Assembly (NCBI GenBank): GCA_963971405.1
Contig: OZ020487.1
Coordinates: 23,793,371-23,857,370 of the forward strand
DNA from: Psococerastis gibbosa
Lineage: Eukaryota; Arthropoda; Insecta; Psocodea; Psocidae
DNA length: 64,000 nt
Reading direction: 5' to 3'
The notes under the pieces are model-generated. The model ran no database searches, was not told where the DNA came from, and was given only the letters and a program-made list of their open reading frames with translations. Of this stretch, positions 1 through 64,000 are shown piece by piece; positions within the stretch are counted from its first letter, which is position 1; every line of letters begins with the position of its first letter. Made by a program: the position numbers and the translations under genes.

Positions 1-298
1 AACGGCCAATGGCCACACCAAGTTGAATCCACCAGAACAGAGCCTGGCCAAACTGCCGCAAAATCGATAGTGAACAGTGTTGGCAGGGGACAGGGACATG
101 ATGACGTCCTGAGACTATACCAATCAGTCGAAGTACGTGTCGAGTCATGGTCATATGTTCCCCAAGTAGTTTGGAATCCACTATAATCAGGAAGTGAAGG
201 AGTCTGCCATTCGGGTGCCTCAAGTTAATAAACAGACTCACTCCCCCCGCCAAGCTGACATGGTTCCTTAAAGCAGAAATTTTAATAGCAGGCGTTGG
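1..298 (-). repeat. Dispersed ~350-bp repeat with CCAACG/CGTTGG ends (copy 1, cut by window edge)
   Basis: Reverse copy of the unit seen complete at 33182-33543 and 54187-54532. Shared landmarks are CGTTGG at 293-298, GAGTGAGTCTG-type GC-rich segments, and the region that reads GGACCTCCTGATTATAGTGG in + copies. No coding capacity was seen. It could be a short-TIR non-autonomous DNA element or a SINE. Confidence 0.7.
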
Positions 299-691
299 AA
301 AACAAACAAAACAAAACTTTATTTAATTCAATAGCACGGAAGCCCAAAGCTTCCGTTTTTAGGGTGTGGCGTCATTAAACAAATAAATGATTCCACTTTT
401 TTTCCCCCCCAGCACTGGGAGCTTTTAATATAAATAATACAATTATTACTGGAATACTGCATTAGGGGGCCTGAGGCAGGATTCACCAAAACTAAACAAT
501 TTTTATATGTAAGCTTATAGGGAGAACGATCTTAATTTACAAGAAAAGATAAAGTTGAAATGAAAATGAAAAATTGAGATTATTTATAATTATAATAATA
601 ATAATAGATGTAAAAATTTAATAAATTCTATTTCCATCTATGGTTTTACATCACGTGGGCCATTTCATATAGCTTGAAATTCTTTTTTCAG
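1..691. other. LRP1 intron sequence with a dispersed repeat
   Basis: No exon was recognised. Positions 1-298 hold one copy of the CCAACG-ended repeat in - orientation; the rest is AT-rich intron ending in a polypyrimidine tract and AG at 690-691. Confidence 0.6.
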
Positions 692-3600
692 AACTGTATA
701 AACAAACGCAGTTGCCCATCTTCAAAGTTCCAGTGCAAATCTATGGATGATTGTATTGACTCGGCGCTCGTTTGCGATGGCGAACTTCACTGTAGTGATG
801 GCTCGGATGAAAGTGATTGTGACGAGCAAATCATACAGCGCTGTCAGGCATCTCGTAATTGCTCTTCTCTTACCAAATGTGTGTATGGACTTTGTTCGCA
901 ACATTGTATTGAGAAGAAAGATCATTTTTCCTGTCACTGCGGTCCTGGGTAAGTCACTCGCCTAAACGTTATTGTATGCACCTAATGAGTAGCCTATATG
1001 ACTTGAGTAGGTAATATAATTGTTACTTCCATTGCTTAGTACTAGCCATTACAACTCTTGCCTGCGGCAGCCGGAGCAATCAGGAACACGCCTGTAGCAG
1101 CGTTTGACGTGCTTCTATAGATATGCCACCTTTGCACATTTTTCTGGATATGCGAGCTTGTGTGTTACTTCAACGTCTACAACAGGCAGACGGACAGCCC
1201 AAAAGAGAAAAGAGCTAAAAACTGCTAGACTCTTATCTAGAGCGTGCGTTTACCCTACTCCTAGTAATTATAATTTTTTTTTCAGGTATACGCTAAATTT
1301 AAGTTCAGAAAAAATGGGGAAGAAGCCAACTCTGATGAACAAAAAGGTTGGAAAGTCCGTTCAGGATGATTACAAATGCACAGCGGCTGGTGAAGAGCCA
1401 TTGCTACTTGTTGCTTCAGAAGCCGAACTTCATCTTATGGGACTATATTCTGTTCGTGATTTTAAGGTTGGTGACCCTGACCGAGGCAGTGGAGGATAGG
1501 CTGGGAGAGTTATAGTTGTAGCTAATTTGTACTTGACAACGATCTTTATCTGCTTATAATCTTTAACTTAGGACATTTATAAAAAAAATTACGTAATGTA
1601 TGTCATATATGGTTCTGACATAATACATGTTGATTGATTGGTGCTTCGAAGTTGGACTGCTGTTTCTATGCGAGAACTTTCAGGAATCAATTGAAACACT
1701 ATGGGTTCGAAGTAAATTGCCCACTAGGCTAAGTGACCATTTCCAAGTTACAACAGCCAATTATACCCAAAATAGTTGCTACCCACTGGTGGAATTTGAA
1801 CTGATCCAACTGAATTCCGCTGTATGGGAGCAAATATTCTTGGTTTTGATTAGTTGCCACAAGTGAGAAAAGCACCACAGTTATTAACTTGTAGGAATAT
1901 CGTACATTATTTTTCAAAATTAAAATGTTACGACGATAGACCACGTTAAAATTATATTAATGCCGTATATTGTTAAAATTTCGAATTAATTACCATCATT
2001 TCTGTGTTAGCATAGTGTTAAATTAATGAAAATGTAAAAATGTACAATATAAATAAATCCAAGGATTTCCAATTACAGGTTCTGAAAAACAGCGCACGAG
2101 CTAAAACCCAAAGCATGGACTTCCTGTTTACAAACGAAAACACTACACTGTTTTTTGTCAACCACTTCCGCAGGCGTATTGAAACTGTAAATATGCTTGA
2201 GAAAGATTGGAGTTCACCTAAGATTAGAGTATGTATATTTTTATTTGTTATTTAAGGAATAGGGATTTTTTAAAGCTATTGAGCTAATGTATTTAAGAAA
2301 TATAACTTATTTCAGAGATCAGTTATCAAGGAAAAGTGGGAAAACTCTGCCCTTGGCCAAGAACATAGTCGATGGCGACGGGAAGACGAAGATTCCAATG
2401 CTTTGCCGACTGCGCTCAGTGACCCTCGTGCTGTCTCTGTCGATTGGGTGACCAAACGGTTGTACATCGTTGATAGATTAATGAATCAACAGTCTGAGAT
2501 AGTTGCTGCTACTTTAGACGGAAGGAAGAAAACCAGAATACTAAAGGTCTCTTTTTTTTAAATGCTGCTTTCTTCCACTACCCATTCTTGCACGTATCCA
2601 AATTTTGTCATGATATAACTTATCGATCGTAGAACCGTCTATGGCTATGTCTCTTAACAGAAATATAATTGATCAGCTTGAGCTCTCGAGTGCCCTCTCT
2701 GTTTAAGGCACAAGAATACACTTGAAGGATTCTACGCGCGCGAGTTTCCGACGTTTTTTTTAACTGTAGTAAATGGGGTTGGGGACAGGTTGGTGCATAA
2801 CACAAAAGCTTTCTATGAGCTGGGCTTGTCGGGTTCAAAACCGTGCCCTGTCGTGCGTTCGGCTTCACGCCGGTCTCAGAAATCTTTTGAAGTTGACTGT
2901 GGTTTTCCAAATACCCATTTGCAACCATGAAAAATAACCGGTACGAGTGAAGCCGTGTTTGCTTTCCTATTTACCAAATAGTGTACCGTAGGTACTGTAG
3001 TAATTCCATGGTAAATAATTTCCCCAATGGGTTTTCTCTATCCTATTTTAATCAAATTCTATTGAGTAATTTACACAAAATTGCACACACGGTGTGTATA
3101 AACCAATTTGTTCATCGTTAGAGTAAGGCCTTCATGCATATACAGTAGGTGAGAAGTTAATGTGAGAAGTTATACTGGAAATTGATTTATGACTTACGCG
3201 AATGTACTCCGGTGAAGGTCGGGACGGAACTGGACTGCACAACTTGCGACATAACTCCTTTTTCGGAACTGACCGTCGCAAGCTCGCAATAAATTTGGCG
3301 GGGACTATGAATTATTACCTCGAATAACTATAGTCTATTAGATAATTTGTTTATTTTGCAAGCAGTTTTCCTTCTACTTCTGTCATTTTGTTGTTTTTAG
3401 ACTCTCAAAGAAACAACTGATTTGCTGATCGATCCCATGCACGGATTCCTCTTCTTCTCGGAAGGTGGGCTTGCAAAAATTTCAAGAACAGCACCTGATG
3501 GGTCAGACCTATTTCTGGTCGCCACTGACGACTTAATTTGGCCTTCCGGACTTGCCATTGACGCACCAGCCGAGAGGCTCTACTTTGTTGATGCCAAAAA

Positions 3601-6600
3601 ACGCACCATTGAAAGCATTGGCATCCACGGTGATAAACGGAAACTTGTCATAAAGCTAGACCGGCACGGGTCTATGCCTTTCAAGATTGATGTGTTTGAG
3701 GATATGGTTCTCTTCTCAACTGATCAGGTCAGCAACTTCGAATATTGAATTGAATAGAGGTATTGTTCGATTTAGGTTTATTGTGGCATATTACAACACA
3801 CTAGTATTCTGAATATTTCGCCATTAAATTTAAACTCTGCCTACTACAAATAACGCACTTTGTCATATTAATGAAAAAGTAGCTTCGAAATCATTGTCGT
3901 TGGCATTGTATTTTCTGTTGTCACTATTTTTCCTATCCCAAAACACTAAAAAGTTTGATATAAAGTAACTCCGGTGTAATGTTGCGTTCTACTGTACTTT
4001 CAGGGTACCAACCTGATGCAGGTTAACAAATTTGGACATCACGCTGCCATGCCACTAATTGAGCGGTTGCATACCCGAATTTCTGATGTTCTAATCAAGC
4101 ATTCCGCCAAACAGAAAGGAGGACTCCCTAATCCCTGTAGTGGGAACGATGTCTGCCATGATTCTGCTCTCTGTGTAATGGGGCAATCGGGGAATCATAA
4201 ATGCCTCTGCCCGGATGGTTTGACTCCTAACACTTCAAACAGCACTAAGGTCAGTTCTTAAGTAATTTTTCCAATCGTTCTGTTGTATAATGAATGTGAT
4301 GCCCACACTCGGCGTTATGGAAAAAAATCGACTCGAGTGGCGGCTGAGAGTAATAACATACATCGTACTAGTCCAGGAACTACTCCAGCTCTGCAGAAGG
4401 CTAGACCTGAGCTAGGATCTTAAATAGCAAGATCGGAAGGGACGAGAGACCTTCGGTAATGGAACCGGCGAACCGGGTTACAATAAGCCAACGACTACCA
4501 ACCCGACCGGTTTCGTCCTAGCTAAAAAAAAATCACTTAATTATAATGGAGCGCAGGTTTGAGAAGTTGTGTTTGTTTCAGGTCGTTTGCATGTTCACCC
4601 CTCAGAAATGTAACCTGGCTTGCAAGCGTGGAACATGTGAGATAACTCCCTCAGGCGGCAACATTTGTAAATGTGAGCCACACTTCAGCGGCCAACTTTG
4701 TGATAAATATGCCTGCTCACGTTACTGCTTCAACGGAGGTAATATAAAGATATAAACTTTAAACGCCTTTTCTCGAGTCAATGTTACTTTAAATTTTGAA
4801 ATCGTATTCGATAAAACTCTGTAACTTTGTTGGGGTACACAAGGGCGCCAATTGGGAGGGGAGCAATTGCCCTAACAAAGTTTACCCAAAAATATTTATG
4901 CTTACATAATTGGATATTCTCCGATATATGACTCAGTTGTTTGCTTTCTTTTTCGTCATTTCGGGCTTTGGTAGGTCTCGCGCTTTACCTCCGGACCCCC
5001 CCCCCCCCTCCCCCTTCGGAGTTATAGCAATATGACATTGTCATTACAATCGTTGTTTTTTTAAACCGTCGTTATTGGCAACTACATTGAATTAGTGCGT
5101 ATTTTTTACTTTGATTTTTTTAATGCCCCCCCCCCCCCAACTGAAACCTGAATTGGCTCCCCTGGTGGTACGCTACCATCATTATACTCTTTCAGACACT
5201 TGCAAATATAACCACAGCAATATGAAAATGTAATTGGCTCTAAATTTAAAACATGAATGAATTTGAATGACCTGATAGACGGTAATTATTATTGTTCTAG
5301 GAGTCTGCTCTTTCGATTTAAAAGACAAGGAAGGTTTACGTATACATTGTGACTGCCCACCGGGGTACACTGGTGCCCGTTGTGAATCAAAAATGTATTG
5401 TCCTCCTGAGCGCTGCATCAATGGCGGTCAATGTATAGAAGGCAAATGCAACTGTCCTCATAGATTTACAGGTTTGTATATTTTTTTTTTTTTTTACAAA
5501 GTTCATCCTCAGTGCATTGTGTGCATGTTGGCGGCAATAGTTAAGAATGGGCAGCAATCCTGTGGATAGAGCAACGCGAACGCACAATACTTCGGAATTA
5601 TTGATGTGGGTAGTTTCTGGCCTTACAACGAGATGTAAAGATGGTCAAGTAGTTTTATTCTGTTTGTTTGGCTTTAATTATTTTCTCTAGATAACTATTC
5701 TACCTAGTCCTACCTAGGTGTTAAGTTAATATATTAAAATATTGTGCACTATTCACGTTCATTTAAATTCATCACTTGCAGGTTCTCGTTGTGAAAACTG
5801 TATTCACTTGCATTGTGAGAATGGTGGATATTGTTCCTTTACGAACGGAACGGAGGAGTGCTTATGTCGGCGGGGCTTCCGTGGCAGGACGTGCCAGAGT
5901 TCCGTCTGTGAGGACTACTGTGCAACCGGAAATTGCACCTATTCTGATGGCTCCCCCCGTTGCCATTGTCCTGTACATCGTACTGGAGTTAAATGCGATC
6001 GCGACGCCTGCCAGGTTAGTACAAATACTAGCCCTGTTCAATGGGCCATCAAGCCAATCAAAGACACGTGTACTATTGGAACAGGCATTGAAACGAACGA
6101 AACACTTTGTTTATTCCAATCTTTCGTTCGTTTCAATGCCTGGTCCTACAGTATGGAGCCCCTAAATGGACCGTGCTTAATCTTAACCTCTACAATTTAA
6201 TGAACGCTATTTATGGCAAAAACACATTGGATCACATCTACATCATATGTAATGCATATTTATTTATTATCATTCCCCAAACGGCCCCAAAATAGATTAA
6301 TGCGTAATGAAATTGATATTGTCAGTAATAATTAACTAAGGATGGAATATTGAAAACTGTATACATCGTATCTTTTGTAATTTCATTACATTACGTTACA
6401 TGGGGGTTTTTCTTTTTTTATTGTATTTTTAACTATATTGGGGAGGGGGGGGGGGACTTTGGACTAACAATGCCAGAGGTCTAGGCAAAAAAAGCTTTAT
6501 TTCACCTGTTTAATCCGATTTGGTTAGACAGACTGCTATCAGGAGCGCACTGGACAACTAGAGTCTGCGTTCCTTCTTACTACTTTTCTAGTCCAGTTCC

Positions 6601-9600
6601 TGGAACAGTTTGATGTATGATAATTGCTGTGTTCGCCCTCGGTCTTGTAGCAGACTGACCAATTCTACCTTAATCTGTACTTTATTCACTTCAGGGATTT
6701 TGCTACAATGGAGGTACATGCATTGTTGCTTCGAATGGACCTGTCTGTAATTGCCCTCCGGGAGTCTCTGGACTTCGTTGTAATCAGTCTGGATTGTGTG
6801 GTGAAGACGTTTGTCGTAATGGAGGAACCTGCTCACCTAATGGACCCGAATGCAGGTAGGTCTTGAGCATTAACTGTTTAACATACAGTATGAACCACTA
6901 TGCGAGCTGCTAGGTGCTCTGCACGGCTGCACCGCTGCAACCCCTATTAATGTGCCTATGCGGCTAACAAAGCAAAGTAATCAAAATATGATTTCTTGCA
7001 GATGCTTGGATGGATGGGGAGGTCGTTATTGTGAAGAACCTCATTCGTGCCAAAATTATTGCTTCAATGGGGGAAGTTGCACAAATTACCAAGGTTATCC
7101 TCCCAGATGCACGTAAGTATTAAGTTAAAGCACAACTCTGAACACCTTCTGTCTACATGGTACTTAGGAAACTGTCAAGTAAAAGTAAGTTAGTAAATGT
7201 GTAAAACAATTAATACACAATAATTGTAAGGTCACCCTATGTAGGCCTACAACTGCCCTAAACTAAAATGCTAAAACTAAAACATTCTTACTACTGGGAA
7301 ATGACCTACCCATCTGTAAAGGTATGGTGAAGCTGTCAGTTCATTTTTCTACTGTTAGTAAATAGGTTGCTACAAACCGACCCAAGTGAAACCACGCTTA
7401 ACAGTTCTATTACCCGGTATCGCAGAAGGACGGTTTCGGATCCCACTCTCTTTTTCTTATTTCATAATTTGATCTCGATAAAGGTTTGCCCAATAGCAAG
7501 TTTATCGCACATACAATTATATTGTAATATTGTTTTGTTTAGGTGCCCATCCGAGTTTTACGGCGTGAGATGCGAATTTCCTCATATAGAAATAGGCGGG
7601 CATTTCGATGAGAGTTCTGAAACCAGTTTGGGAATCACCGCAGGTGCTCTAATAGCAGTCTCCGTCTTTCTGCTGCTTCTCGTCGCCATTGCCACTGCTT
7701 ATTTTATAGCCGTCCGTTTCCGAAGGTAAACTCATTAGTTTATGACCATATTGACGATATTTTAGTGGTTGAGTTGTCTTATGTGATTTATATATTATTA
7801 AGACAGTTCTCTGGGCAACTGCGAGTCGACTTAGGCCCAGTACACATGAACGATTCGACACGGGTGAGTTGCGGACAATTTTTTTCATTTTAGCTCTTGT
7901 CGAATCGTCCGTGTGTACTGGTGTACTGGGCCTTTAAGTTGCCAGTTCGTGTACTTTATTGGTTGAATATATAGTAATAAGTAACCTTATCTCATCTACC
8001 ATAGGTAAAACACAGCTCCGCACAGCCATAATAATTTAGTCCAAATTGTAACGATTGTCACGCATTTTATGTAGGCCAAACAGGTAGGAACTTTTACACC
8101 CGGGTTAAAGACCATATAGCAGGTATAGGAGATGGCGCATTTCGCATTCGCAAAACACCTTAATAACTCTGAAAACCACAATTTCAATCCCCATAACTAG
8201 ACATATAAAATTAAAAAAGTCACACTTTAAATTTTTTCAAAAACATTGAAAAAACCTTAAAAAATAGGGAAAACTTAGTGAACGACCTGCGCAAGAACAG
8301 AATAGTGAAACAAGTATATGTCTACCCTTCGTTTCACCATCTCAACTCTACTTAAAGAAACACTGACACTTAAATCCGACGGTGAAATCAGTTAACTTCT
8401 ACATTTTATCGTATCCCAAAGCACAGATTGTTGGTATACATTCTGATATAATTATCAGTATAGTTAGCAACCCTTGCGTTTTTTCTTCACAGATCAAATA
8501 CTTTCGGCCACATGCGGATGTCAGACAATGTTGAAATGAATAATCCCATGTATTTGGGTGGTGAAGAAATGGATGAAGTTGATGATTTGTCCGGACCTAT
8601 CGCGGCAGATACCGTAAGTATAACAGCAATACTTAAGACAGAAGCAAACTACAGGTAATCTATGCCAGAGAGATCAGTGACTTGGCAAACTTTCTGTTGA
8701 ATTAACTGCTAAAATGTAAATCTCCCCACCCTCTTCAATTCGTGATCCTTCTCGTTAAATAAACCACCTTACTCTATTTCAAACCATACGTTGACATAAA
8801 TATAGGGTGTCTTGGTATTAACAAACAATTTGGACTGCATAGTGGCTTGCTATGGATGCAATTCCTGTCCTGTATCTAAACGTATGTTGTCTTGTGTCGC
8901 GATCTCTTCATTGTGATTGGTGTCCTATCAAAGCAACTAGGTCCGGGATCGCCCCAGGTCGCAAGTTATATTATTTGAATAACTAAGTTGAAATTTATTA
9001 AGTGAAAACGTACCTGAGCTTGGTTAAGTCGCGCTAACGTCTATTACATTGTGTCTCAGCTTGTCTATTGTCGTTTGTAACCAGTGTGGGTTGACATCGA
9101 GGGCGTTTATCAGTTTGCCAGCGGCCAAAATTCGTACGGAGACAATACCATAGTCCTCACTAGTACACCTTACAATTGTTGTGTATTAATTGTTATTGCT
9201 TTCCAATTTATACGTAGTATAAGGAAAGCTTTGTGACGGTCAAAATTTTCGACTCCGAGATTTCAACGGGTTTACACGTTTTGAGGTCCCAGGAACCCAA
9301 AAAAGTGGTTTTTACGAAATGTCTGTCTGTCTGTCGCTCAGTCTGTTCATCGATTTCCAGGCAAACGACTCGGTCGATTTTGTTGAAATTTACCATGCAG
9401 GTTCACAAAAATTATACCTCGGGACCGTTGCTTTCCAAAAAAAGTATTTGGTTTTGTGAAAAAAAAAATTTTTTTTTAATAAATGGTAGAAAATTTACGC
9501 TCAAATGTTTTGCGTGCCCTTCCATTATTACTGTGTGGTAATGTGTTGGTCTGACCTATCTAAAATTTACCTCACCTCCAGTGACGTTAGGTGGATAACC

Positions 9601-11799
9601 CCCCCCCCCCTGAGATATCCGAAATATACCATATATCCATGAAATTACTAATTTTCTCTATCTACTAATTGATAAATTGGAAAGTACGTTCGATTAAACT
9701 CGGACCGGTTCTTTTTATATTCAATACACGTTTCATTCATAATATCCGAAACTATCACTGAGGTCGTTGGCAGGGCAAGGTTGAATGGGCCACTAAAGTA
9801 ACCCTTTCATTATAATTATAATAATGTACTGTAGTATGGCATGGACCCTGATATGGATATTTTCTGGGCCGAGCCTCCGTCACAGGTTTGTTGTTGTGAA
9901 ACTTCTTCATCGGCGTAGGGAGAAAAATCTTTTTACGCGCCATCTTGGTTACGCGCCATCCTGATTTCTGTACTCATGGATGACGCTCATTTTTGGGCAG
10001 GTGTAGAAGGCCTATCTCAATTTAAATTATACCCATGTCTCTTGTTAGCTCAATCCACTTGACCCAGCGGGCCAAGTGAAACGAGCATTTAATAGGAGAC
10101 TACTTTGAATTACAGACAGCATGGGGCCATTTACTCAGAAGCCAGAAAATTGTGTCATCGGATCGAATCGAAACCGAGCCACCCGCTTGTGAGGCTGGCA
10201 TTGTTCCTCGGCACTACCGAGACAATTGCCCCGTTTTACAAGTTTGCCGATACTTCAATCGTCTCCAACCCCCGACTCGCACCTTCCCTTCCCTTCAGTA
10301 ACCTAAGATGTCGACTATGCCCGTTAAATCAGCATTTAGTCTTACGAATTTGATGATTTATTTTATTTATTACTTACTCTAGTTTTTACTTCTATCGGTT
10401 TGGTCTCAAGCCCAAACCAATTTTTCAATATTGGGCTAAAACAAAAAATCGCTGAAGTGGTCCAAACGATCTTTTTTAAATTCACATTGTATCGTCGTTA
10501 TCAATGTGAACAATATGTATAAACAATATAGGCTATATAAACACGAGTGGAACGCAAAATGACGCAAAAAAATTCATTTCCAGCAATCCCATTTGAATTG
10601 AATGGGCGGGTTTAAAGCAATTTTTTGGGCAGATTTAGAAGACCTATCTTAATTTAAATTACACCCATGTCTTCGTCTATTCTTCCTCTTTCATGCCATG
10701 CTATATTTGTGGTGATCAAGCAAGGGGTTTAGCTTTGGGGGTGCGCACGATTTTCAACAAAAATATGCCTCTTTCGGCCGCGTTATTATCTGTTAAAAAA
10801 ATTCAAACTACTTAAGTTAAGGGCTTTTCCATATTTCTTTCTCTTTCCAGCCATATATTATGTAAGTGAAATTTAGTAATTTGGGCGTTGTCACGTTAAA
10901 CTATCGTCTGTAAACCGACTTACAGACAACCAATACAATTAATGAAATGCTATTATAATCTTAGCAACAATAAGGTAAAATAAAATAATTGAATTATTTG
11001 TATACCGGTGCATGTTCATAATAATAAAAGCCTTCTGTTTAAAATTTATCTAATTTAGCTTTACTTAACCAATTTCTGTAAAGTTGTAAATAAATTGTAG
11101 TAGATCATTTTTTGCAAAATGATGTCATATGGAAGTTTCACTTCTTACGTGTGTACACAGAATCACGTACGCTATTTTTTTTTTTTTTTTAATTCTTATA
11201 TTCTCATTCCTTATATGCACCAATAATGGCCCTGATTACACATTCACTTGAAGAAATATTTGGATTGTTTATATTGAATACACGATTGAATCTAAATTTT
11301 TGCTATGGCGGCTATTTCACCGGCGATTTTACTTCATATTTGATTTTGTCATTGACGTTTGTTTTGTTTTAAGGAGACTATTATGTAGATACTTAAGTTA
11401 TCTATTATAAATTAATTTATAATATGGTAGAGACTTATTAATGATGCCTGCTACCATATTATAACTTAATTTATAATAGATAAGTTAAGTATCTACATAC
11501 GATTCGTAATAGTCTCCTTAAAACAAAAGTCAATGACGAAGTCAAATATGAAGTAAAATCACCGGTGGTATAGCCGCCTATCAAGCGTTCCAAATTTTCT
11601 TAGGGGTGAGTAACAAATAAAAAATTAAAGAATCAATTTATTTCAGAATTCTACAAATTTCGCCAACCCTGTATACGAAACAATGTACAATGGAGGAGAA
11701 GAAAAAGCGAACCTTTTAAGTTTTTCAATTAATCAGGATCAGCTGCCACTGAATAATGACATTGTATTCTCACCGCCTTCTTCGTCCCTCCGGCAATAA
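692..11799 (+). CDS. LRP1: LRP1-type low-density lipoprotein receptor-related protein, C-terminal 14 exons (5' partial)
   Basis: Type I membrane endocytic and signalling receptor. Exons: 692-948, 1286-1466, 2079-2228, 2316-2546, 3401-3727, 4004-4249, 4582-4738, 5301-5471, 5782-6014, 6695-6855, 7002-7112, 7543-7725, 8493-8613, 11647-11799 (stop TAA 11797-11799). Phases join to 893 residues. In order: one LDL-receptor class A repeat (about 8-43, ending SDGSDESDC), an EGF-like segment, a degenerate beta-propeller (about 110-440), about eight EGF-like repeats, a transmembrane helix (about 773-797), and a tail with NPMY (819-822) and NPVY (850-853), the adaptor-binding motifs of LRP1. RWRR (215-218) falls where the vertebrate protein has its furin site, so cleavage into two chains is likely (inference). 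The canonical YWTD blades are worn (LFFSEG, LYFVDA, LYIVDR). The 1466/1467 donor (gttggt) is weak. The N-terminal LDLa clusters lie outside the window. Orthology to LRP1 rather than LRP2 rests on the double NPxY tail and the EGF block next to the membrane. Confidence 0.9.
6070..6153. repeat. Foldback family C (GAAACGAACGAAAC) in LRP1 intron
   Basis: TACTATTGGAACAGGCATTG paired with CAATGCCTGGTCCTACAGTA; 84 bp. Confidence 0.8.
7833..7935. repeat. Foldback F (AGGCCCAGTACACA) in LRP1 intron
   Basis: AGGCCCAGTACACATGAACG...CGTCCGTGTGTACTGG...CTGGGCCTTT; paired GAACGATTCGACA / TGTCGAATCGTCC. Confidence 0.78.
9015..9150 (+). repeat. Dispersed repeat shared with 44130-44290
   Basis: Shared order GCTTGGTTAAGTC, GTCTCAGCTTGTC, GTTGAC, CAGTTTGCCA, ACGGAGACAATAC. 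Confidence 0.6.
9190..9540 (+). repeat. Dispersed repeat family A (SVCLSV-like), copy in LRP1 intron
   Basis: Starts near TTGCTTTCCAATTTATACG and continues AAAGCTTTGTGACGGTC, CGTTTTGAGGTCCCAGG, then a (TGTC)n stretch and ACCTCGGGACC. The same order occurs at 13925, 17310, 30640 (-), 42270 (partial) and 56935/59953 (-). Confidence 0.75.
11305..11580. repeat. Foldback element, GGCGGCTATT type
   Basis: Arms ATGGCGGCTATTTCACCGG and its inverse CCGGTGGTATAGCCGCCTA enclose an inner hairpin with AAGGAGACTATTATGTAGAT. Sits 66 bp upstream of the last LRP1 exon. Confidence 0.85.
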
Positions 11800-13924
11800 T
11801 GTCAAATTAGTCCATAAGTTGTATAGGGACAGTACATATATAGGTTATATGTACATATACAAATATTGTGTAATGTTAGTGATTTTTCATATTAGACCTT
11901 GCTATTGTCAGTGGCTTAATGCCTGTGATTTTATACGAAAGAAACTGCATTATTATTCTTCCGTGATATTATTGTAATTCCAAGGATGGAGTTTTTATTT
12001 TGGGCTGGGCAATTACCCCCCCCCCCCCCCAAAAAAAAAAAATCTTCGAAAGAACTGAGCTTACTTTTGTGACATTACTATCAGTCTATACTTATGAAGT
12101 TAGTCCTCTTGTTATGTGTGCTGTCTAATGTGAATCTCATAAAGGTTGTATATATAGGTTGTCATTTAATTTTTCTTATACTGTTGTCTATAGATTATTA
12201 GTTGCGGTAGTCCCAGTCTGAGGCGCATCTAGCTTTCTTTCATCCAAAAGAATTAACGGTTACCTTAAATAATCGAGTTTTAAGGAACCGTGATTTGATA
12301 CCTTGCGACATGTATAATACCTAAAAAATTAAATATTCCTAAGGATTGGCTTACGAAAGAAATGTCAGTCACCTCTTTTGCATTTTATGAGATGTGAATG
12401 ATTTTAATGACTTTAAGATGGAGATTTCCAAATATATTGTAAACAAAACAGACTTGAGCATTTTTGACTAAATTAATGAATTCCTCGCTTCACAACTGCA
12501 AAGATTAGGAAGTTCTTATGAAAAATTCTTAAAAAAAAAATACAGACTTTCTAAAAAAAAATTGTCTATTTAACCGTCTATTCTGCAAAAAAAATTTAAT
12601 GCACTTTTTAGTGTTTTACTAGACATAACTCAGGTGCGAAAGTGCTAATTTACTGTACATTACCTGTATTTTTTATGAACTTTTCACAAGACAATTTTTC
12701 TATCTTGGCGGCTGTGAAACAAGATCTTAATTGTTTTATTCAGAAATACCCAAGTCTGGTTTGTTTACAAAATATTTGAGAATCTCCGCATTAAGGCTCC
12801 CATTTTTTAAATTGGTAAGTTCTCTTCACTTTGAAAATTATGGTTATGGTATAATCTGATAATAATATGGAAAAGACTTTTTACACCATTCATTCCTAGT
12901 AGTAAGTAGTACCGTACAATATTTGTTTTGGTTAAATACCCTGCTCAGTAAGGATTAATTTCTACGATTGTTCCACTTCTTGTAACAAATATGCTGACAT
13001 TATAACAGCATAACTACATAGAAATGTACTATGTTCACATATTAGACGTGAACAGTTTGAGATGCCTATTTTATTTTATTTTATTATGTAACAACGTACC
13101 ACATTCGTTTGCTGGAAGTAATAACCACGATAATGTCTACATACATATAAACTCTTTTATATTGTAGTCACTTTTATATTGTAGTGACACGCTATTTTAC
13201 TAAGTTATGAAACTTGTAATAATTAAGAGCAGTAAGTAGTTTTTATTATGGATTCTATTGTTTGCCCATTAATGTTGGGAATTATCGTATAAGGTCTGCT
13301 ACTGATACTTTTAGTAAGATAAATTACCGTACATAACTGTATGTACCCACATAATAAAATTCTCTTTAGTCTCTACGAAAACCGATGGTGTGCCAATTTG
13401 ACGTTATATACCTCATGTTTTAATACTCTTATCACTGCAAGCACAATATTGTAGTTTTACAATAGTTAGGGCCTATTTTTAGCAACTTATACCCCAAAAT
13501 ACTCAATTGCAATAATTTTTTTAAACCACCACTTTTTATTATGCTGTATTATTTGTACGGTATCTATAGGTTTTATACGGTTGCGTTAGAATATTCCCAT
13601 CTTTTTTAGCTTTAATTTTTTTTATATATATATATACACATTTTTAGCTTTATCATTGAGCAGCTCGTGCACGTTTTCGTGATATTTTGTAATTGTTTTT
13701 TTATGTATACCTGACTGCACCAATAATTTATATCATTTTATTACGTGTAATTTTGTTCCTTTTATATTTTGTTATAATCGGTACAGGTGAGTTAGGAAGA
13801 AAATATTGAATCAAATACAGTTCAAGTGTATTACTACGAAAAAGTACCTATCTAATTTCTATGTTTTATGTAATTAGTATGGCTCGTTATATTCAGAACT
13901 CTAGTAATTAGTAAATTAGATATT

Positions 13925-14520
13925 TATTGCTTTCCAATTTATGCGTAGTATTATGAAAGATTTGTGATGGTCGAAATTTTCGATTTCGGAACTTAGTAAA
14001 TTTACATGTTTTGAGGTCCCGAAAACCCAAAAGTGTTTTTTACGTCAATTTGTGGGCAAACTACTCGTTGGATTTGGTGAAATTTGGCATGAAAGTTCAC
14101 AAAAATCATACCTCGGGACCATTTTTTATTTTTTTATTTTGGGGGATTTAACATCAAAATAATGACTAAAAAAAATATTTCTCTAAAACTGCTTCAACTA
14201 TTTCTTTTCAATTCACATACATTGTAGTCGTTATTAATGCGAACAAAATCCAATCGGTCACTTTCCCCTTGATAGTTTGGTAAATGCTCAAGTTTCATGA
14301 AAAATTACTACAAAATAATTTTTCTGTTGAACCTTTCTATCGATGCTTTCTTACTTCATGTATGTTTTTGGTGTTAAATATAGTAACAAAACCGAGCCAG
14401 TTGCTATCCCAAACAAAGATTTGGTTTTGAACAAAAATTAATTTTTTGGAGATATTATGGATAATTCATGCCCCAATACATAGCGTAGCATACCCTGCCA
14501 CTATTACTGTATTGTATCGC
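13925..14520 (+). repeat. Family A dispersed repeat, longest + copy
   Basis: Same landmarks (CCAATTTATGCGTAGTATTA, CGTTTTGAGGTCC-like, ACCTCGGGACC), then the downstream half with CCCCTTGATAGTTTGG and TCATGAAAAATTAC. Confidence 0.75.
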
Positions 14521-14664
14521 ATTTTATCGGTCTGCCCTTTCTTGACTATGCAATCGTCCCATCTGTGAATCCCGTGCTTGGGATAGGGAAACTCGAACTT
14601 TAAACCTGAACTGAATTTGAACCCTTGGACATTATTTACCAAGGAACTATTACAGTACCTATCC

Positions 14665-14890
14665 TTAAGCGGCTATTCCACCGACGTCGAATTTGAATGT
14701 GAATGTGTTATGACGTGGTAGCAGACATCATTAATAAGTCTCTGTCATATTTTAAGGAGACTATTATGTAGATACTTAACTTATCTACTATAAATTAAGT
14801 TATAATATGGTAGAGACTTATTAATGTTGTCTGCTAGCACGTCATAACACATTCACATTCAAATTCGACGTCGGTGGAATAGCCACCTAA
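14665..14890. repeat. Foldback element, core GTGGTAGCAGACAT
   Basis: TTAAGCGGCTATTCCACCGA at the left, GGTGGAATAGCCACCTAA at the right; about 85-bp arms with GACGTGGTAGCAGACATCAT and a central AT loop. Confidence 0.88.
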
Positions 14891-16674
14891 TTGAGAATTA
14901 TAGGAAAGCATGTACGGCATGACTCGTATCGGTTCTTCTACATGTTCGCACCTTTACACAAGTAGTTGCCAACATATTCTGATGAAGAAAACTATATTCC
15001 ACTGTTTTCCAATGAATATGCAACATGATATTATATATATATACATAATCTAGGTTGTTTATTTTATTTTATTTTATGAATCTATGTTGCATTTAACTTA
15101 CGTAGATCTATGCCAAATTTGTAATTTACCTCACGTTTCAAGATCCAATAATATGGATGTTAGAGTAAATGCAATCGTTTTACACAAGAGCTATCAGTTA
15201 TTTTCTTGGAGGTTGTATGATAAATTTATTATTATACTATACGGTAGGTAGGTACATAAGATTTATTTCTATGTTAAAGGAATTTTCCTTTTTTGCATTT
15301 TCCCTATAATAGTTTAGGCAAGAAAAGTTGTTAACCGTTCTAGCTAATCAATTTTGTTTTAATTACTCAAAAGTTGTTGTTGAAAGATAGTTCCAAAACT
15401 CTTTAATGCTTTGTAGGTCACGTATGCGATGAACTCTTTTCCCGAGAAATTTTTTGTAAGACGGCTCTTAATAGGCTTTCTTACTGCAAATTAATGACCC
15501 TTCTACTAGCCATTTAAGATAAGTCAGTTGCTCCCATTGGTTTAGCAAGGGAATTAGTTTGCATTCAGCTAGATGGTAACAACCACAGAACAACAATATA
15601 TACCATACGTCTGTCTTAACTGGCAAGTATGTACCTAACGGGCTACTTAGGCTTTATTGTAACGAAGCCGAAGTCTGAAATTTGCAAAATAACTGGTCTA
15701 GTTCATTATAACAGCCTCAAAAAGGGTTACCCTATGTTCCTAACTACACACAAATTTGCCAATACTTCTCTCTCCAATCTTTGTTGTATTTCTGTGTTTG
15801 AGTAGCGTAAAAATCTCGTGTAATTAAGAATTGTGAAAAAATGTATAGATTTAGTAATCAATGTTAAACTAGCTTTGGCGTTAGGAAACTGTTTTAATGT
15901 CTTGATAAATAAAAAATTATAATTGTAGTGTTGTAATACATCTAATTCCACTACTATAACGTGGGTACCTTAAATATTTTCATTATTTCTTTGTTTATTA
16001 TGTTACTGTTGCTTTGGACTTAAAAATGCCCCCTTTACACAAAATAACTCCGACCGCGAGCTGCACTGCGAGAAAGTTTGCGGCGGAAGCGTAATGCTTG
16101 CCGTAAGAGGAAATATACAATAGGCCTATTAATTTTTTCTTGTATTTGACAAATTACACTAAGTGCAATATTTAAGAGCAAGATTTACCTATGGGTAGTC
16201 AGATGGACTTGCTTACTATGGGGACGGCTGCTTCATGGACCAAATAACCATGGCAACCAAGTTCAAAAGAAACTTGGATAGACTAGGTTATTGAATTTTA
16301 TAGTAGACGATACAGTACGAGGTCAGTGTTGAACCATTATTTTTCCAATACTGAATTTAACGTGAGATATTTCCTGTCAGTTGTATGAATTTATCTATAT
16401 TTATTCATGAGAATCTGTTCTTGTGTCATACATGGTACTTTCTTATTGTAAGTAGCTGCATTAATCCATATGATGCATTTTGTACGGTTGTGATACAAAT
16501 ATATGGTAATATTTTAAATTAAACTATAGTACGTGTCTCATAGTTTTTTTTTTTCATTATTTACCTTGAAAAAGATTGATTCCAGCTGGACCATACTATA
16601 TATAAATATTAATTGCTTTCCTAATATGCTCGTCAGGCGCGGCTATAGTCCCCCCCCCCCCCATTAGGGTCCTC

Positions 16675-16860
16675 AAAATGCCCCAAACCACACTACTTCA
16701 GTCTTATTTTTCGCGCGTGGGAGACCCCCAGGCCCCCCTTGTGCTCCATTGTATTAATTACTTACAATATAGAACCCTTATTGCTCTAAAAATGCGTAAA
16801 ACCCCAATATTTCAGCCCTATTTTTCAAAAATGTTTCGAAATTTAATGTTAGCCCCCTCC
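16675..16860 (+). repeat. Degraded copy of the GC-rich minisatellite
   Basis: Two units with GGGAGACCCCCAGGCCCCCC and GCGTAAAACCCCAATATTTC, after a 14-C run at about 16651. Confidence 0.7.
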
Positions 16861-16884
16861 TTGGTCTCATTCTATATCCGCACC

Positions 16885-17010
16885 TGCAGCCTGATCAAGG
16901 CGATTATAATACCGGTATTTATTTAATCCCCTGGTATTAAAAATGTAAACAAGATAATTTTATAATGGAAAGTGCTACTGAAAATTATAATCGCCTCGAT
17001 CAGGCTGCAG
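16885..17010. repeat. Foldback family B (CAGCCTGATC), deleted copy
   Basis: CAGCCTGATCAAGGCGATTA...TAATCGCCTCGATCAGGCTG, with most of the second arm's inner part missing. Confidence 0.8.
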
Positions 17011-17034
17011 GCTGCTTATGCTAGTATAAGGAAA

Positions 17035-17225
17035 ACCGGCCGCCATACCAAGATGAATCCAGCGGACCAGAGCAGGTTCAAAGCTGCAGATAACTTGGTC
17101 GTGTGCACAGTGCCGTTAGGGAAACATGGTAGGACTTGTCCTGGTCACCTCCGAACTAATCGTGTGACTTCACTGTGTTTCCCAAGTGGTTCGTAATCCA
17201 CTATAATCAGGAGGTCCACTGTCCT
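17035..17225 (-). repeat. Partial copy of the CCAACG-ended dispersed repeat
   Basis: Shares CCACTATAATCAGGAGGTCC and the Gln-Leu-rich-looking GC segment with the other copies, but lacks both ends. Confidence 0.65.
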
Positions 17226-17309
17226 GTGGACAGTCAAGTTGGGGTCGCTCTATGGGCCCAAATATGAGGCCTATGTCGTTATTAACCCGGCGAACACTAC
17301 TACTACTAG

Positions 17310-17800
17310 TATAAGGAAAACTTTGTCGACATTTTCGATTGGGATATTTCAATGGATTTACACGTTTTGAGGTCCCAGGAACCAAACAAGTGGGTTTTAC
17401 GGAATATCTGCCCTGTCCGTCATTTGGATGAAATTTGGCATATAGGTTCACAAAAATCATACCTCAGGACCATTTTTTTATTTTGCCCTAACTCAATTGA
17501 AAAATTCAAAGAAAATCGGCTAAAAAAGCTTTCCAAAAACAGCTTCACTGATTTTCTTTGAATTCACATACTGTAAAATATTGTATTCGATATTAATGGT
17601 AATACAACGCAATAGGTGCCCCTTGATGCTTTGGTTCTGCGGGTAAAAAATTATGACTCAATTTTCATGAAAAATGACTAAAATCTTTCTAATCTATGCT
17701 TTCAAATTTCAGGTATGTTATAGGTGTTAAAATAGACTAACTAAACCGGACAGGTTGCCTTGCCAAACAAAGATTTGGTTTTGTACAATTATTTTTTCGT
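17310..17800 (+). repeat. Family A dispersed repeat
   Basis: ACGTTTTGAGGTCCCAGGAA, GATGAAATTTGGCATATAGG, ACCTCAGGACC and GCCCCTTGATGCTTTGG in the family order. Confidence 0.75.
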
Positions 17801-18367
17801 GTAAGTCTAGATTCGCAATTCTCGAAGGATCTGTGAGTGACTGAACGCGCACTTTTAGAGTGGCATATCACGCAAGCATTCGATAGCGTGGATTTTCCAT
17901 TGTTTGCTAGGATGAAAGTTTAGGACAAGGTGTTCGTATACTGGCCGTTGTCTATGGACTAAAAACCCATACAGAAAATATTAACAATGTACTAATGAGT
18001 AAGAATAATTCCTTTTATTGGTATCATCTTCCTGACATGTGTCTATATTTGGAGAAAGATTTATAATACGTAGCCCTTCATTTTACATGACATGCTGTAT
18101 ACTATCTTCTTCATATGGGCCTATTAGATGGTAAATTATTTTGACACTTGAAAGTATTTATTTTAATAATTTGTACATTTAACAATTCAGTACACTACAA
18201 AGCAATAATTCAATTGGCCTATATCAAACAATTCGGAATATGTTCGAGGACACTCCTGCATACCCAAGTGAGATGAGATCAGTTTTCTACATAATTTTTT
18301 ATATACAATATAATGAAGGTGTTTGCAGGAACTATTGTATTTACAAAGTCAAACTACAATAACATCC

Positions 18368-18485
18368 TACTATTGGACCAGCAATTCAAACGAACGAAAC
18401 ACCGAGTTAGTTATTAATGTATGCTTATGGAATTATTGGGAATAAACAAAGTATTTCGTTCGTTTCACTTTCTGGTCCAACAGTA
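18368..18485. repeat. Foldback family C, downstream of LZTR1
   Basis: TACTATTGGACCAGCAATTC paired with TTTCTGGTCCAACAGTA; inner CGAACGAAAC / GTTTCGTTCG-type arms. Confidence 0.8.
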
Positions 18486-18745
18486 AAAGGTTATTAATTT
18501 TATGGTATTACCCATTTAAATCACGATTAAACAATGATTTCAACAAGTCGTAACAGCTATCACACATTGCGTTTCGGCAACATAAATTCATGTGAAATTT
18601 CTGACTAATACTTTTGACAGCCAAAGCCCCAAAAATTGTTCACCAAGGACTTCGGTCCTGAGTAATCACTCTTTCTTTCGTTACTAGAATCACATAAATA
18701 TAGACATCATTAATGTTTTGTAACTAGACCATCTATGCCAAATAA

Positions 18746-21700
18746 CTAAAACAAATTTGTCTGATCGGTCACACTACTGGAAATATCTTGGCAAATCTTT
18801 GAGTCGCTCATTTCGACAGCTAACGCTTCTATGATGTCTAGTAGCAATTCACGAGGCAGAGTTTTCATTTTGGGGAGCTGAGCAACTTTCGGAAAATTTT
18901 GAACGATCAACCTCAGTGCATATTTCTTCGTGTCTGTCGCAGCCATGCAATTGGCGGCCTCAAGAATAGGAATAATATGCTCAACCTTGACATTCATCTC
19001 CAAGTTTTGCTTGCAGAAAGCATGGAGCCTGTCACTAGAAAACCCGTAAAAGAACGTTGCGGAGAAAAGATATAAGGAATCTTCGGGAGGCATATTAATA
19101 TCTCCATAATAAATATATCGGAGTAATGAATCGAAAGCCTGCCTAGAGGGTACAATCTCCCCTATTTGAATATTGACGATTTTGTCGGCGGGCATAAATG
19201 AACGGAATAAAGCCTGAAAATACGCACAACGCGCCGCCAAAATAGCTTTGTGGGCTGGTACCTGAACGTTTTCTAGTTTTAGCACTATATCGCAGAAATC
19301 TTTGCCTTCGCCATAGAGAAAAGCTTCCATATCTTCCTCCAAGCTCGTCCCTGACGCCTCAAAATGCTGTTCAATTAGCGAACGTATTTGAGGCGATTGC
19401 TGTCTTCTTCTTATTATCTCAACCATAAGTTCACGCTCAAGATTTTCAAACTCTTCAGTCATAACAATAAGGGTAAAGTTTGTTTCTTTAACAGTGAACT
19501 TGAGACAGTACTCCTTTAAATAGAAGAGTTTAAGGGTCGTTGCGTATTGCAGTGCAGGAAGAACATTTTGATGGTTTATAGTGTTCTCCAAGTACTGCGT
19601 ACAGAGCAGCTCGAGACGTTTCATTTGGAATTCGCAGGCAAGCCGATAAACATCCATCATTAGTAAGACAATCCGATTAGAGCCAGGATTCTCCACCTAA
19701 AAGCATTTCAAATTAGTTACTTTATTTAGGCGGATTATAAGAAATAAACTATGCTCAGCATTTACTGCAACAGTTCGTCCGATATCAAAATTGATTAAAA
19801 GCAATTTTCTTTCTATCTAAAAATCGAGGAATTTGACTCCATTTACACTCAAGTCAAGAATTAATCAAGTTTATTTAAATAAACTATAATAGAATATGTG
19901 GCACCTAACCATAAGCCAAGTAGTGCCGATAGTGGTGAAACGTATGTGGAAATGGCAAAGGAAGCGTTTCCAGGTTGTACAAAAAAAAAATGGCGGCAAA
20001 TGAACAATTCAACCATCCCGTGGCTGTAGACCGTTATCAATATGGCTGCTAGTGGTAGCCTGCAAAAGATAAGTACGCAATTTCGCTGGGAAAATAGCCT
20101 GCACAAGCTAAGTACAAAGTTCTGACCGGGTCCAGGTATCCGTTCTGCTATGCTGCAATGTGTAAGACTTCGATATTTTTTACGTTGGTACTTATCCCTG
20201 ATAGTTGGCTTATGGTTAACGGGTGCCCCCGTAAGGGATTTTATGGGTCCCGCCGTTCCGGTAAATATATTTCTATGAATTCAACAGACTGGGCTGCCAA
20301 CAGAATATTGACGCATTGGGCTTAGGCGGCTATTCCATCGACGTGGATTTTGAATGTGAATGTGTCATGACGTGGTAGCAGACATCATTAATAAGTCTCA
20401 ACCATATTAAAACTTAATTTATAATAGATAAGTTAAGTATCTACATAATAGTCTCCTTAAAATATGGCAGAGACTTATTCATGATGTCTGCCACCACGTC
20501 ATGACACATTCACATTCAAAATCCACGTCGGTGGAATAGCCGCCTTATGACAAGAACCCCCCGCTTAGGAAACGACTTTTTCCGCTTCACTGGATGCGCA
20601 AGCAATGCATTTTTTTATTGTTAGACCCAAAGGAGGTTTCAACTTCTCCAGTTAGATTACTAAATATTACTACATACTATAAGATACTTGAATTTTATCT
20701 AAATATGTTTAGATATATGGCACTTCATAATAAAATAGATTACACTTCACCTGTCGCGTTGGATCGATCTTGTCTGTATAAATGTAATTTAGAACCATCA
20801 TGAACGCCTCCGGTACAGCTTCAGGTAGTCGTACTTGCAAGTGTGGAAGATCTTTTAAAGGAACCTCTGCAGTTCCAAAGAGCTGCTCCAGACGTAAGTC
20901 TCGTGTAACTCGACACTGCCTTATTTTTTCTGCCAGATGCCTGTGCCAAAGAACGATCCAAATAATATAAATAATAATGAAGTAAAAACATTAAATAAAT
21001 AAATCCCTTTAGTCATGGCTATTAATTGTAGGTAGGAGAGAGGTATATGAGACTGCTTTCAGATATACTAGTAGTAGTGATACTTGGGAACTATAGTATT
21101 ATACAAACATAGTAAGCTAACAAATGCAAATGTTTCGCAGGAGATGCAGGCATACAGCCATAGTAGATAATTATTTTAGCATTGTGTGAATAGTTTATGG
21201 GTTCTAACCATTACATTGAATTCCAGTTATCTAAATCTCATTAAAGCTACTGGATGAAAATTGTACTTATCAGTCAAGCTAAGTAAAACTAATAGCTTAC
21301 TTCGACCGAGCACAAACAAGGGCAAGGTGAGCTTCTACATGAACTTCACCAGGGCCGAGTAAAAACTCCACGTCCCACAACTCTTTTTTTTCCAAAATAT
21401 TTCCAAAGTCTTCATGAAGTGTGCATTTTGGATAAGATGAAAATTTGAATCGGAACATTTCCCCGCTACGGACATTGTTGTCTACAGTACCACCGAAGAT
21501 AAACATAGCGTCACCAACACAGGCTGTAATATAAAATATAGAAAACATCAGTGAATGGCGACGTTTACATCAACCATATTTACATTTGTATACTTTGAGG
21601 CTTGCCACTTTCAAATTGTACTTTTCAACTATTGTAATTATTGTGGAATAACTAGTCATTTTAAATACGTTTCTATACGGAAGTACTGAATAAACCCATT

Positions 21701-24700
21701 TTTATTGAATTAACGTTTATGCCTGTGATGCATTCGAATACAATTGCCCCTATTTAGACATAATGAATGATAATTAACTTTTTTTATTTTTCCAGCAATA
21801 TTTTTTTAGAAATAATTTTACCTGCAGCATGAAACAACCTTCCACTAGGAATCTTCGTATCTGTGTTAACGGTAACCACGGACCAAATTTGGTTGTCCAA
21901 GTCGTAGCAATGTAGATCATTTGGTAGAGTAGCGTCAGCGGCTCCTAAAATAATTCTGATCCATTAATTACGTCTTTTCTCATACTAGCTCATACCATGG
22001 ATTAAGTTTCAAAGTGCTTTTTAATTCATTTTCAATTATAATGACAAAATAGGACACTCCTCGACATGTTCTCACGTTTCCGATCTGCTGCTAGGGTCAT
22101 CGGGTTTTGGTTACCATTTGCCAACGACAAGCACAATGTCAGCCATGCGGTGTTAGGCAAAATGGGCACACCCATGTACGCCTTCCCCGTAAGAAGCCCT
22201 ACTGAAAACAATATATATTTTTTCCATGCACCTCCAGTATATAAAATTAACAATAAATTTGTTAAGTATTGTTATATGTTACATATTGTTAAGACAGTCA
22301 TCACATTATTAAAGGCAAGCTGAGGACCTGGGAGGAATATGCTCAAAACCTCTTTGACTATGAGAGAAACGAGGAACATGGAATTGAATGCGCTGCAGTC
22401 AAATAAAATAAATGCAGCAGCAGCCTGATCGAGGCGATTATAATACCGGGGTTAAATAAATACCCTAGGAGTATAACTGTAAACAAACAAATTTTGAATA
22501 GCACTTTCCATTATAAAATTGTCTTGTTTACATTTTTATTACCAGGGGATTAAATAAATACCGGTATTATAATCGCCTCGATCAGAAACAAATTATATAC
22601 TGTAGTATACTTCTCAAATATTCCATGTTCCGGTTACCATGGTTATACGATTGTTATTAAGATTTTCATAATACAAAGTGCATACAATCTGTGTTCTGAT
22701 TTAATATTAATAACCCACAAAAGATATAACAGTTGGCAACGAGGATGGGATTAAAGTAGTAAAAAAAATTGAACATTTTAGTTGTTTTACGTTTTTGATT
22801 TGTTGGCCATGGATGCCGAACAATTTCAAACATTTATGGACAGACGCAGACGCAGATGTTTGATGCACTCATCAAGGCGCAATTGCATAAAGGTGGTAAG
22901 AACGCGCCAACACATATTTCTAATTTCGAATCTTTCGACTCATCAAAAGAGTCTTTTGACAATTATAAAAAATGGTTTACGAACTATATCTCGCTAAAGG
23001 GTATCAAAAATCAGGTATCAAAAATGACCCTGCATGCTGTGCAAAGGTTCTTTTAAATTCAATTGGAGCAAAAACGTTTGAGACGGTATCGTCGTTAGTG
23101 GCACCGAAAGAGTTGAACCATTTCGATTATAAGGAGTTGATAGACATTCTAGAAAAACATATATCTCCAAAGCCCAATTTCTTGGTTGCGCAGCATCAAT
23201 TTTTAACTCTCAAACAGAGTGATAATCAATCGATAGCAGAATTTGTGGCTGTCCTACGTGCAGATATACCAGAATGTCCATTTAAAGTGACATGTCAATG
23301 TCCGTGTTCTTGTAACACACCGAGCAATCCTTCTGACATATTCCTTCGATCACAGTTTATCAGGGGGGTAAAAAGCAACGTAATGCGTGAACAGCTTCTC
23401 CAGTCTGAATGTGACAACTGTACTTTTAAAGACGTTATCGACAAGGCTATTGCGTTGGAGCCAGCAAAAGCCGACTCAAGTATGCTAGAGCAAGCTTTGG
23501 CGGAAATAAGTGATATCAATCAGGTGAAGAGCCGACATTGGCCGAACCAATCAATAAATAGATCTCAACCGCGCGATCGATCAAGCAGCAGACCCAGAAC
23601 TTCTCTCCGCCGTGTCCAGTCTGGAGTGGACTACAAGGAACTGGGTATCGACGGACTCTGTCACCGCTGCGGTCGCAATAATCACCAGGCCCCACAGTGC
23701 AGAGTGGATAAAAACAGGCTGTCGTGTAAGAGTTGTTCCAGAACCGGTCATGTACAGAAAGTATGTATTAGTGCGTTAATAGGAGGTACTTCTGGAAAGC
23801 GGGCTGATAATCAAGTTAAAAATCTAAATCTATGTACAGATGATGAAGATAGACAATATCGCCTGGACTACGGGGTGAACACCGTTCTGCCATTGGCTGT
23901 GCAGTGCAATCTCGTATCAAGTTTCGATTATAAGGTGCAGTGCAAAAAGGGTGACGATAACGCAGATGCAGATTGCCTATCTAGGACACCCATCGAATCA
24001 ACAACAATCACGGATGAAGATATTATAAAGCATCAAAGGACTTTCATGAAAAATCGAACGCCAACATTCATTGTGGGAGATTAAATCTTCGCCAGGTATT
24101 ATTCGTCGAAGAAAGAGTGGTGGAAGCCTGGTACTGTCATAAAAAAGTTCGGAGTACTCCATTACCTCGCAAGATTGGAAGATGGATCCCAATTAAAAAG
24201 ACACGTAGATCAACTTAGAGGTGCTCCATCCAACCACTAGAAGGACAAACAACCGAAGAAGTCCGTAACTTTCGCAGACAAGTCTCTACCATCGAAAATC
24301 AACCGAGAGGAAGAATTTTATGGAATTCCTGTTGGCAGAGAGCCAGGTCCGATCGAGGAACCTCTCGACGAACAGGCAGAAGACGGTCGCCAAGAGCATG
24401 GGGAAGAAGATAACGAACAACAAATTGAAATGCCTGATGTCGAACCCAATCAAAATGTGCGAAGAACAGGACGTATCACAAGAAAACCGAGCCATTTTAA
24501 AGACTATGTTTTGAATTTTTCTTAAGGGGGGAAAATTGTAGTATACTTATCAAATATTCCATGTTCCGGTTACCATGGTTATACGATTGTTATTAAGATT
24601 TTCATAATACGAAGTGCATACAATCTGTGTTCTGATTTAATACTAATAACCCACAAAAGATACAAAATATACAAACCTCCAAAAACATATAAATGGCGGT

Positions 24701-26609
24701 TATTTGCTATCATTGTGTGTCCATAGCGTCTCGTAGGTGCAGGGGGCGCGCCCCTTAAAATATGATCTGTGGAGATTTTTAGCCAAGTTAGGGTGTCAAA
24801 ATGGAATTGAAAAAGATTGTTAGTTATTTTGGCGCCACTCTGACCGGAAAAGACAAACATGCAGCCTCGAGCAACTGCTACTGGAAAGTTACAACATGTC
24901 GGTGGACAGTCACCATCCTGTGCAACTTCAGTCCATTGTCTTTTCTCTCCAGTCAATGGAATCGTCCACATATCATTGAGCCTGGCGTTTCCATCGTACC
25001 TGAAAATAAAGACAAATTTGATGAAATGCTATGGAAAAAATGTAGAGCTCATGCATGTAGGATGTGCTAAGGGGGGGGGGGGACAACGACCTCAATGGGT
25101 ATTATGAATTAGCATAGGATTGACCTCCAAATATATCGTAACAGATGCAAGGGTTCTTTCTTCCCTAGTCTGGCACTTCAATGCTTTCTGCTGGTGTTTG
25201 TTAGCGTATAGTATAGTACAATGGGAAGGTCTCCAAACTGTCTCTCACTTAAGGAATTAGGGGCACGGTATATATTGTACATAACTTATAGTATTCAAGA
25301 TAATACCCAAGAAGTCCTACATAAGATTAAAATTCAAATTAACAATTGATAGAAGTCCAAACGTTTTTGCCTCCTATGTGACGAAAATTAATGTATTAAC
25401 TTAAGTTACGGTACCCTGCAAAAATCCAAAGCTTATCATCATATACAACAGCGCCATGTGCAGATCTAGCAACTGGCGTTTTTCCGTTAAAAGACAATTC
25501 ACTCCACTGTCCATTGAGAAATTTATACTCATGTAAATCATTCTTATTTGTGAGATTTGAATTGGAATGTATATCGCCGGTGTAGCCTCCAAACACATAC
25601 ATTGAATTTTCATGAACTACCGCAGAATGATGGTACCTGTAAAAAAGAAGCGAATCCTCTTTATTTTTAACGTAAGCTTCCAATAAGGTACTTTCTGGGG
25701 CCATGCCAGTGGAACACCCTAATGTACACTCTGTTCGGGAGTCTACTTTTTTATTGATTAACAATTCAATTCTGATCGTCCGGATTGGGCCTTAATTCAA
25801 TGAAATTCTTCTCCCAGACTTTGATGTTTCTTTATGACAAAGGGTGCATTATTACCCAGCTATTAGTGCAGTCTGTGTATCTTTTTGGATAGTTATTGTC
25901 TTTGAAACATGTTATTATTTATTAACATCACAGGTCACAGATCTATCATATGATATATACAATTTAAATGAGCCAAATCTTTAATAACTTGCGTAATTAA
26001 TTAAATAAAAAATATTAAATTTCGGGCTGCCAATTTCCTACGGGACGTACACTCATAATATTATGTTGTTAACTACCTAGGAGCTGGTGGTGAGCCAGTA
26101 GCAAACGCACGCCCCCATGACTGTTCCTTCACATCAAAGCGAACAAGATCGTTGAGCATGCTCTTTCCATTATCTCCTCCAAACACGTAAATTGCATCCT
26201 TGTATGCGACGACTGTGTGCTTACTAAAATTTAAAGTATCATACCATGAATAAATATACTATAGGTCTAATACGCAACTAATTTAAGATAAATAATATGA
26301 AAACAGATAATATGAATTAAATTTGACCTAGCAAGGGCAATTTTCTTCAGCAGGGGCAGCAACAGCTAGGCTATTATGTAAGGATTGACTTGTGGCATGG
26401 TTAGGAAAGACCTTCCAAACTATAATGCGTTTGTCATCAAAGTTTATTATTGGTTAGCCACGTTAATTTAGCAAATAATCGTACCTTCTCTTAGCTGCTA
26501 CAAAAGGGGCGCACTCTGGCATCTCTTGCCATCCGTAAGCATTTTCATAGCGACCATTGAAATCAAAGCTGAATATATCTGTCGTTTCGGTGACATTATT
26601 ATCAGACAT
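18746..26609 (-). CDS. LZTR1: Leucine-zipper-like transcriptional regulator 1 (kelch/BTB-BACK protein), complete
   Basis: Known family role: substrate adaptor of CUL3 ubiquitin ligase that restrains RAS-family GTPases on endomembranes. Exons in transcript order: 26485-26609 (ATG 26607-26609), 26077-26223, 25415-25636, 24677-24999, 21822-21944, 21301-21523, 20751-20940, 18746-19696 (stop TAG 18746-18748). The sum is 2304 nt, 767 residues; human is 840. N-terminal kelch blades include [55 protein letters not shown] and [14 protein letters not shown]. The first BTB-BACK begins near residue 355 ([23 protein letters not shown]), and the second BTB carries FRSFMPADK and [11 protein letters not shown]. 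The acidic linker seen in vertebrates between the kelch and BTB regions is short here. The intron at 21945-24676 holds an LTR retrotransposon whose right end reaches the splice donor. A TTTATT at 18157-18162 (AATAAA on the - strand) is a candidate poly(A) signal. Arranged head-to-head with the ENT4-type gene. Confidence 0.95.
19880..20010 (+). repeat. Dispersed repeat shared with 48775-48900
   Basis: Shared AAGTANTGCCG, GTGGTGAAACGTA and GGAAGCGTTTCCA followed by an A-run. The 81-codon - strand frame here is part of the repeat. Upstream of LZTR1 exon 8. Confidence 0.6.
20332..20547. repeat. Foldback element, core GTGGTAGCAGACAT
   Basis: TTAGGCGGCTATTCCATCGA...GGTGGAATAGCCGCCTTA. The central loop is inverted relative to the 14665 copy. 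Confidence 0.88.
22421..22585. repeat. Foldback family B, 15 bp from the LTR element
   Basis: CAGCCTGATCGAGGCGATTA / TAATCGCCTCGATCAG with ATACCGG and TTAAATAAATACC in the arms. Confidence 0.85.
22601..22731 (+). repeat. 5' LTR (131 bp)
   Basis: Same length and start (TGTAGTATACTT) as the 24537 copy; only a handful of mismatches by eye. Confidence 0.9.
22734..22748 (+). other. Retrotransposon primer-binding site
   Basis: TGGCAACGAGGATGG two bases after the 5' LTR. TGG is the complement of the CCA end of a tRNA; which tRNA cannot be told here. Confidence 0.7.
22809..24525 (+). pseudogene. Broken gag-pol of the LTR element
   Basis: The first ATG (22809) opens a frame that shifts twice before about 22975. 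The longest open stretch is 22972-24084. Visible parts: a gag capsid-like region ([16 protein letters not shown]), two zinc knuckles ([14 protein letters not shown], about 23660-23700; [14 protein letters not shown], about 23727-23770), then a jump to an RNase H-end motif ([10 protein letters not shown], about 23950-23985). After an in-frame stop at 24082 comes an integrase C-terminal stretch ([20 protein letters not shown]). Frameshifts and missing domains make it non-autonomous. Confidence 0.88.
24524..24536 (+). other. Polypurine tract of the LTR element
   Basis: A/G-rich run (AAGGGGGGAAAATT) immediately before the 3' LTR, in the position used to prime plus-strand DNA. Confidence 0.75.
24537..24667 (+). 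repeat. 3' LTR (131 bp)
   Basis: Partner of 22601-22731. Followed directly by the TATAC target duplication, then the LZTR1 exon 4 donor region. Confidence 0.9.
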
Positions 26610-28457
26610 TGTTAAAGTTATAAACAAAATAACGATTCAGCACATGAATTAATTATTAACATAATTTTAAATCAATTTTAATAATAAAATATATTGCATA
26701 AAAGTTATAGAACAAATAAAAAAACAATAACACAGAGAGACAGGCTATCCAATCCAACATTCACAATGAAGCTTTGAAAATTAATTTCCCTGCCCTTACT
26801 TCCCGCCAATTGTTGTTTTAAGCAGATTTATTTTTTCACTAGTTCAACAAACTCATTGTTTTTTGGTAGTATAATTTGAGACGCTCCAGAGATGAGGCCA
26901 TACCACTCAATTATTATTCTGTTTCTAAATAGCATTCAGTAGTCATAGTTTTAAGCAGTTGCTGGAATAATGATAATTCATAATAAATAATTTTCATTGT
27001 CTTCCCTGGCATCAAACGAACGTTGCTCCTGAACCAGCAGTAAGTATGCTTCCATAAAATTTAATAGCGGGCAATTTATAAGTAACAGTAGGCCCAAACC
27101 TAATGGTAATTATCTCTCAAAAGTATTTTATACTGAAATCTCTAATATTATATAAGAATTACTAACAATCTACACTCAACAGGATATGCTAAGTCCAGAG
27201 TTCGGAACAGTAATAGGACAATAAATATTAATTGGATACTTTCACAGATTTCTTCGAGAAGACTTTTCCGTATCTAGGCGGCGTAATTGCATGGCAGCAG
27301 GCAGTACGGACATAAAGGTCAGGGGGTAGGCCTAGGTGGCAGACTTTGATTGCGACTGACTCGTATATGGTGAGACGGGGCAGACCTGCGCCCTGGGCTT
27401 AACCACCATCCTGGCCACCTAGTCGATAATAGTCAGTGTCGCAGTCGTCACGTTTCATTTTTTTTTTCTACGAAACGTTAACCCCAGCTCTTCAACGAAA
27501 TCCAGGTTGGTCTGGCATACCTATACCTATGATTTCATTGATCTCTTCCATACATGCCTATGCCTATAGCACATGCCTACCCGCGCGTATACCTATGTCG
27601 GCTATGTCATACCATTATATTTATATCTTATATATTGTTCCGCTCATTCTTAAAGGATCTGTACGTGTATAATAAAAACAGTTTTTCAATGCTATTCTCT
27701 AGGTCTATCTATTATTCTTAGAACTTTCGCAAATGTACATACATATTTAGGCCTACAATGATAATATATATTCGTCGCTAATACTGCAAAATGTTATATG
27801 TCCAAAAATGGTACTTACAGGTTAAATCTCCATTGCGACCAAAATAAGTGAATACCCCTTGTAGCAAACGGTCGCTTGTTAACAGCCAATAGAAGGAAGC
27901 TGCTTTCAAGTAAAGCCACAAAAAAGCACAGTAAATAATACAAAAATTTGACAGTTTTTTTTTGTTCCTGAAAAGTAAGGTTTTTCACACGCGAAACTTT
28001 GCAGTATCAGTGATGATACAGTATGTATTACAATACGCGGCAATAATATATGAGTCTAACCTAGCTAATTCATAAAGTCATAAAACTATTTAGTACGGTA
28101 TATGGAGTCTCATTCGTCAACAGCCTCGATACGGATTAATAAGCAGCAATGATGCTGGCGATCAGTTCCTGAGATTATATCACCGTCCATTCAAAATTAT
28201 TTTCACTTACCGTACATCGAAAAGTCTGCAAGCAAATTCCCACTTTTGCTATTTTTCTTGCAGACTGACTTTCGCCAATATTTTAAAGGATGAATTACAT
28301 TTACTGCAATATAAATGCGTGTCTATACTTAAATATAGGCCTATAATGTCAAAATGTTCATAGCGTGGCTGCGTGGGTAATAATTTGGAAAATTTTCAGA
28401 TTTACTCAAATTTTACGAGCTGTAATTACATCCGGTAATTATATTTGGCTTTTAAAA
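26610..28457. promoter_or_regulatory. Shared head-to-head intergenic region of LZTR1 and the ENT4-type gene
   Basis: 1848 bp separate the two start codons, which face away from each other. It must contain both promoters, and no other gene was seen. I found no clear TATA box. A (GT/AT)-rich stretch and the ACCTATACC-type repeats at 27530-27600 are low-complexity. Confidence 0.5.
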
Positions 28458-31400
28458 ATGGATGAAAATTTGAGTAGGGGCTACATCCGTCTTGGAAAGC
28501 TAAGAAATCCACAGGACTTTCGATTCAGGAATGGTTTCAGTCGTCATATATCACCTCCTATTGACAAATATAACGGGATCTACTTTGCCCTAGTCTTGGC
28601 TGGGCTTGGATTTTTGTTACCGTACAACAGGTAAAATATATAAATAGGCTGTAGGCTTATATACTCCCAATGAGTCACGTAGAATCGCCATCACTGTCTC
28701 TATATAAACTGACATTTTTTTTAGAGAGGCCCTCTTGCAGGCACGTAGGTATACATTGTTCTGTGTTTAGGGGGTCGAAATTAAATGCATATTGGCACAT
28801 GATAGCAATAGGGTAGGCGCTTTAAAATAATTAATTGACTAACCACCCCCCCCCCCCCTAAAAAATCTATACCTACCTGGAGGGTGCCCTCACATACCTT
28901 ACATCCTTCTTTATTATAAGGTGCCCATTCCACATACGTACAACGTCAATGAAAATTATGAAATTGAAGGTGGTAGCAGAATTTTTAGTATGTCTTTAAT
29001 GTCTGCTGCCACCTTCAATTTCATAATTTTCATTGAAGTTGTACGTATGTGGAATGGGCGCCTAACTACCAGTACACAGGCACCAGTTTAATTGCATACA
29101 ACAGACAGTATGTCAAGAGAACAAGAGCGCTATACTGCAATAAAAGAAATCAAAGAATGCTCTGTAAAAGAGAATAAATATTAATAATAACTAATAAATA
29201 CCTTTAATTATTTTGTTGCAGCTTTACAATAGCAGTTGACTATTACACCCACCAGTATCCAAATACGACCATAGTTTTCGATATTTCGCTGGTGTATATA
29301 ATTATGGCATTTTTTGCCGTTCTCGCCAATAACTTTCTAGTGGAAACATTATCCCTCAATACAAGGATAACTTTTGGTAAGTGTACAATTTACATGCTAA
29401 TTTCATTTGCAGCTATACATTGTAGAATGCTAGTACATGAACCCATTGAGATTCGAAAGACTAGGTCTGGGGACTCCATTGACCATTGCAATTGCATTTG
29501 GGATGTGACTGGTGACCGAGAAAAGGGGGGAAACTATGGCTGAGCTCAAGGCGATGACCATCAACCCGGCGGAGATCAAGAAAGGGCAACCGAGGTACGC
29601 AGCACTAAGAGAGAAGAAGAAAGGGTGACCAATGGTAGGGGAAACGCGGTTACAGGGCATCTTGCTCACCGCGACATCTTAAATATTGCAATGGTCAAGA
29701 AGAAGGACCAGTCATCAGACCTAGTAAAGTTGACCTAGTAGGGTTGCCAACCGTACTCTATTTCAGAGTATTGTACTCTTTTTCATGTATGTGTACTCTA
29801 CAAACTGAAAGTCATTTAGAGTACGCAAAAATACTCTTTTTCTGAAACATGTAAGAAAATATTTTTTTTATGAAAAAACGTATAACGTATATGGGCAAAA
29901 CCTCACTAATTTGGGCCTATTTATCAAATTTTTTCTCCGGGGGAGACCCCCACGCCCCCCTTTCTCCAGGGTATAATATTCGTAAAACCTCAGTAATTTG
30001 GGCCTACTTCTCAATTTTCTTTTCTTTGGGGTTAATCTCCGGGCGCCCCTTTCTCCAGGGTATACCATGCGCAAAACCTCACTAATTTGGGCCGATTTAT
30101 CAATTTCCTTCTCCGGGGGAGACCCCCGGGCCCCCTTTCTCCAGGGTATAATATTCGTAAAACCTCACTAATTTCGGCCCATTTATCAATTTTTTCTCCG
30201 GGGGATCAAAGTCTTGGGGTCGGAAGTAATAGTCATATGATGCTATTGTAGTTATTTCTTTTTTTAATTTTTTCAGGCTACGCAGTATCCTGTGTTACTC
30301 TCCTATTTGTAGCATTTGGTGAGGTATGGCTCGGTCTAGGAGGATCAGATGTTGGGTATACTATTAATCTCATTGCGGTTGCTGTTGTGGCATTGGGTTG
30401 CACTGGTAAGTTCAACATTTCATAGAAAATTATAGGTAGTAGTTAGTTAGTGTGTAGGTTTATGTTTATGGTGTTTTTAGTTTAGTTATAATTGTATTGC
30501 ATTACTGTATCCAATATAATTCATTCTTTCATTCATCATATGGTAACCTGCTTCGCACTTTTTGATTTTTTAATTTTTATATTTATTTTTTATCAAATAG
30601 CTTATAGGGTAAAATTGATTAACTATTATTTCAAACCGGTTATAACTGACAATAACTGGAAAATTAATAATTGAGAACTTTCCAGCGGCAAATATGACAC
30701 CGTATTCGAAAGGTTTTTGAAGGTAAAGCGCCTCAAAATTGAGTTAGCCCAAAATTTAAAAAAATTGATCCTGAGGTATGATTTTTGGAAACAAACATGC
30801 CAAATTTCATCAAAATCCACCGGGTGGTTTGCCCACAAATCGACGAACAGACAGACAGACCGACAGACATTTCGTAAAAACCAATTTTTGTGTAAATCCA
30901 CTAAAATCCCGAAATCGAAAATTTCGACCATCACAAAGCTTTCCATATACTATATACTACGTATTAATAAGAAATCAAAATAGAAATACTGTGATAAGGC
31001 ATCAATCAGTACGCAAATATAGTTCACTAGCTTGCTTCGGCGGGTAGTTGGGCGGCATGTTTCTTCCAAGTAACAAGCATTAATGACTGGATATTAGAAC
31101 GGGGCCTAATGTAGAAAAACACAATCGAACAGGTATCATTGAGCAGCCCAATAACATAACCTACATAATCTGTTTCAGTACAACAGTCAAGTTTCTATGG
31201 ATATACAAGCATGCTTCCAAGCAGATACACTCAAGCGGTAATGGCAGGAGAAAGTAAGTATAGCCGTCCTGCTTTCCTCGCGGGAAACCTAATGGTACAA
31301 AGTGCAAAACAATTTGGGCACCCGAGAATCGACTCTTATTAATCGTACTTTTTTTTTACCCGACTACTAAGAAAATTATTTAAATTATAACCTATAATTA

Positions 31401-34400
31401 ATACGGTTTGAGATAACTGGTTTACCTACGTATCATATCGCCGAGATGTTTCAATGATTGAGCTACCCTAGTATTTCATAATTCAATCATTTAAGGCCAG
31501 ACGCCATTTCTGTTCATATCAATGCTGATGGTTGTGTCCAATCGGTGATTGTGACGGCACAGATATTAAAATGTCGAGAAATTTGTCTTATAATGCCTAA
31601 AAAAAAAATATATATATAGGCCTATATATATATATATATTTGTTGTGAAATTCGACTCTGTACATAAAACTAGTGGCGCTAGTGTCCCGCGGGAGGGGGG
31701 GGGGAACTCCGATTGGGCCTTAACGATAAAAAATAGTCACTGTCTATAAACATTACCTCCCGGAACAACCGAAACATTATAGAACTTCTTTATAATACGA
31801 TATAAAAAATATTTATCAACACACGTGTTGAAATTCATTTTTAGTTAGAGTGTACATTCATAGCAACTTGAATTAAAAATAAAACTTTCGGATTTAGAGT
31901 CGTGTCGAGGGGGGTGACCAAAGGCTGCATACTACAGGTATGCACTGTATCTCCTCTTAAACATTCTTGTACTTCAGATACGTTTGTGTCTTGTCTTATA
32001 CATCAGTAACGAAGTGGCCTCCTGCTGACTAATGAGGAACACGACGAGCAATCGATCAAATACAGTTCACACAACTTTGAGAGAATATCTACCTATAGAA
32101 CAAGTTTAATTAAACTACAAACCTGAAAAAAATTCGTATGAAATCTAAAATCACTCAACTAACTGCATTTAGTCTATATTACAGTCTAAGCACGGTAATA
32201 GTACCTAGAGCCTAAATTAATATTAAAATTTAAAATATGGAAGTTGCATTGCTGTGAGTTTCTTATTAATAGTTATATTTTATTTCAGGTGCAGCAGGAT
32301 TTCTCGTCTCGCTAAATCGGATTATAACTAAAAGTCTAATGGATAATGAAAAAGTGAACACATTTATATTCTTCATTCTGTCAGTTCTCATCATTGGAAT
32401 CTGCTTCTTTCTCCACAACATAGTCAACAAGTCTGAATTTGTTCAGTTTTACATTACCCTCTGCCAGGAATCTAAAAAAATTACATTAGAGCCAACGGAG
32501 GATATTGGGCTGGTAAGCAACATCAACCCTTAAAGAGGACATGCTACGTAGAAAATTAGCACCCCAAAATTTATTGACTTTATTTTTTTTATTTAATTAA
32601 CAAAGCAAGTCATTAAAGATTTGGCTCATGGAAGTTGTAGAAGACAGCTTCATGCATCGTATAACAGGACATATTAAATTTTTGGTGCATTAGTTCTTCC
32701 ATAAATACCAGATCAGACAGGACAGGACTAAAATTTCGCGTATTCTGGGATTTTTGGAAGAACTACAAAACCAAAAAGTAAAAATACCTGATTATATGAT
32801 GGACGAAGTAGTCTTCTACAACTTACATGAGCCAAATTTTTAATAACTTGCTGAGTTAATTAAATAAAAAATGAAAAGAATTTAATTTTGGGGTGCCAAT
32901 TTTTTACGTGACATATCCTCTTAATTAAAACGAAAACATGCATAGTGCCTATGAAGTAGAATGTATAGGCTCCAACACAACATTAGAAACATTTGCCCCA
33001 TCACTTCGGGTTGAGCAAGTTGCATACCCTTGATAAGGCGTTATTGTGCTAAACCGCTCTCTTAGATGGTTTCTTACTGTGACGACGATATGGAATTTAG
33101 AAATTCCCTAATTATGACGTACACGTAATTCAAATGAAAATAATATATGCAGATCCTTGTTATTTTGTTGTTTTTTTATTTCCAACGTCTGCTTTCAGCA
33201 TTTATGCTTGAAGCAACCCTGTCAGCCTGGCGGGAGGAGTGAGCCTGTTTATTAACATGAGGCACCCTAAGGGCAGACTCCGTCACCTCGGGGAGAAGGG
33301 GAGTTGACTGACAGGGTGGACCTCCTGATTATAGTGGATTCAGAACCACTAGGGGAACATAGTACAGTCACACGATTAATTCGGAGGTGACCAGGACTCG
33401 ACACGCACTTAGACTGACTGGTATAGTCTCAGCGCGTTATCATGTCCCACCATGTTCCCCTGCCAACGCTGTGCACACTACCAAGTATGCCGCAGTTTGG
33501 AACAGGCTCTGTTCTAGTGGATTCAACTTGGTATGGCCGTTGGCAACCTTAATTTTGTCAAACTATCTGAGTACATACTGCCGCGATGGGAATCAGTTAA
33601 TTTTACAAAATCGTTGGCTGTTTACAGATGGATCCAAGCGAGTCGCAATATGGTGTACTGAAACTGCAAAGTCCTGAGAATGGTGGAAATGGTGGGGAAT
33701 ACACCAATGGACAGTTTTCATCGCTAAGTTTCGCAAATCCTGCATATGAACCGCAGGCGTCTGGCCCTTGCTATAAAGTCGAAGATGTCATGGGGCAGGA
33801 AGTCCCCCGACCTGGAAAATGGCGAGGAATGCAACGTAAGTTATTAGTCTCAAAAGCAGCCATGGGAAGCCAAATTATAATACAGTTATGAAATAGCAGT
33901 ATGTACCCACACACTCCGTTCTTTTGGTTTTACCGCTTTGGTAAGGTAAGGTGAAGTACCACTATCACGAGCGTATACGGACAACCAACTGTCTAAAACA
34001 GTTTGCCTATCACTTTTGACCGATCTTATCCAGGAATATACAGTACATTAGTCCTCGGTTCTGTAGCAGGGTAACCAATTCTCCTCTCAAAGGATCCCTT
34101 GTAAAAATGTTATTTTAAAAAATCGTTGTCAACTCCTGAATTAATGACAGACACACAATTGTACCGTAATTCATTATCCAATTAATTTATAGGCTGATTT
34201 ACAAATTGAGGCTCCGAGATAGGCCCATTGCAACCTGCAGGCAATGGGTTGATTAACAATAGCGGTAATTTCCACCGGGGTATATATTCCATTGCTTGCA
34301 ATACATTTTAGGCGGGACCACGCTTTTGTGCTTTGGTGCCTCATAGTAATCTAGTTATGTAGACCTACTACTTTTAGTTTTATTTTTGTTTTAGGCGGTA

Positions 34401-36495
34401 TCCATGCACGCTGGGATGTAGCCAAATCAATATGGCCTTACATGTTAACAATAAGCTTTGCATATTTTGTGACATTATGCCTTTATCCGGGTATTATGTC
34501 TGAAATTGTAAGCTGTCATTTCAACTCTTGGATGCCAGTAGTGATTATGGCAATATTCAACGCATCTGACCTCATCGGCAAGGTACGTGCTCTGCATAAC
34601 TGTAGGTAAATAGTGTATCGCAAGGTGGGTGAATTAGTTCATCAGGGTGACTTTGCTGATTTTGTTTAAAAGCGCGAACAAGTTATTGATACGTTGCTTG
34701 AACGTTGGGTCTACTCCAGAACCCCTGGCCTACCAAAAAAGGACCTCATTTTGTAGTTTGCCTTCCACTATGTGAGCAAATTACCTACTACATTTTCCAT
34801 CGTGCCAATTAGGAGCTACAATAGATGCCTACATGGACAGTATTAGTCTTGTTCAAAAGCATTTTATATTTCAGTCAGCACGCTAGGTGGGAGTGTTCAC
34901 TATAGATCAGGTTTGCTGACGAGTAACTTAAGAGCAAATCCAGCGACCTCGGTGACAAGGTGGTAGCGTGCTTGTGCGAGTCTCTACATACGTTGCGATC
35001 GGAGACGTGTCGTAACTCGACATAAGTACATATTAGGTTACTTAGTGAGGCGATTGAAGAGGTTAATCGGATACATTCATTAAATTGTTTGCATGCGATT
35101 AACCTTTTATAACAATTTTAACACCGATTGGCCGCATTGCTTTAACTGTCAGTTATTTTTTTACAAGCCCAGTTCAATAATTATAGTCAATCAGTGTTAG
35201 AAGCATGTAGGCTACATATCATGTATCAAAATAGTGGGCAACATTTCTTCTAAGGAGTGTGATATTTTTGACAGCGCTACGATCAACACTTCATGTGATT
35301 TGATTTTTATACCTGTAAGGCTTTTTCCCTTCGATTGTCTCTTAATTTTATTTATTAAATGAGATAAGTATTAAATTAAGTTGTCAAATTTTAAAACAAT
35401 GTAAATCACACTAGCTTAGGTAAAGGAGTCGGTCAGTTACCGCAATTTTTATCGGAATTATTAGTTGTGTGAATTAATTACAGATGCTTGCAGCGATTTC
35501 TCACGACTGGACAAGAACTAGCATGCTAATTGTGGCGGGATGCCGAATATTTCTAGTGCCACTGATTCTCCTATGTGCGATGCCGCGAGGAAGGCCTTTT
35601 ATATCGGGCGAAGGATACCCAATGTTCTTTTCCATGGTACTAGGACTTACAAACGGTCTTGTTGGCAGCATCCCCATGATTCAAGCACCATGTAAAGTTG
35701 CGGAAGAACACCGGGAGTTGGCAGGTGAGAAAGTGCTGCGCTTTGCGTGGCATGAAATGTTATTTTACAAAACAGGAGCAGAGGCTATATAAATTGCCGT
35801 TCCAATATAACGTGTATAAACAAGAAAATTACAAAGAACGAAAGAAAGATAACCACAACACGAAAAGAAACTATTATATGGAGTCCTGGATCTACCCTAG
35901 GCTAGCTCTGACCCTTTCCTGAATCAAGCCGCCAGGTGACCGCAAACCAGAGATGTGACATCTTTTGAAATTTGACAGCATAACATGTATATTAGGTAAT
36001 TGAAACAAAGACTACGCGCCCCAAAAAAATCTCAATTTTTCCCAGCGACAAAAACCACGATCGGATAAAGTCTGAATAACCTACCATCAAGCATCTATTT
36101 GAAAGCAGGCCCACAATCATCTGTAAATATACCTATTTCGTTAAATTTGTTTAGGTAACATAATGACCCTGTCATACAACATAGGCTTAACAGCAGGCTC
36201 TGTGGCAGCATACCTTTTGAATTCTCTGCTTGGACAGTCACTTACAAATGTCTGCGATGGATTCCTTCCTGTCGGTACAACTCCAAGGACCACCACCACT
36301 ACCACAGCACCAACAACGCCAAGGTTAACCACTCTTCTACTACCGATCACGACTACAATAGCATCGATCATACCTTTTAACAATGTGACAATGGAAGCTC
36401 TTAATACCACTTTTACTCGTAACAACACTGCAACAATGGCAGCGGTAACAGTTACACAATTATTCAATTTTACAGCAACAGTTGCTCCAATATGA
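28458..36495 (+). CDS. SLC29A4: Equilibrative nucleoside / monoamine transporter, ENT4 (PMAT) type, complete
   Basis: Multipass plasma-membrane transporter of the SLC29 family; ENT4 moves monoamines, organic cations and adenosine (family knowledge). Exons: 28458-28630, 29222-29376, 30277-30405, 31179-31253, 32289-32512, 33628-33835, 34395-34582, 35484-35724, 36155-36495 (TGA). The sum is 1734 nt, 577 residues; human ENT4 is 530. Match to ENT4: YNGIYFALVLAGLGFLLPYN in helix 1, LNTRITFGYAV, GCTVQQSSFYGYTSMLP, RYTQAVMAGES, a large acidic/Gly-rich cytoplasmic loop (exon 6, NPAYEP), then LVPLILLCAMPRGRP and EEHRELAGNIMTLSYNIG. The start was chosen at MDENLSRGY; an in-frame ATG at 28365 would add 31 residues but sits in a weak context. 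Odd: after helix 11 there is a Thr-rich, N-glycosylation-rich tail (TTPRTTTTTTAPTTP) instead of a short C-terminus. Human ENT1/2 types lack the VQQSSFYGY/RYTQ pattern, so ENT4 is preferred. Confidence 0.93.
28919..29063. repeat. Foldback element, CATTCCACATACGTACAAC arm type
   Basis: Near-perfect ~65-bp arms; core GGTGGTAGCAGAATTT / AATGTCTGCTGCCACC. Lies in ENT4 intron 1. Same arm sequence as the 62079-62647 copies. Confidence 0.88.
29876..30215 (+). repeat. GC-rich minisatellite array in ENT4 intron 2
   Basis: About 3.5 units of roughly 95 bp: CGTAAAACCTCACTAATTTG, then CTCCGGGGGAGACCCCC, then CCCTTTCTCCAGGGTATA. Short open frames here are artefacts of the repeat. Confidence 0.85.
30640..30985 (-). 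repeat. Family A dispersed repeat in ENT4 intron 3
   Basis: Reverse copy with (CAGA)n and ATTTCGTAAAAACCA. Long open frames here on both strands come from the repeat, not from a gene. Confidence 0.75.
31590..31645. repeat. (AT)n microsatellite
   Basis: TATATATATAGGCCTATATA-type run after an A8 tract in ENT4 intron 4. Confidence 0.8.
33182..33543 (+). repeat. Dispersed 362-bp repeat with CCAACG/CGTTGG ends
   Basis: Begins CCAACGTCTGCTTTCAGC and ends ATGGCCGTTGG. The two 6-bp ends are inverted repeats. It lies in ENT4 intron 5, 84 bp upstream of exon 6. The internal segment GGTGGACCTCCTGATTATAG is shared with the other copies. Confidence 0.75.
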
Positions 36496-37340
36496 AAATA
36501 TAATTAGTTTTGGGTGGATAATCATAAGGGAAATGGAAGTACTATAAACGTACAGACTACAGAGTAGACTATACATTTCAGAAGTTTAGACTGAAGAGAT
36601 GCTTCCACCGTAGGATCCGAGCTGGAGCTCCATTGAGATTAACTAGCCAATGCGAACAGCTTGTGGAAGTACACTGCTTCTTTGAACACTCGAGACTAGA
36701 AGTCGAGAGATGTCTGCATATGCGCCATGTTGCTATGATCGTTTGTCTTATAAAACATTTATTGGCGTGAGAGCAGCAGGCAAATGTTGTAGAGCGCTTA
36801 TTGTTATGGAAGTAAACAATACCCGTCCTAAAGTGAAGCAAAAATAAGTCTTCATTCAGGGGCTACCGCAGCTGCCTGGGCTAAGCAAAGTTGTAACCAG
36901 TTGGACCCAATGTGAAGCCTCAGGCAATCATAGGAATGGATCAGGATTTAACACAACCGCATAATCACAAAAATTATTAGATCATATGAAACCAGTAGTG
37001 AAGGCACTTTTAGGTATTTCCTAGACGCAGTCACAGTTTGCAAAATTGCAAGGAACATTTGCATTTACTCATAAATAAGATACTGTGAAATTTTGTAAAT
37101 GAAAATGTTGAAATGTGGCAGTGACATGCTGCACGCAGTGCTACCTGCAACCCGGACACATCATAGGTTTGTAGTGGATAGTAGTGTGCCGTAGACACTT
37201 TACGACTTTGAATATCAATTATGAAGTGAAGTAGGTATATTTGTCTTCGCCTGTTCATCAACATACTTTGAAAATGGGATGAAATTGTCAGCACCAAAAC
37301 ATACGCCATGTTATATACGCCATAGGTTTTCGGAGTTAAG

Positions 37341-37510
37341 CAGCCTGATCATGGCGATTATAATATTGGTATTTATTTAATCCCCTGGTATTAAAAATGT
37401 AAATAAGATAATTTTATAATGGAAAGTGCTATTCAAAAGTTGTTTGTTTACGTTTTCAATACCAGGGTGTTAAATAAATACCGGTATTATTATCGCCATG
37501 ATCAGGCTGC
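37341..37510. repeat. Foldback family B, most complete copy
   Basis: CAGCCTGATCATGGCGATTA...GCCATGATCAGGCTGC. A loop segment AATTTTATAATGGAAAGTGC is shared by all three copies. Confidence 0.85.
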
Positions 37511-37789
37511 TGGCAGTGTTCCCATAGACAGATTTATAATGTACCAACAAGTAGTCACGTCGATGTCGATTTAAAATCTTAGTAGCTGAACTGTTATGAA
37601 CTGATTATTAATATAGTTTTGAGAAGCGCTATTTTTTTAAACTACTAAACTACGTGTTGTTGATTTAATCCTTGCAGTTTGACAGTTTAGGAAACATCCG
37701 GAAGAAAAAAAATATCCCCTCTACATTCCCCTATTGGAGAATTCTTGAACATAGGGCCCATAAAAAAAAGCCTAGTAACGTATTATTGA

Positions 37790-38058
37790 GTATTGTAGGA
37801 TCATTTAACAAAGGGTTAGGTTGGAGTCTGCTTTGTTAATAGTCATTAGAGGCATGGGCCTCATAGTCATCAAACAATTAGGGCGGAGGCCATTGTCAGA
37901 GGAAGGGGAAGTAACAGCCACTCCCGAAATGTCGCCCCCTTTCCCTGACAATGGCCTCCATCATAATTGTTCGATTACAATGAGGCTCATGCGTCTAATG
38001 ACTATTAACACAGCAGGTAATGTAAGTCCAACTAACCCTTTGTTAAATAGTATTACAT
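37790..38058. repeat. Foldback D
   Basis: ATTTAACAAAGGGTTAGGTT...AACTAACCCTTTGTTAAAT, with inner paired TTAATAGTCATTAGA and GAGGCCATTGTCAG. Confidence 0.8.
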
Positions 38059-38293
38059 CATTGCCAATAACCTTTACCAATAGATAAGATAGGATCAGTC
38101 GACATGATGTGACATGTGTACCATTCGGCTAATACCTCCGCAACTCGATGGGTAAAGTTGTACGTTTCATTAAATTTTATATACTATATCGTATAAATCC
38201 AACGTTTTCAGCTCACTAACAAAAATTTATATTTTTAGAAGTTTTTTTTTGAATAGTAACCAATTCACCAGTGTTTGAAAACTTACTTAGTTA

Positions 38294-38516
38294 AGGGCCC
38301 CTTTAATGAAAGCGGTTGCGGGAGCGAGTCTGGCGTAAAATAAACATAGCATAAGCTTGCATTTACATTGAGCAAAGTGAATCCTTCCTACAGACCGTGT
38401 GAAACTTATCTTAAAAAGAGATTACGTTCTCCGTATACATGAGCAAACTGCTAGCTTTTCTTGTGTTTATTTTACACCAGACCCGCTCCCGCAACCGCCT
38501 GTTATAAACGGGCCCT
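38294..38516. repeat. Foldback E
   Basis: AGGGCCCCTTTAATGAAAGC and GCGGTTGCGGGAGCGAGTCT pair with AGACCCGCTCCCGCAACCGC and AACGGGCCCT. Confidence 0.78.
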
Positions 38517-39277
38517 AGAAAACAACCGGAGTGCGAAAAATCTTATGCGTTAAAAAAATTATGTTTCGTAAGGAATGTCGATAGAGCCATAAATGAGATT
38601 TTATATAGTAAAAGAAATTAATGATCCGCGTTAGTGAAATTAATATTATGATGTCAAGTCAAAGGAGTTCCCAAAGCCCAAACTGTGGCCAATTGTTATT
38701 AGTGACTCATACTTTATGTTCTACTACATACTATCAAAATATAGACGAACATTTCTTCTACTTCATTTAATTATTTATGACTCTACTAACGATTTTTCTA
38801 GTGAAATTGGATTTTTTTTAATCGGACTATGGGGGTGGGGTATCCGATTGCATCTTAATTGTCCGCCATTTTGTCTATTAGCCTATAATTATTATTTTTT
38901 AATTAGAAACACTGAGCCATAAAGCTGAATGATGAAAAACGCTGTTATGGTAATTTGTTCTGAATAATAATGGATGATTAAATAGTTTGTTGGCATATTT
39001 GTTTAATATACTATAGGAACAAAGAGAAAATGAACTAAGTAGACTAGTTATTTAATAAGTCGCTAGCAATGTTTTAAACGAAGTATCAGTCAAAGTGTCA
39101 AAATACGTACTTATGTATAAACATTCAGGACACTCACAGTGTCTTAGTTCACAGATCTGACATTATAGTAGGGGAGCCCACGATTCTAAATGGGGATTTA
39201 CTCGAGCTTCATAGAGACCTATTGGGTTTCAAAGCTTACGTGATATTTCATCGGTGGAGGGAGACGCTACAGACTTT

Positions 39278-39415
39278 GGCGCAAATTCCACCGACCTCGT
39301 TTTTGATAGTCAGCGTGATATTGACGTGGTAGCAGACATTTTCAGACTGTCTTTAATGGCTGCTACCACGTCAATATCACGCTGACTATCAAAAACGAGG
39401 TCGGTGGAATTTGCG
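39278..39415. repeat. Foldback element, CGACCTCGTTTTTGATAGTC arm type
   Basis: Essentially perfect 60-bp arms with the core GACGTGGTAGCAGACATT. Confidence 0.88.
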
Positions 39416-39768
39416 ACTGCCCTACGGATTTTTAATAATGTGTGTATATCAATCTGACCGTTTGCATGGTGGGGGTGGTCGTACGCAAGGGTTTAAAAAT
39501 TTGAAAAAAAAAACATGAAATCGAGCGCGTCATTAATACACATGGTTCGTCTTTCTGTCCTAGACGTGCTGCCTCATAATCTGACAATTATCAGGAGGGA
39601 TCTGCTTAATCTGACAATTTTTGTACAATAAAAAATAGATTTTTTTAAATCGCTAAACTTAATTAATTGAAAATCTCGGGATATATTAAATATAATATTG
39701 TATTATAGTAATATTAATAATATTAAATAGTAAATATTTATAAACTTTAATTCACATAACTTATATTA

Positions 39769-39986
39769 AGGCGGCTATTCCACCGACATCGTTTTTCATT
39801 GTGCATGTGCATGGCGTGGTAGCAGACATCATTAATAAGTCTCTACCATATTATAACTTAATTTATAATAGATAAGTTAAGTATCTACATTATAGTCTCC
39901 TTAAAATATGGTAGACTTATTAATGATGTCTGCTACCACGTCATGCACATGCACAATGAAAAACGAAGTCGCTGGAATAGCCGCCT
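39769..39986. repeat. Foldback element, TTTTTCATTGTGCATGTGCA arm type
   Basis: Preceded by TTA, ends CCGCCTAA; same arm family as 49646-49869, with the shared inner loop. Confidence 0.88.
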
Positions 39987-40178
39987 AAAATAACAAAATA
40001 ATAAGTCTAAACGTTGTAAATAACACGGCGTCATGGCAACAGTAAGGATGTTAGGATGTTATAAAATAAAATGGATACCTAAAACTTTGTTCTATTATAG
40101 TATATGCTAAGCATAGGCGGATTTTTGTTTATATATAATATATCATGTCGTCATGGCAACGGAAATCATAGTGGGGAT

Positions 40179-40254
40179 AGGCGCATATTCCACCTACGTC
40201 AATAGTCAATACCACATTTACTAATGATTATTGACGTAAGAGGAATATGCGCCA
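40179..40254. repeat. Short foldback element without the core
   Basis: GGCGCATATTCCACCTACGT / ACGTAAGAGGAATATGCGCC; 76 bp, terminal type only. Confidence 0.75.
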
Positions 40255-40846
40255 TAGATTGAGAAGTATATTGTAGGCATCACGCAGCATGAAGAATTAA
40301 ACTTTATCGACAAATTTATGTTACTTCGGCTTGTGGAAATCGGATTATACGAGTATATTTTTCGTTATCCCTGAATTATTTCCTTTGAAAAAATATAAAA
40401 AATAGTCACGCTCGAGAATATCGAGAGGACGTTTTTTTTACAACTTTGTAGTCCTCCCCTTATTATGTCACTATCAAATTGTCAGATTAGTCAAATATAC
40501 ACTTTTTAGCATGTAATTAACTCGCTATCCCTTAATCTGACGCGCTCGAGAATATCCGATGATCAATTTTTTTTACTAATCTGATCGTTTATCCTTGACA
40601 TACGGGGCTCATATTTGGTGGAGTTACTAAACCGGTTCAAGGTATCCTCCAGTATCTTAATCTGCCGCGCTCGAGTAAATCCTGAAATCCCTGCTTGGGC
40701 TCCCCTACTATTATGAAAGAACAATGTAAATTACTAGCCTAATGAAATGGGTAGTAAAAAAGTATATTTAAGTTAAAGAGCTAGCGAAAAGAGATAAATA
40801 GGACATACGGTATGTAGAAGATGATGTTGATTGATGACGTCGACTC

Positions 40847-43800
40847 TTACATAGGCCACGTCCCAAGAATTGCATCCTTGATTGCGTCGATATACTGCGC
40901 TGGTACCCAATACACCCAATACCGCGATGCCTCTGTAGGACCCAGTTGCAGTCCCTAAAAAAGTGACATAAGCATCTAGGAAAAGCAGTTAAGTCGCCTG
41001 TTTCTACTGACTCTACAGCCCGTGGTGGGCTACAGCCTGCTCGATAACACTCCTCTGGTCAGCTGAGCTTTATACAAGACTCCAGCATCCACGGACTCCC
41101 AACTCGCCGAGGTGGGTTTCTACAACTTTTACAGCTAACAGCAGTACAGTGCAGTGACATAATGACTCCTATGATGAATGTTAGCATAAGAGACAGTGGG
41201 AAACTGATACTATAAAACTACACTAAGTTGAGACAAATCACGGAAGGTTGGCTGAGCCATAATATGCAAGTGTTACGCGATCAACAGTCATCTTACAAAT
41301 GATATAAGATCACATTTCATATGTATCATTAGTAAGGTGATTGGTTCAGCCTCAGTAAGGCCAGGCCGGAGTTGGACGATAAATAGAAAAAATTCATGAC
41401 CAGCCTATTCTCACTGAAAATCGTTTACGTTGCATTGTGTAGAGTTTGCATCTGACCTGGCCACCATACATTCATCACTGCTGCAATCCAAGATCTTAAC
41501 GCACCACAATTTCATATTTTTTACGTAATGTGGAAAATATTTTTATTCCCATAGAGGTTACTATGTTAATAAGGGGACAGAAGAATTATTAGGTTATTAG
41601 GTTGCAATACATTTAAAAGCATTAGAGTTTTATTATTATTAGAGACTTCCGTGATTTTAATGGCGAAAGTGGCCTGAAACCATCAGGCGTAGACCAGTAG
41701 ACGATAAATTGATTTCTGTAACTTAACAGGGAACAGAACATATTTTGTTTTTTTCTGCAGTCTCATTTTTTTTTCTACCGTCGTTGATTCTCGCCTCTTG
41801 TTTCAAATTTTATGATGCAAAAGTTCGTGTCATATTAAAATAAAACCTGCGATTCATTAGCTAAGCACTAGATACATAATTTAGGCTCTATTACCATATC
41901 GTATATCGGTAATTAAATAGAAAACTCTTAAATTTCTTATTTACTTACCAATATGTGGTATTCTTCATGGGTTTCGATCGGTTCACTGACAACCATTTTA
42001 ATTGAATTCATGGGTATCTTTTCGGTGCGTTCTTTTGAACCAACCCACAGCTGATCCAATTCCAACTTAAATGTGAGCCGAACCTTACCTCCTGCCTTGT
42101 TCAACATACCGGACAGCGGAATATGAGGAAGGCTTTCCTAGGATAAAAAAATATGAAGCTATAGTAACAGAAGTCTCAGGTGGCATGAGAGGAGGTCATT
42201 CAGATACACTCATTCAACTTTTCACACGGGAATATGTTTATGTATTGTTAGTATTTTGCTTTCTTATTTCTATGTTAGTATAACGAAAGGTTCGAGATCG
42301 AAATTTTCGATTACAACGGGTTTTCATCTGTGATTTTGAACTTAAACATTTTGGCACACAAGACTTAAAATACTCCCATAAGCAAGTATACGATGTACGA
42401 TTCCGAAAACTACAGTATTTTGGACTAAATATACTCTTTTCAAATAAAAAATAGCCACCGTGGCGCTGACTGCATTGGTATAACCTACCTTGGCTCCTTT
42501 TATGCCGGGCATAACATCATCAGGCATTCCTTTATCAAGAACTTTACGATGCATCTTCTGCTTGCTTAAAGGCTCCTTAGCCGCTGCCGCCGAAGACTCG
42601 GCAGCAGCTTCCGACGGAGTGGGGGTCGATACTGCTAGCACATCATCTAACTTAGAACCAACGACCATGATTTTGGCACCTTTGGTTACTCCCAACTCCC
42701 TCAAAGTCCGTTCATCTTTGGCTAAGCCCCTAATCATAACTTTCTGCATTGCTTGGGGCACACCTATAATAAATGTATAATGAAGCGTGAGATTTTTTGT
42801 TACACTTCGAATTAGGGGGATTTTTTAAGCGTAATAAAAAAATTAGTGATGAGCTGCGCTATTCGGAAATGCTCTCTTTTATTGGGAAACGTAATTTGCG
42901 TGAAATCCAACCCTGATACCGTAGCATATAAATTAGCATGTAACGTGTATACTCTTATTGTCATGACTAGTAAGATCAAGGATGACCATTTGAACGCCCG
43001 ATAAAAATGTTTATTTGAAACTAGGGTGCACGGAGTAACCCTCAGAAAAAGCCATTGGCATAGTTTGTCGAAACACAGTGCTTCTTATCTGCAATCTGGA
43101 CTTTCAACATCTTGCAGTCCGACCAATCTGAACACTGTGCACCCAATATACAGCTATGTTCGATAGTTGACGGTCATTGAGGGGACCCTGTACACAATAG
43201 ATATTCCCAATAACCTATCAGACTTGTCACGCTCGCTGGTGTGACGGGATTTTGTAATTGTTTGAGGCGGTTGTTGAGTTGCATCGCTTTGGTAGGAATA
43301 CCCGAACCATAGCGAAGCAATAATAATAATGAGAATTTAGTTGAGCATACCTAAGAAAAGTGCGACCAAACAAAGAACGAATCTCTTCTAGGGAATAATG
43401 GTAATGTAAGGGCACAATAGGTCAGTAAGTGTATAAGATGCACTACGGACGTACCCCAATTAAAATAAAAACTCAGAAAATAGTTTAGAGCTAGACAACC
43501 AGATCAAATAACAAATGAAGACTTTAAGCTAAAAAACTCTTTTAGCTTACCTATGATGCTTTGTAAATGCGCTTTTAGATCCATCACAGTCATATTTAAT
43601 GGAAAACTAATATCGTATTTGTTTTTATTATAAACTACGCGGAACGTTGTTTCCTCCTCAGGTTCCTTCAATAATGGATTTGCCTGTTCTATTAAATGGT
43701 TTTCCTTATCCCGGTCAAGCACAGATCCGTTGTTTTTGCTGTCAATGGTACCTGACGTGGTTTCGATTTTATCATTCTTCTCTGCAGAAACGCTATCCCC

Positions 43801-45030
43801 ACTACTCAATGCTTCTTCAACCTTTGATTTTTCTAAAACACGTGACAATAATTTATTACCTAACATCAACATCAACCTATACCACAACAGCACTGACACA
43901 CCAAGAAACAGCTGAACAGCAAGAAATTGCAAACAATAGGTTTGAGGCCTGGCACACAAGGGCGATTCTCGCAGCCGCAATTTGCCGCTGTCTTTTCCAT
44001 TGATGTAGGATAGGGCTATGTGAATGGTTGGTGCAAACCCACAGAATCTAATTCATAAAATTTCTATGATCAGGCGTGTCTAGGGGAAAACTGTGCTCTT
44101 TCGTGGGGTCGGTTTCACGCCAGCTTGACTCGTATCTGTACTTGGTTAAGTCATGCTTTCGCCTGTTTCATTGCGTCAATGGTAAACTTGTCTCAGCTTG
44201 TCCATTATCGCTTTCAGCTGGTGTAGGTTGACGTTGAGAACATATACCAGTTTGCCAAAGGCAAAGAAAATGCATACGGAAACAATACAAATAACGTCCG
44301 AAATACATGGGGTCGCTGGCATAGGGCAAGGGACCTATAAGTAGACCTAGGTCCCTAGATGTCCATAAAGCCTTTCAAAAAATCACCGTCATCACGCCAG
44401 TTTCCAGTATCGTAAAGAAATTTATTGCTAGCCCTCGCCCTATGGCTACAATGGAAATCGCAACTGCGAGAATCGTCCGTGTGTAGCGGGCTTTAAGGCA
44501 ATTTCCCAACAGCTTATTGTAGGAGTAGCATGTAATATTCATTATAGCACAGTGTTAATTTAAGTTGGTTCTAGAAGTAATTAATGAAGACAATTAAAAC
44601 AAATAATACTGATGATAATAACAATACCGTAATATTAATAATTACGATGATAATTCTTAGCCCATTCTGAGTGAGGTGAAGTCAAATATAATGTAAAATA
44701 AGTCTACAATAGACCACGTCTTTTGTTTTGTAATAGCCTACAACAGCTTAACAATTTTTAATTAAAAAAAAACTATTTCATTATATGCCTATGAGAATTC
44801 ACCAGAGAGGTGTTCCGTACGCTACATGCAGACTTCCATCAATGACTTGCTTACAATATTAGTCATAACGTTCCGATTGCATTAACCACCATGCAATTAT
44901 TATAATTATCGATAATTCATGCAGAATTTAATTTAAGACAGTAAGAGCATTAATGATCAGCTATTCTTGTAACAACATGAAATAATTAGCAATAAAAATC
45001 TCTGGTAATAAACAAACCTTGCCCGTCCAT
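40847..45030 (-). CDS. UBFD1: Ubiquitin-like domain protein UBFD1, complete
   Basis: Ubiquitin-family domain protein; the human member binds polyubiquitin and has been linked to NF-kB signalling (family knowledge). Exons: 45018-45030 (ATG at 45028-45030, only 13 coding nt, MDGQ+1 base), 43551-43832, 42489-42763, 41949-42137, 40847-40954 (TAA 40847-40849). Phases close to 867 nt, 288 residues; human is about 309. The N-terminus is acidic and Ser-rich (about 5-62). The ubiquitin-like fold (about 63-137) contains TFRVVYNKNKYDISFPL, PQAMQKVMIRGLAKDERTL and GAKIMVVGS. The C-terminal conserved block holds KMHRKVLDKGMPDDVMPG, LSGMLNKAGGKVRLTFKLE, DQLWVGSKERTEKIPM and EASRYWVYWVPAQYIDAIKD. The first exon is short and I placed it by splice phase and the in-frame ATG; an alternative N-terminus is possible because the frame of exon 2 stays open upstream to 43980. 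Its first intron contains a foldback repeat (43944-44494). Confidence 0.92.
43944..44494. repeat. Foldback F-related element in UBFD1 intron 1
   Basis: AGGCCTGGCACACAAGGGCG with GATTCTCGCAG at the left and CTGCGAGAATCGTCCGTGTG at the right. The inner part (44130-44290) is shared with 9015-9150. Confidence 0.65.
44130..44290 (+). repeat. Dispersed repeat shared with 9015-9150
   Basis: Same landmarks as the 9015 copy, e.g. TTGTCTCAGCTTGTCCATTA. Confidence 0.6.
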
Positions 45031-45670
45031 GTTTGTTGTAATGTTGTTGTTGCACTATTGGCTATTGCAGTGGATGCTGCTCGTGCCACGGAATCTAAAA
45101 TCTAGGGCCACTATTTGCCGCGTATTTTTAACATTTGTATAATTTCTAATTTTCTAATCTCTAGACTCTAGTGATTCAGATTGGCAATCGTAGTCGCTAA
45201 TTTTTTTTTATGTGCTAATATAAATATTTGATTTATTTTTCTAACTGAAAACACGCGGATGACCATTTTCACATGTTTTAGTTAATGTAATGGCAAGATG
45301 TTTCTCGGTGAGTCTCTGCTTATTTCAGCGGCCCTGGGATGCCGTTTAGTAGCCTATTAAACAATTTTTAATCCCAGGTAATCATTAAAAATAATCGCCA
45401 TAGCGGGGGCGTATATAATGAGGAATGAGCTAATTTATGACAAAACTTAATGTGGTAGTTGACTTCTTGTAGGCTTAATACATTATTTCATTAATTTGCC
45501 TGACCTAATAGATGTTCGGGGCATATGTGAGCGGTAGATGGTTTGGTGGATTTCAATTCGTATCGGGCTTCTACCCATGACCGTCCATAACCTAACATAA
45601 TATTGGCCTGGCCCGCCCCACCCGCCAAAAAAATTATGATGCACAGTGCACACAGAAATGCATATTTTAT

Positions 45671-46751
45671 TTACAGCCGATAGAGCGACAATTGATCTTC
45701 GACCTGCTCCACCGATGACATGTGAAACTTGTCTTCCTGCGTTTTCAAAAGCTCAAAAATTCTTTCCAGTTGCATCTTCTCAACCCTGAAAGAGTGGAAA
45801 AAATTTTAAATCGTTATTGGTGTTTTATAACATTAATAAGGTATTCTTGTTACATTAACTTGCTTAAATTCAATCCGGTTCTGATTATTTATGTTTGTAT
45901 AATTCCTATAGCTTAATATAGCCCATTGTATAAACTGCATACGGTTACCTAATGATTTGTCTAGGTGCCAGCCTCTGGCTAATAACATTGAAATTTAAGC
46001 ATAAAACGATTGTTCAACCATAATTGAAAGGTATTCAGTTTCCTCTGACTCATTAATTAGGGTTTCATGGAAAACTCCCTGCCAAACCTGTAATGGGCTA
46101 TAAATACCCTTTTGTGCCATTACATACATTTTCATATAGGCCTACAGTATGGAAAACAATCTATAACCTATACGATTTACACTGTCTCTCGAAGCATGCG
46201 GGGCCCACTTCAATAAAATTGCCTTCCGAACTTTGATTATCAAGTGTAGTAATATAAGCATACTAATATTGCGCCCTTACTTTTTCTCTTCTTTCAATTC
46301 ATTTTCTGATAACGTTGATGATATTTTATTGATGATTTCCTTGTGCCGCCGAACTTTAAAATTAGATAGGCTCACATCGGGCATTACATCAGGTGAGTCA
46401 TCGTTGTCGCTTTCTCCATTGACAGGGTTCACGTGATTGCTATCCTCTTCTGGCTACCAAAAAATATAGGATGGTTAGCAACTGGCAGCATGACATATAC
46501 AGGCAAAGCAGCTCACTGCATTAGGCTCTGAAGTCTTAACTAATAGACAGCAATTAGCATTGTCTGCAAAAATTAATAAACGAACACAGTACCTTATTGT
46601 TGTGCTCCTTGACGAACCCATAATTTTGCCGTCTAGTACAATAAATAACTGTACAAATGAAAACTGAAAACGATATAGTGTGAAAAAAAACTAGGTAGGC
46701 ACTAAGATTATCTGTAAGTATAGAAAAATTGGTTGTATCAAAGGGAAACAT
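45671..46751 (-). CDS. MXRA7: MXRA7-like small single-pass membrane protein, complete
   Basis: Exons: 46593-46751 (ATG 46749-46751), 46281-46453, 45671-45785 (TAA 45671-45673); 447 nt, 148 residues. The N-terminal hydrophobic stretch (about 18-38, AYLVFFHTISFSVFICTVIY) reads as a signal anchor or transmembrane helix. An acidic Asn/Asp/Ser-rich linker follows, then a charged C-terminus: NELKEEKKVEKMQLERIFEL followed by SSVEQVEDQLSLYRL. This end lines up with the C-terminus of vertebrate matrix-remodeling-associated protein 7, which has the same size, membrane topology and terminal helix ending in LRLYDM. The assignment rests on about 50 C-terminal residues plus topology. The molecular function of the family is poorly known. 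Same strand and direction as eIF3L (stop 47315) and UBFD1 (ATG 45030), with about 560 and 640 bp between them, each enough for a separate promoter. Confidence 0.8.
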
Positions 46752-47314
46752 TTCGGAAAAGTAAGCCAGCGTCTAAAATTGACAGGAGCCTTCTTCCATG
46801 AAAAACTTTCCCATAATAGTATAGTAAACAAATTAACAAAACAGAACAGAAAGCAGAAGATAAAAACATCGGTGAAAAAAATAGCGCGAATTTCAAATTT
46901 TACCTTTTGTTTCAGCTTTTTTTAAAGTAAAAACTTTGTCTACATTTTATATTATAGCCATAGAATAATATTTACTATTATTACTGATTATAGCCTAGTT
47001 TAAAAAAAAAACAATTGGGTTGTAAGACATGAATTGAAATTTTTGAATTACCATGCAGGGATACATTTCAATCATTTTTGAATATCATAGATTATTGAAT
47101 ATCTTGTGTGACATTTCACAATTTTATTTTTGGCTTTTTAATTAAACTGAGCAAGAGCGAGATAAACAGTAGAAAACCGTAACAATTATTGTTCACTACC
47201 TACCATATATACTACCATAGTACTGAATGTTATTTTTCTATACGCTGTATAATTTAGGTCAACTTCAAAGTCCTGGCCTGATTAGAAATAAAAAATTAAT
47301 CAAAACAATGAAAT

Positions 47315-50300
47315 TTATATTTTAACGGCATGCAACTTCCTGTTGAGCTCTTCAAACTTAAGTATTTTTCGAATGAAGAAGTCTGCGTAGCGGTGAGCAA
47401 CTTTCGTGTCAGCGATGTGAATCATATCACCATCAATGTAGAAGTCAAGCTATGGATAAAATATGGCAAGCATTAGCAAAACAATTAAGTCCTTGAGCTG
47501 CGTTATTACAGTATATAAATAACTGTATAATAGTTATTTTATGACATTATGTTCGCTTAATTAAAATTACATAACGTTCGTTCACAACTTCACATTTGGA
47601 ACTACAATAATATGGGCTAATATCGGCCTGACACGTTTCGGTTTTCTTCACGTATGTATGTATATCGGTTTTAGGAAACACTAACTTCCACAGACGTTAT
47701 CCAATTTTGATGAAACCTGGCACAAAAATGTATCATACTAATTTCTTGATCGAGTTCGTTAACCAGATTTTTAATTGGCTGTAGCAATTAACCCGATTCT
47801 TTGGTGTTCATTATTTGACTATATATTTATTCCGCCTATCCTGATTAAGTTAGTAATATTACACGTATATCTCTTATATCTGCGTTTAACTCTAGTCCCA
47901 CTTACGGATATTTGTATTTATTAGAACAGTATAGACATTTTTTTAAAGTAAGTTCATAGTCGTCTACATAGTGTTGTAAAAGTGCGGAAGCGAAATATGT
48001 TCTAGTGTACTTTAATGGTGCAATATGTTATCATTTACGTATAAGGGAAAGAGAAACTTCCACCCTGAGAAGTGGGATCGGTGCATTTATGGAATCTCCG
48101 GACATCTGATCAGCCAAAGCCGAAAGGGATTTTTATTTTATAAAGTGCCCAACCTACCTCAGAACCCGACGCGAATTTGCCATCAAGACCCGAAGTCCCG
48201 CGTGTCCACACAACATTCTTCATCTTGTGTTTGAAGCTGAGTAAATGAATGGTCAAATTTCTTATTTCGCGGTCCACATCCCAATCGTCACTTTTTCTGG
48301 ATGACTGACACATAAAGGTCACCAGCTTCATTAATGGAAGGGTCGTGTAAAGCTTCATATAGCTGAAAACACAAACATTTATAAAATTTTAAACACCATA
48401 ATTTATTTTCCTTCTTTTATGGAATGAAAAATGTTTTCAACAGCTATGGCGCTTCTTGATATGGCAGTGTTTGTAGCCAATGAACAATGTGATAGTTTGT
48501 AGAAAATAATGCATGCAGCGCCATGGTAGGAGAACAATCTGAATCCTGTGCATTTTAAGTTGCTAAGATTTGAAGTTTCAGCGTCCGAGCAGGAGAGTTT
48601 GGGACGATTATTGAATACGGTACAAGGACAAATGATTCCACTAATAAATCTAGGCCTTCTAAATAATAATTTGTTCTTAATGATACAAAATTGTTCCAAA
48701 AAAAGTTTTAAAAAAGGGTATGCATTAAGGTAGTATGGCCGGGTCGACAAGTAACGAGCAAACGGTAATAAAATAGAATAGATGGCGCCCAACGATAAGC
48801 TAAGTATTGCCGGTAGCGGTGAAACGTACGGCGAATGACAATGGAAGCGTTTCCACGTAGGCTTCCAACGTAAAAAAAGAAAATAACGGAAAATTAAAAA
48901 CAATTCAACAGGCGCATTTGACTCGCAACCTAAATATCTTGCTTTTGACTGCGTTAAACTTATGGCGAGTACCATTAGCTTACACGAGGGAACTACCGCG
49001 GAATCGTTGAGTGACTCAGCTCCGGATGGCCCTCCAGCCATATTCGATAGAGCCGCGCCCAACACGATTAGAAATGTTTCCTTGAGAGATGTCATGTTCC
49101 AATGCATGGCTGTGCCAACAAGCATTCTTTCCCGACCTCAGTCAATAATACTGAACGTCACCTCTGTGCATTGGTCGAAAGAAGTGCTGTCCTTTCCACG
49201 CGTTAGTGGGACCAGGCGTTATTACCTTTTTTTTGCGCGTTTCCCAATCAGAAGACGGATTTTAGATTTTTGTTTAAGCTTCCGTGTCCTCTTACTGTCA
49301 CCCTTCTGAGCCTTTGGAGAACTGAACCTTCTTTCTAGCCATCATTACTTCACATAATTTTGGCTTGCTTGCTTGCTACAGATTTAAAGTTTAAAGTTAA
49401 TTGAGATCATACCTGCGAATGGTAGGCAGCGTCTTCTGCTGGCGAACTTCGTCCATGAAGACTTTAGTTTGGTGCTTAATGGCATCTTTGACGTAGTCGT
49501 CTATTGCAGCGTCAGGTGGAGGTGGTGAAGGCGACAAAAACTTGGGGCAAGCCATGACAAAGCAAGCTTCAAATTCCTGCAATAAGTAACAACCCACTCA
49601 CAGTAACAATAGGCTTTCCAACTAGAGTAGACAGATTTTTCTCCTTATGCTGCTATTCCACCGACGTCGTTTTTCATTGTGCATGTGCATGACGTGGTAG
49701 CAGACATCATTAATAAGTCCCTGCCATATTTTGAGGAGACTATAATGCACATACATAACTTATCTATTATAAATTAAGTTATAACATGGTAGAGACTTAT
49801 TAATGATGTCTACTACCACGTCATGCACATGCACAATGAAAAACGACGACGGTGGAATAGCCACCTAATACAATAGAATTTTACGTTTACCAAGCTGTCC
49901 CTGCAACTATCAGATTCATTTCCGACCATTTTCCTATCTTTGTGGCTTTGAAACGCATAATTAATTAATGTAGTCAGAAATATTTGGAAACAGTAATAAC
50001 ATTTATTAATAACAGTATTTATAATAACTAGTGGACCTAGGCGAACTTCGTGTCACATCCCCCCCCCCCCAATTAATTAATTTAATTTTAATTTAATATC
50101 GTTTATGTTTATATGTTAGTAAATTTTAGTTTAGGGACTATCTGGAACGTCCCCAGAAAATTCTACCAATATTTCTTCACTATCTGATCAGTGGTTTCGG
50201 CGCGCATCGAATACAAGTGAAGTAAGAAATAAGAGTGAACCCGTACATGCTTTCCTATTTATCGATTAGTATAGGTACCTTTCATGAAGCAGTAGAATTC

Positions 50301-53300
50301 GGGATGGTGGGACGGGGAACCGGGGTTGAATAAAAAAAAGCAAAAAGGTAGGTACCAGATGCAGGTGATCGTTGGGTTAGGCTCAAGGTCGTTGCCTAGG
50401 GTTGGGGACGAGTGACTCACTGTTTTCTACTATCAAGGGTATTCATACCTTTCTCAGTCTGTGGCCAGCAGGTAACTGGTGAAACTTTTATAATGTACCA
50501 CTTATCACCTTAAGAAACGATGCTGTATACTAACTTTTATAAAAAATAAATAATAATAATAAAAAAAATATGCGTTCACTTACTGCTTCATCACCACACT
50601 GCATTTTGAACATTTTTTCATTGTACTGCTTCTCGCGAAGGACTTGCTGAATTGATTCATCAACGCATTGAGGATGCAACACCAAGCAGATTGCCAGCAG
50701 GTGGTACATCTGGTCAGTCTGCTTATTTATCTGAATAATGAAAAAAAGCAATGAGCAAGTGCCAGAGCGAAATATTTCGCAGGTAGACTTTGATAGGCTT
50801 ATATAATACTACTAAATACGTATTTACCAGTCAATTTTTCTCAATTGTTATGGGGAATTTCGAAATAAGGTGTATAAAATATAATGACAACTTAGAGGTC
50901 GAAGTTTTCTTTAGTTGAATTTAATAATGCCCGGTACACTGCAAAAGAAAGTTTCTAGGTATGTCATTTGCAGTTTTTCTATTCTATATCAACGGATAGC
51001 TCTTTTTAGGCACACGGTAAGTGATTAATAAATTTTTGGCATAATGGTTGTGACAAATTTATTATTTGAAGAATGGGGCCCATAAAAGGTTCTTTGATAT
51101 GCAGCTGGACTAATTTGAAATTTGAAAATTCCGAGATACCCTCAAACTCCCCTTTGCAGTAGGCATATTTTAGGAACTGCTCGTGCACAATTTTTGGACC
51201 ACCTTCAGGTAGTGTAACTATTCAATGTCTTAAAATTGGCTTTTCTACCTTTGTAGTCTTGTAAACTTACTTGGTCATTCTGATAACTGCGGGCTTGAAA
51301 AAGTTGCTTCGTTCTCTGAATGTAAAGCAGAATTGAACTGAACGTACGGATGGCGTCTGAGTAGCGACGCATCATCATGTAGGCAAATCCAACGAAGTAA
51401 CACGTTGAGATCTGACAAGCCGGAACGTGAGAATATTGGCTCTGTAATAAGATTCCTCATATTTCACTTGGGGTGGTGAATGTGTTATGGCGCTTATTCC
51501 ACCGACCGGCTAGGGCTAAATACAAACACGGAGACGTGGTAACAGACATTCAAGGCTTAGGCGGCGTTTCCACCGACCTCGCATTGCAGAATGCAAATGA
51601 CAGTGACGGAAATGGTTGTTTTTCTTTTTATAGAAATCTATTAAAATGTTTGTAATTAACATATCCCATGACGCCATTTTTTAATTTTAGTTAGTTTGTT
51701 TGTGATTTCACTCTATGATCATTGATCAATTTTAACTATTGCATAGAGTAAAACAAACATTTCCGTCAATGACACTTGCATTCTGCAATGCGAGGTCGGT
51801 GGAAACCCCACCTAAGTCTTGAATGTCTGCTACCACGTCACCGTTTTTGTATTTAGCCTTAGCCGGTCGGTAGAAACCCCGCCTATGCAAACGATTTGAA
51901 TAGGATACCATAATATGAAAAGAAAATCAGCTAGAGCAAATTACTGAATTAGAGATTAAGCTAGTTTGAAATAGTATTAAAGTGCGATGAAATAAGTCAT
52001 TAAATGTTGGGTACATTGTTTATTAACAAAATGAATTTATATGTAAATGCAATAGAGGCATGAGTAGGTGAGTTCCTGGAATGAAATATTTCATAAAAAT
52101 ATTATATTTTAAGAGAATATTCTCACTTTTTTATTATGAAGCTCAATATTCTCCAGAACTTTGATGGCTTGGTAGTAATCCCCCAGGAGGGAATGAAGTC
52201 GCAGGAGTCCAACGAGACTGAAGTAGCCAAGCATCTTGTACAGCGAATGTCTGCCAAACTCCCCAGCAACCGAGTCAGGATCGCCTCCGCTAGCGTACAC
52301 CTGTAAATTATAATTAAATTTCAAACAAGTTACCACGTACTGTAAGGCATTTGTGCATGCATTCTCATTTGAAAAACAGCTCTTTCATACAAGTAACATT
52401 CCGTTATCATGCAGTGCCATACAATAATAATAACAATAATAATAATGCCTTAAATAATATAATAAAAAAAATGCACCGCGACACCAAAAAGACATTCACT
52501 CGCTGTTCAGGTTTAATGTGCCATACTATACCTCGAATAGAATATGAAAATGTGCATTTTAGAAAATTTGTTTAAAAAAACATTGGGCAGTTAAGTTTAC
52601 TAAATGAATAATATCTTCAACAGTTCGAAATAAGCGTCGTTAGCTACTTGCGAATCTAAATATAGATGTGGACTGAACAGGAGCAGGGAGTCATACGCCT
52701 TTAGCATAGGGAACAGTTTGAATTCCACTCCGCTAGGTGGAATAGTACTTGGTTACGATTGGATGTCGCAACTTGGAAATTGCAAGTTAGCCTAAAGAAT
52801 AGGTATCTGACATTTTCGCATAGGTTCTTGCAAAATAAAAAAGTAAAAATACTACAACTAGCAAAAATTTCATGCTTTAAGTATTACACTACAGCCGTAA
52901 AAAATGGAAAAATGGAAAAATAACACCTCAAAGGGGAGAGCAGAATTTAATTAGGCTTCTTTGTTCGTTCTGGGTCTCGCCTTGCCCCTTATTATTCAGA
53001 GTAGTGCCTTTATGCTTCATGGTCAATGTCACAACCAGAAAAATGCTCCACCCATCTTAATGTACTCGAATATGTAATACAGTATGTGGCAAATTACCTC
53101 AAGCTGTCGCTTGATGTTCGATTTCTCAACAAGAGAATGAAGAACATTTAGTACGCAGAGCACATTCCACACTTTCCCGTTTTGATTGATGGCCTCTAGT
53201 TCATCGGCAGTTTTGTTATTAAGCCGAGCTCGGTACCACGTAAACGTTTGAAATTGATAAATAAACTCATCCACAATTTCCCAAAGCCACTGGTCCGGTA

Positions 53301-56300
53301 ATTCCAGCGGAATAGGATCCTGCGCCCCTGAAAAGAAAATTGTCAGTACCACTTGCAAAATTAATAGCTAACTGCTATTTACATAGTACTAATTTATACC
53401 TTTAAAAAACTGCAAACGTACCCAATATTTGATTGAAGAGATCGCAATAGTTGTAGAATGAATTAAATCGCTGCTCCAAATTGGGACCCATAGGGATACG
53501 CGCGTAGATATGACGGAAGTATAATTCCTTATAGAGAACCAAAAACTTCTAAAAAATGAAGAAAAGATACAGTAAATTCGAGTATTTTTGTAGCGTTTAT
53601 GTTAATTCGACGGTTTAAATTCGCTAAGAAATAGTGAGAATCAAAAAAGCAACAGTGATACCCTACTTTTCTTTGGGTTCCAGTTGACGTCTAAAATCAT
53701 GACACAAAACATTAACAGAACAATGAACTGAGAAAAATAACATTTTGTCGTGTAGGATAATATTAAAAACTGCTAAAAATCAAATGGAATAAGGCAGTAT
53801 TTCCATAATCCAGCTCAAGGGATCCGGATGCACAGCAATAAGTCATTGTTCTACTGTCCAAATAAGTTCTTAAAGCAGCCTAAGGTCTCCTTGCACTTTG
53901 AAGGGAATCGCCTGCATAACCAAATAAGTTGCATGCGTTTTAATCAGGTCTAAGGCGGGGTTTCCACATACGTCAATGGTCAATGGTAAATGTGATATTG
54001 ACGTTTTAGCAGACATTAAAGACATACTAAAAATGTCTGCTACCACGTCAAAACCATATTTACCATTGACCATTGACGTATGTGGAAACACCGCCTTACG
54101 ACCACTTGGCACAAAGCCCAGTGAATGTCCACTACAAAATTAGAGAAGGGGACATCAACTACAAATACAAGACAGATATGTTGTTTCTAACGCCTGCTTT
54201 CAGCATTTCTGCTTTTTAAGCAACCCTGTCAGCCTGGCGGGGGGAGTGAGTCTGTTTGTTAACTTGAGGCACCCTAAGGGCAGACTCTATCACCTCGGGG
54301 AAAGGGGAGTTGACTAACAGGGTGGACCTCCTGATTATAGTGGATTCCGAACCACTTGGGGAACATGGTAAAGTCACACGATTAAAGCGGAGGTGACCAG
54401 GACTCGACTTATACTGCCTAAGCGCGTTATCATGTCCCACCAGGTTCCCCTGCCAACGCTGTGCACACTACCAAGTTGCCGCAGTTTGAAGCATGCTCTG
54501 CTCTAATGGAATCAACATGGTAAGGCCGTTGGCACAAGCCAGATATGTATATATGATCCAATGCTCTGTATGGTGATACGAAGCATAAGTAAAGTATGGG
54601 AATGGGCCGCACCAATCACAGCCAACGGAGGCCCTCCACGATTTTATATATAACAGTTCCCCATTTCAAACGAACTAGTTAATCACTCACAACTTATTTT
54701 TTCCTCCCTGCTTCCTTCTCTATTTCATTTTAAGCATTTATCAATAATACAATTTTTTTAGGGTTAGCATGAAAAGAAGACTATAAAGTCTTATTGTTTT
54801 TTGTTTTCAATAAAGTCGTTTTTCAATTTCTCCTGAGTTGAACTATACGTTACGGCAGAAAAATCGCGGTCTTCAAAATGATTTATGCATTCGTCTATAT
54901 CATTCGTAAGATGATTGTTGATCGCATTGCACTTGCACAACTAGCTTCAGTCAACTTACCGTGCTTTTTCTGCTGTCACGCATGTTTCAACTCAAGAGTA
55001 GTTTACCAATAACAATGACATCTAAATAGATCTAAATTATTATTATTATTCAGTTAGTTAACAGTTTTACATTTACTTACAGCGTCATTATCAACTAGAG
55101 GTGCAACTTCCGCCTCATCGGGCCACAATGACTTGAAGAAATAATCCTCAGAAATCTTGGGAAATGTATTTTCATACATGTTTTGAATTTCATAAATATT
55201 TCCTTTGTTTATGACGGTGCGGAAGTAGGGAAGGAACTTCTTGACCACTTCTGGTATAGAAGTATATCCCCGGTCTCCATACTCGGCGTCTCCATGACGG
55301 TCAGCGCCATGTTCATAATCTTGCCCACCATACCCATATCGCTCATCATCCTGAAACATTTCCACATGGCAGCTATTCCACCGAAAAATTTGCTTCACTA
55401 ATCGATGTGCCGACGTGGTAGCAGACGTCATTAATAAGTCTCTGCCATATTTTAAGGAGACTATTATGTAGATACTTAACTTATCTATTATAAATTAAGT
55501 TATAATATGGTAGAGACTTATTAATGTTGTCTGCTACCACGTCGGATTAGTGACGCAAATTTGTCGGTGGAATAGCCGCCTATGCCAGCGCTTCCGAAAC
55601 TATAGGCCGCCAAGGGTTCACTCCGACCTCCTATTTATGTGACCGGACCTTCTAATCGCTGTTATATTTAAAAAATTAGTACAGAAATGCAATTCATTGA
55701 GAACCTGATTCACGGCTGTATTACCAAACAGATCAACATAATTCTTTACAAATCTCTCTTCTGTATTGCAGTTACGCCTACAGCGAGCGCAAAATGGGTG
55801 GGTCCGCTTCTGCTGTTACATTGCATTCAAAGCTAGGGTCACCCCTTTCTACAAACAATTGTCCTGGCTGAAGCATGAAGGGAGACGAGCCCTCCACCTG
55901 GGTGTGCTCGTCTGCAAAATAAAAAATAACTCCACCTTACTTCAAACAGAACTGCAATAACCTCTCTAACCGTACCTACAACACCAGAAGTGATCATCTT
56001 TTAGCCATTCCCCACCACAATACACATATGCTTCATTCATCTTTCCTGGTTTCCTCAATTATACTGTTTAACTCAATCCCCCGTTATATTCTAGATTCGC
56101 CGTCACTAACTGCGTTCAGGTTTCAACTCAAGGAGCATCTAATTTAAAATATTACATAGGCTAGGATTTATTCGAACCGCCACCGCCCCATGCTAGTGTG
56201 CGTGAGTGTATTAGTCTTGACGATGCCTAAAACTAAGACGACATGCCTATTCGGTTGGCTTAGCTAAGACTGGTGGAAATACTGAAATGCGGAAATATAG

Positions 56301-59300
56301 GGAATTTTTTTCTATCGACCTTGTATTGCAAATTCGAACTGTTTTTGTTGCTGACCCTCAGCCTTATGGCCCTAACTCCGCTAGGGTGGTCTCAGCTATA
56401 ATAAAGTCATTATTTATTTAAGAAAGGAATCAATTCCATTTTACACAATTTATTTTTACAAAGAAAATGGCATAAAATTAATATAAAATAATATTGTTGA
56501 AATGTAATGTGGGCCAAGGACGATTTTCCGTAGGGAAATACGGGCCCCCACTAATAAAAATTTAAAAACTGCTGCACCATCTGGCTATGCAATACTTCGC
56601 CCGAGTAAAAAACAAAATAACTTTGACAAGTAATAAAAATAAAGAACTGGTACCAGTGAACGTGCTATCTTGTATATCAATTAGGATAGGCACTGCACAG
56701 TTCCATGGTAAATAATTATCCTAGGGATAAATTTCAAGTTTCCCTATCCCAAAGAACTTGTTGATCGATGGGACGACTCCAGTCAAGAATGGGTGACCAA
56801 TATAATAAGATACAAAACAGTAATATATAGAATTGTTCATGATTTCTTCAGAAAATAATTTGTTGGTCCAAAGTCCAAATCTATGATAATGAAAGCCACC
56901 GGTTCAGTTTCGCTAATCGCTAAACACCCAAAATATAAATGAAGTTAGAAAGCATAAATTTTTCGTGAAAATTGAGTCTTTTTTATTTCGTTTGCATCCA
57001 GCACCAAACTATCAAGGGGCAAGCCACCTACTGCATTTTGTTTACATTAATAATGACTACAATATATACACAAATAACCTGTTTAATCACATTTTCTAGG
57101 TTTTTGGAGGGTAACCCCCCCCCCCCCCCCCCCCCGAAATAAAAAAAAATGGTCCAGATAGACCGGGTGCCACCAATCATTTGGTTCTTACACTCACCGG
57201 CAGCAATGAATTGCACGACGGTTAGCACAGTCAGCAGATTATTGGATGACCTCCAGTTTACGGCGGATTTAATGTTTTCAGTGGTACCGAAATGGCGTCC
57301 TTTGAGCTCATCTGGAATACAGAGCATGTCACTGGCTGCATCGATTGAGAATTACCGGGTTGCTTGACCGAAGAGCTCCACACAACGGCCACCCTGAAAC
57401 GTTTCTTCGGGAGATAGGTACCCAATGATCGCATGGGTGTGCAGATTCCCTCGAAGGGATCCGGCCGATCGGCGCCGAGACCGGGTGGCACGTGGCTAGG
57501 ACGTCTTACATCGGTTAGTTTCGCTAAGGGAGGATTCGAGGCAGGAAAACAGCTTCGCTGCCGCAATTGAGTTGTCTGAGTGATCAAGATGGGGAGTGTC
57601 CTGCGAGTCCTCACCATGGCATGGGACTTTGCCAAATTTATTACTACTACTACTATTGCGGTCCCTCGACACTCATTTTCGTTCCTCCTCTAAAAGCGCA
57701 ATAATTTAATCGGCCGTAGACACTTTATGTCTTCTTCTGTCCGCTCTCAGATGTAGTTCTGATGTATTCTTAATCATATTCTTTATGCCTCCCAATTGCT
57801 CTTTGACACCGTACCAGCGGCTTTCTAAATTAGCTTTTACAGTTGCATTCTCGGTTTTGCTTACATAATATGTCAACCAAACGACCTCTTCTTTGTTTCC
57901 CAATATTCTAAAGTCGTAATATAAGTTCGCCTATACACATAAGCCTACGAGCCGAGAGAAAAGTACAAGCTGTGAGCATGAATTGAGGCCCAAATATATT
58001 GGCGAAGCGTTTAATGTACTTTCACCGGTTAAGCAAAAATCACCCTGTCCTAGCACTATGGGTTAGGATCGATGGAATATATAACATGTTGCATGTAATA
58101 TTAAGTAACGACCTTGTTAAGCGTAAAGAATACGTTTTTAGAATAAGTCTATCAGTAAAATAGGCAGAATCATATAAAATTAAATTACCAATTTGTATCA
58201 CTGGCACCATTGTCTGAAAATAATATAAATGCAAGTTTCGACTAAATTGCATAAACAAGACATGGAAGCTATGTTAAAAATTGGCACCAATTAAAAAAAA
58301 TGAAGCAATTTAATTCCAAAGATTCGAAATTAGGCTACGGGGTTAACAATTTCTTTCTCGTCGAATTGAACGTAGAGTTGGTACAAATACCTGTTTAGCT
58401 AATAAAATTGTCTCTCCTCCTTTTACCCCGTCTGGGGAGGGGTTGGCACCGCATAACATTTCTGGGACCAAGTATTTTATACATATATTCAAATATTCTA
58501 ACATACAGTAAAATTTCAAGGCGCCACCTCTTCACGCAATTTTCAGTTTTTGGTTTGCTACCCCTCTGGATCACCCCTAACTACACTAAAATATTCTGTG
58601 GGTTTGTTTCCTGCCATAAATTAGCACAAAGGAACTTTTTATGTTGGATTTTTCATGCCACCCTTTCAGTGAAAACCCAACCCAGATAAATTTCTACCCC
58701 CTCTAGGGAGGGGTTGGCACCGCATAAAATTTCTGGGACCAATTTTTTCGTACTTGTATTTAAATATACAAACACATAGCAAAATTTCAAGGTGCCACCT
58801 CTTTAAAGAATTTTATCCCTGAGTTTATGGTTTACTACCCCTGTGGATCACCCCTAATCACATTACAATATACTGGCATATGGTTACCCGCCATATATGG
58901 GCAAGAAGCATCTATTTCGCGTTGAATTTTTCATGCCACCTTTATAGTGAAATCCCACCCCAGGTAGATTTCTACCCCTTCTGGGGAGGGGTAGACACCG
59001 AATATAACGTCTGTGACCAATAACATAGTTACACAGACACCAATTTAAGACATTTAAGCTACGATTCAGATTGCCACCTCTTCAGCCAATTTTACCCCTC
59101 TGTATTGGACTTTCCACCCCTCTGGATCACCCCTAACTACCCTAAAATATTCTGTGGGGTTGTTTCCTTCCATAAATTAGCACAAATGAACCATTTTATG
59201 TTGGATTTTCCATGCCACCCTTAAAGTGAAAACCCACCCCAGATAAATTACTACCCCTTCTTGTTGGGGAAAAAGTATGAGAAAACTTCTGGGACAAAAA

Positions 59301-60479
59301 TTTCTAATATGAATACGAAGTATCTAAAGATGTATACGGAGAAATTAAGTTGCCACCTTTTCAGCTAATTTTTCACTTTGGCTGGTGACTTCCAGCCTTC
59401 TGTATCAACCCCCACTGCACTTAAAATGTCTGTGACTAAGATTTCTAACATTACATTCATGAGTACTATACGGTATAATGGTTTTTCCACTGCCACCCTT
59501 TTAACAAAAAGCACCCTAGGATAAATTTCCGACCCTTCTGGCAAGGGGTTGCTGTTGCTAAAAACGTCTGGCATACTGTTTTTTATGATTGTCAGGCGAC
59601 AAGCTTTCACATAGAGGTAAATTTGATTTGCCACCTCTTCAGCGAATTTTTGGTACCCACAACTGATTTAACCACCCTCTGGGAAGGGGTTCCCATTGGG
59701 AAAATCTTCTGGCATGAAGTTTCCACTTATATTCGAGTGCCACTAGTTATTTTGGTAGCATCTCAACGTGCCACTCGTTTAGTGAATTTTCGTCAAAAAA
59801 CATTTTCGAAAAAAAAATCCCCTGTCCAAATGCTACCGCTCTCGCCAGCCAGAAATCCCTTTTCGGCATATCCAGCCCATGGACTATTACGGACATAGTG
59901 TGAAAATTTGCCACCCTTTTAGAGAACCAAATGATTGGTGGCACCCGGTCTAAGAGGTATAATAAATTTTATTCCAATCCACCGACAAGTTGGTCCACAA
60001 ATCGACAGGCATTTCGTAAAAACCATTTTTTGGTTCGTAGGACCTCATAAACGTGTGATCTCTAATTCGAAAATACGTCCATCACAAAGCTTTTCTCATA
60101 CTACATATAAATAAGAAAACAATAATTGTAATAGGACTTGTTTGAAGAGGTTGTTTTATAACAAAAATGAAGATTGCACGGCGTACGCGTAACATGCCGC
60201 ATGTACCTACCACTAACATAACATCGGCAGGTAATTATAAAAGATGACGATGTATTTATGTGTTGCATTTAAAAATTCTAATTGTTAATACCACTGTATC
60301 GTCCTCACTCCTTGTGGTATACTTATAAAGTTACATTTGCTAATATGTGCTCTCACTGCAATGCATTCTACAAGATAGGTTAACTAATGCTCTGTGCCCT
60401 GTAGTAAAACAAATATTGAGCTATACCTCTTTTAACCTACTTATAAATGTTTACTTACATCGCCGTAATCGTCGTACAT
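47315..60479 (-). CDS. EIF3L: Eukaryotic translation initiation factor 3 subunit L, complete
   Basis: PCI-domain subunit of the eIF3 complex, acting on 40S ribosomes in the cytoplasm. Exons: 60459-60479 (MYDDYGD), 55081-55350, 53422-53548, 53098-53327, 52127-52300, 51271-51441, 50584-50730, 49413-49576, 48158-48362, 47315-47449 (TAA 47315-47317). The sum is 1644 nt, 547 residues; human is 564. Diagnostic blocks: [149 protein letters not shown] and [19 protein letters not shown]. The start exon is only 21 coding nt and was identified by the MYDDYGD/DDER junction. Intron 1 (55351-60458) is 5.1 kb and full of nested repeats, while the other introns run from 94 bp to about 1.8 kb. TTTATT at 47123-47128 is a candidate poly(A) signal on the - strand. 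Confidence 0.95.
48775..48900 (+). repeat. Dispersed repeat shared with 19880-20010
   Basis: TAAGTATTGCCGGTAGCGGT and AATGGAAGCGTTTCCACG, then an A-rich run. Inside eIF3L intron 8. Confidence 0.6.
48962..49309 (+). other. Unassigned intronic open frame
   Basis: 116 codons including the stop are open on the + strand (ATG at 48962, TGA at 49307-49309) and the - strand is also open (48403-49125). The region is less AT-rich than its surroundings and adjoins a dispersed repeat, so it is probably unrecognised transposon sequence in eIF3L intron 8. No domain is recognisable in either frame. Confidence 0.3.
49646..49869. repeat. Foldback element in eIF3L intron 7
   Basis: CTATTCCACCGACGTCGTTT arms, core GACGTGGTAGCAGACATCAT, inner loop AGGAGACTATAATGCACATA. 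Confidence 0.88.
51487..51886. repeat. Nested foldbacks: one element inserted in the loop of another
   Basis: The outer arms (GGCGCTTATTCCACCGACCG; GGTCGGTAGAAACCCCGCC) carry GACGTGGTAACAGACATTC. Their loop is occupied by a second complete element, 51559-51814 (AGGCGGCGTTTCCACCGACC...GGTCGGTGGAAACCCCACCT). Confidence 0.85.
53953..54096. repeat. Foldback element, TTTCCACATACGTCAATGG arm type
   Basis: AGGCGGGGTTTCCACATACG...CGTATGTGGAAACACCGCCT; core TTTTAGCAGACATT / AATGTCTGCTACCACGTC. Confidence 0.88.
54187..54532 (+). repeat. Dispersed 346-bp repeat with CCAACG-like ends
   Basis: About 85-90 percent alike by eye to the 33182 copy over its full length and in the same orientation. Lies in eIF3L intron 2. 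Confidence 0.75.
55366..55582. repeat. Foldback element abutting the eIF3L exon 2 acceptor
   Basis: Arms with CTATTCCACCGA and TCGGTGGAATAGCCGCC, core GACGTGGTAGCAGACGTCAT. Its left end is about 14 bp from the acceptor AG (55351-55352). Confidence 0.88.
55764..56145 (+). pseudogene. 3' end of a non-LTR retrotransposon reverse-transcriptase ORF
   Basis: Conceptual translation across one or two frameshifts gives [71 protein letters not shown] and FRFQLKEHL. This is the standard C-terminal tail of RTE/CR1-like LINE polyproteins (family knowledge). Frameshifts and the missing upstream RT core mark it as a dead 5'-truncated copy. Antisense within eIF3L intron 1. Confidence 0.75.
56935..57158 (-). 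repeat. Family A repeat, left half (split by the TIR element)
   Basis: Carries the inverse of CCCCTTGATAGTTTGG and of ATGAAAAA; continues at 59953. Includes a run of about 20 C at 57115-57135. Confidence 0.7.
57159..57188 (+). repeat. Left 30-bp terminal inverted repeat
   Basis: Perfect inverse of 59923-59952. Confidence 0.9.
57360..57660 (+). repeat. Repeat-derived GC-richer segment ending in (ACT)n
   Basis: Locally GC-rich. Ends in ATTTATTACTACTACTACT, a tail type typical of non-LTR/SINE 3' ends. A 125-codon frame is open on the - strand (57258-57635), but nothing in it is recognisable. A similar CGGCGAACACTACTACTACT tail occurs at about 17288. Confidence 0.5.
57706..57903 (-). CDS. Unassigned ORF fragment inside the TIR element
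   Basis: 65 codons ending KVSTAD-stop, charged and hydrophilic ([20 protein letters not shown]). No domain was recognised. It could be a transposon ORF remnant or a captured exon; no matching neighbours or splice partners were seen. Confidence 0.25.
   Translation of the reverse strand: MGNKEEVVWLTYYVSKTENATVKANLESRWYGVKEQLGGIKNMIKNTSELHLRADRRRHKVSTAD
58425..59920 (+). repeat. Dimeric tandem array, ~278-bp unit made of ~139-bp halves
   Basis: The marker TCTGGGGAGGGG recurs at 58431, 58702, 58980, 59259 (worn), 59537 and 59679: spacings 271, 278, 279, 278 and 142. Each half starts near GCCACCTCTTCAG or GCCACCCTTTCAG. Halves differ more than whole units do, as in a higher-order repeat. Divergence rises toward the right end. 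Confidence 0.85.
59923..59952 (-). repeat. Right 30-bp terminal inverted repeat
   Basis: Perfect inverse of 57159-57188. Confidence 0.9.
59953..60125 (-). repeat. Family A repeat, right half
   Basis: ATTTCGTAAAAACCATTTTT and CATCACAAAGCTTTTCTCAT, in the order expected after the 57158 junction. Confidence 0.7.
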
Positions 60480-60994
60480 AGTCAGTTTGCTTAAGATATA
60501 TCAAAGAAAAACTTAAAATGCAAAATTTCCAGCTGTTTTCCGTGGATAAACTGGATATTCTGTTTAGTAAATTAGTTGACGAATGACGCCACTCACCAGT
60601 GTTGCCGGACGTGTAATATGAAATATCACGCCACTGATGTTCAAAATTCACGACATATCACGCAAGCAACTAATCGGCTAATATATATGCATATTAATAT
60701 AATATATATATATAATACAGAATTTATATTAAATTTTTTAATATGGTAACTAAAAAATATGTCATTTGTTTTGCTAATTCTATCTAACAACTTCTATGCT
60801 TAGCTTGTAGTGGGGCTGAAAAATCTGTGTGAATTATTTATCTTACTTCCAGTGGCGTAACGATAGTTTTTCGAGGGTGGCGGTGTTTAATTCGCCCCCC
60901 CCCCCCCCCCATTTTCATGATAGTGTAGAATAATGGGAAAACCGTTCTCAAGGACTTTCGCAGCATTTAAATTAATGACATTAGTGTCCGTCGC

Positions 60995-61790
60995 ACAGGG
61001 GCCCGGGGGTTCGGGAGACGTGAACGGGGGCCCCAAGGGTCGTAATGAATATAAATACAAGCAAGGGGGGCCCGGGTCAAAATTTTGGAAAAATAAGCCT
61101 GAAATGATGGGGTTTTACGCAATTTGATAGGAATAATGTTTCGATTTTTACAGGCGATGTATATAGGCTAAGTACGAACGAGAGTCTGGGGGTCTCCCCC
61201 GGGTGAAGATTTTTGTAAAATACCTAAAATACGGGGTTTTACGCATCTTACCAAAAATTGTTAAGATTTTGTAGATAACGACTTTATTAAGTTGTTACGT
61301 TTTGTTGATTTTACAGACAATGAATACAATTACGAGAAAGGGGGGCCGGGGGTCTCCCCCGGGTGAAATTTTTTTAAAAATAGGGCTGAAATGGTAAGGG
61401 TTTTACGCATTTTGATAGGACTAATGTTTCAATTGTACGGACGATGAATATAACTACATACAAGGGGGATCGGGGGTCTCCCCCGGGTGATTTTTTTTTT
61501 TTTTTTTTTTTTTAAATAGGTCTGAAACAGTGGGGTTTTAGGCATTTTGATAGGTTAACGCTTAGATTTTACTGGCAATGCATCCAATTACGAGCAAATT
61601 CTTGAAAGATGAGCATGAAATGGTGGGTTTTCATGCATTTTGATAGGAGTAACGTTTCTATGTTTACAGGCGATAAACATAGGCTAATTCCAAACGAGGG
61701 GGTCCAGGGGTCTCCTCGGGAGAAGATGTTTGTTAAATAGACCTGAAATACGGGGTTTTACGCATCTTTCCAAAAATGTTTAGATTTTTC
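60995..61790 (-). repeat. GC-rich minisatellite array (largest locus)
   Basis: About five diverged units of roughly 130-150 bp, each with GGGGGTCTCCCCCGGGTGA followed by an AT segment with GGGGTTTTACGCAT. The inverse orientation of the same unit occurs at 29876-30215 and, degraded, at 16675-16860. It follows a 15-C run at about 60896-60910. Confidence 0.8.
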
Positions 61791-62078
61791 AGATGAGCAC
61801 TTTATTATGTTATTACTTTTTAAATAATTCCGCCCAAAATATTGACTTTCTATAATTCTATATTGATTTTTGGAGTTGTGTTACTTGTGTTGGACTGTTG
61901 GGGTCTTGTCACTTGTGGTCTGTGGTCCTAGATCAGGTAAGGTAAACAGCATTTTTCGCGCATTTTTTTTTTAAGTTTTCATTTTTCCTGGGTTTTAATT
62001 TATTTATTATTTTATTGGTTTAAATTTCAATATTTTTATTTAATTATAAAATCAATTTTGTCTAAAATACACGCACTT

Positions 62079-62369
62079 TAGGGGGGTATTCCACATACGG
62101 GGGGTATTCCACATACGTACAACGTCAATGAAAATTATGAAATTGATGGTGGCAGCAGAATTTTTAGTATGTAAAAATGTCTGCTGCCACCATCAATTTC
62201 ATAATTTTCATTGACGTTGTACGTATGTGGAATACCCCCCTACGTACAACGTCAATGAAAATTATGAAATTGATGGTGGCAGCAGACATTTTTACATACT
62301 AAAAATTCTGCTGCCACCATCAATTTCATAATTTTCATTGACGTTGTACGTATATGGAATGGGGGCCTT
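62079..62369. repeat. Four-armed palindrome of CACATACGTACAACGTC foldback
   Basis: Arm order forward-inverse-forward-inverse: two head-to-tail foldback units sharing a junction at about 62225-62245. Arms are identical over about 60 bp. Core GGTGGCAGCAGA. Confidence 0.85.
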
Positions 62370-62478
62370 ACACGCACATCACGCAAGCTCTGAAAATACA
62401 CGCATTTCGTGATTTTTCACGCAAAACGGCAACCCTGCCACTCACGCGCACACCACAGAGTATCATAAGTTCATTCGA

Positions 62479-62762
62479 GATTCCATCAACGTCAATAGTG
62501 ATAAGGCCCCATTCCACATACGTACAACGTCAATGAAAATTATGAAATTGATGGTGGCAGCAGACATTTTTACATACTAAAAATTCTGCTGCCACCATCA
62601 ATTTCATAATTTTCATTGACGTTGTACGTATGTGGAATGGGGGCCTAATGATGATTAAATGTTTTTGACGTGGTAGAAGACAGTTTTAGACTGTCTAAAA
62701 ATGTCTGCTACCACGTCAAAAACATTTAATATCACTATTGACATTGATGGAAACCCCGCCTA
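62479..62762. repeat. Foldback with a second foldback (62504-62647) inserted in its left arm
   Basis: The outer arms pair ATTCCATCAACGTCAATAGT with ACTATTGACATTGATGGAAA and contain GACGTGGTAGAAGACAG. The insert AGGCCCCATTCCACATACG...GGGGCCT splits the left arm after AATAGTGAT; TGAT is repeated at the right junction. Confidence 0.85.
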
Positions 62763-62768
62763 TGTTGA

Positions 62769-62853
62769 ATTTTCCATCGACCTCGCTTTTGATAGCTACC
62801 GTGATATTGACGTGGTAGCAGACATTAAAGACAGTCTGAAAATGTCTGCTACC
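62769..62853. repeat. Truncated foldback of the core family
   Basis: Left arm CCATCGACCTCGCTTTTGAT with GACGTGGTAGCAGACATTAA. The right arm stops after AATGTCTGCTACC. Confidence 0.75.
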
Positions 62854-62929
62854 TATTAGTACGCTACTTGCCAGTTGCTTGTAAACAAATAGAAGCACTC
62901 GCCACTCAGTAGTCAGTAGATGAGAGCGA

Positions 62930-63117
62930 CACTAAACTGCGGATTTGCGGACTGCGGACAAGGCCACTGCGGACGAAAGGGTTACATTCTGTTTGACGTC
63001 ATCACATTATGTTACGTCATCGATGGAAGGAAGTAAGATGGCGTGTTTTGTTTGTTGAAATATCAGATGTGATATTTTTTCTGCTTTTATTTTCTATTAA
63101 TGAATAAACTAAATTGG
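62930..63117 (+). promoter_or_regulatory. Possible promoter and non-coding first exon of a + strand gene running off the window
   Basis: TGACGTCA (CRE palindrome) at 62994-63001, then TTACGTCATCGATGG, then AAGATGGCG (YY1-type initiator) at about 63032. The sequence CTAAATTG|gtaagtatg at about 63117 is a strong splice donor. The ATG inside AAGATGGCG opens only six codons, so the exon would be 5' UTR. No downstream coding exon was recognised before 64000. Confidence 0.35.
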
Positions 63118-63474
63118 TAAGTATGTAGTTTTTTATACAATTGCCGAGGCAATTCTATATTTTATTCCATTATTATTGAATGAGCAGACTATCACTATTA
63201 TTAGATAGGTTCTACTTAACAGTGTAATGGGGCATGACTCGGCCCTAATTTATCGGTTTTATTCTAATTATTTTTGGTTGTTAATCCCCTTATATATTAG
63301 CAAGAAAATAGATTTGCTCATGAGCCGGAAGCCCTTCTTCGAATGCCTCTTATCGAAGATGGGTAATGATCATAGACAAATAACTAATAATGGGTGATGA
63401 TCATGGCACTCGTAGTCAAGATTGTACCATTACATGCCATGATAAATATGAAATTATGCCGTTCACTCTTCATT

Positions 63475-63709
63475 GAGATTGAGTTCCTCCACCTTCGGGA
63501 CCATTTTCCCACCCCCAGATAAAAGGGTGCCCTGCAAGAAAAGACGTTTTTTTTCCTTATCTCGGCTCAAAGTAGGTCCCCTATCTGTTCTGGCACCACT
63601 TCGCCCTTCCGGCTTCCATCTTCACAAGAAAGTGGTATTTAAACAAGCACCATCAGTGACTACATTCAGGAAACGGCTTCAAGATGAACTAAAGAGTGAA
63701 CGATTGTGA
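63475..63709 (+). other. Possible LINE ORF tail remnant
   Basis: The frame ends QAPSVTTFRKRLQDELKSER-L-stop. The pattern PSVxxFRxRLxxxL is common at the C-terminus of CR1/L2-like LINE polyproteins. The upstream part is frame-worn. Too short to name. Confidence 0.3.
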
Positions 63710-64000
63710 AATGGAATGAGCAGTGAAAATCTGAAAAACTTATTAATGCATTGCATTACTAATTTCCTACAGCACACGCACACGTACAGATTGGGAAATT
63801 TTTTCGTCTTCGTCTCAGACCATAGAGCATTACCTACAAGCTCAGTTACTTTGAAGATAAGGGCAGAAGCCCACTATAATAATTACTTCATCATCTTTGC
63901 TCACGTGTGTAGTGTACAGCTAGTTGTTTTCTAGAAATGATTCAATTACGTGCTATTTGAATAGCTTACATGTTAAACTACTGTACTTCATTGCAACTTT

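Follow-up and report, generated by a model that had tools for sequence, protein, structure and literature searches.

Hairpin elements resembling PIF/Harbinger-type MITEs in an insect genome: mismatched target duplications, paired arm changes and an amplified nested composite

Introduction

Published accounts of Harbinger-type transposons give them a 3-bp TAA/TTA target duplication (TSD) and GG(G/C)CC ends (PMC4423477), and PIF/Harbinger is described as having a target preference that extends beyond the TSD (PMC2836001). For mPing, the 5′ overhang is placed within the TSD (PMC4561436), and the TTA is reported to come with the element from the donor (PMC11254759). This carry-over of the donor overhang was inferred for rice mPing with the help of artificial flanks and targeted insertions. 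A yeast mPing study reports insertions with normal TSDs (PMC10288884), which counts against carry-over. In the portions of the literature covered by our search, we found no report of natural cases of donor-overhang carry-over. A 3-bp TSD is also described for Zator (PMC10045372), and coral CMITEs are described as TTAA-flanked elements of about 100 bp that are linked to piggyBac (PMC2872659).

The elements described here look, from their sequence, like PIF/Harbinger-type MITEs: their duplications are 3 bp long and prefer TWA, as in PIF/Harbinger, and their ends start with GG. With Tourist-like MITEs (mPing/Pong) they share the TWA duplication, ends that start with GG, a non-autonomous nature and evidence for a carried 3-nt 5′ overhang. 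Unlike mPing/Pong, they are long near-perfect hairpins with a conserved inner core, and 30% of the counted TWA-flanked copies in one family are mismatched. What is new is a set of variant features, namely a nested amplified pair, mismatched flanks in the composite family, and matched-pair arm changes.

Long inverted repeats and a short loop are a likeness to Foldback (FB) elements as generally known; FB elements have longer duplications and internal tandem repeats. ISL2EU elements have a 2-bp duplication, which does not agree with the TAC/TAC self-insertion and TAT/TAT pairs seen here. CACTA/EnSpm is set aside by its CACT(A/G) termini, as the ends here read GGN6TTCCA in the arms compared, and piggyBac or CMITE membership by the TTAA duplication, as the 3-bp duplications here include TAC, TAT, ATA and TTT. 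The 3-bp length is shared with Zator as described. Like the coral CMITEs in their published description (PMC2872659), the elements have a conserved interior across families that differ in their terminal repeats, and a new element was created by MITE insertion; unlike in CMITEs, conservation here covers the extreme ends and, in most elements, the core, and the arms between them appear to change in pairs.

Results

The window (the whole 64-kb stretch of Psococerastis gibbosa DNA analysed) contains 17 foldbacks of one superfamily. Fifteen had been listed in the original prediction; all are real and belong to one superfamily by their ends and/or core, and 40180-40253 and 62099-62240 complete the set. 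An inverted-repeat scan found 28 pairs of at least 40 nt in the window. The 25 longest include the foldbacks at 11307, 14665, 20324, 28919, 39280, 39766, 49645, 51497 (outer and inner together), 53951 and 55410, and the 62099-62647 group; those at 62479 and 62769 lie outside the 25 longest and were located by core matches and other sequence evidence. The 17-nt core has 25 matches in the window at three or fewer mismatches, against 0.14 expected, and none of 100 shuffles reached 25. Genome-wide, the exact core occurs at 24,722 sites and the reversed control at none; there is no exact match in viral_contigs.

Several foldbacks are of the loop-A class (strand is given where one was assigned). Arm type a1 is found at 14668-14887 (plus strand, mixed flanks TTA/TAA) and, in the opposite orientation, at 20325-20544 (minus strand, TSD TTA/TTA); arm type a2 at 39770-39985 (minus strand, TSD TAA/TAA) and 49648-49865 (plus strand, mixed flanks TTA/TAA); and arm type a3 at 55368-55580 (plus strand, flanks CAT/TAT). 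The foldback at 11307-11578 (TSD TAT/TAT, one degenerate core with 4 mismatches) is loop-A sequence that was re-palindromised, consisting by eye of the right half of loop A and an inverted copy of that half. Short-loop foldbacks lie at 28920-29062 (ACGTACAACGTCAATG arms, TSD TAA/TAA), 39278-39417 (flanks TTT/TGC) and 53954-54095 (mixed flanks TAA/TTA), with a truncated one at 62764-62857 (core pair 62810-62857). The foldback at 40180-40253, absent from the original prediction, is 74 bp long, has no core and carries the TSD ATA/ATA.

The elements also insert into each other. The foldback at 62081-62367 (predicted at 62079; TSD TTA/TTA) holds inside its arm a same-family copy at 62099-62240, which had no separate entry before and has TAC on both sides. 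With its flanks joined, this host is 136/142 identical to a neighbouring copy, and it is intact once rejoined. Likewise, a same-family foldback at 62505-62645, with TAA on both sides, interrupts a host at 62479-62761 whose left end is damaged, so that its start is approximate (core pair 62668-62716).

A composite lies at 51489-51883 (minus strand, flanks TAT/TAT), where the loop centre CAAGGCTTA / TAAGTCTTG of an outer foldback houses a second element at 51560-51812 (minus strand, flanks TTA/TAA) with its own GG..TTTCCACCGAC ends and no core. One and the same nested junction recurs at many genomic places, so the composite was amplified as one unit. Both arms carry TT in 12 composite copies. 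In 11 of these the GGT end keeps to one side relative to the inner body, with 6 copies lying one way and 5 the opposite way, and the remaining copy, L006, lacks a GGT end. The loop does occur in both orientations, as had been noticed for 14665 and 20332, but this is mere insertion orientation rather than rearrangement, because the GGT side is constant whichever way a copy lies. We therefore reject loop inversion.

In the arms chosen for comparison, the ends read GG nearly constantly, the first G being present in 13/13 and the second in 12/13, with variation at positions 3 and 5-8; the form described for PIF/Harbinger is GG(G/C)CC. For the core, we used 22 elements recognised from their ends or from inverted repeats: 7 lie in loci L031-L037 and 15 are entries of the window, the nested 51560-51812 among them. 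The truncated core-bearing copies 62479-62761 and 62764-62857 were excluded. The core is on at least one arm, at four or fewer mismatches, in 19 of the 22. The distance from end to core is 44-48 nt in 38/42 core-bearing arms, and the arm stretch between them is variable. A few of the ends used were misplaced by one or two bases, which takes no distance outside this range. The three elements that miss the core are 40180 (ATA/ATA), L035:2948-3386 (TAA/TAA), in which both arms show by eye a 9-bp loss within the core, and the composite's inner element. The idea of the core as an obligatory recognition site for the mobilising machinery finds no support in this.

Conservation along the element is far from uniform. 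The loops of 14668 and 55368 are 98% identical, yet their arms are no more similar than shuffled sequence, and 55368 set against 14668, 20325 and 39770 gives 96-98% identity in the loops but only shuffled-level similarity in the arms. Left and right arms within 55368 agree at only 0.70. Spacing, loop-versus-arm and conservation comparisons bear out a single superfamily with kept ends and core and turnover of arms, and the uniform divergence along arms and core that would speak against modularity was not seen. The claim of about seven unrelated arm types stood in part: some types are at the shuffled level, but several are graded relatives.

The arms appear to change as matched pairs. The subfamily differences AAATAC/TTTAC, CC/TT and TTTAC/TTTCC are present on both outer arms, and one-arm hybrids are found in L033, L008 and L028. 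Left-right differences are fixed in the 53954/L005/L020 family and the TT subfamily retains a GGT/GGC asymmetry, so homogenisation of the arms is not continuous. A weak test of arms within and between copies gave 1/106 against 8/106 (p = 0.035). Arm swapping by template switching, as originally suggested, is plausible.

Flank pairs are identical in 28/44 elements against 10.6 expected by permutation, and 18 of the 28 are TWA. The sample is not random in its L001-L030 portion, which was retrieved by exact core matches at the beginning of contig C1. Removed before counting were L003, L010, L012, L015, L022, L026 and L029 (which show again elements already present in neighbouring loci), L002, L004, 62479 and 62764 (without a readable end), and the composites' inner elements, which all share one ancestral insertion. 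A 2-bp TA duplication was rejected because it cannot yield TAA/TTA, TAC/TAC or TAT/TAT.

Genome-wide, we counted composite-family copies with exact ends. TTA/TTA or TAA/TAA flanks occur in 2,541, TTA/TAA in 421 and TAA/TTA in 680, so that 1,101/3,642 TWA/TWA pairs (30%) are mismatched. TAT/TAT or ATA/ATA is found in 310 copies, and TTA/T[CG]A with its reverse complement, in one of two arrangements, in 95. Mutation does not explain these counts as a source of the mismatched TWA flanks. The excess of TAA/TTA over TTA/TAA finds no explanation in the carry-over model discussed below. Together with the 44 pairs, the counts agree with the Harbinger-like 3-bp TWA duplications and TSD consistency that had been expected. 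Overall, the superfamily, the arm turnover and the TWA duplications of the original prediction held, and the core as a required recognition element was not supported.

DDE_Tnp_4 and Myb matches are present in the genome, the former in abundance. A search for a Harbinger-type transposase with matching ends had been proposed; among three transposase loci examined we found no autonomous element with both matching ends and genes. L038 has THAP, DDE_Tnp_4 and YqaJ domains and L039 a DDE_Tnp_4 domain; both DDE_Tnp_4 families look ISL2EU-like and neither shows the sought ends around the transposase, for which they were set aside. A HARBI1-like plus Myb locus on contig C20 is decayed; 1.5 kb of its flanks contain no matching TIR, and an 80-residue fragment of it gave no Pfam hit at E 0.01.

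Discussion

We put at roughly two in three the probability that these elements are a non-autonomous hairpin DNA transposon superfamily with PIF/Harbinger-like mobilisation in trans, overhang carry-over, paired arm change and an amplified composite. A PIF/Harbinger-like transposase would move the elements in trans. It would cut the 5′ strands 3 nt beyond the element, and the excised element would thereby retain the 5′ TWA overhang of the site it left. On insertion, the carried overhang would pair with the target's 3-nt overhang, and a mismatch would be resolved at each end to the letters of either element or target, giving the non-matching duplications. The outermost ends are conserved, as is the core inward of them in most elements, leaving the stretch between free to vary. 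Joint change of both arms would be explained most simply if, while the element is a hairpin, replication or repair copied one arm from the other. An element inserted into the loop of another formed a composite, later amplified as a single unit.

An element that brings the donor's 3-nt overhang along is the best fit to the mismatched flanks. The fitted probability that an end retains donor letters is about 0.37, and this model predicts 91 copies with TAT/TTA or TAA/ATA, which are two substitutions apart, against 65 observed. Post-insertion palindrome correction, in which each end of the hairpin serves as template for the other and TTA/TTA becomes TTA/TAA or TAA/TTA, would account for these products being palindromic where matched TWA pairs are not, and for arms that themselves change in pairs. 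It predicts 67 TAT/ATA copies (310 x 1,101/2,541 / 2), however, where 1 was found (the arrangement ATA/TAT lay outside the search), and it cannot make TAT/TTA, the type that with its reverse complement makes up the 65. The bases beyond the TSD are also non-palindromic, being W/S-discordant in 320/680 TAA/TTA copies, close to the maximum of 50% that independence would give, and complementary in 2/8 sampled copies. On these counts and outer flank bases we rejected palindrome correction as very improbable. Recombination between copies, pairing the ends of different insertions, is scarcely more credible. Hybrid arms do exist (L033, L008), but the fitted re-pairing model requires 65% recombined copies and would yield 207 copies of the TAT/TTA type and 19.5 of TAT/ATA, far above those found, and random re-pairing was rejected.

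The arms could instead be ordinary family differences, left by old lineages that each had its own transposase and whose loops and cores are common by descent only. The graded relationship of several arm types would fit this, and fixed arm asymmetries would be plain inheritance inside subfamilies; we nevertheless think it unlikely, given nearly identical loops paired with arms at the shuffled level and the uneven conservation along the element. We are similarly doubtful that the mobilising enzyme comes from another 3-bp-TSD superfamily such as Zator. The TSD length is common to both by the published description (PMC10045372), and none of the three transposase loci supplied a Harbinger partner with matching ends, but the preference for TWA and the ends starting with GG agree with Harbinger as described (PMC4423477), and the genome is rich in DDE_Tnp_4 transposases, though the two families examined look ISL2EU-like.

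Returning to trans mobilisation with overhang carry-over, it is possible, and we offer it tentatively, that the hairpin itself drives evolution: an arm change or captured piece may be template-switched to the other arm, so that both arms are replaced at once while ends, core and loop are kept, giving new families, and separately the insertions may log donor flank letters across thousands of strand transfers.

Replacement of both arms in step, around a loop and core that stay, is relevant to the origins of MITE families, and the nested composite shows that an abundant family can arise from a single insertion. Natural insertions in an animal genome let donor-overhang carry-over be counted, and cut-and-join chemistry of this type is therefore testable from sequence alone.

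Foldback elements and target duplications

The hairpin elements of the original prediction are real: the window holds 28 pairs of inverted repeats 40 nt or longer (the 25 longest listed) and 25 matches to the 17-nt core against 0.14 expected, and all 15 places named earlier are members of one superfamily. Two further members lie at 40180-40253, where the core is absent, and at 62099-62240, inserted within the foldback 62081-62367. The 409-Mb genome (68 contigs) contains 12,309 exact copies of the core in forward and 12,413 in reverse orientation, and no exact site for a reversed-core control. Superfamily sequence covers 2,681 of the window's 64,000 bases (15 entries counted) and, with 7 elements, 2,522 of 70,000 bases in seven stretches not chosen by core (L031-L037). 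The superfamily consists of Harbinger-like hairpin MITEs with modular turnover.

The Harbinger-like 3-bp duplications that had been proposed were borne out. Among 44 elements with both ends readable (24 composites, described below, and 20 others), 28 had identical flank pairs against 10.6 by permutation, mostly TTA or TAA (TWA): TAA 10, TTA 8, ATA 4, TAT 3, TAC 2 and TTT 1. TTA was paired with TAA in 8 of the 44, and the flanks were otherwise mismatched in another 8, with TWA on one side in 6 of these. The self-inserted copy 62099-62240 is flanked by TAC at both ends, and joining its flanks restores a 142-bp host identical to a neighbouring copy at 136 of 142 positions.

Candidate transposases

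All 150 of the 220 genome candidates that were scored matched DDE_Tnp_4, many of them equal in score and with an open frame. Both DDE_Tnp_4 families examined look ISL2EU-like. One locus (L038, C2:19671200-19675800, positions 1-4601) is an ISL2EU-like transposon with THAP, DDE_Tnp_4 and YqaJ domains; several open copies in the genome score nearly equally, and a superfamily foldback lies within it at 3136-3297. The other (L039) has a DDE_Tnp_4 domain. At C20:13193900-13199150 lies what we read as a decayed HARBI1-like fragment facing a Myb_DNA-bind_4 domain, with no matching ends in the flanking stretches examined. Since the transposase loci examined look ISL2EU-like or are decayed, it is the target duplication and the ends that point to probable PIF/Harbinger membership.

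Ends, core and composite

Conservation was profiled on 13 arms hand-picked as representatives, with the core alignable in 12. End positions 1, 4, 9-13, 17 and 18 are invariant and positions 5-7 most variable (agreement in 6-7 of 13); the core and its two preceding bases agree in 9-12 of 12 arms, compared with 5-8 of 12 mid-arm. The core was present in 42 of 45 arms examined, 44-48 nt from the end in 38 of the 42. It had been suggested that the core is what the mobilising machinery recognises, but among 22 elements taken by their ends or inverted repeats only 19 carry it, the exceptions being 40180, the composite's inner element and L035:2948-3386. The core is common, yet dispensable for having moved. 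By eye, several arms, those of 53954, L024 and L032 among them, open with ACGTCAAT or a sequence close to it and end at the core with the inverse, ATTGACGT, so that each could fold into a small hairpin on its own.

The composite has an outer foldback, a palindromic loop CAAGACTTA/TAAGTCTTG and, inside, another element bounded by GG..TTCCACCGAC ends of its own. It occurred at 19 of 23 distinct loci (one truncated, L004) among thirty stretches fetched by exact core from the start of one contig, a sample that is not random. A diverged copy lies at 51489-51883. Copies with both ends occupy 24 distinct places in L001-L037 and the window, and thus the nested pair has amplified as a unit.

Arm turnover

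Modular turnover held up, with near-identical loops on differing arms while ends and usually the core are kept. A loop of 94-96 bp, 90-98% identical between copies, is common to five of the window's elements. Their arms are of type one (14668, 20325), type two (39770, 49648; 70-75% to type one) and type three (55368), the last at 0.41-0.53 against the other four, which is the shuffled level (means 0.48-0.49), although in the loop it is 93-98% identical to them. Within single copies, the left arm segment matches the right at 1.00, 1.00, 0.96 and 1.00, and at only 0.70 in 55368. Arm mismatches numbered 1/106 within copies vs 8/106 between copies of the same arm type (p = 0.035); the test is weak and omits 55368. 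The composite's inner body recurs, 79% identical, between two 28920-type arms, in both of which the core is shortened. Composite subfamilies differ on both outer arms at AAATAC/TTTAC, CC/TT and TTTAC/TTTCC, and L033, L008 and L028 are hybrids.

Continuous homogenisation of the arms would be one account of such matching. Against it, left-right arm differences are fixed in the 53954/L005/L020 family, and of 12 composite copies that carry TT in each arm, 11 have their GGT end on the same side of the inner body and the twelfth lacks a GGT end. Matched replacement therefore seems to occur between bursts and to be inherited afterwards, and template switching in the hairpin would be its simplest cause. 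The loop's occurrence in both orientations, also remarked on earlier, is trivial, as the GGT side is fixed relative to the inner body in those 11 copies.

Neighbouring features

A second foldback family (16883-17011, 22425-22585, 37339-37511; L036:2-172) has GCAGCCTGATC[AG][AT]GGCGAT in common close to the ends. Both 32533-32922 and L035:6536-6897 are long, imperfect inverted repeats and contain GAGGACATGCTACGTAGAAAAT. The open frame at 22969-24084 appears gag-like: by eye it has a CX2CX4HX4C knuckle, and nothing in Pfam matches it at E 0.01. We read 18746-19696 and 24579-25028 (minus strand) as an LZTR1-like gene, from BTB and BACK domains together with kelch repeats that have an Attractin/LZTR1 propeller match below cut-off; foldback 20325 lies near it.

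Non-matching flanks

Non-matching pairs made up 8 of the 26 TWA/TWA pairs in the 44-element sample (4 composite, 4 from other families). Among composite copies with exact ends across the whole genome, 1,296 + 1,245 = 2,541 had matched TWA flanks, 421 had TTA/TAA and 680 had TAA/TTA, a mismatched share of 1,101/3,642 (30%). Mutation is not the main cause, because the single-change types TTA/TCA and TTA/TGA with their reverse complements number only 95 in one of two arrangements (190 doubled). Palindrome correction would turn matched flanks into palindromic mismatched pairs and so predicts TAT/ATA, but only 1 copy in that order was seen vs 310 with matched TAT or ATA. Moreover, the base beyond the duplication is W/S-discordant in 320 of the 680 TAA/TTA copies, a share close to the 50% that independence allows at most, and the palindrome thus ends with the duplication.

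Random re-pairing of ends between copies predicts 207 copies of the TAT/TTA type and 19.5 TAT/ATA, against 65 (TAT/TTA and TAA/ATA) and 1 seen. In a simple alternative, each end would keep its donor's flank letters with probability 0.37, donors being half TTA and half TAA. This carry-over model predicts the TAT/TTA and TAA/ATA classes, at 91 copies for the 65 counted. These models leave the excess of TAA/TTA over TTA/TAA in the composite family unaccounted for; for rice mPing, one study reports more precise repair of TAA/TTA than of TTA/TAA donors (PMC4561436).

From yeast assays with artificial non-matching flanks, the same study proposes a 3-nt 5′ overhang within the duplication (PMC4561436). 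A targeted-insertion study traces the TTA beside mPing to the donor (PMC11254759), and a yeast study describes mPing insertions with normal duplications (PMC10288884). In the portions of openly licensed literature searched, no description of non-matching flanks at natural insertions of this superfamily turned up. The mPing overhang geometry predicts, for natural insertions, the flank pattern seen in the composite family, and this genome-wide flank signature is the most useful new result of the analysis.
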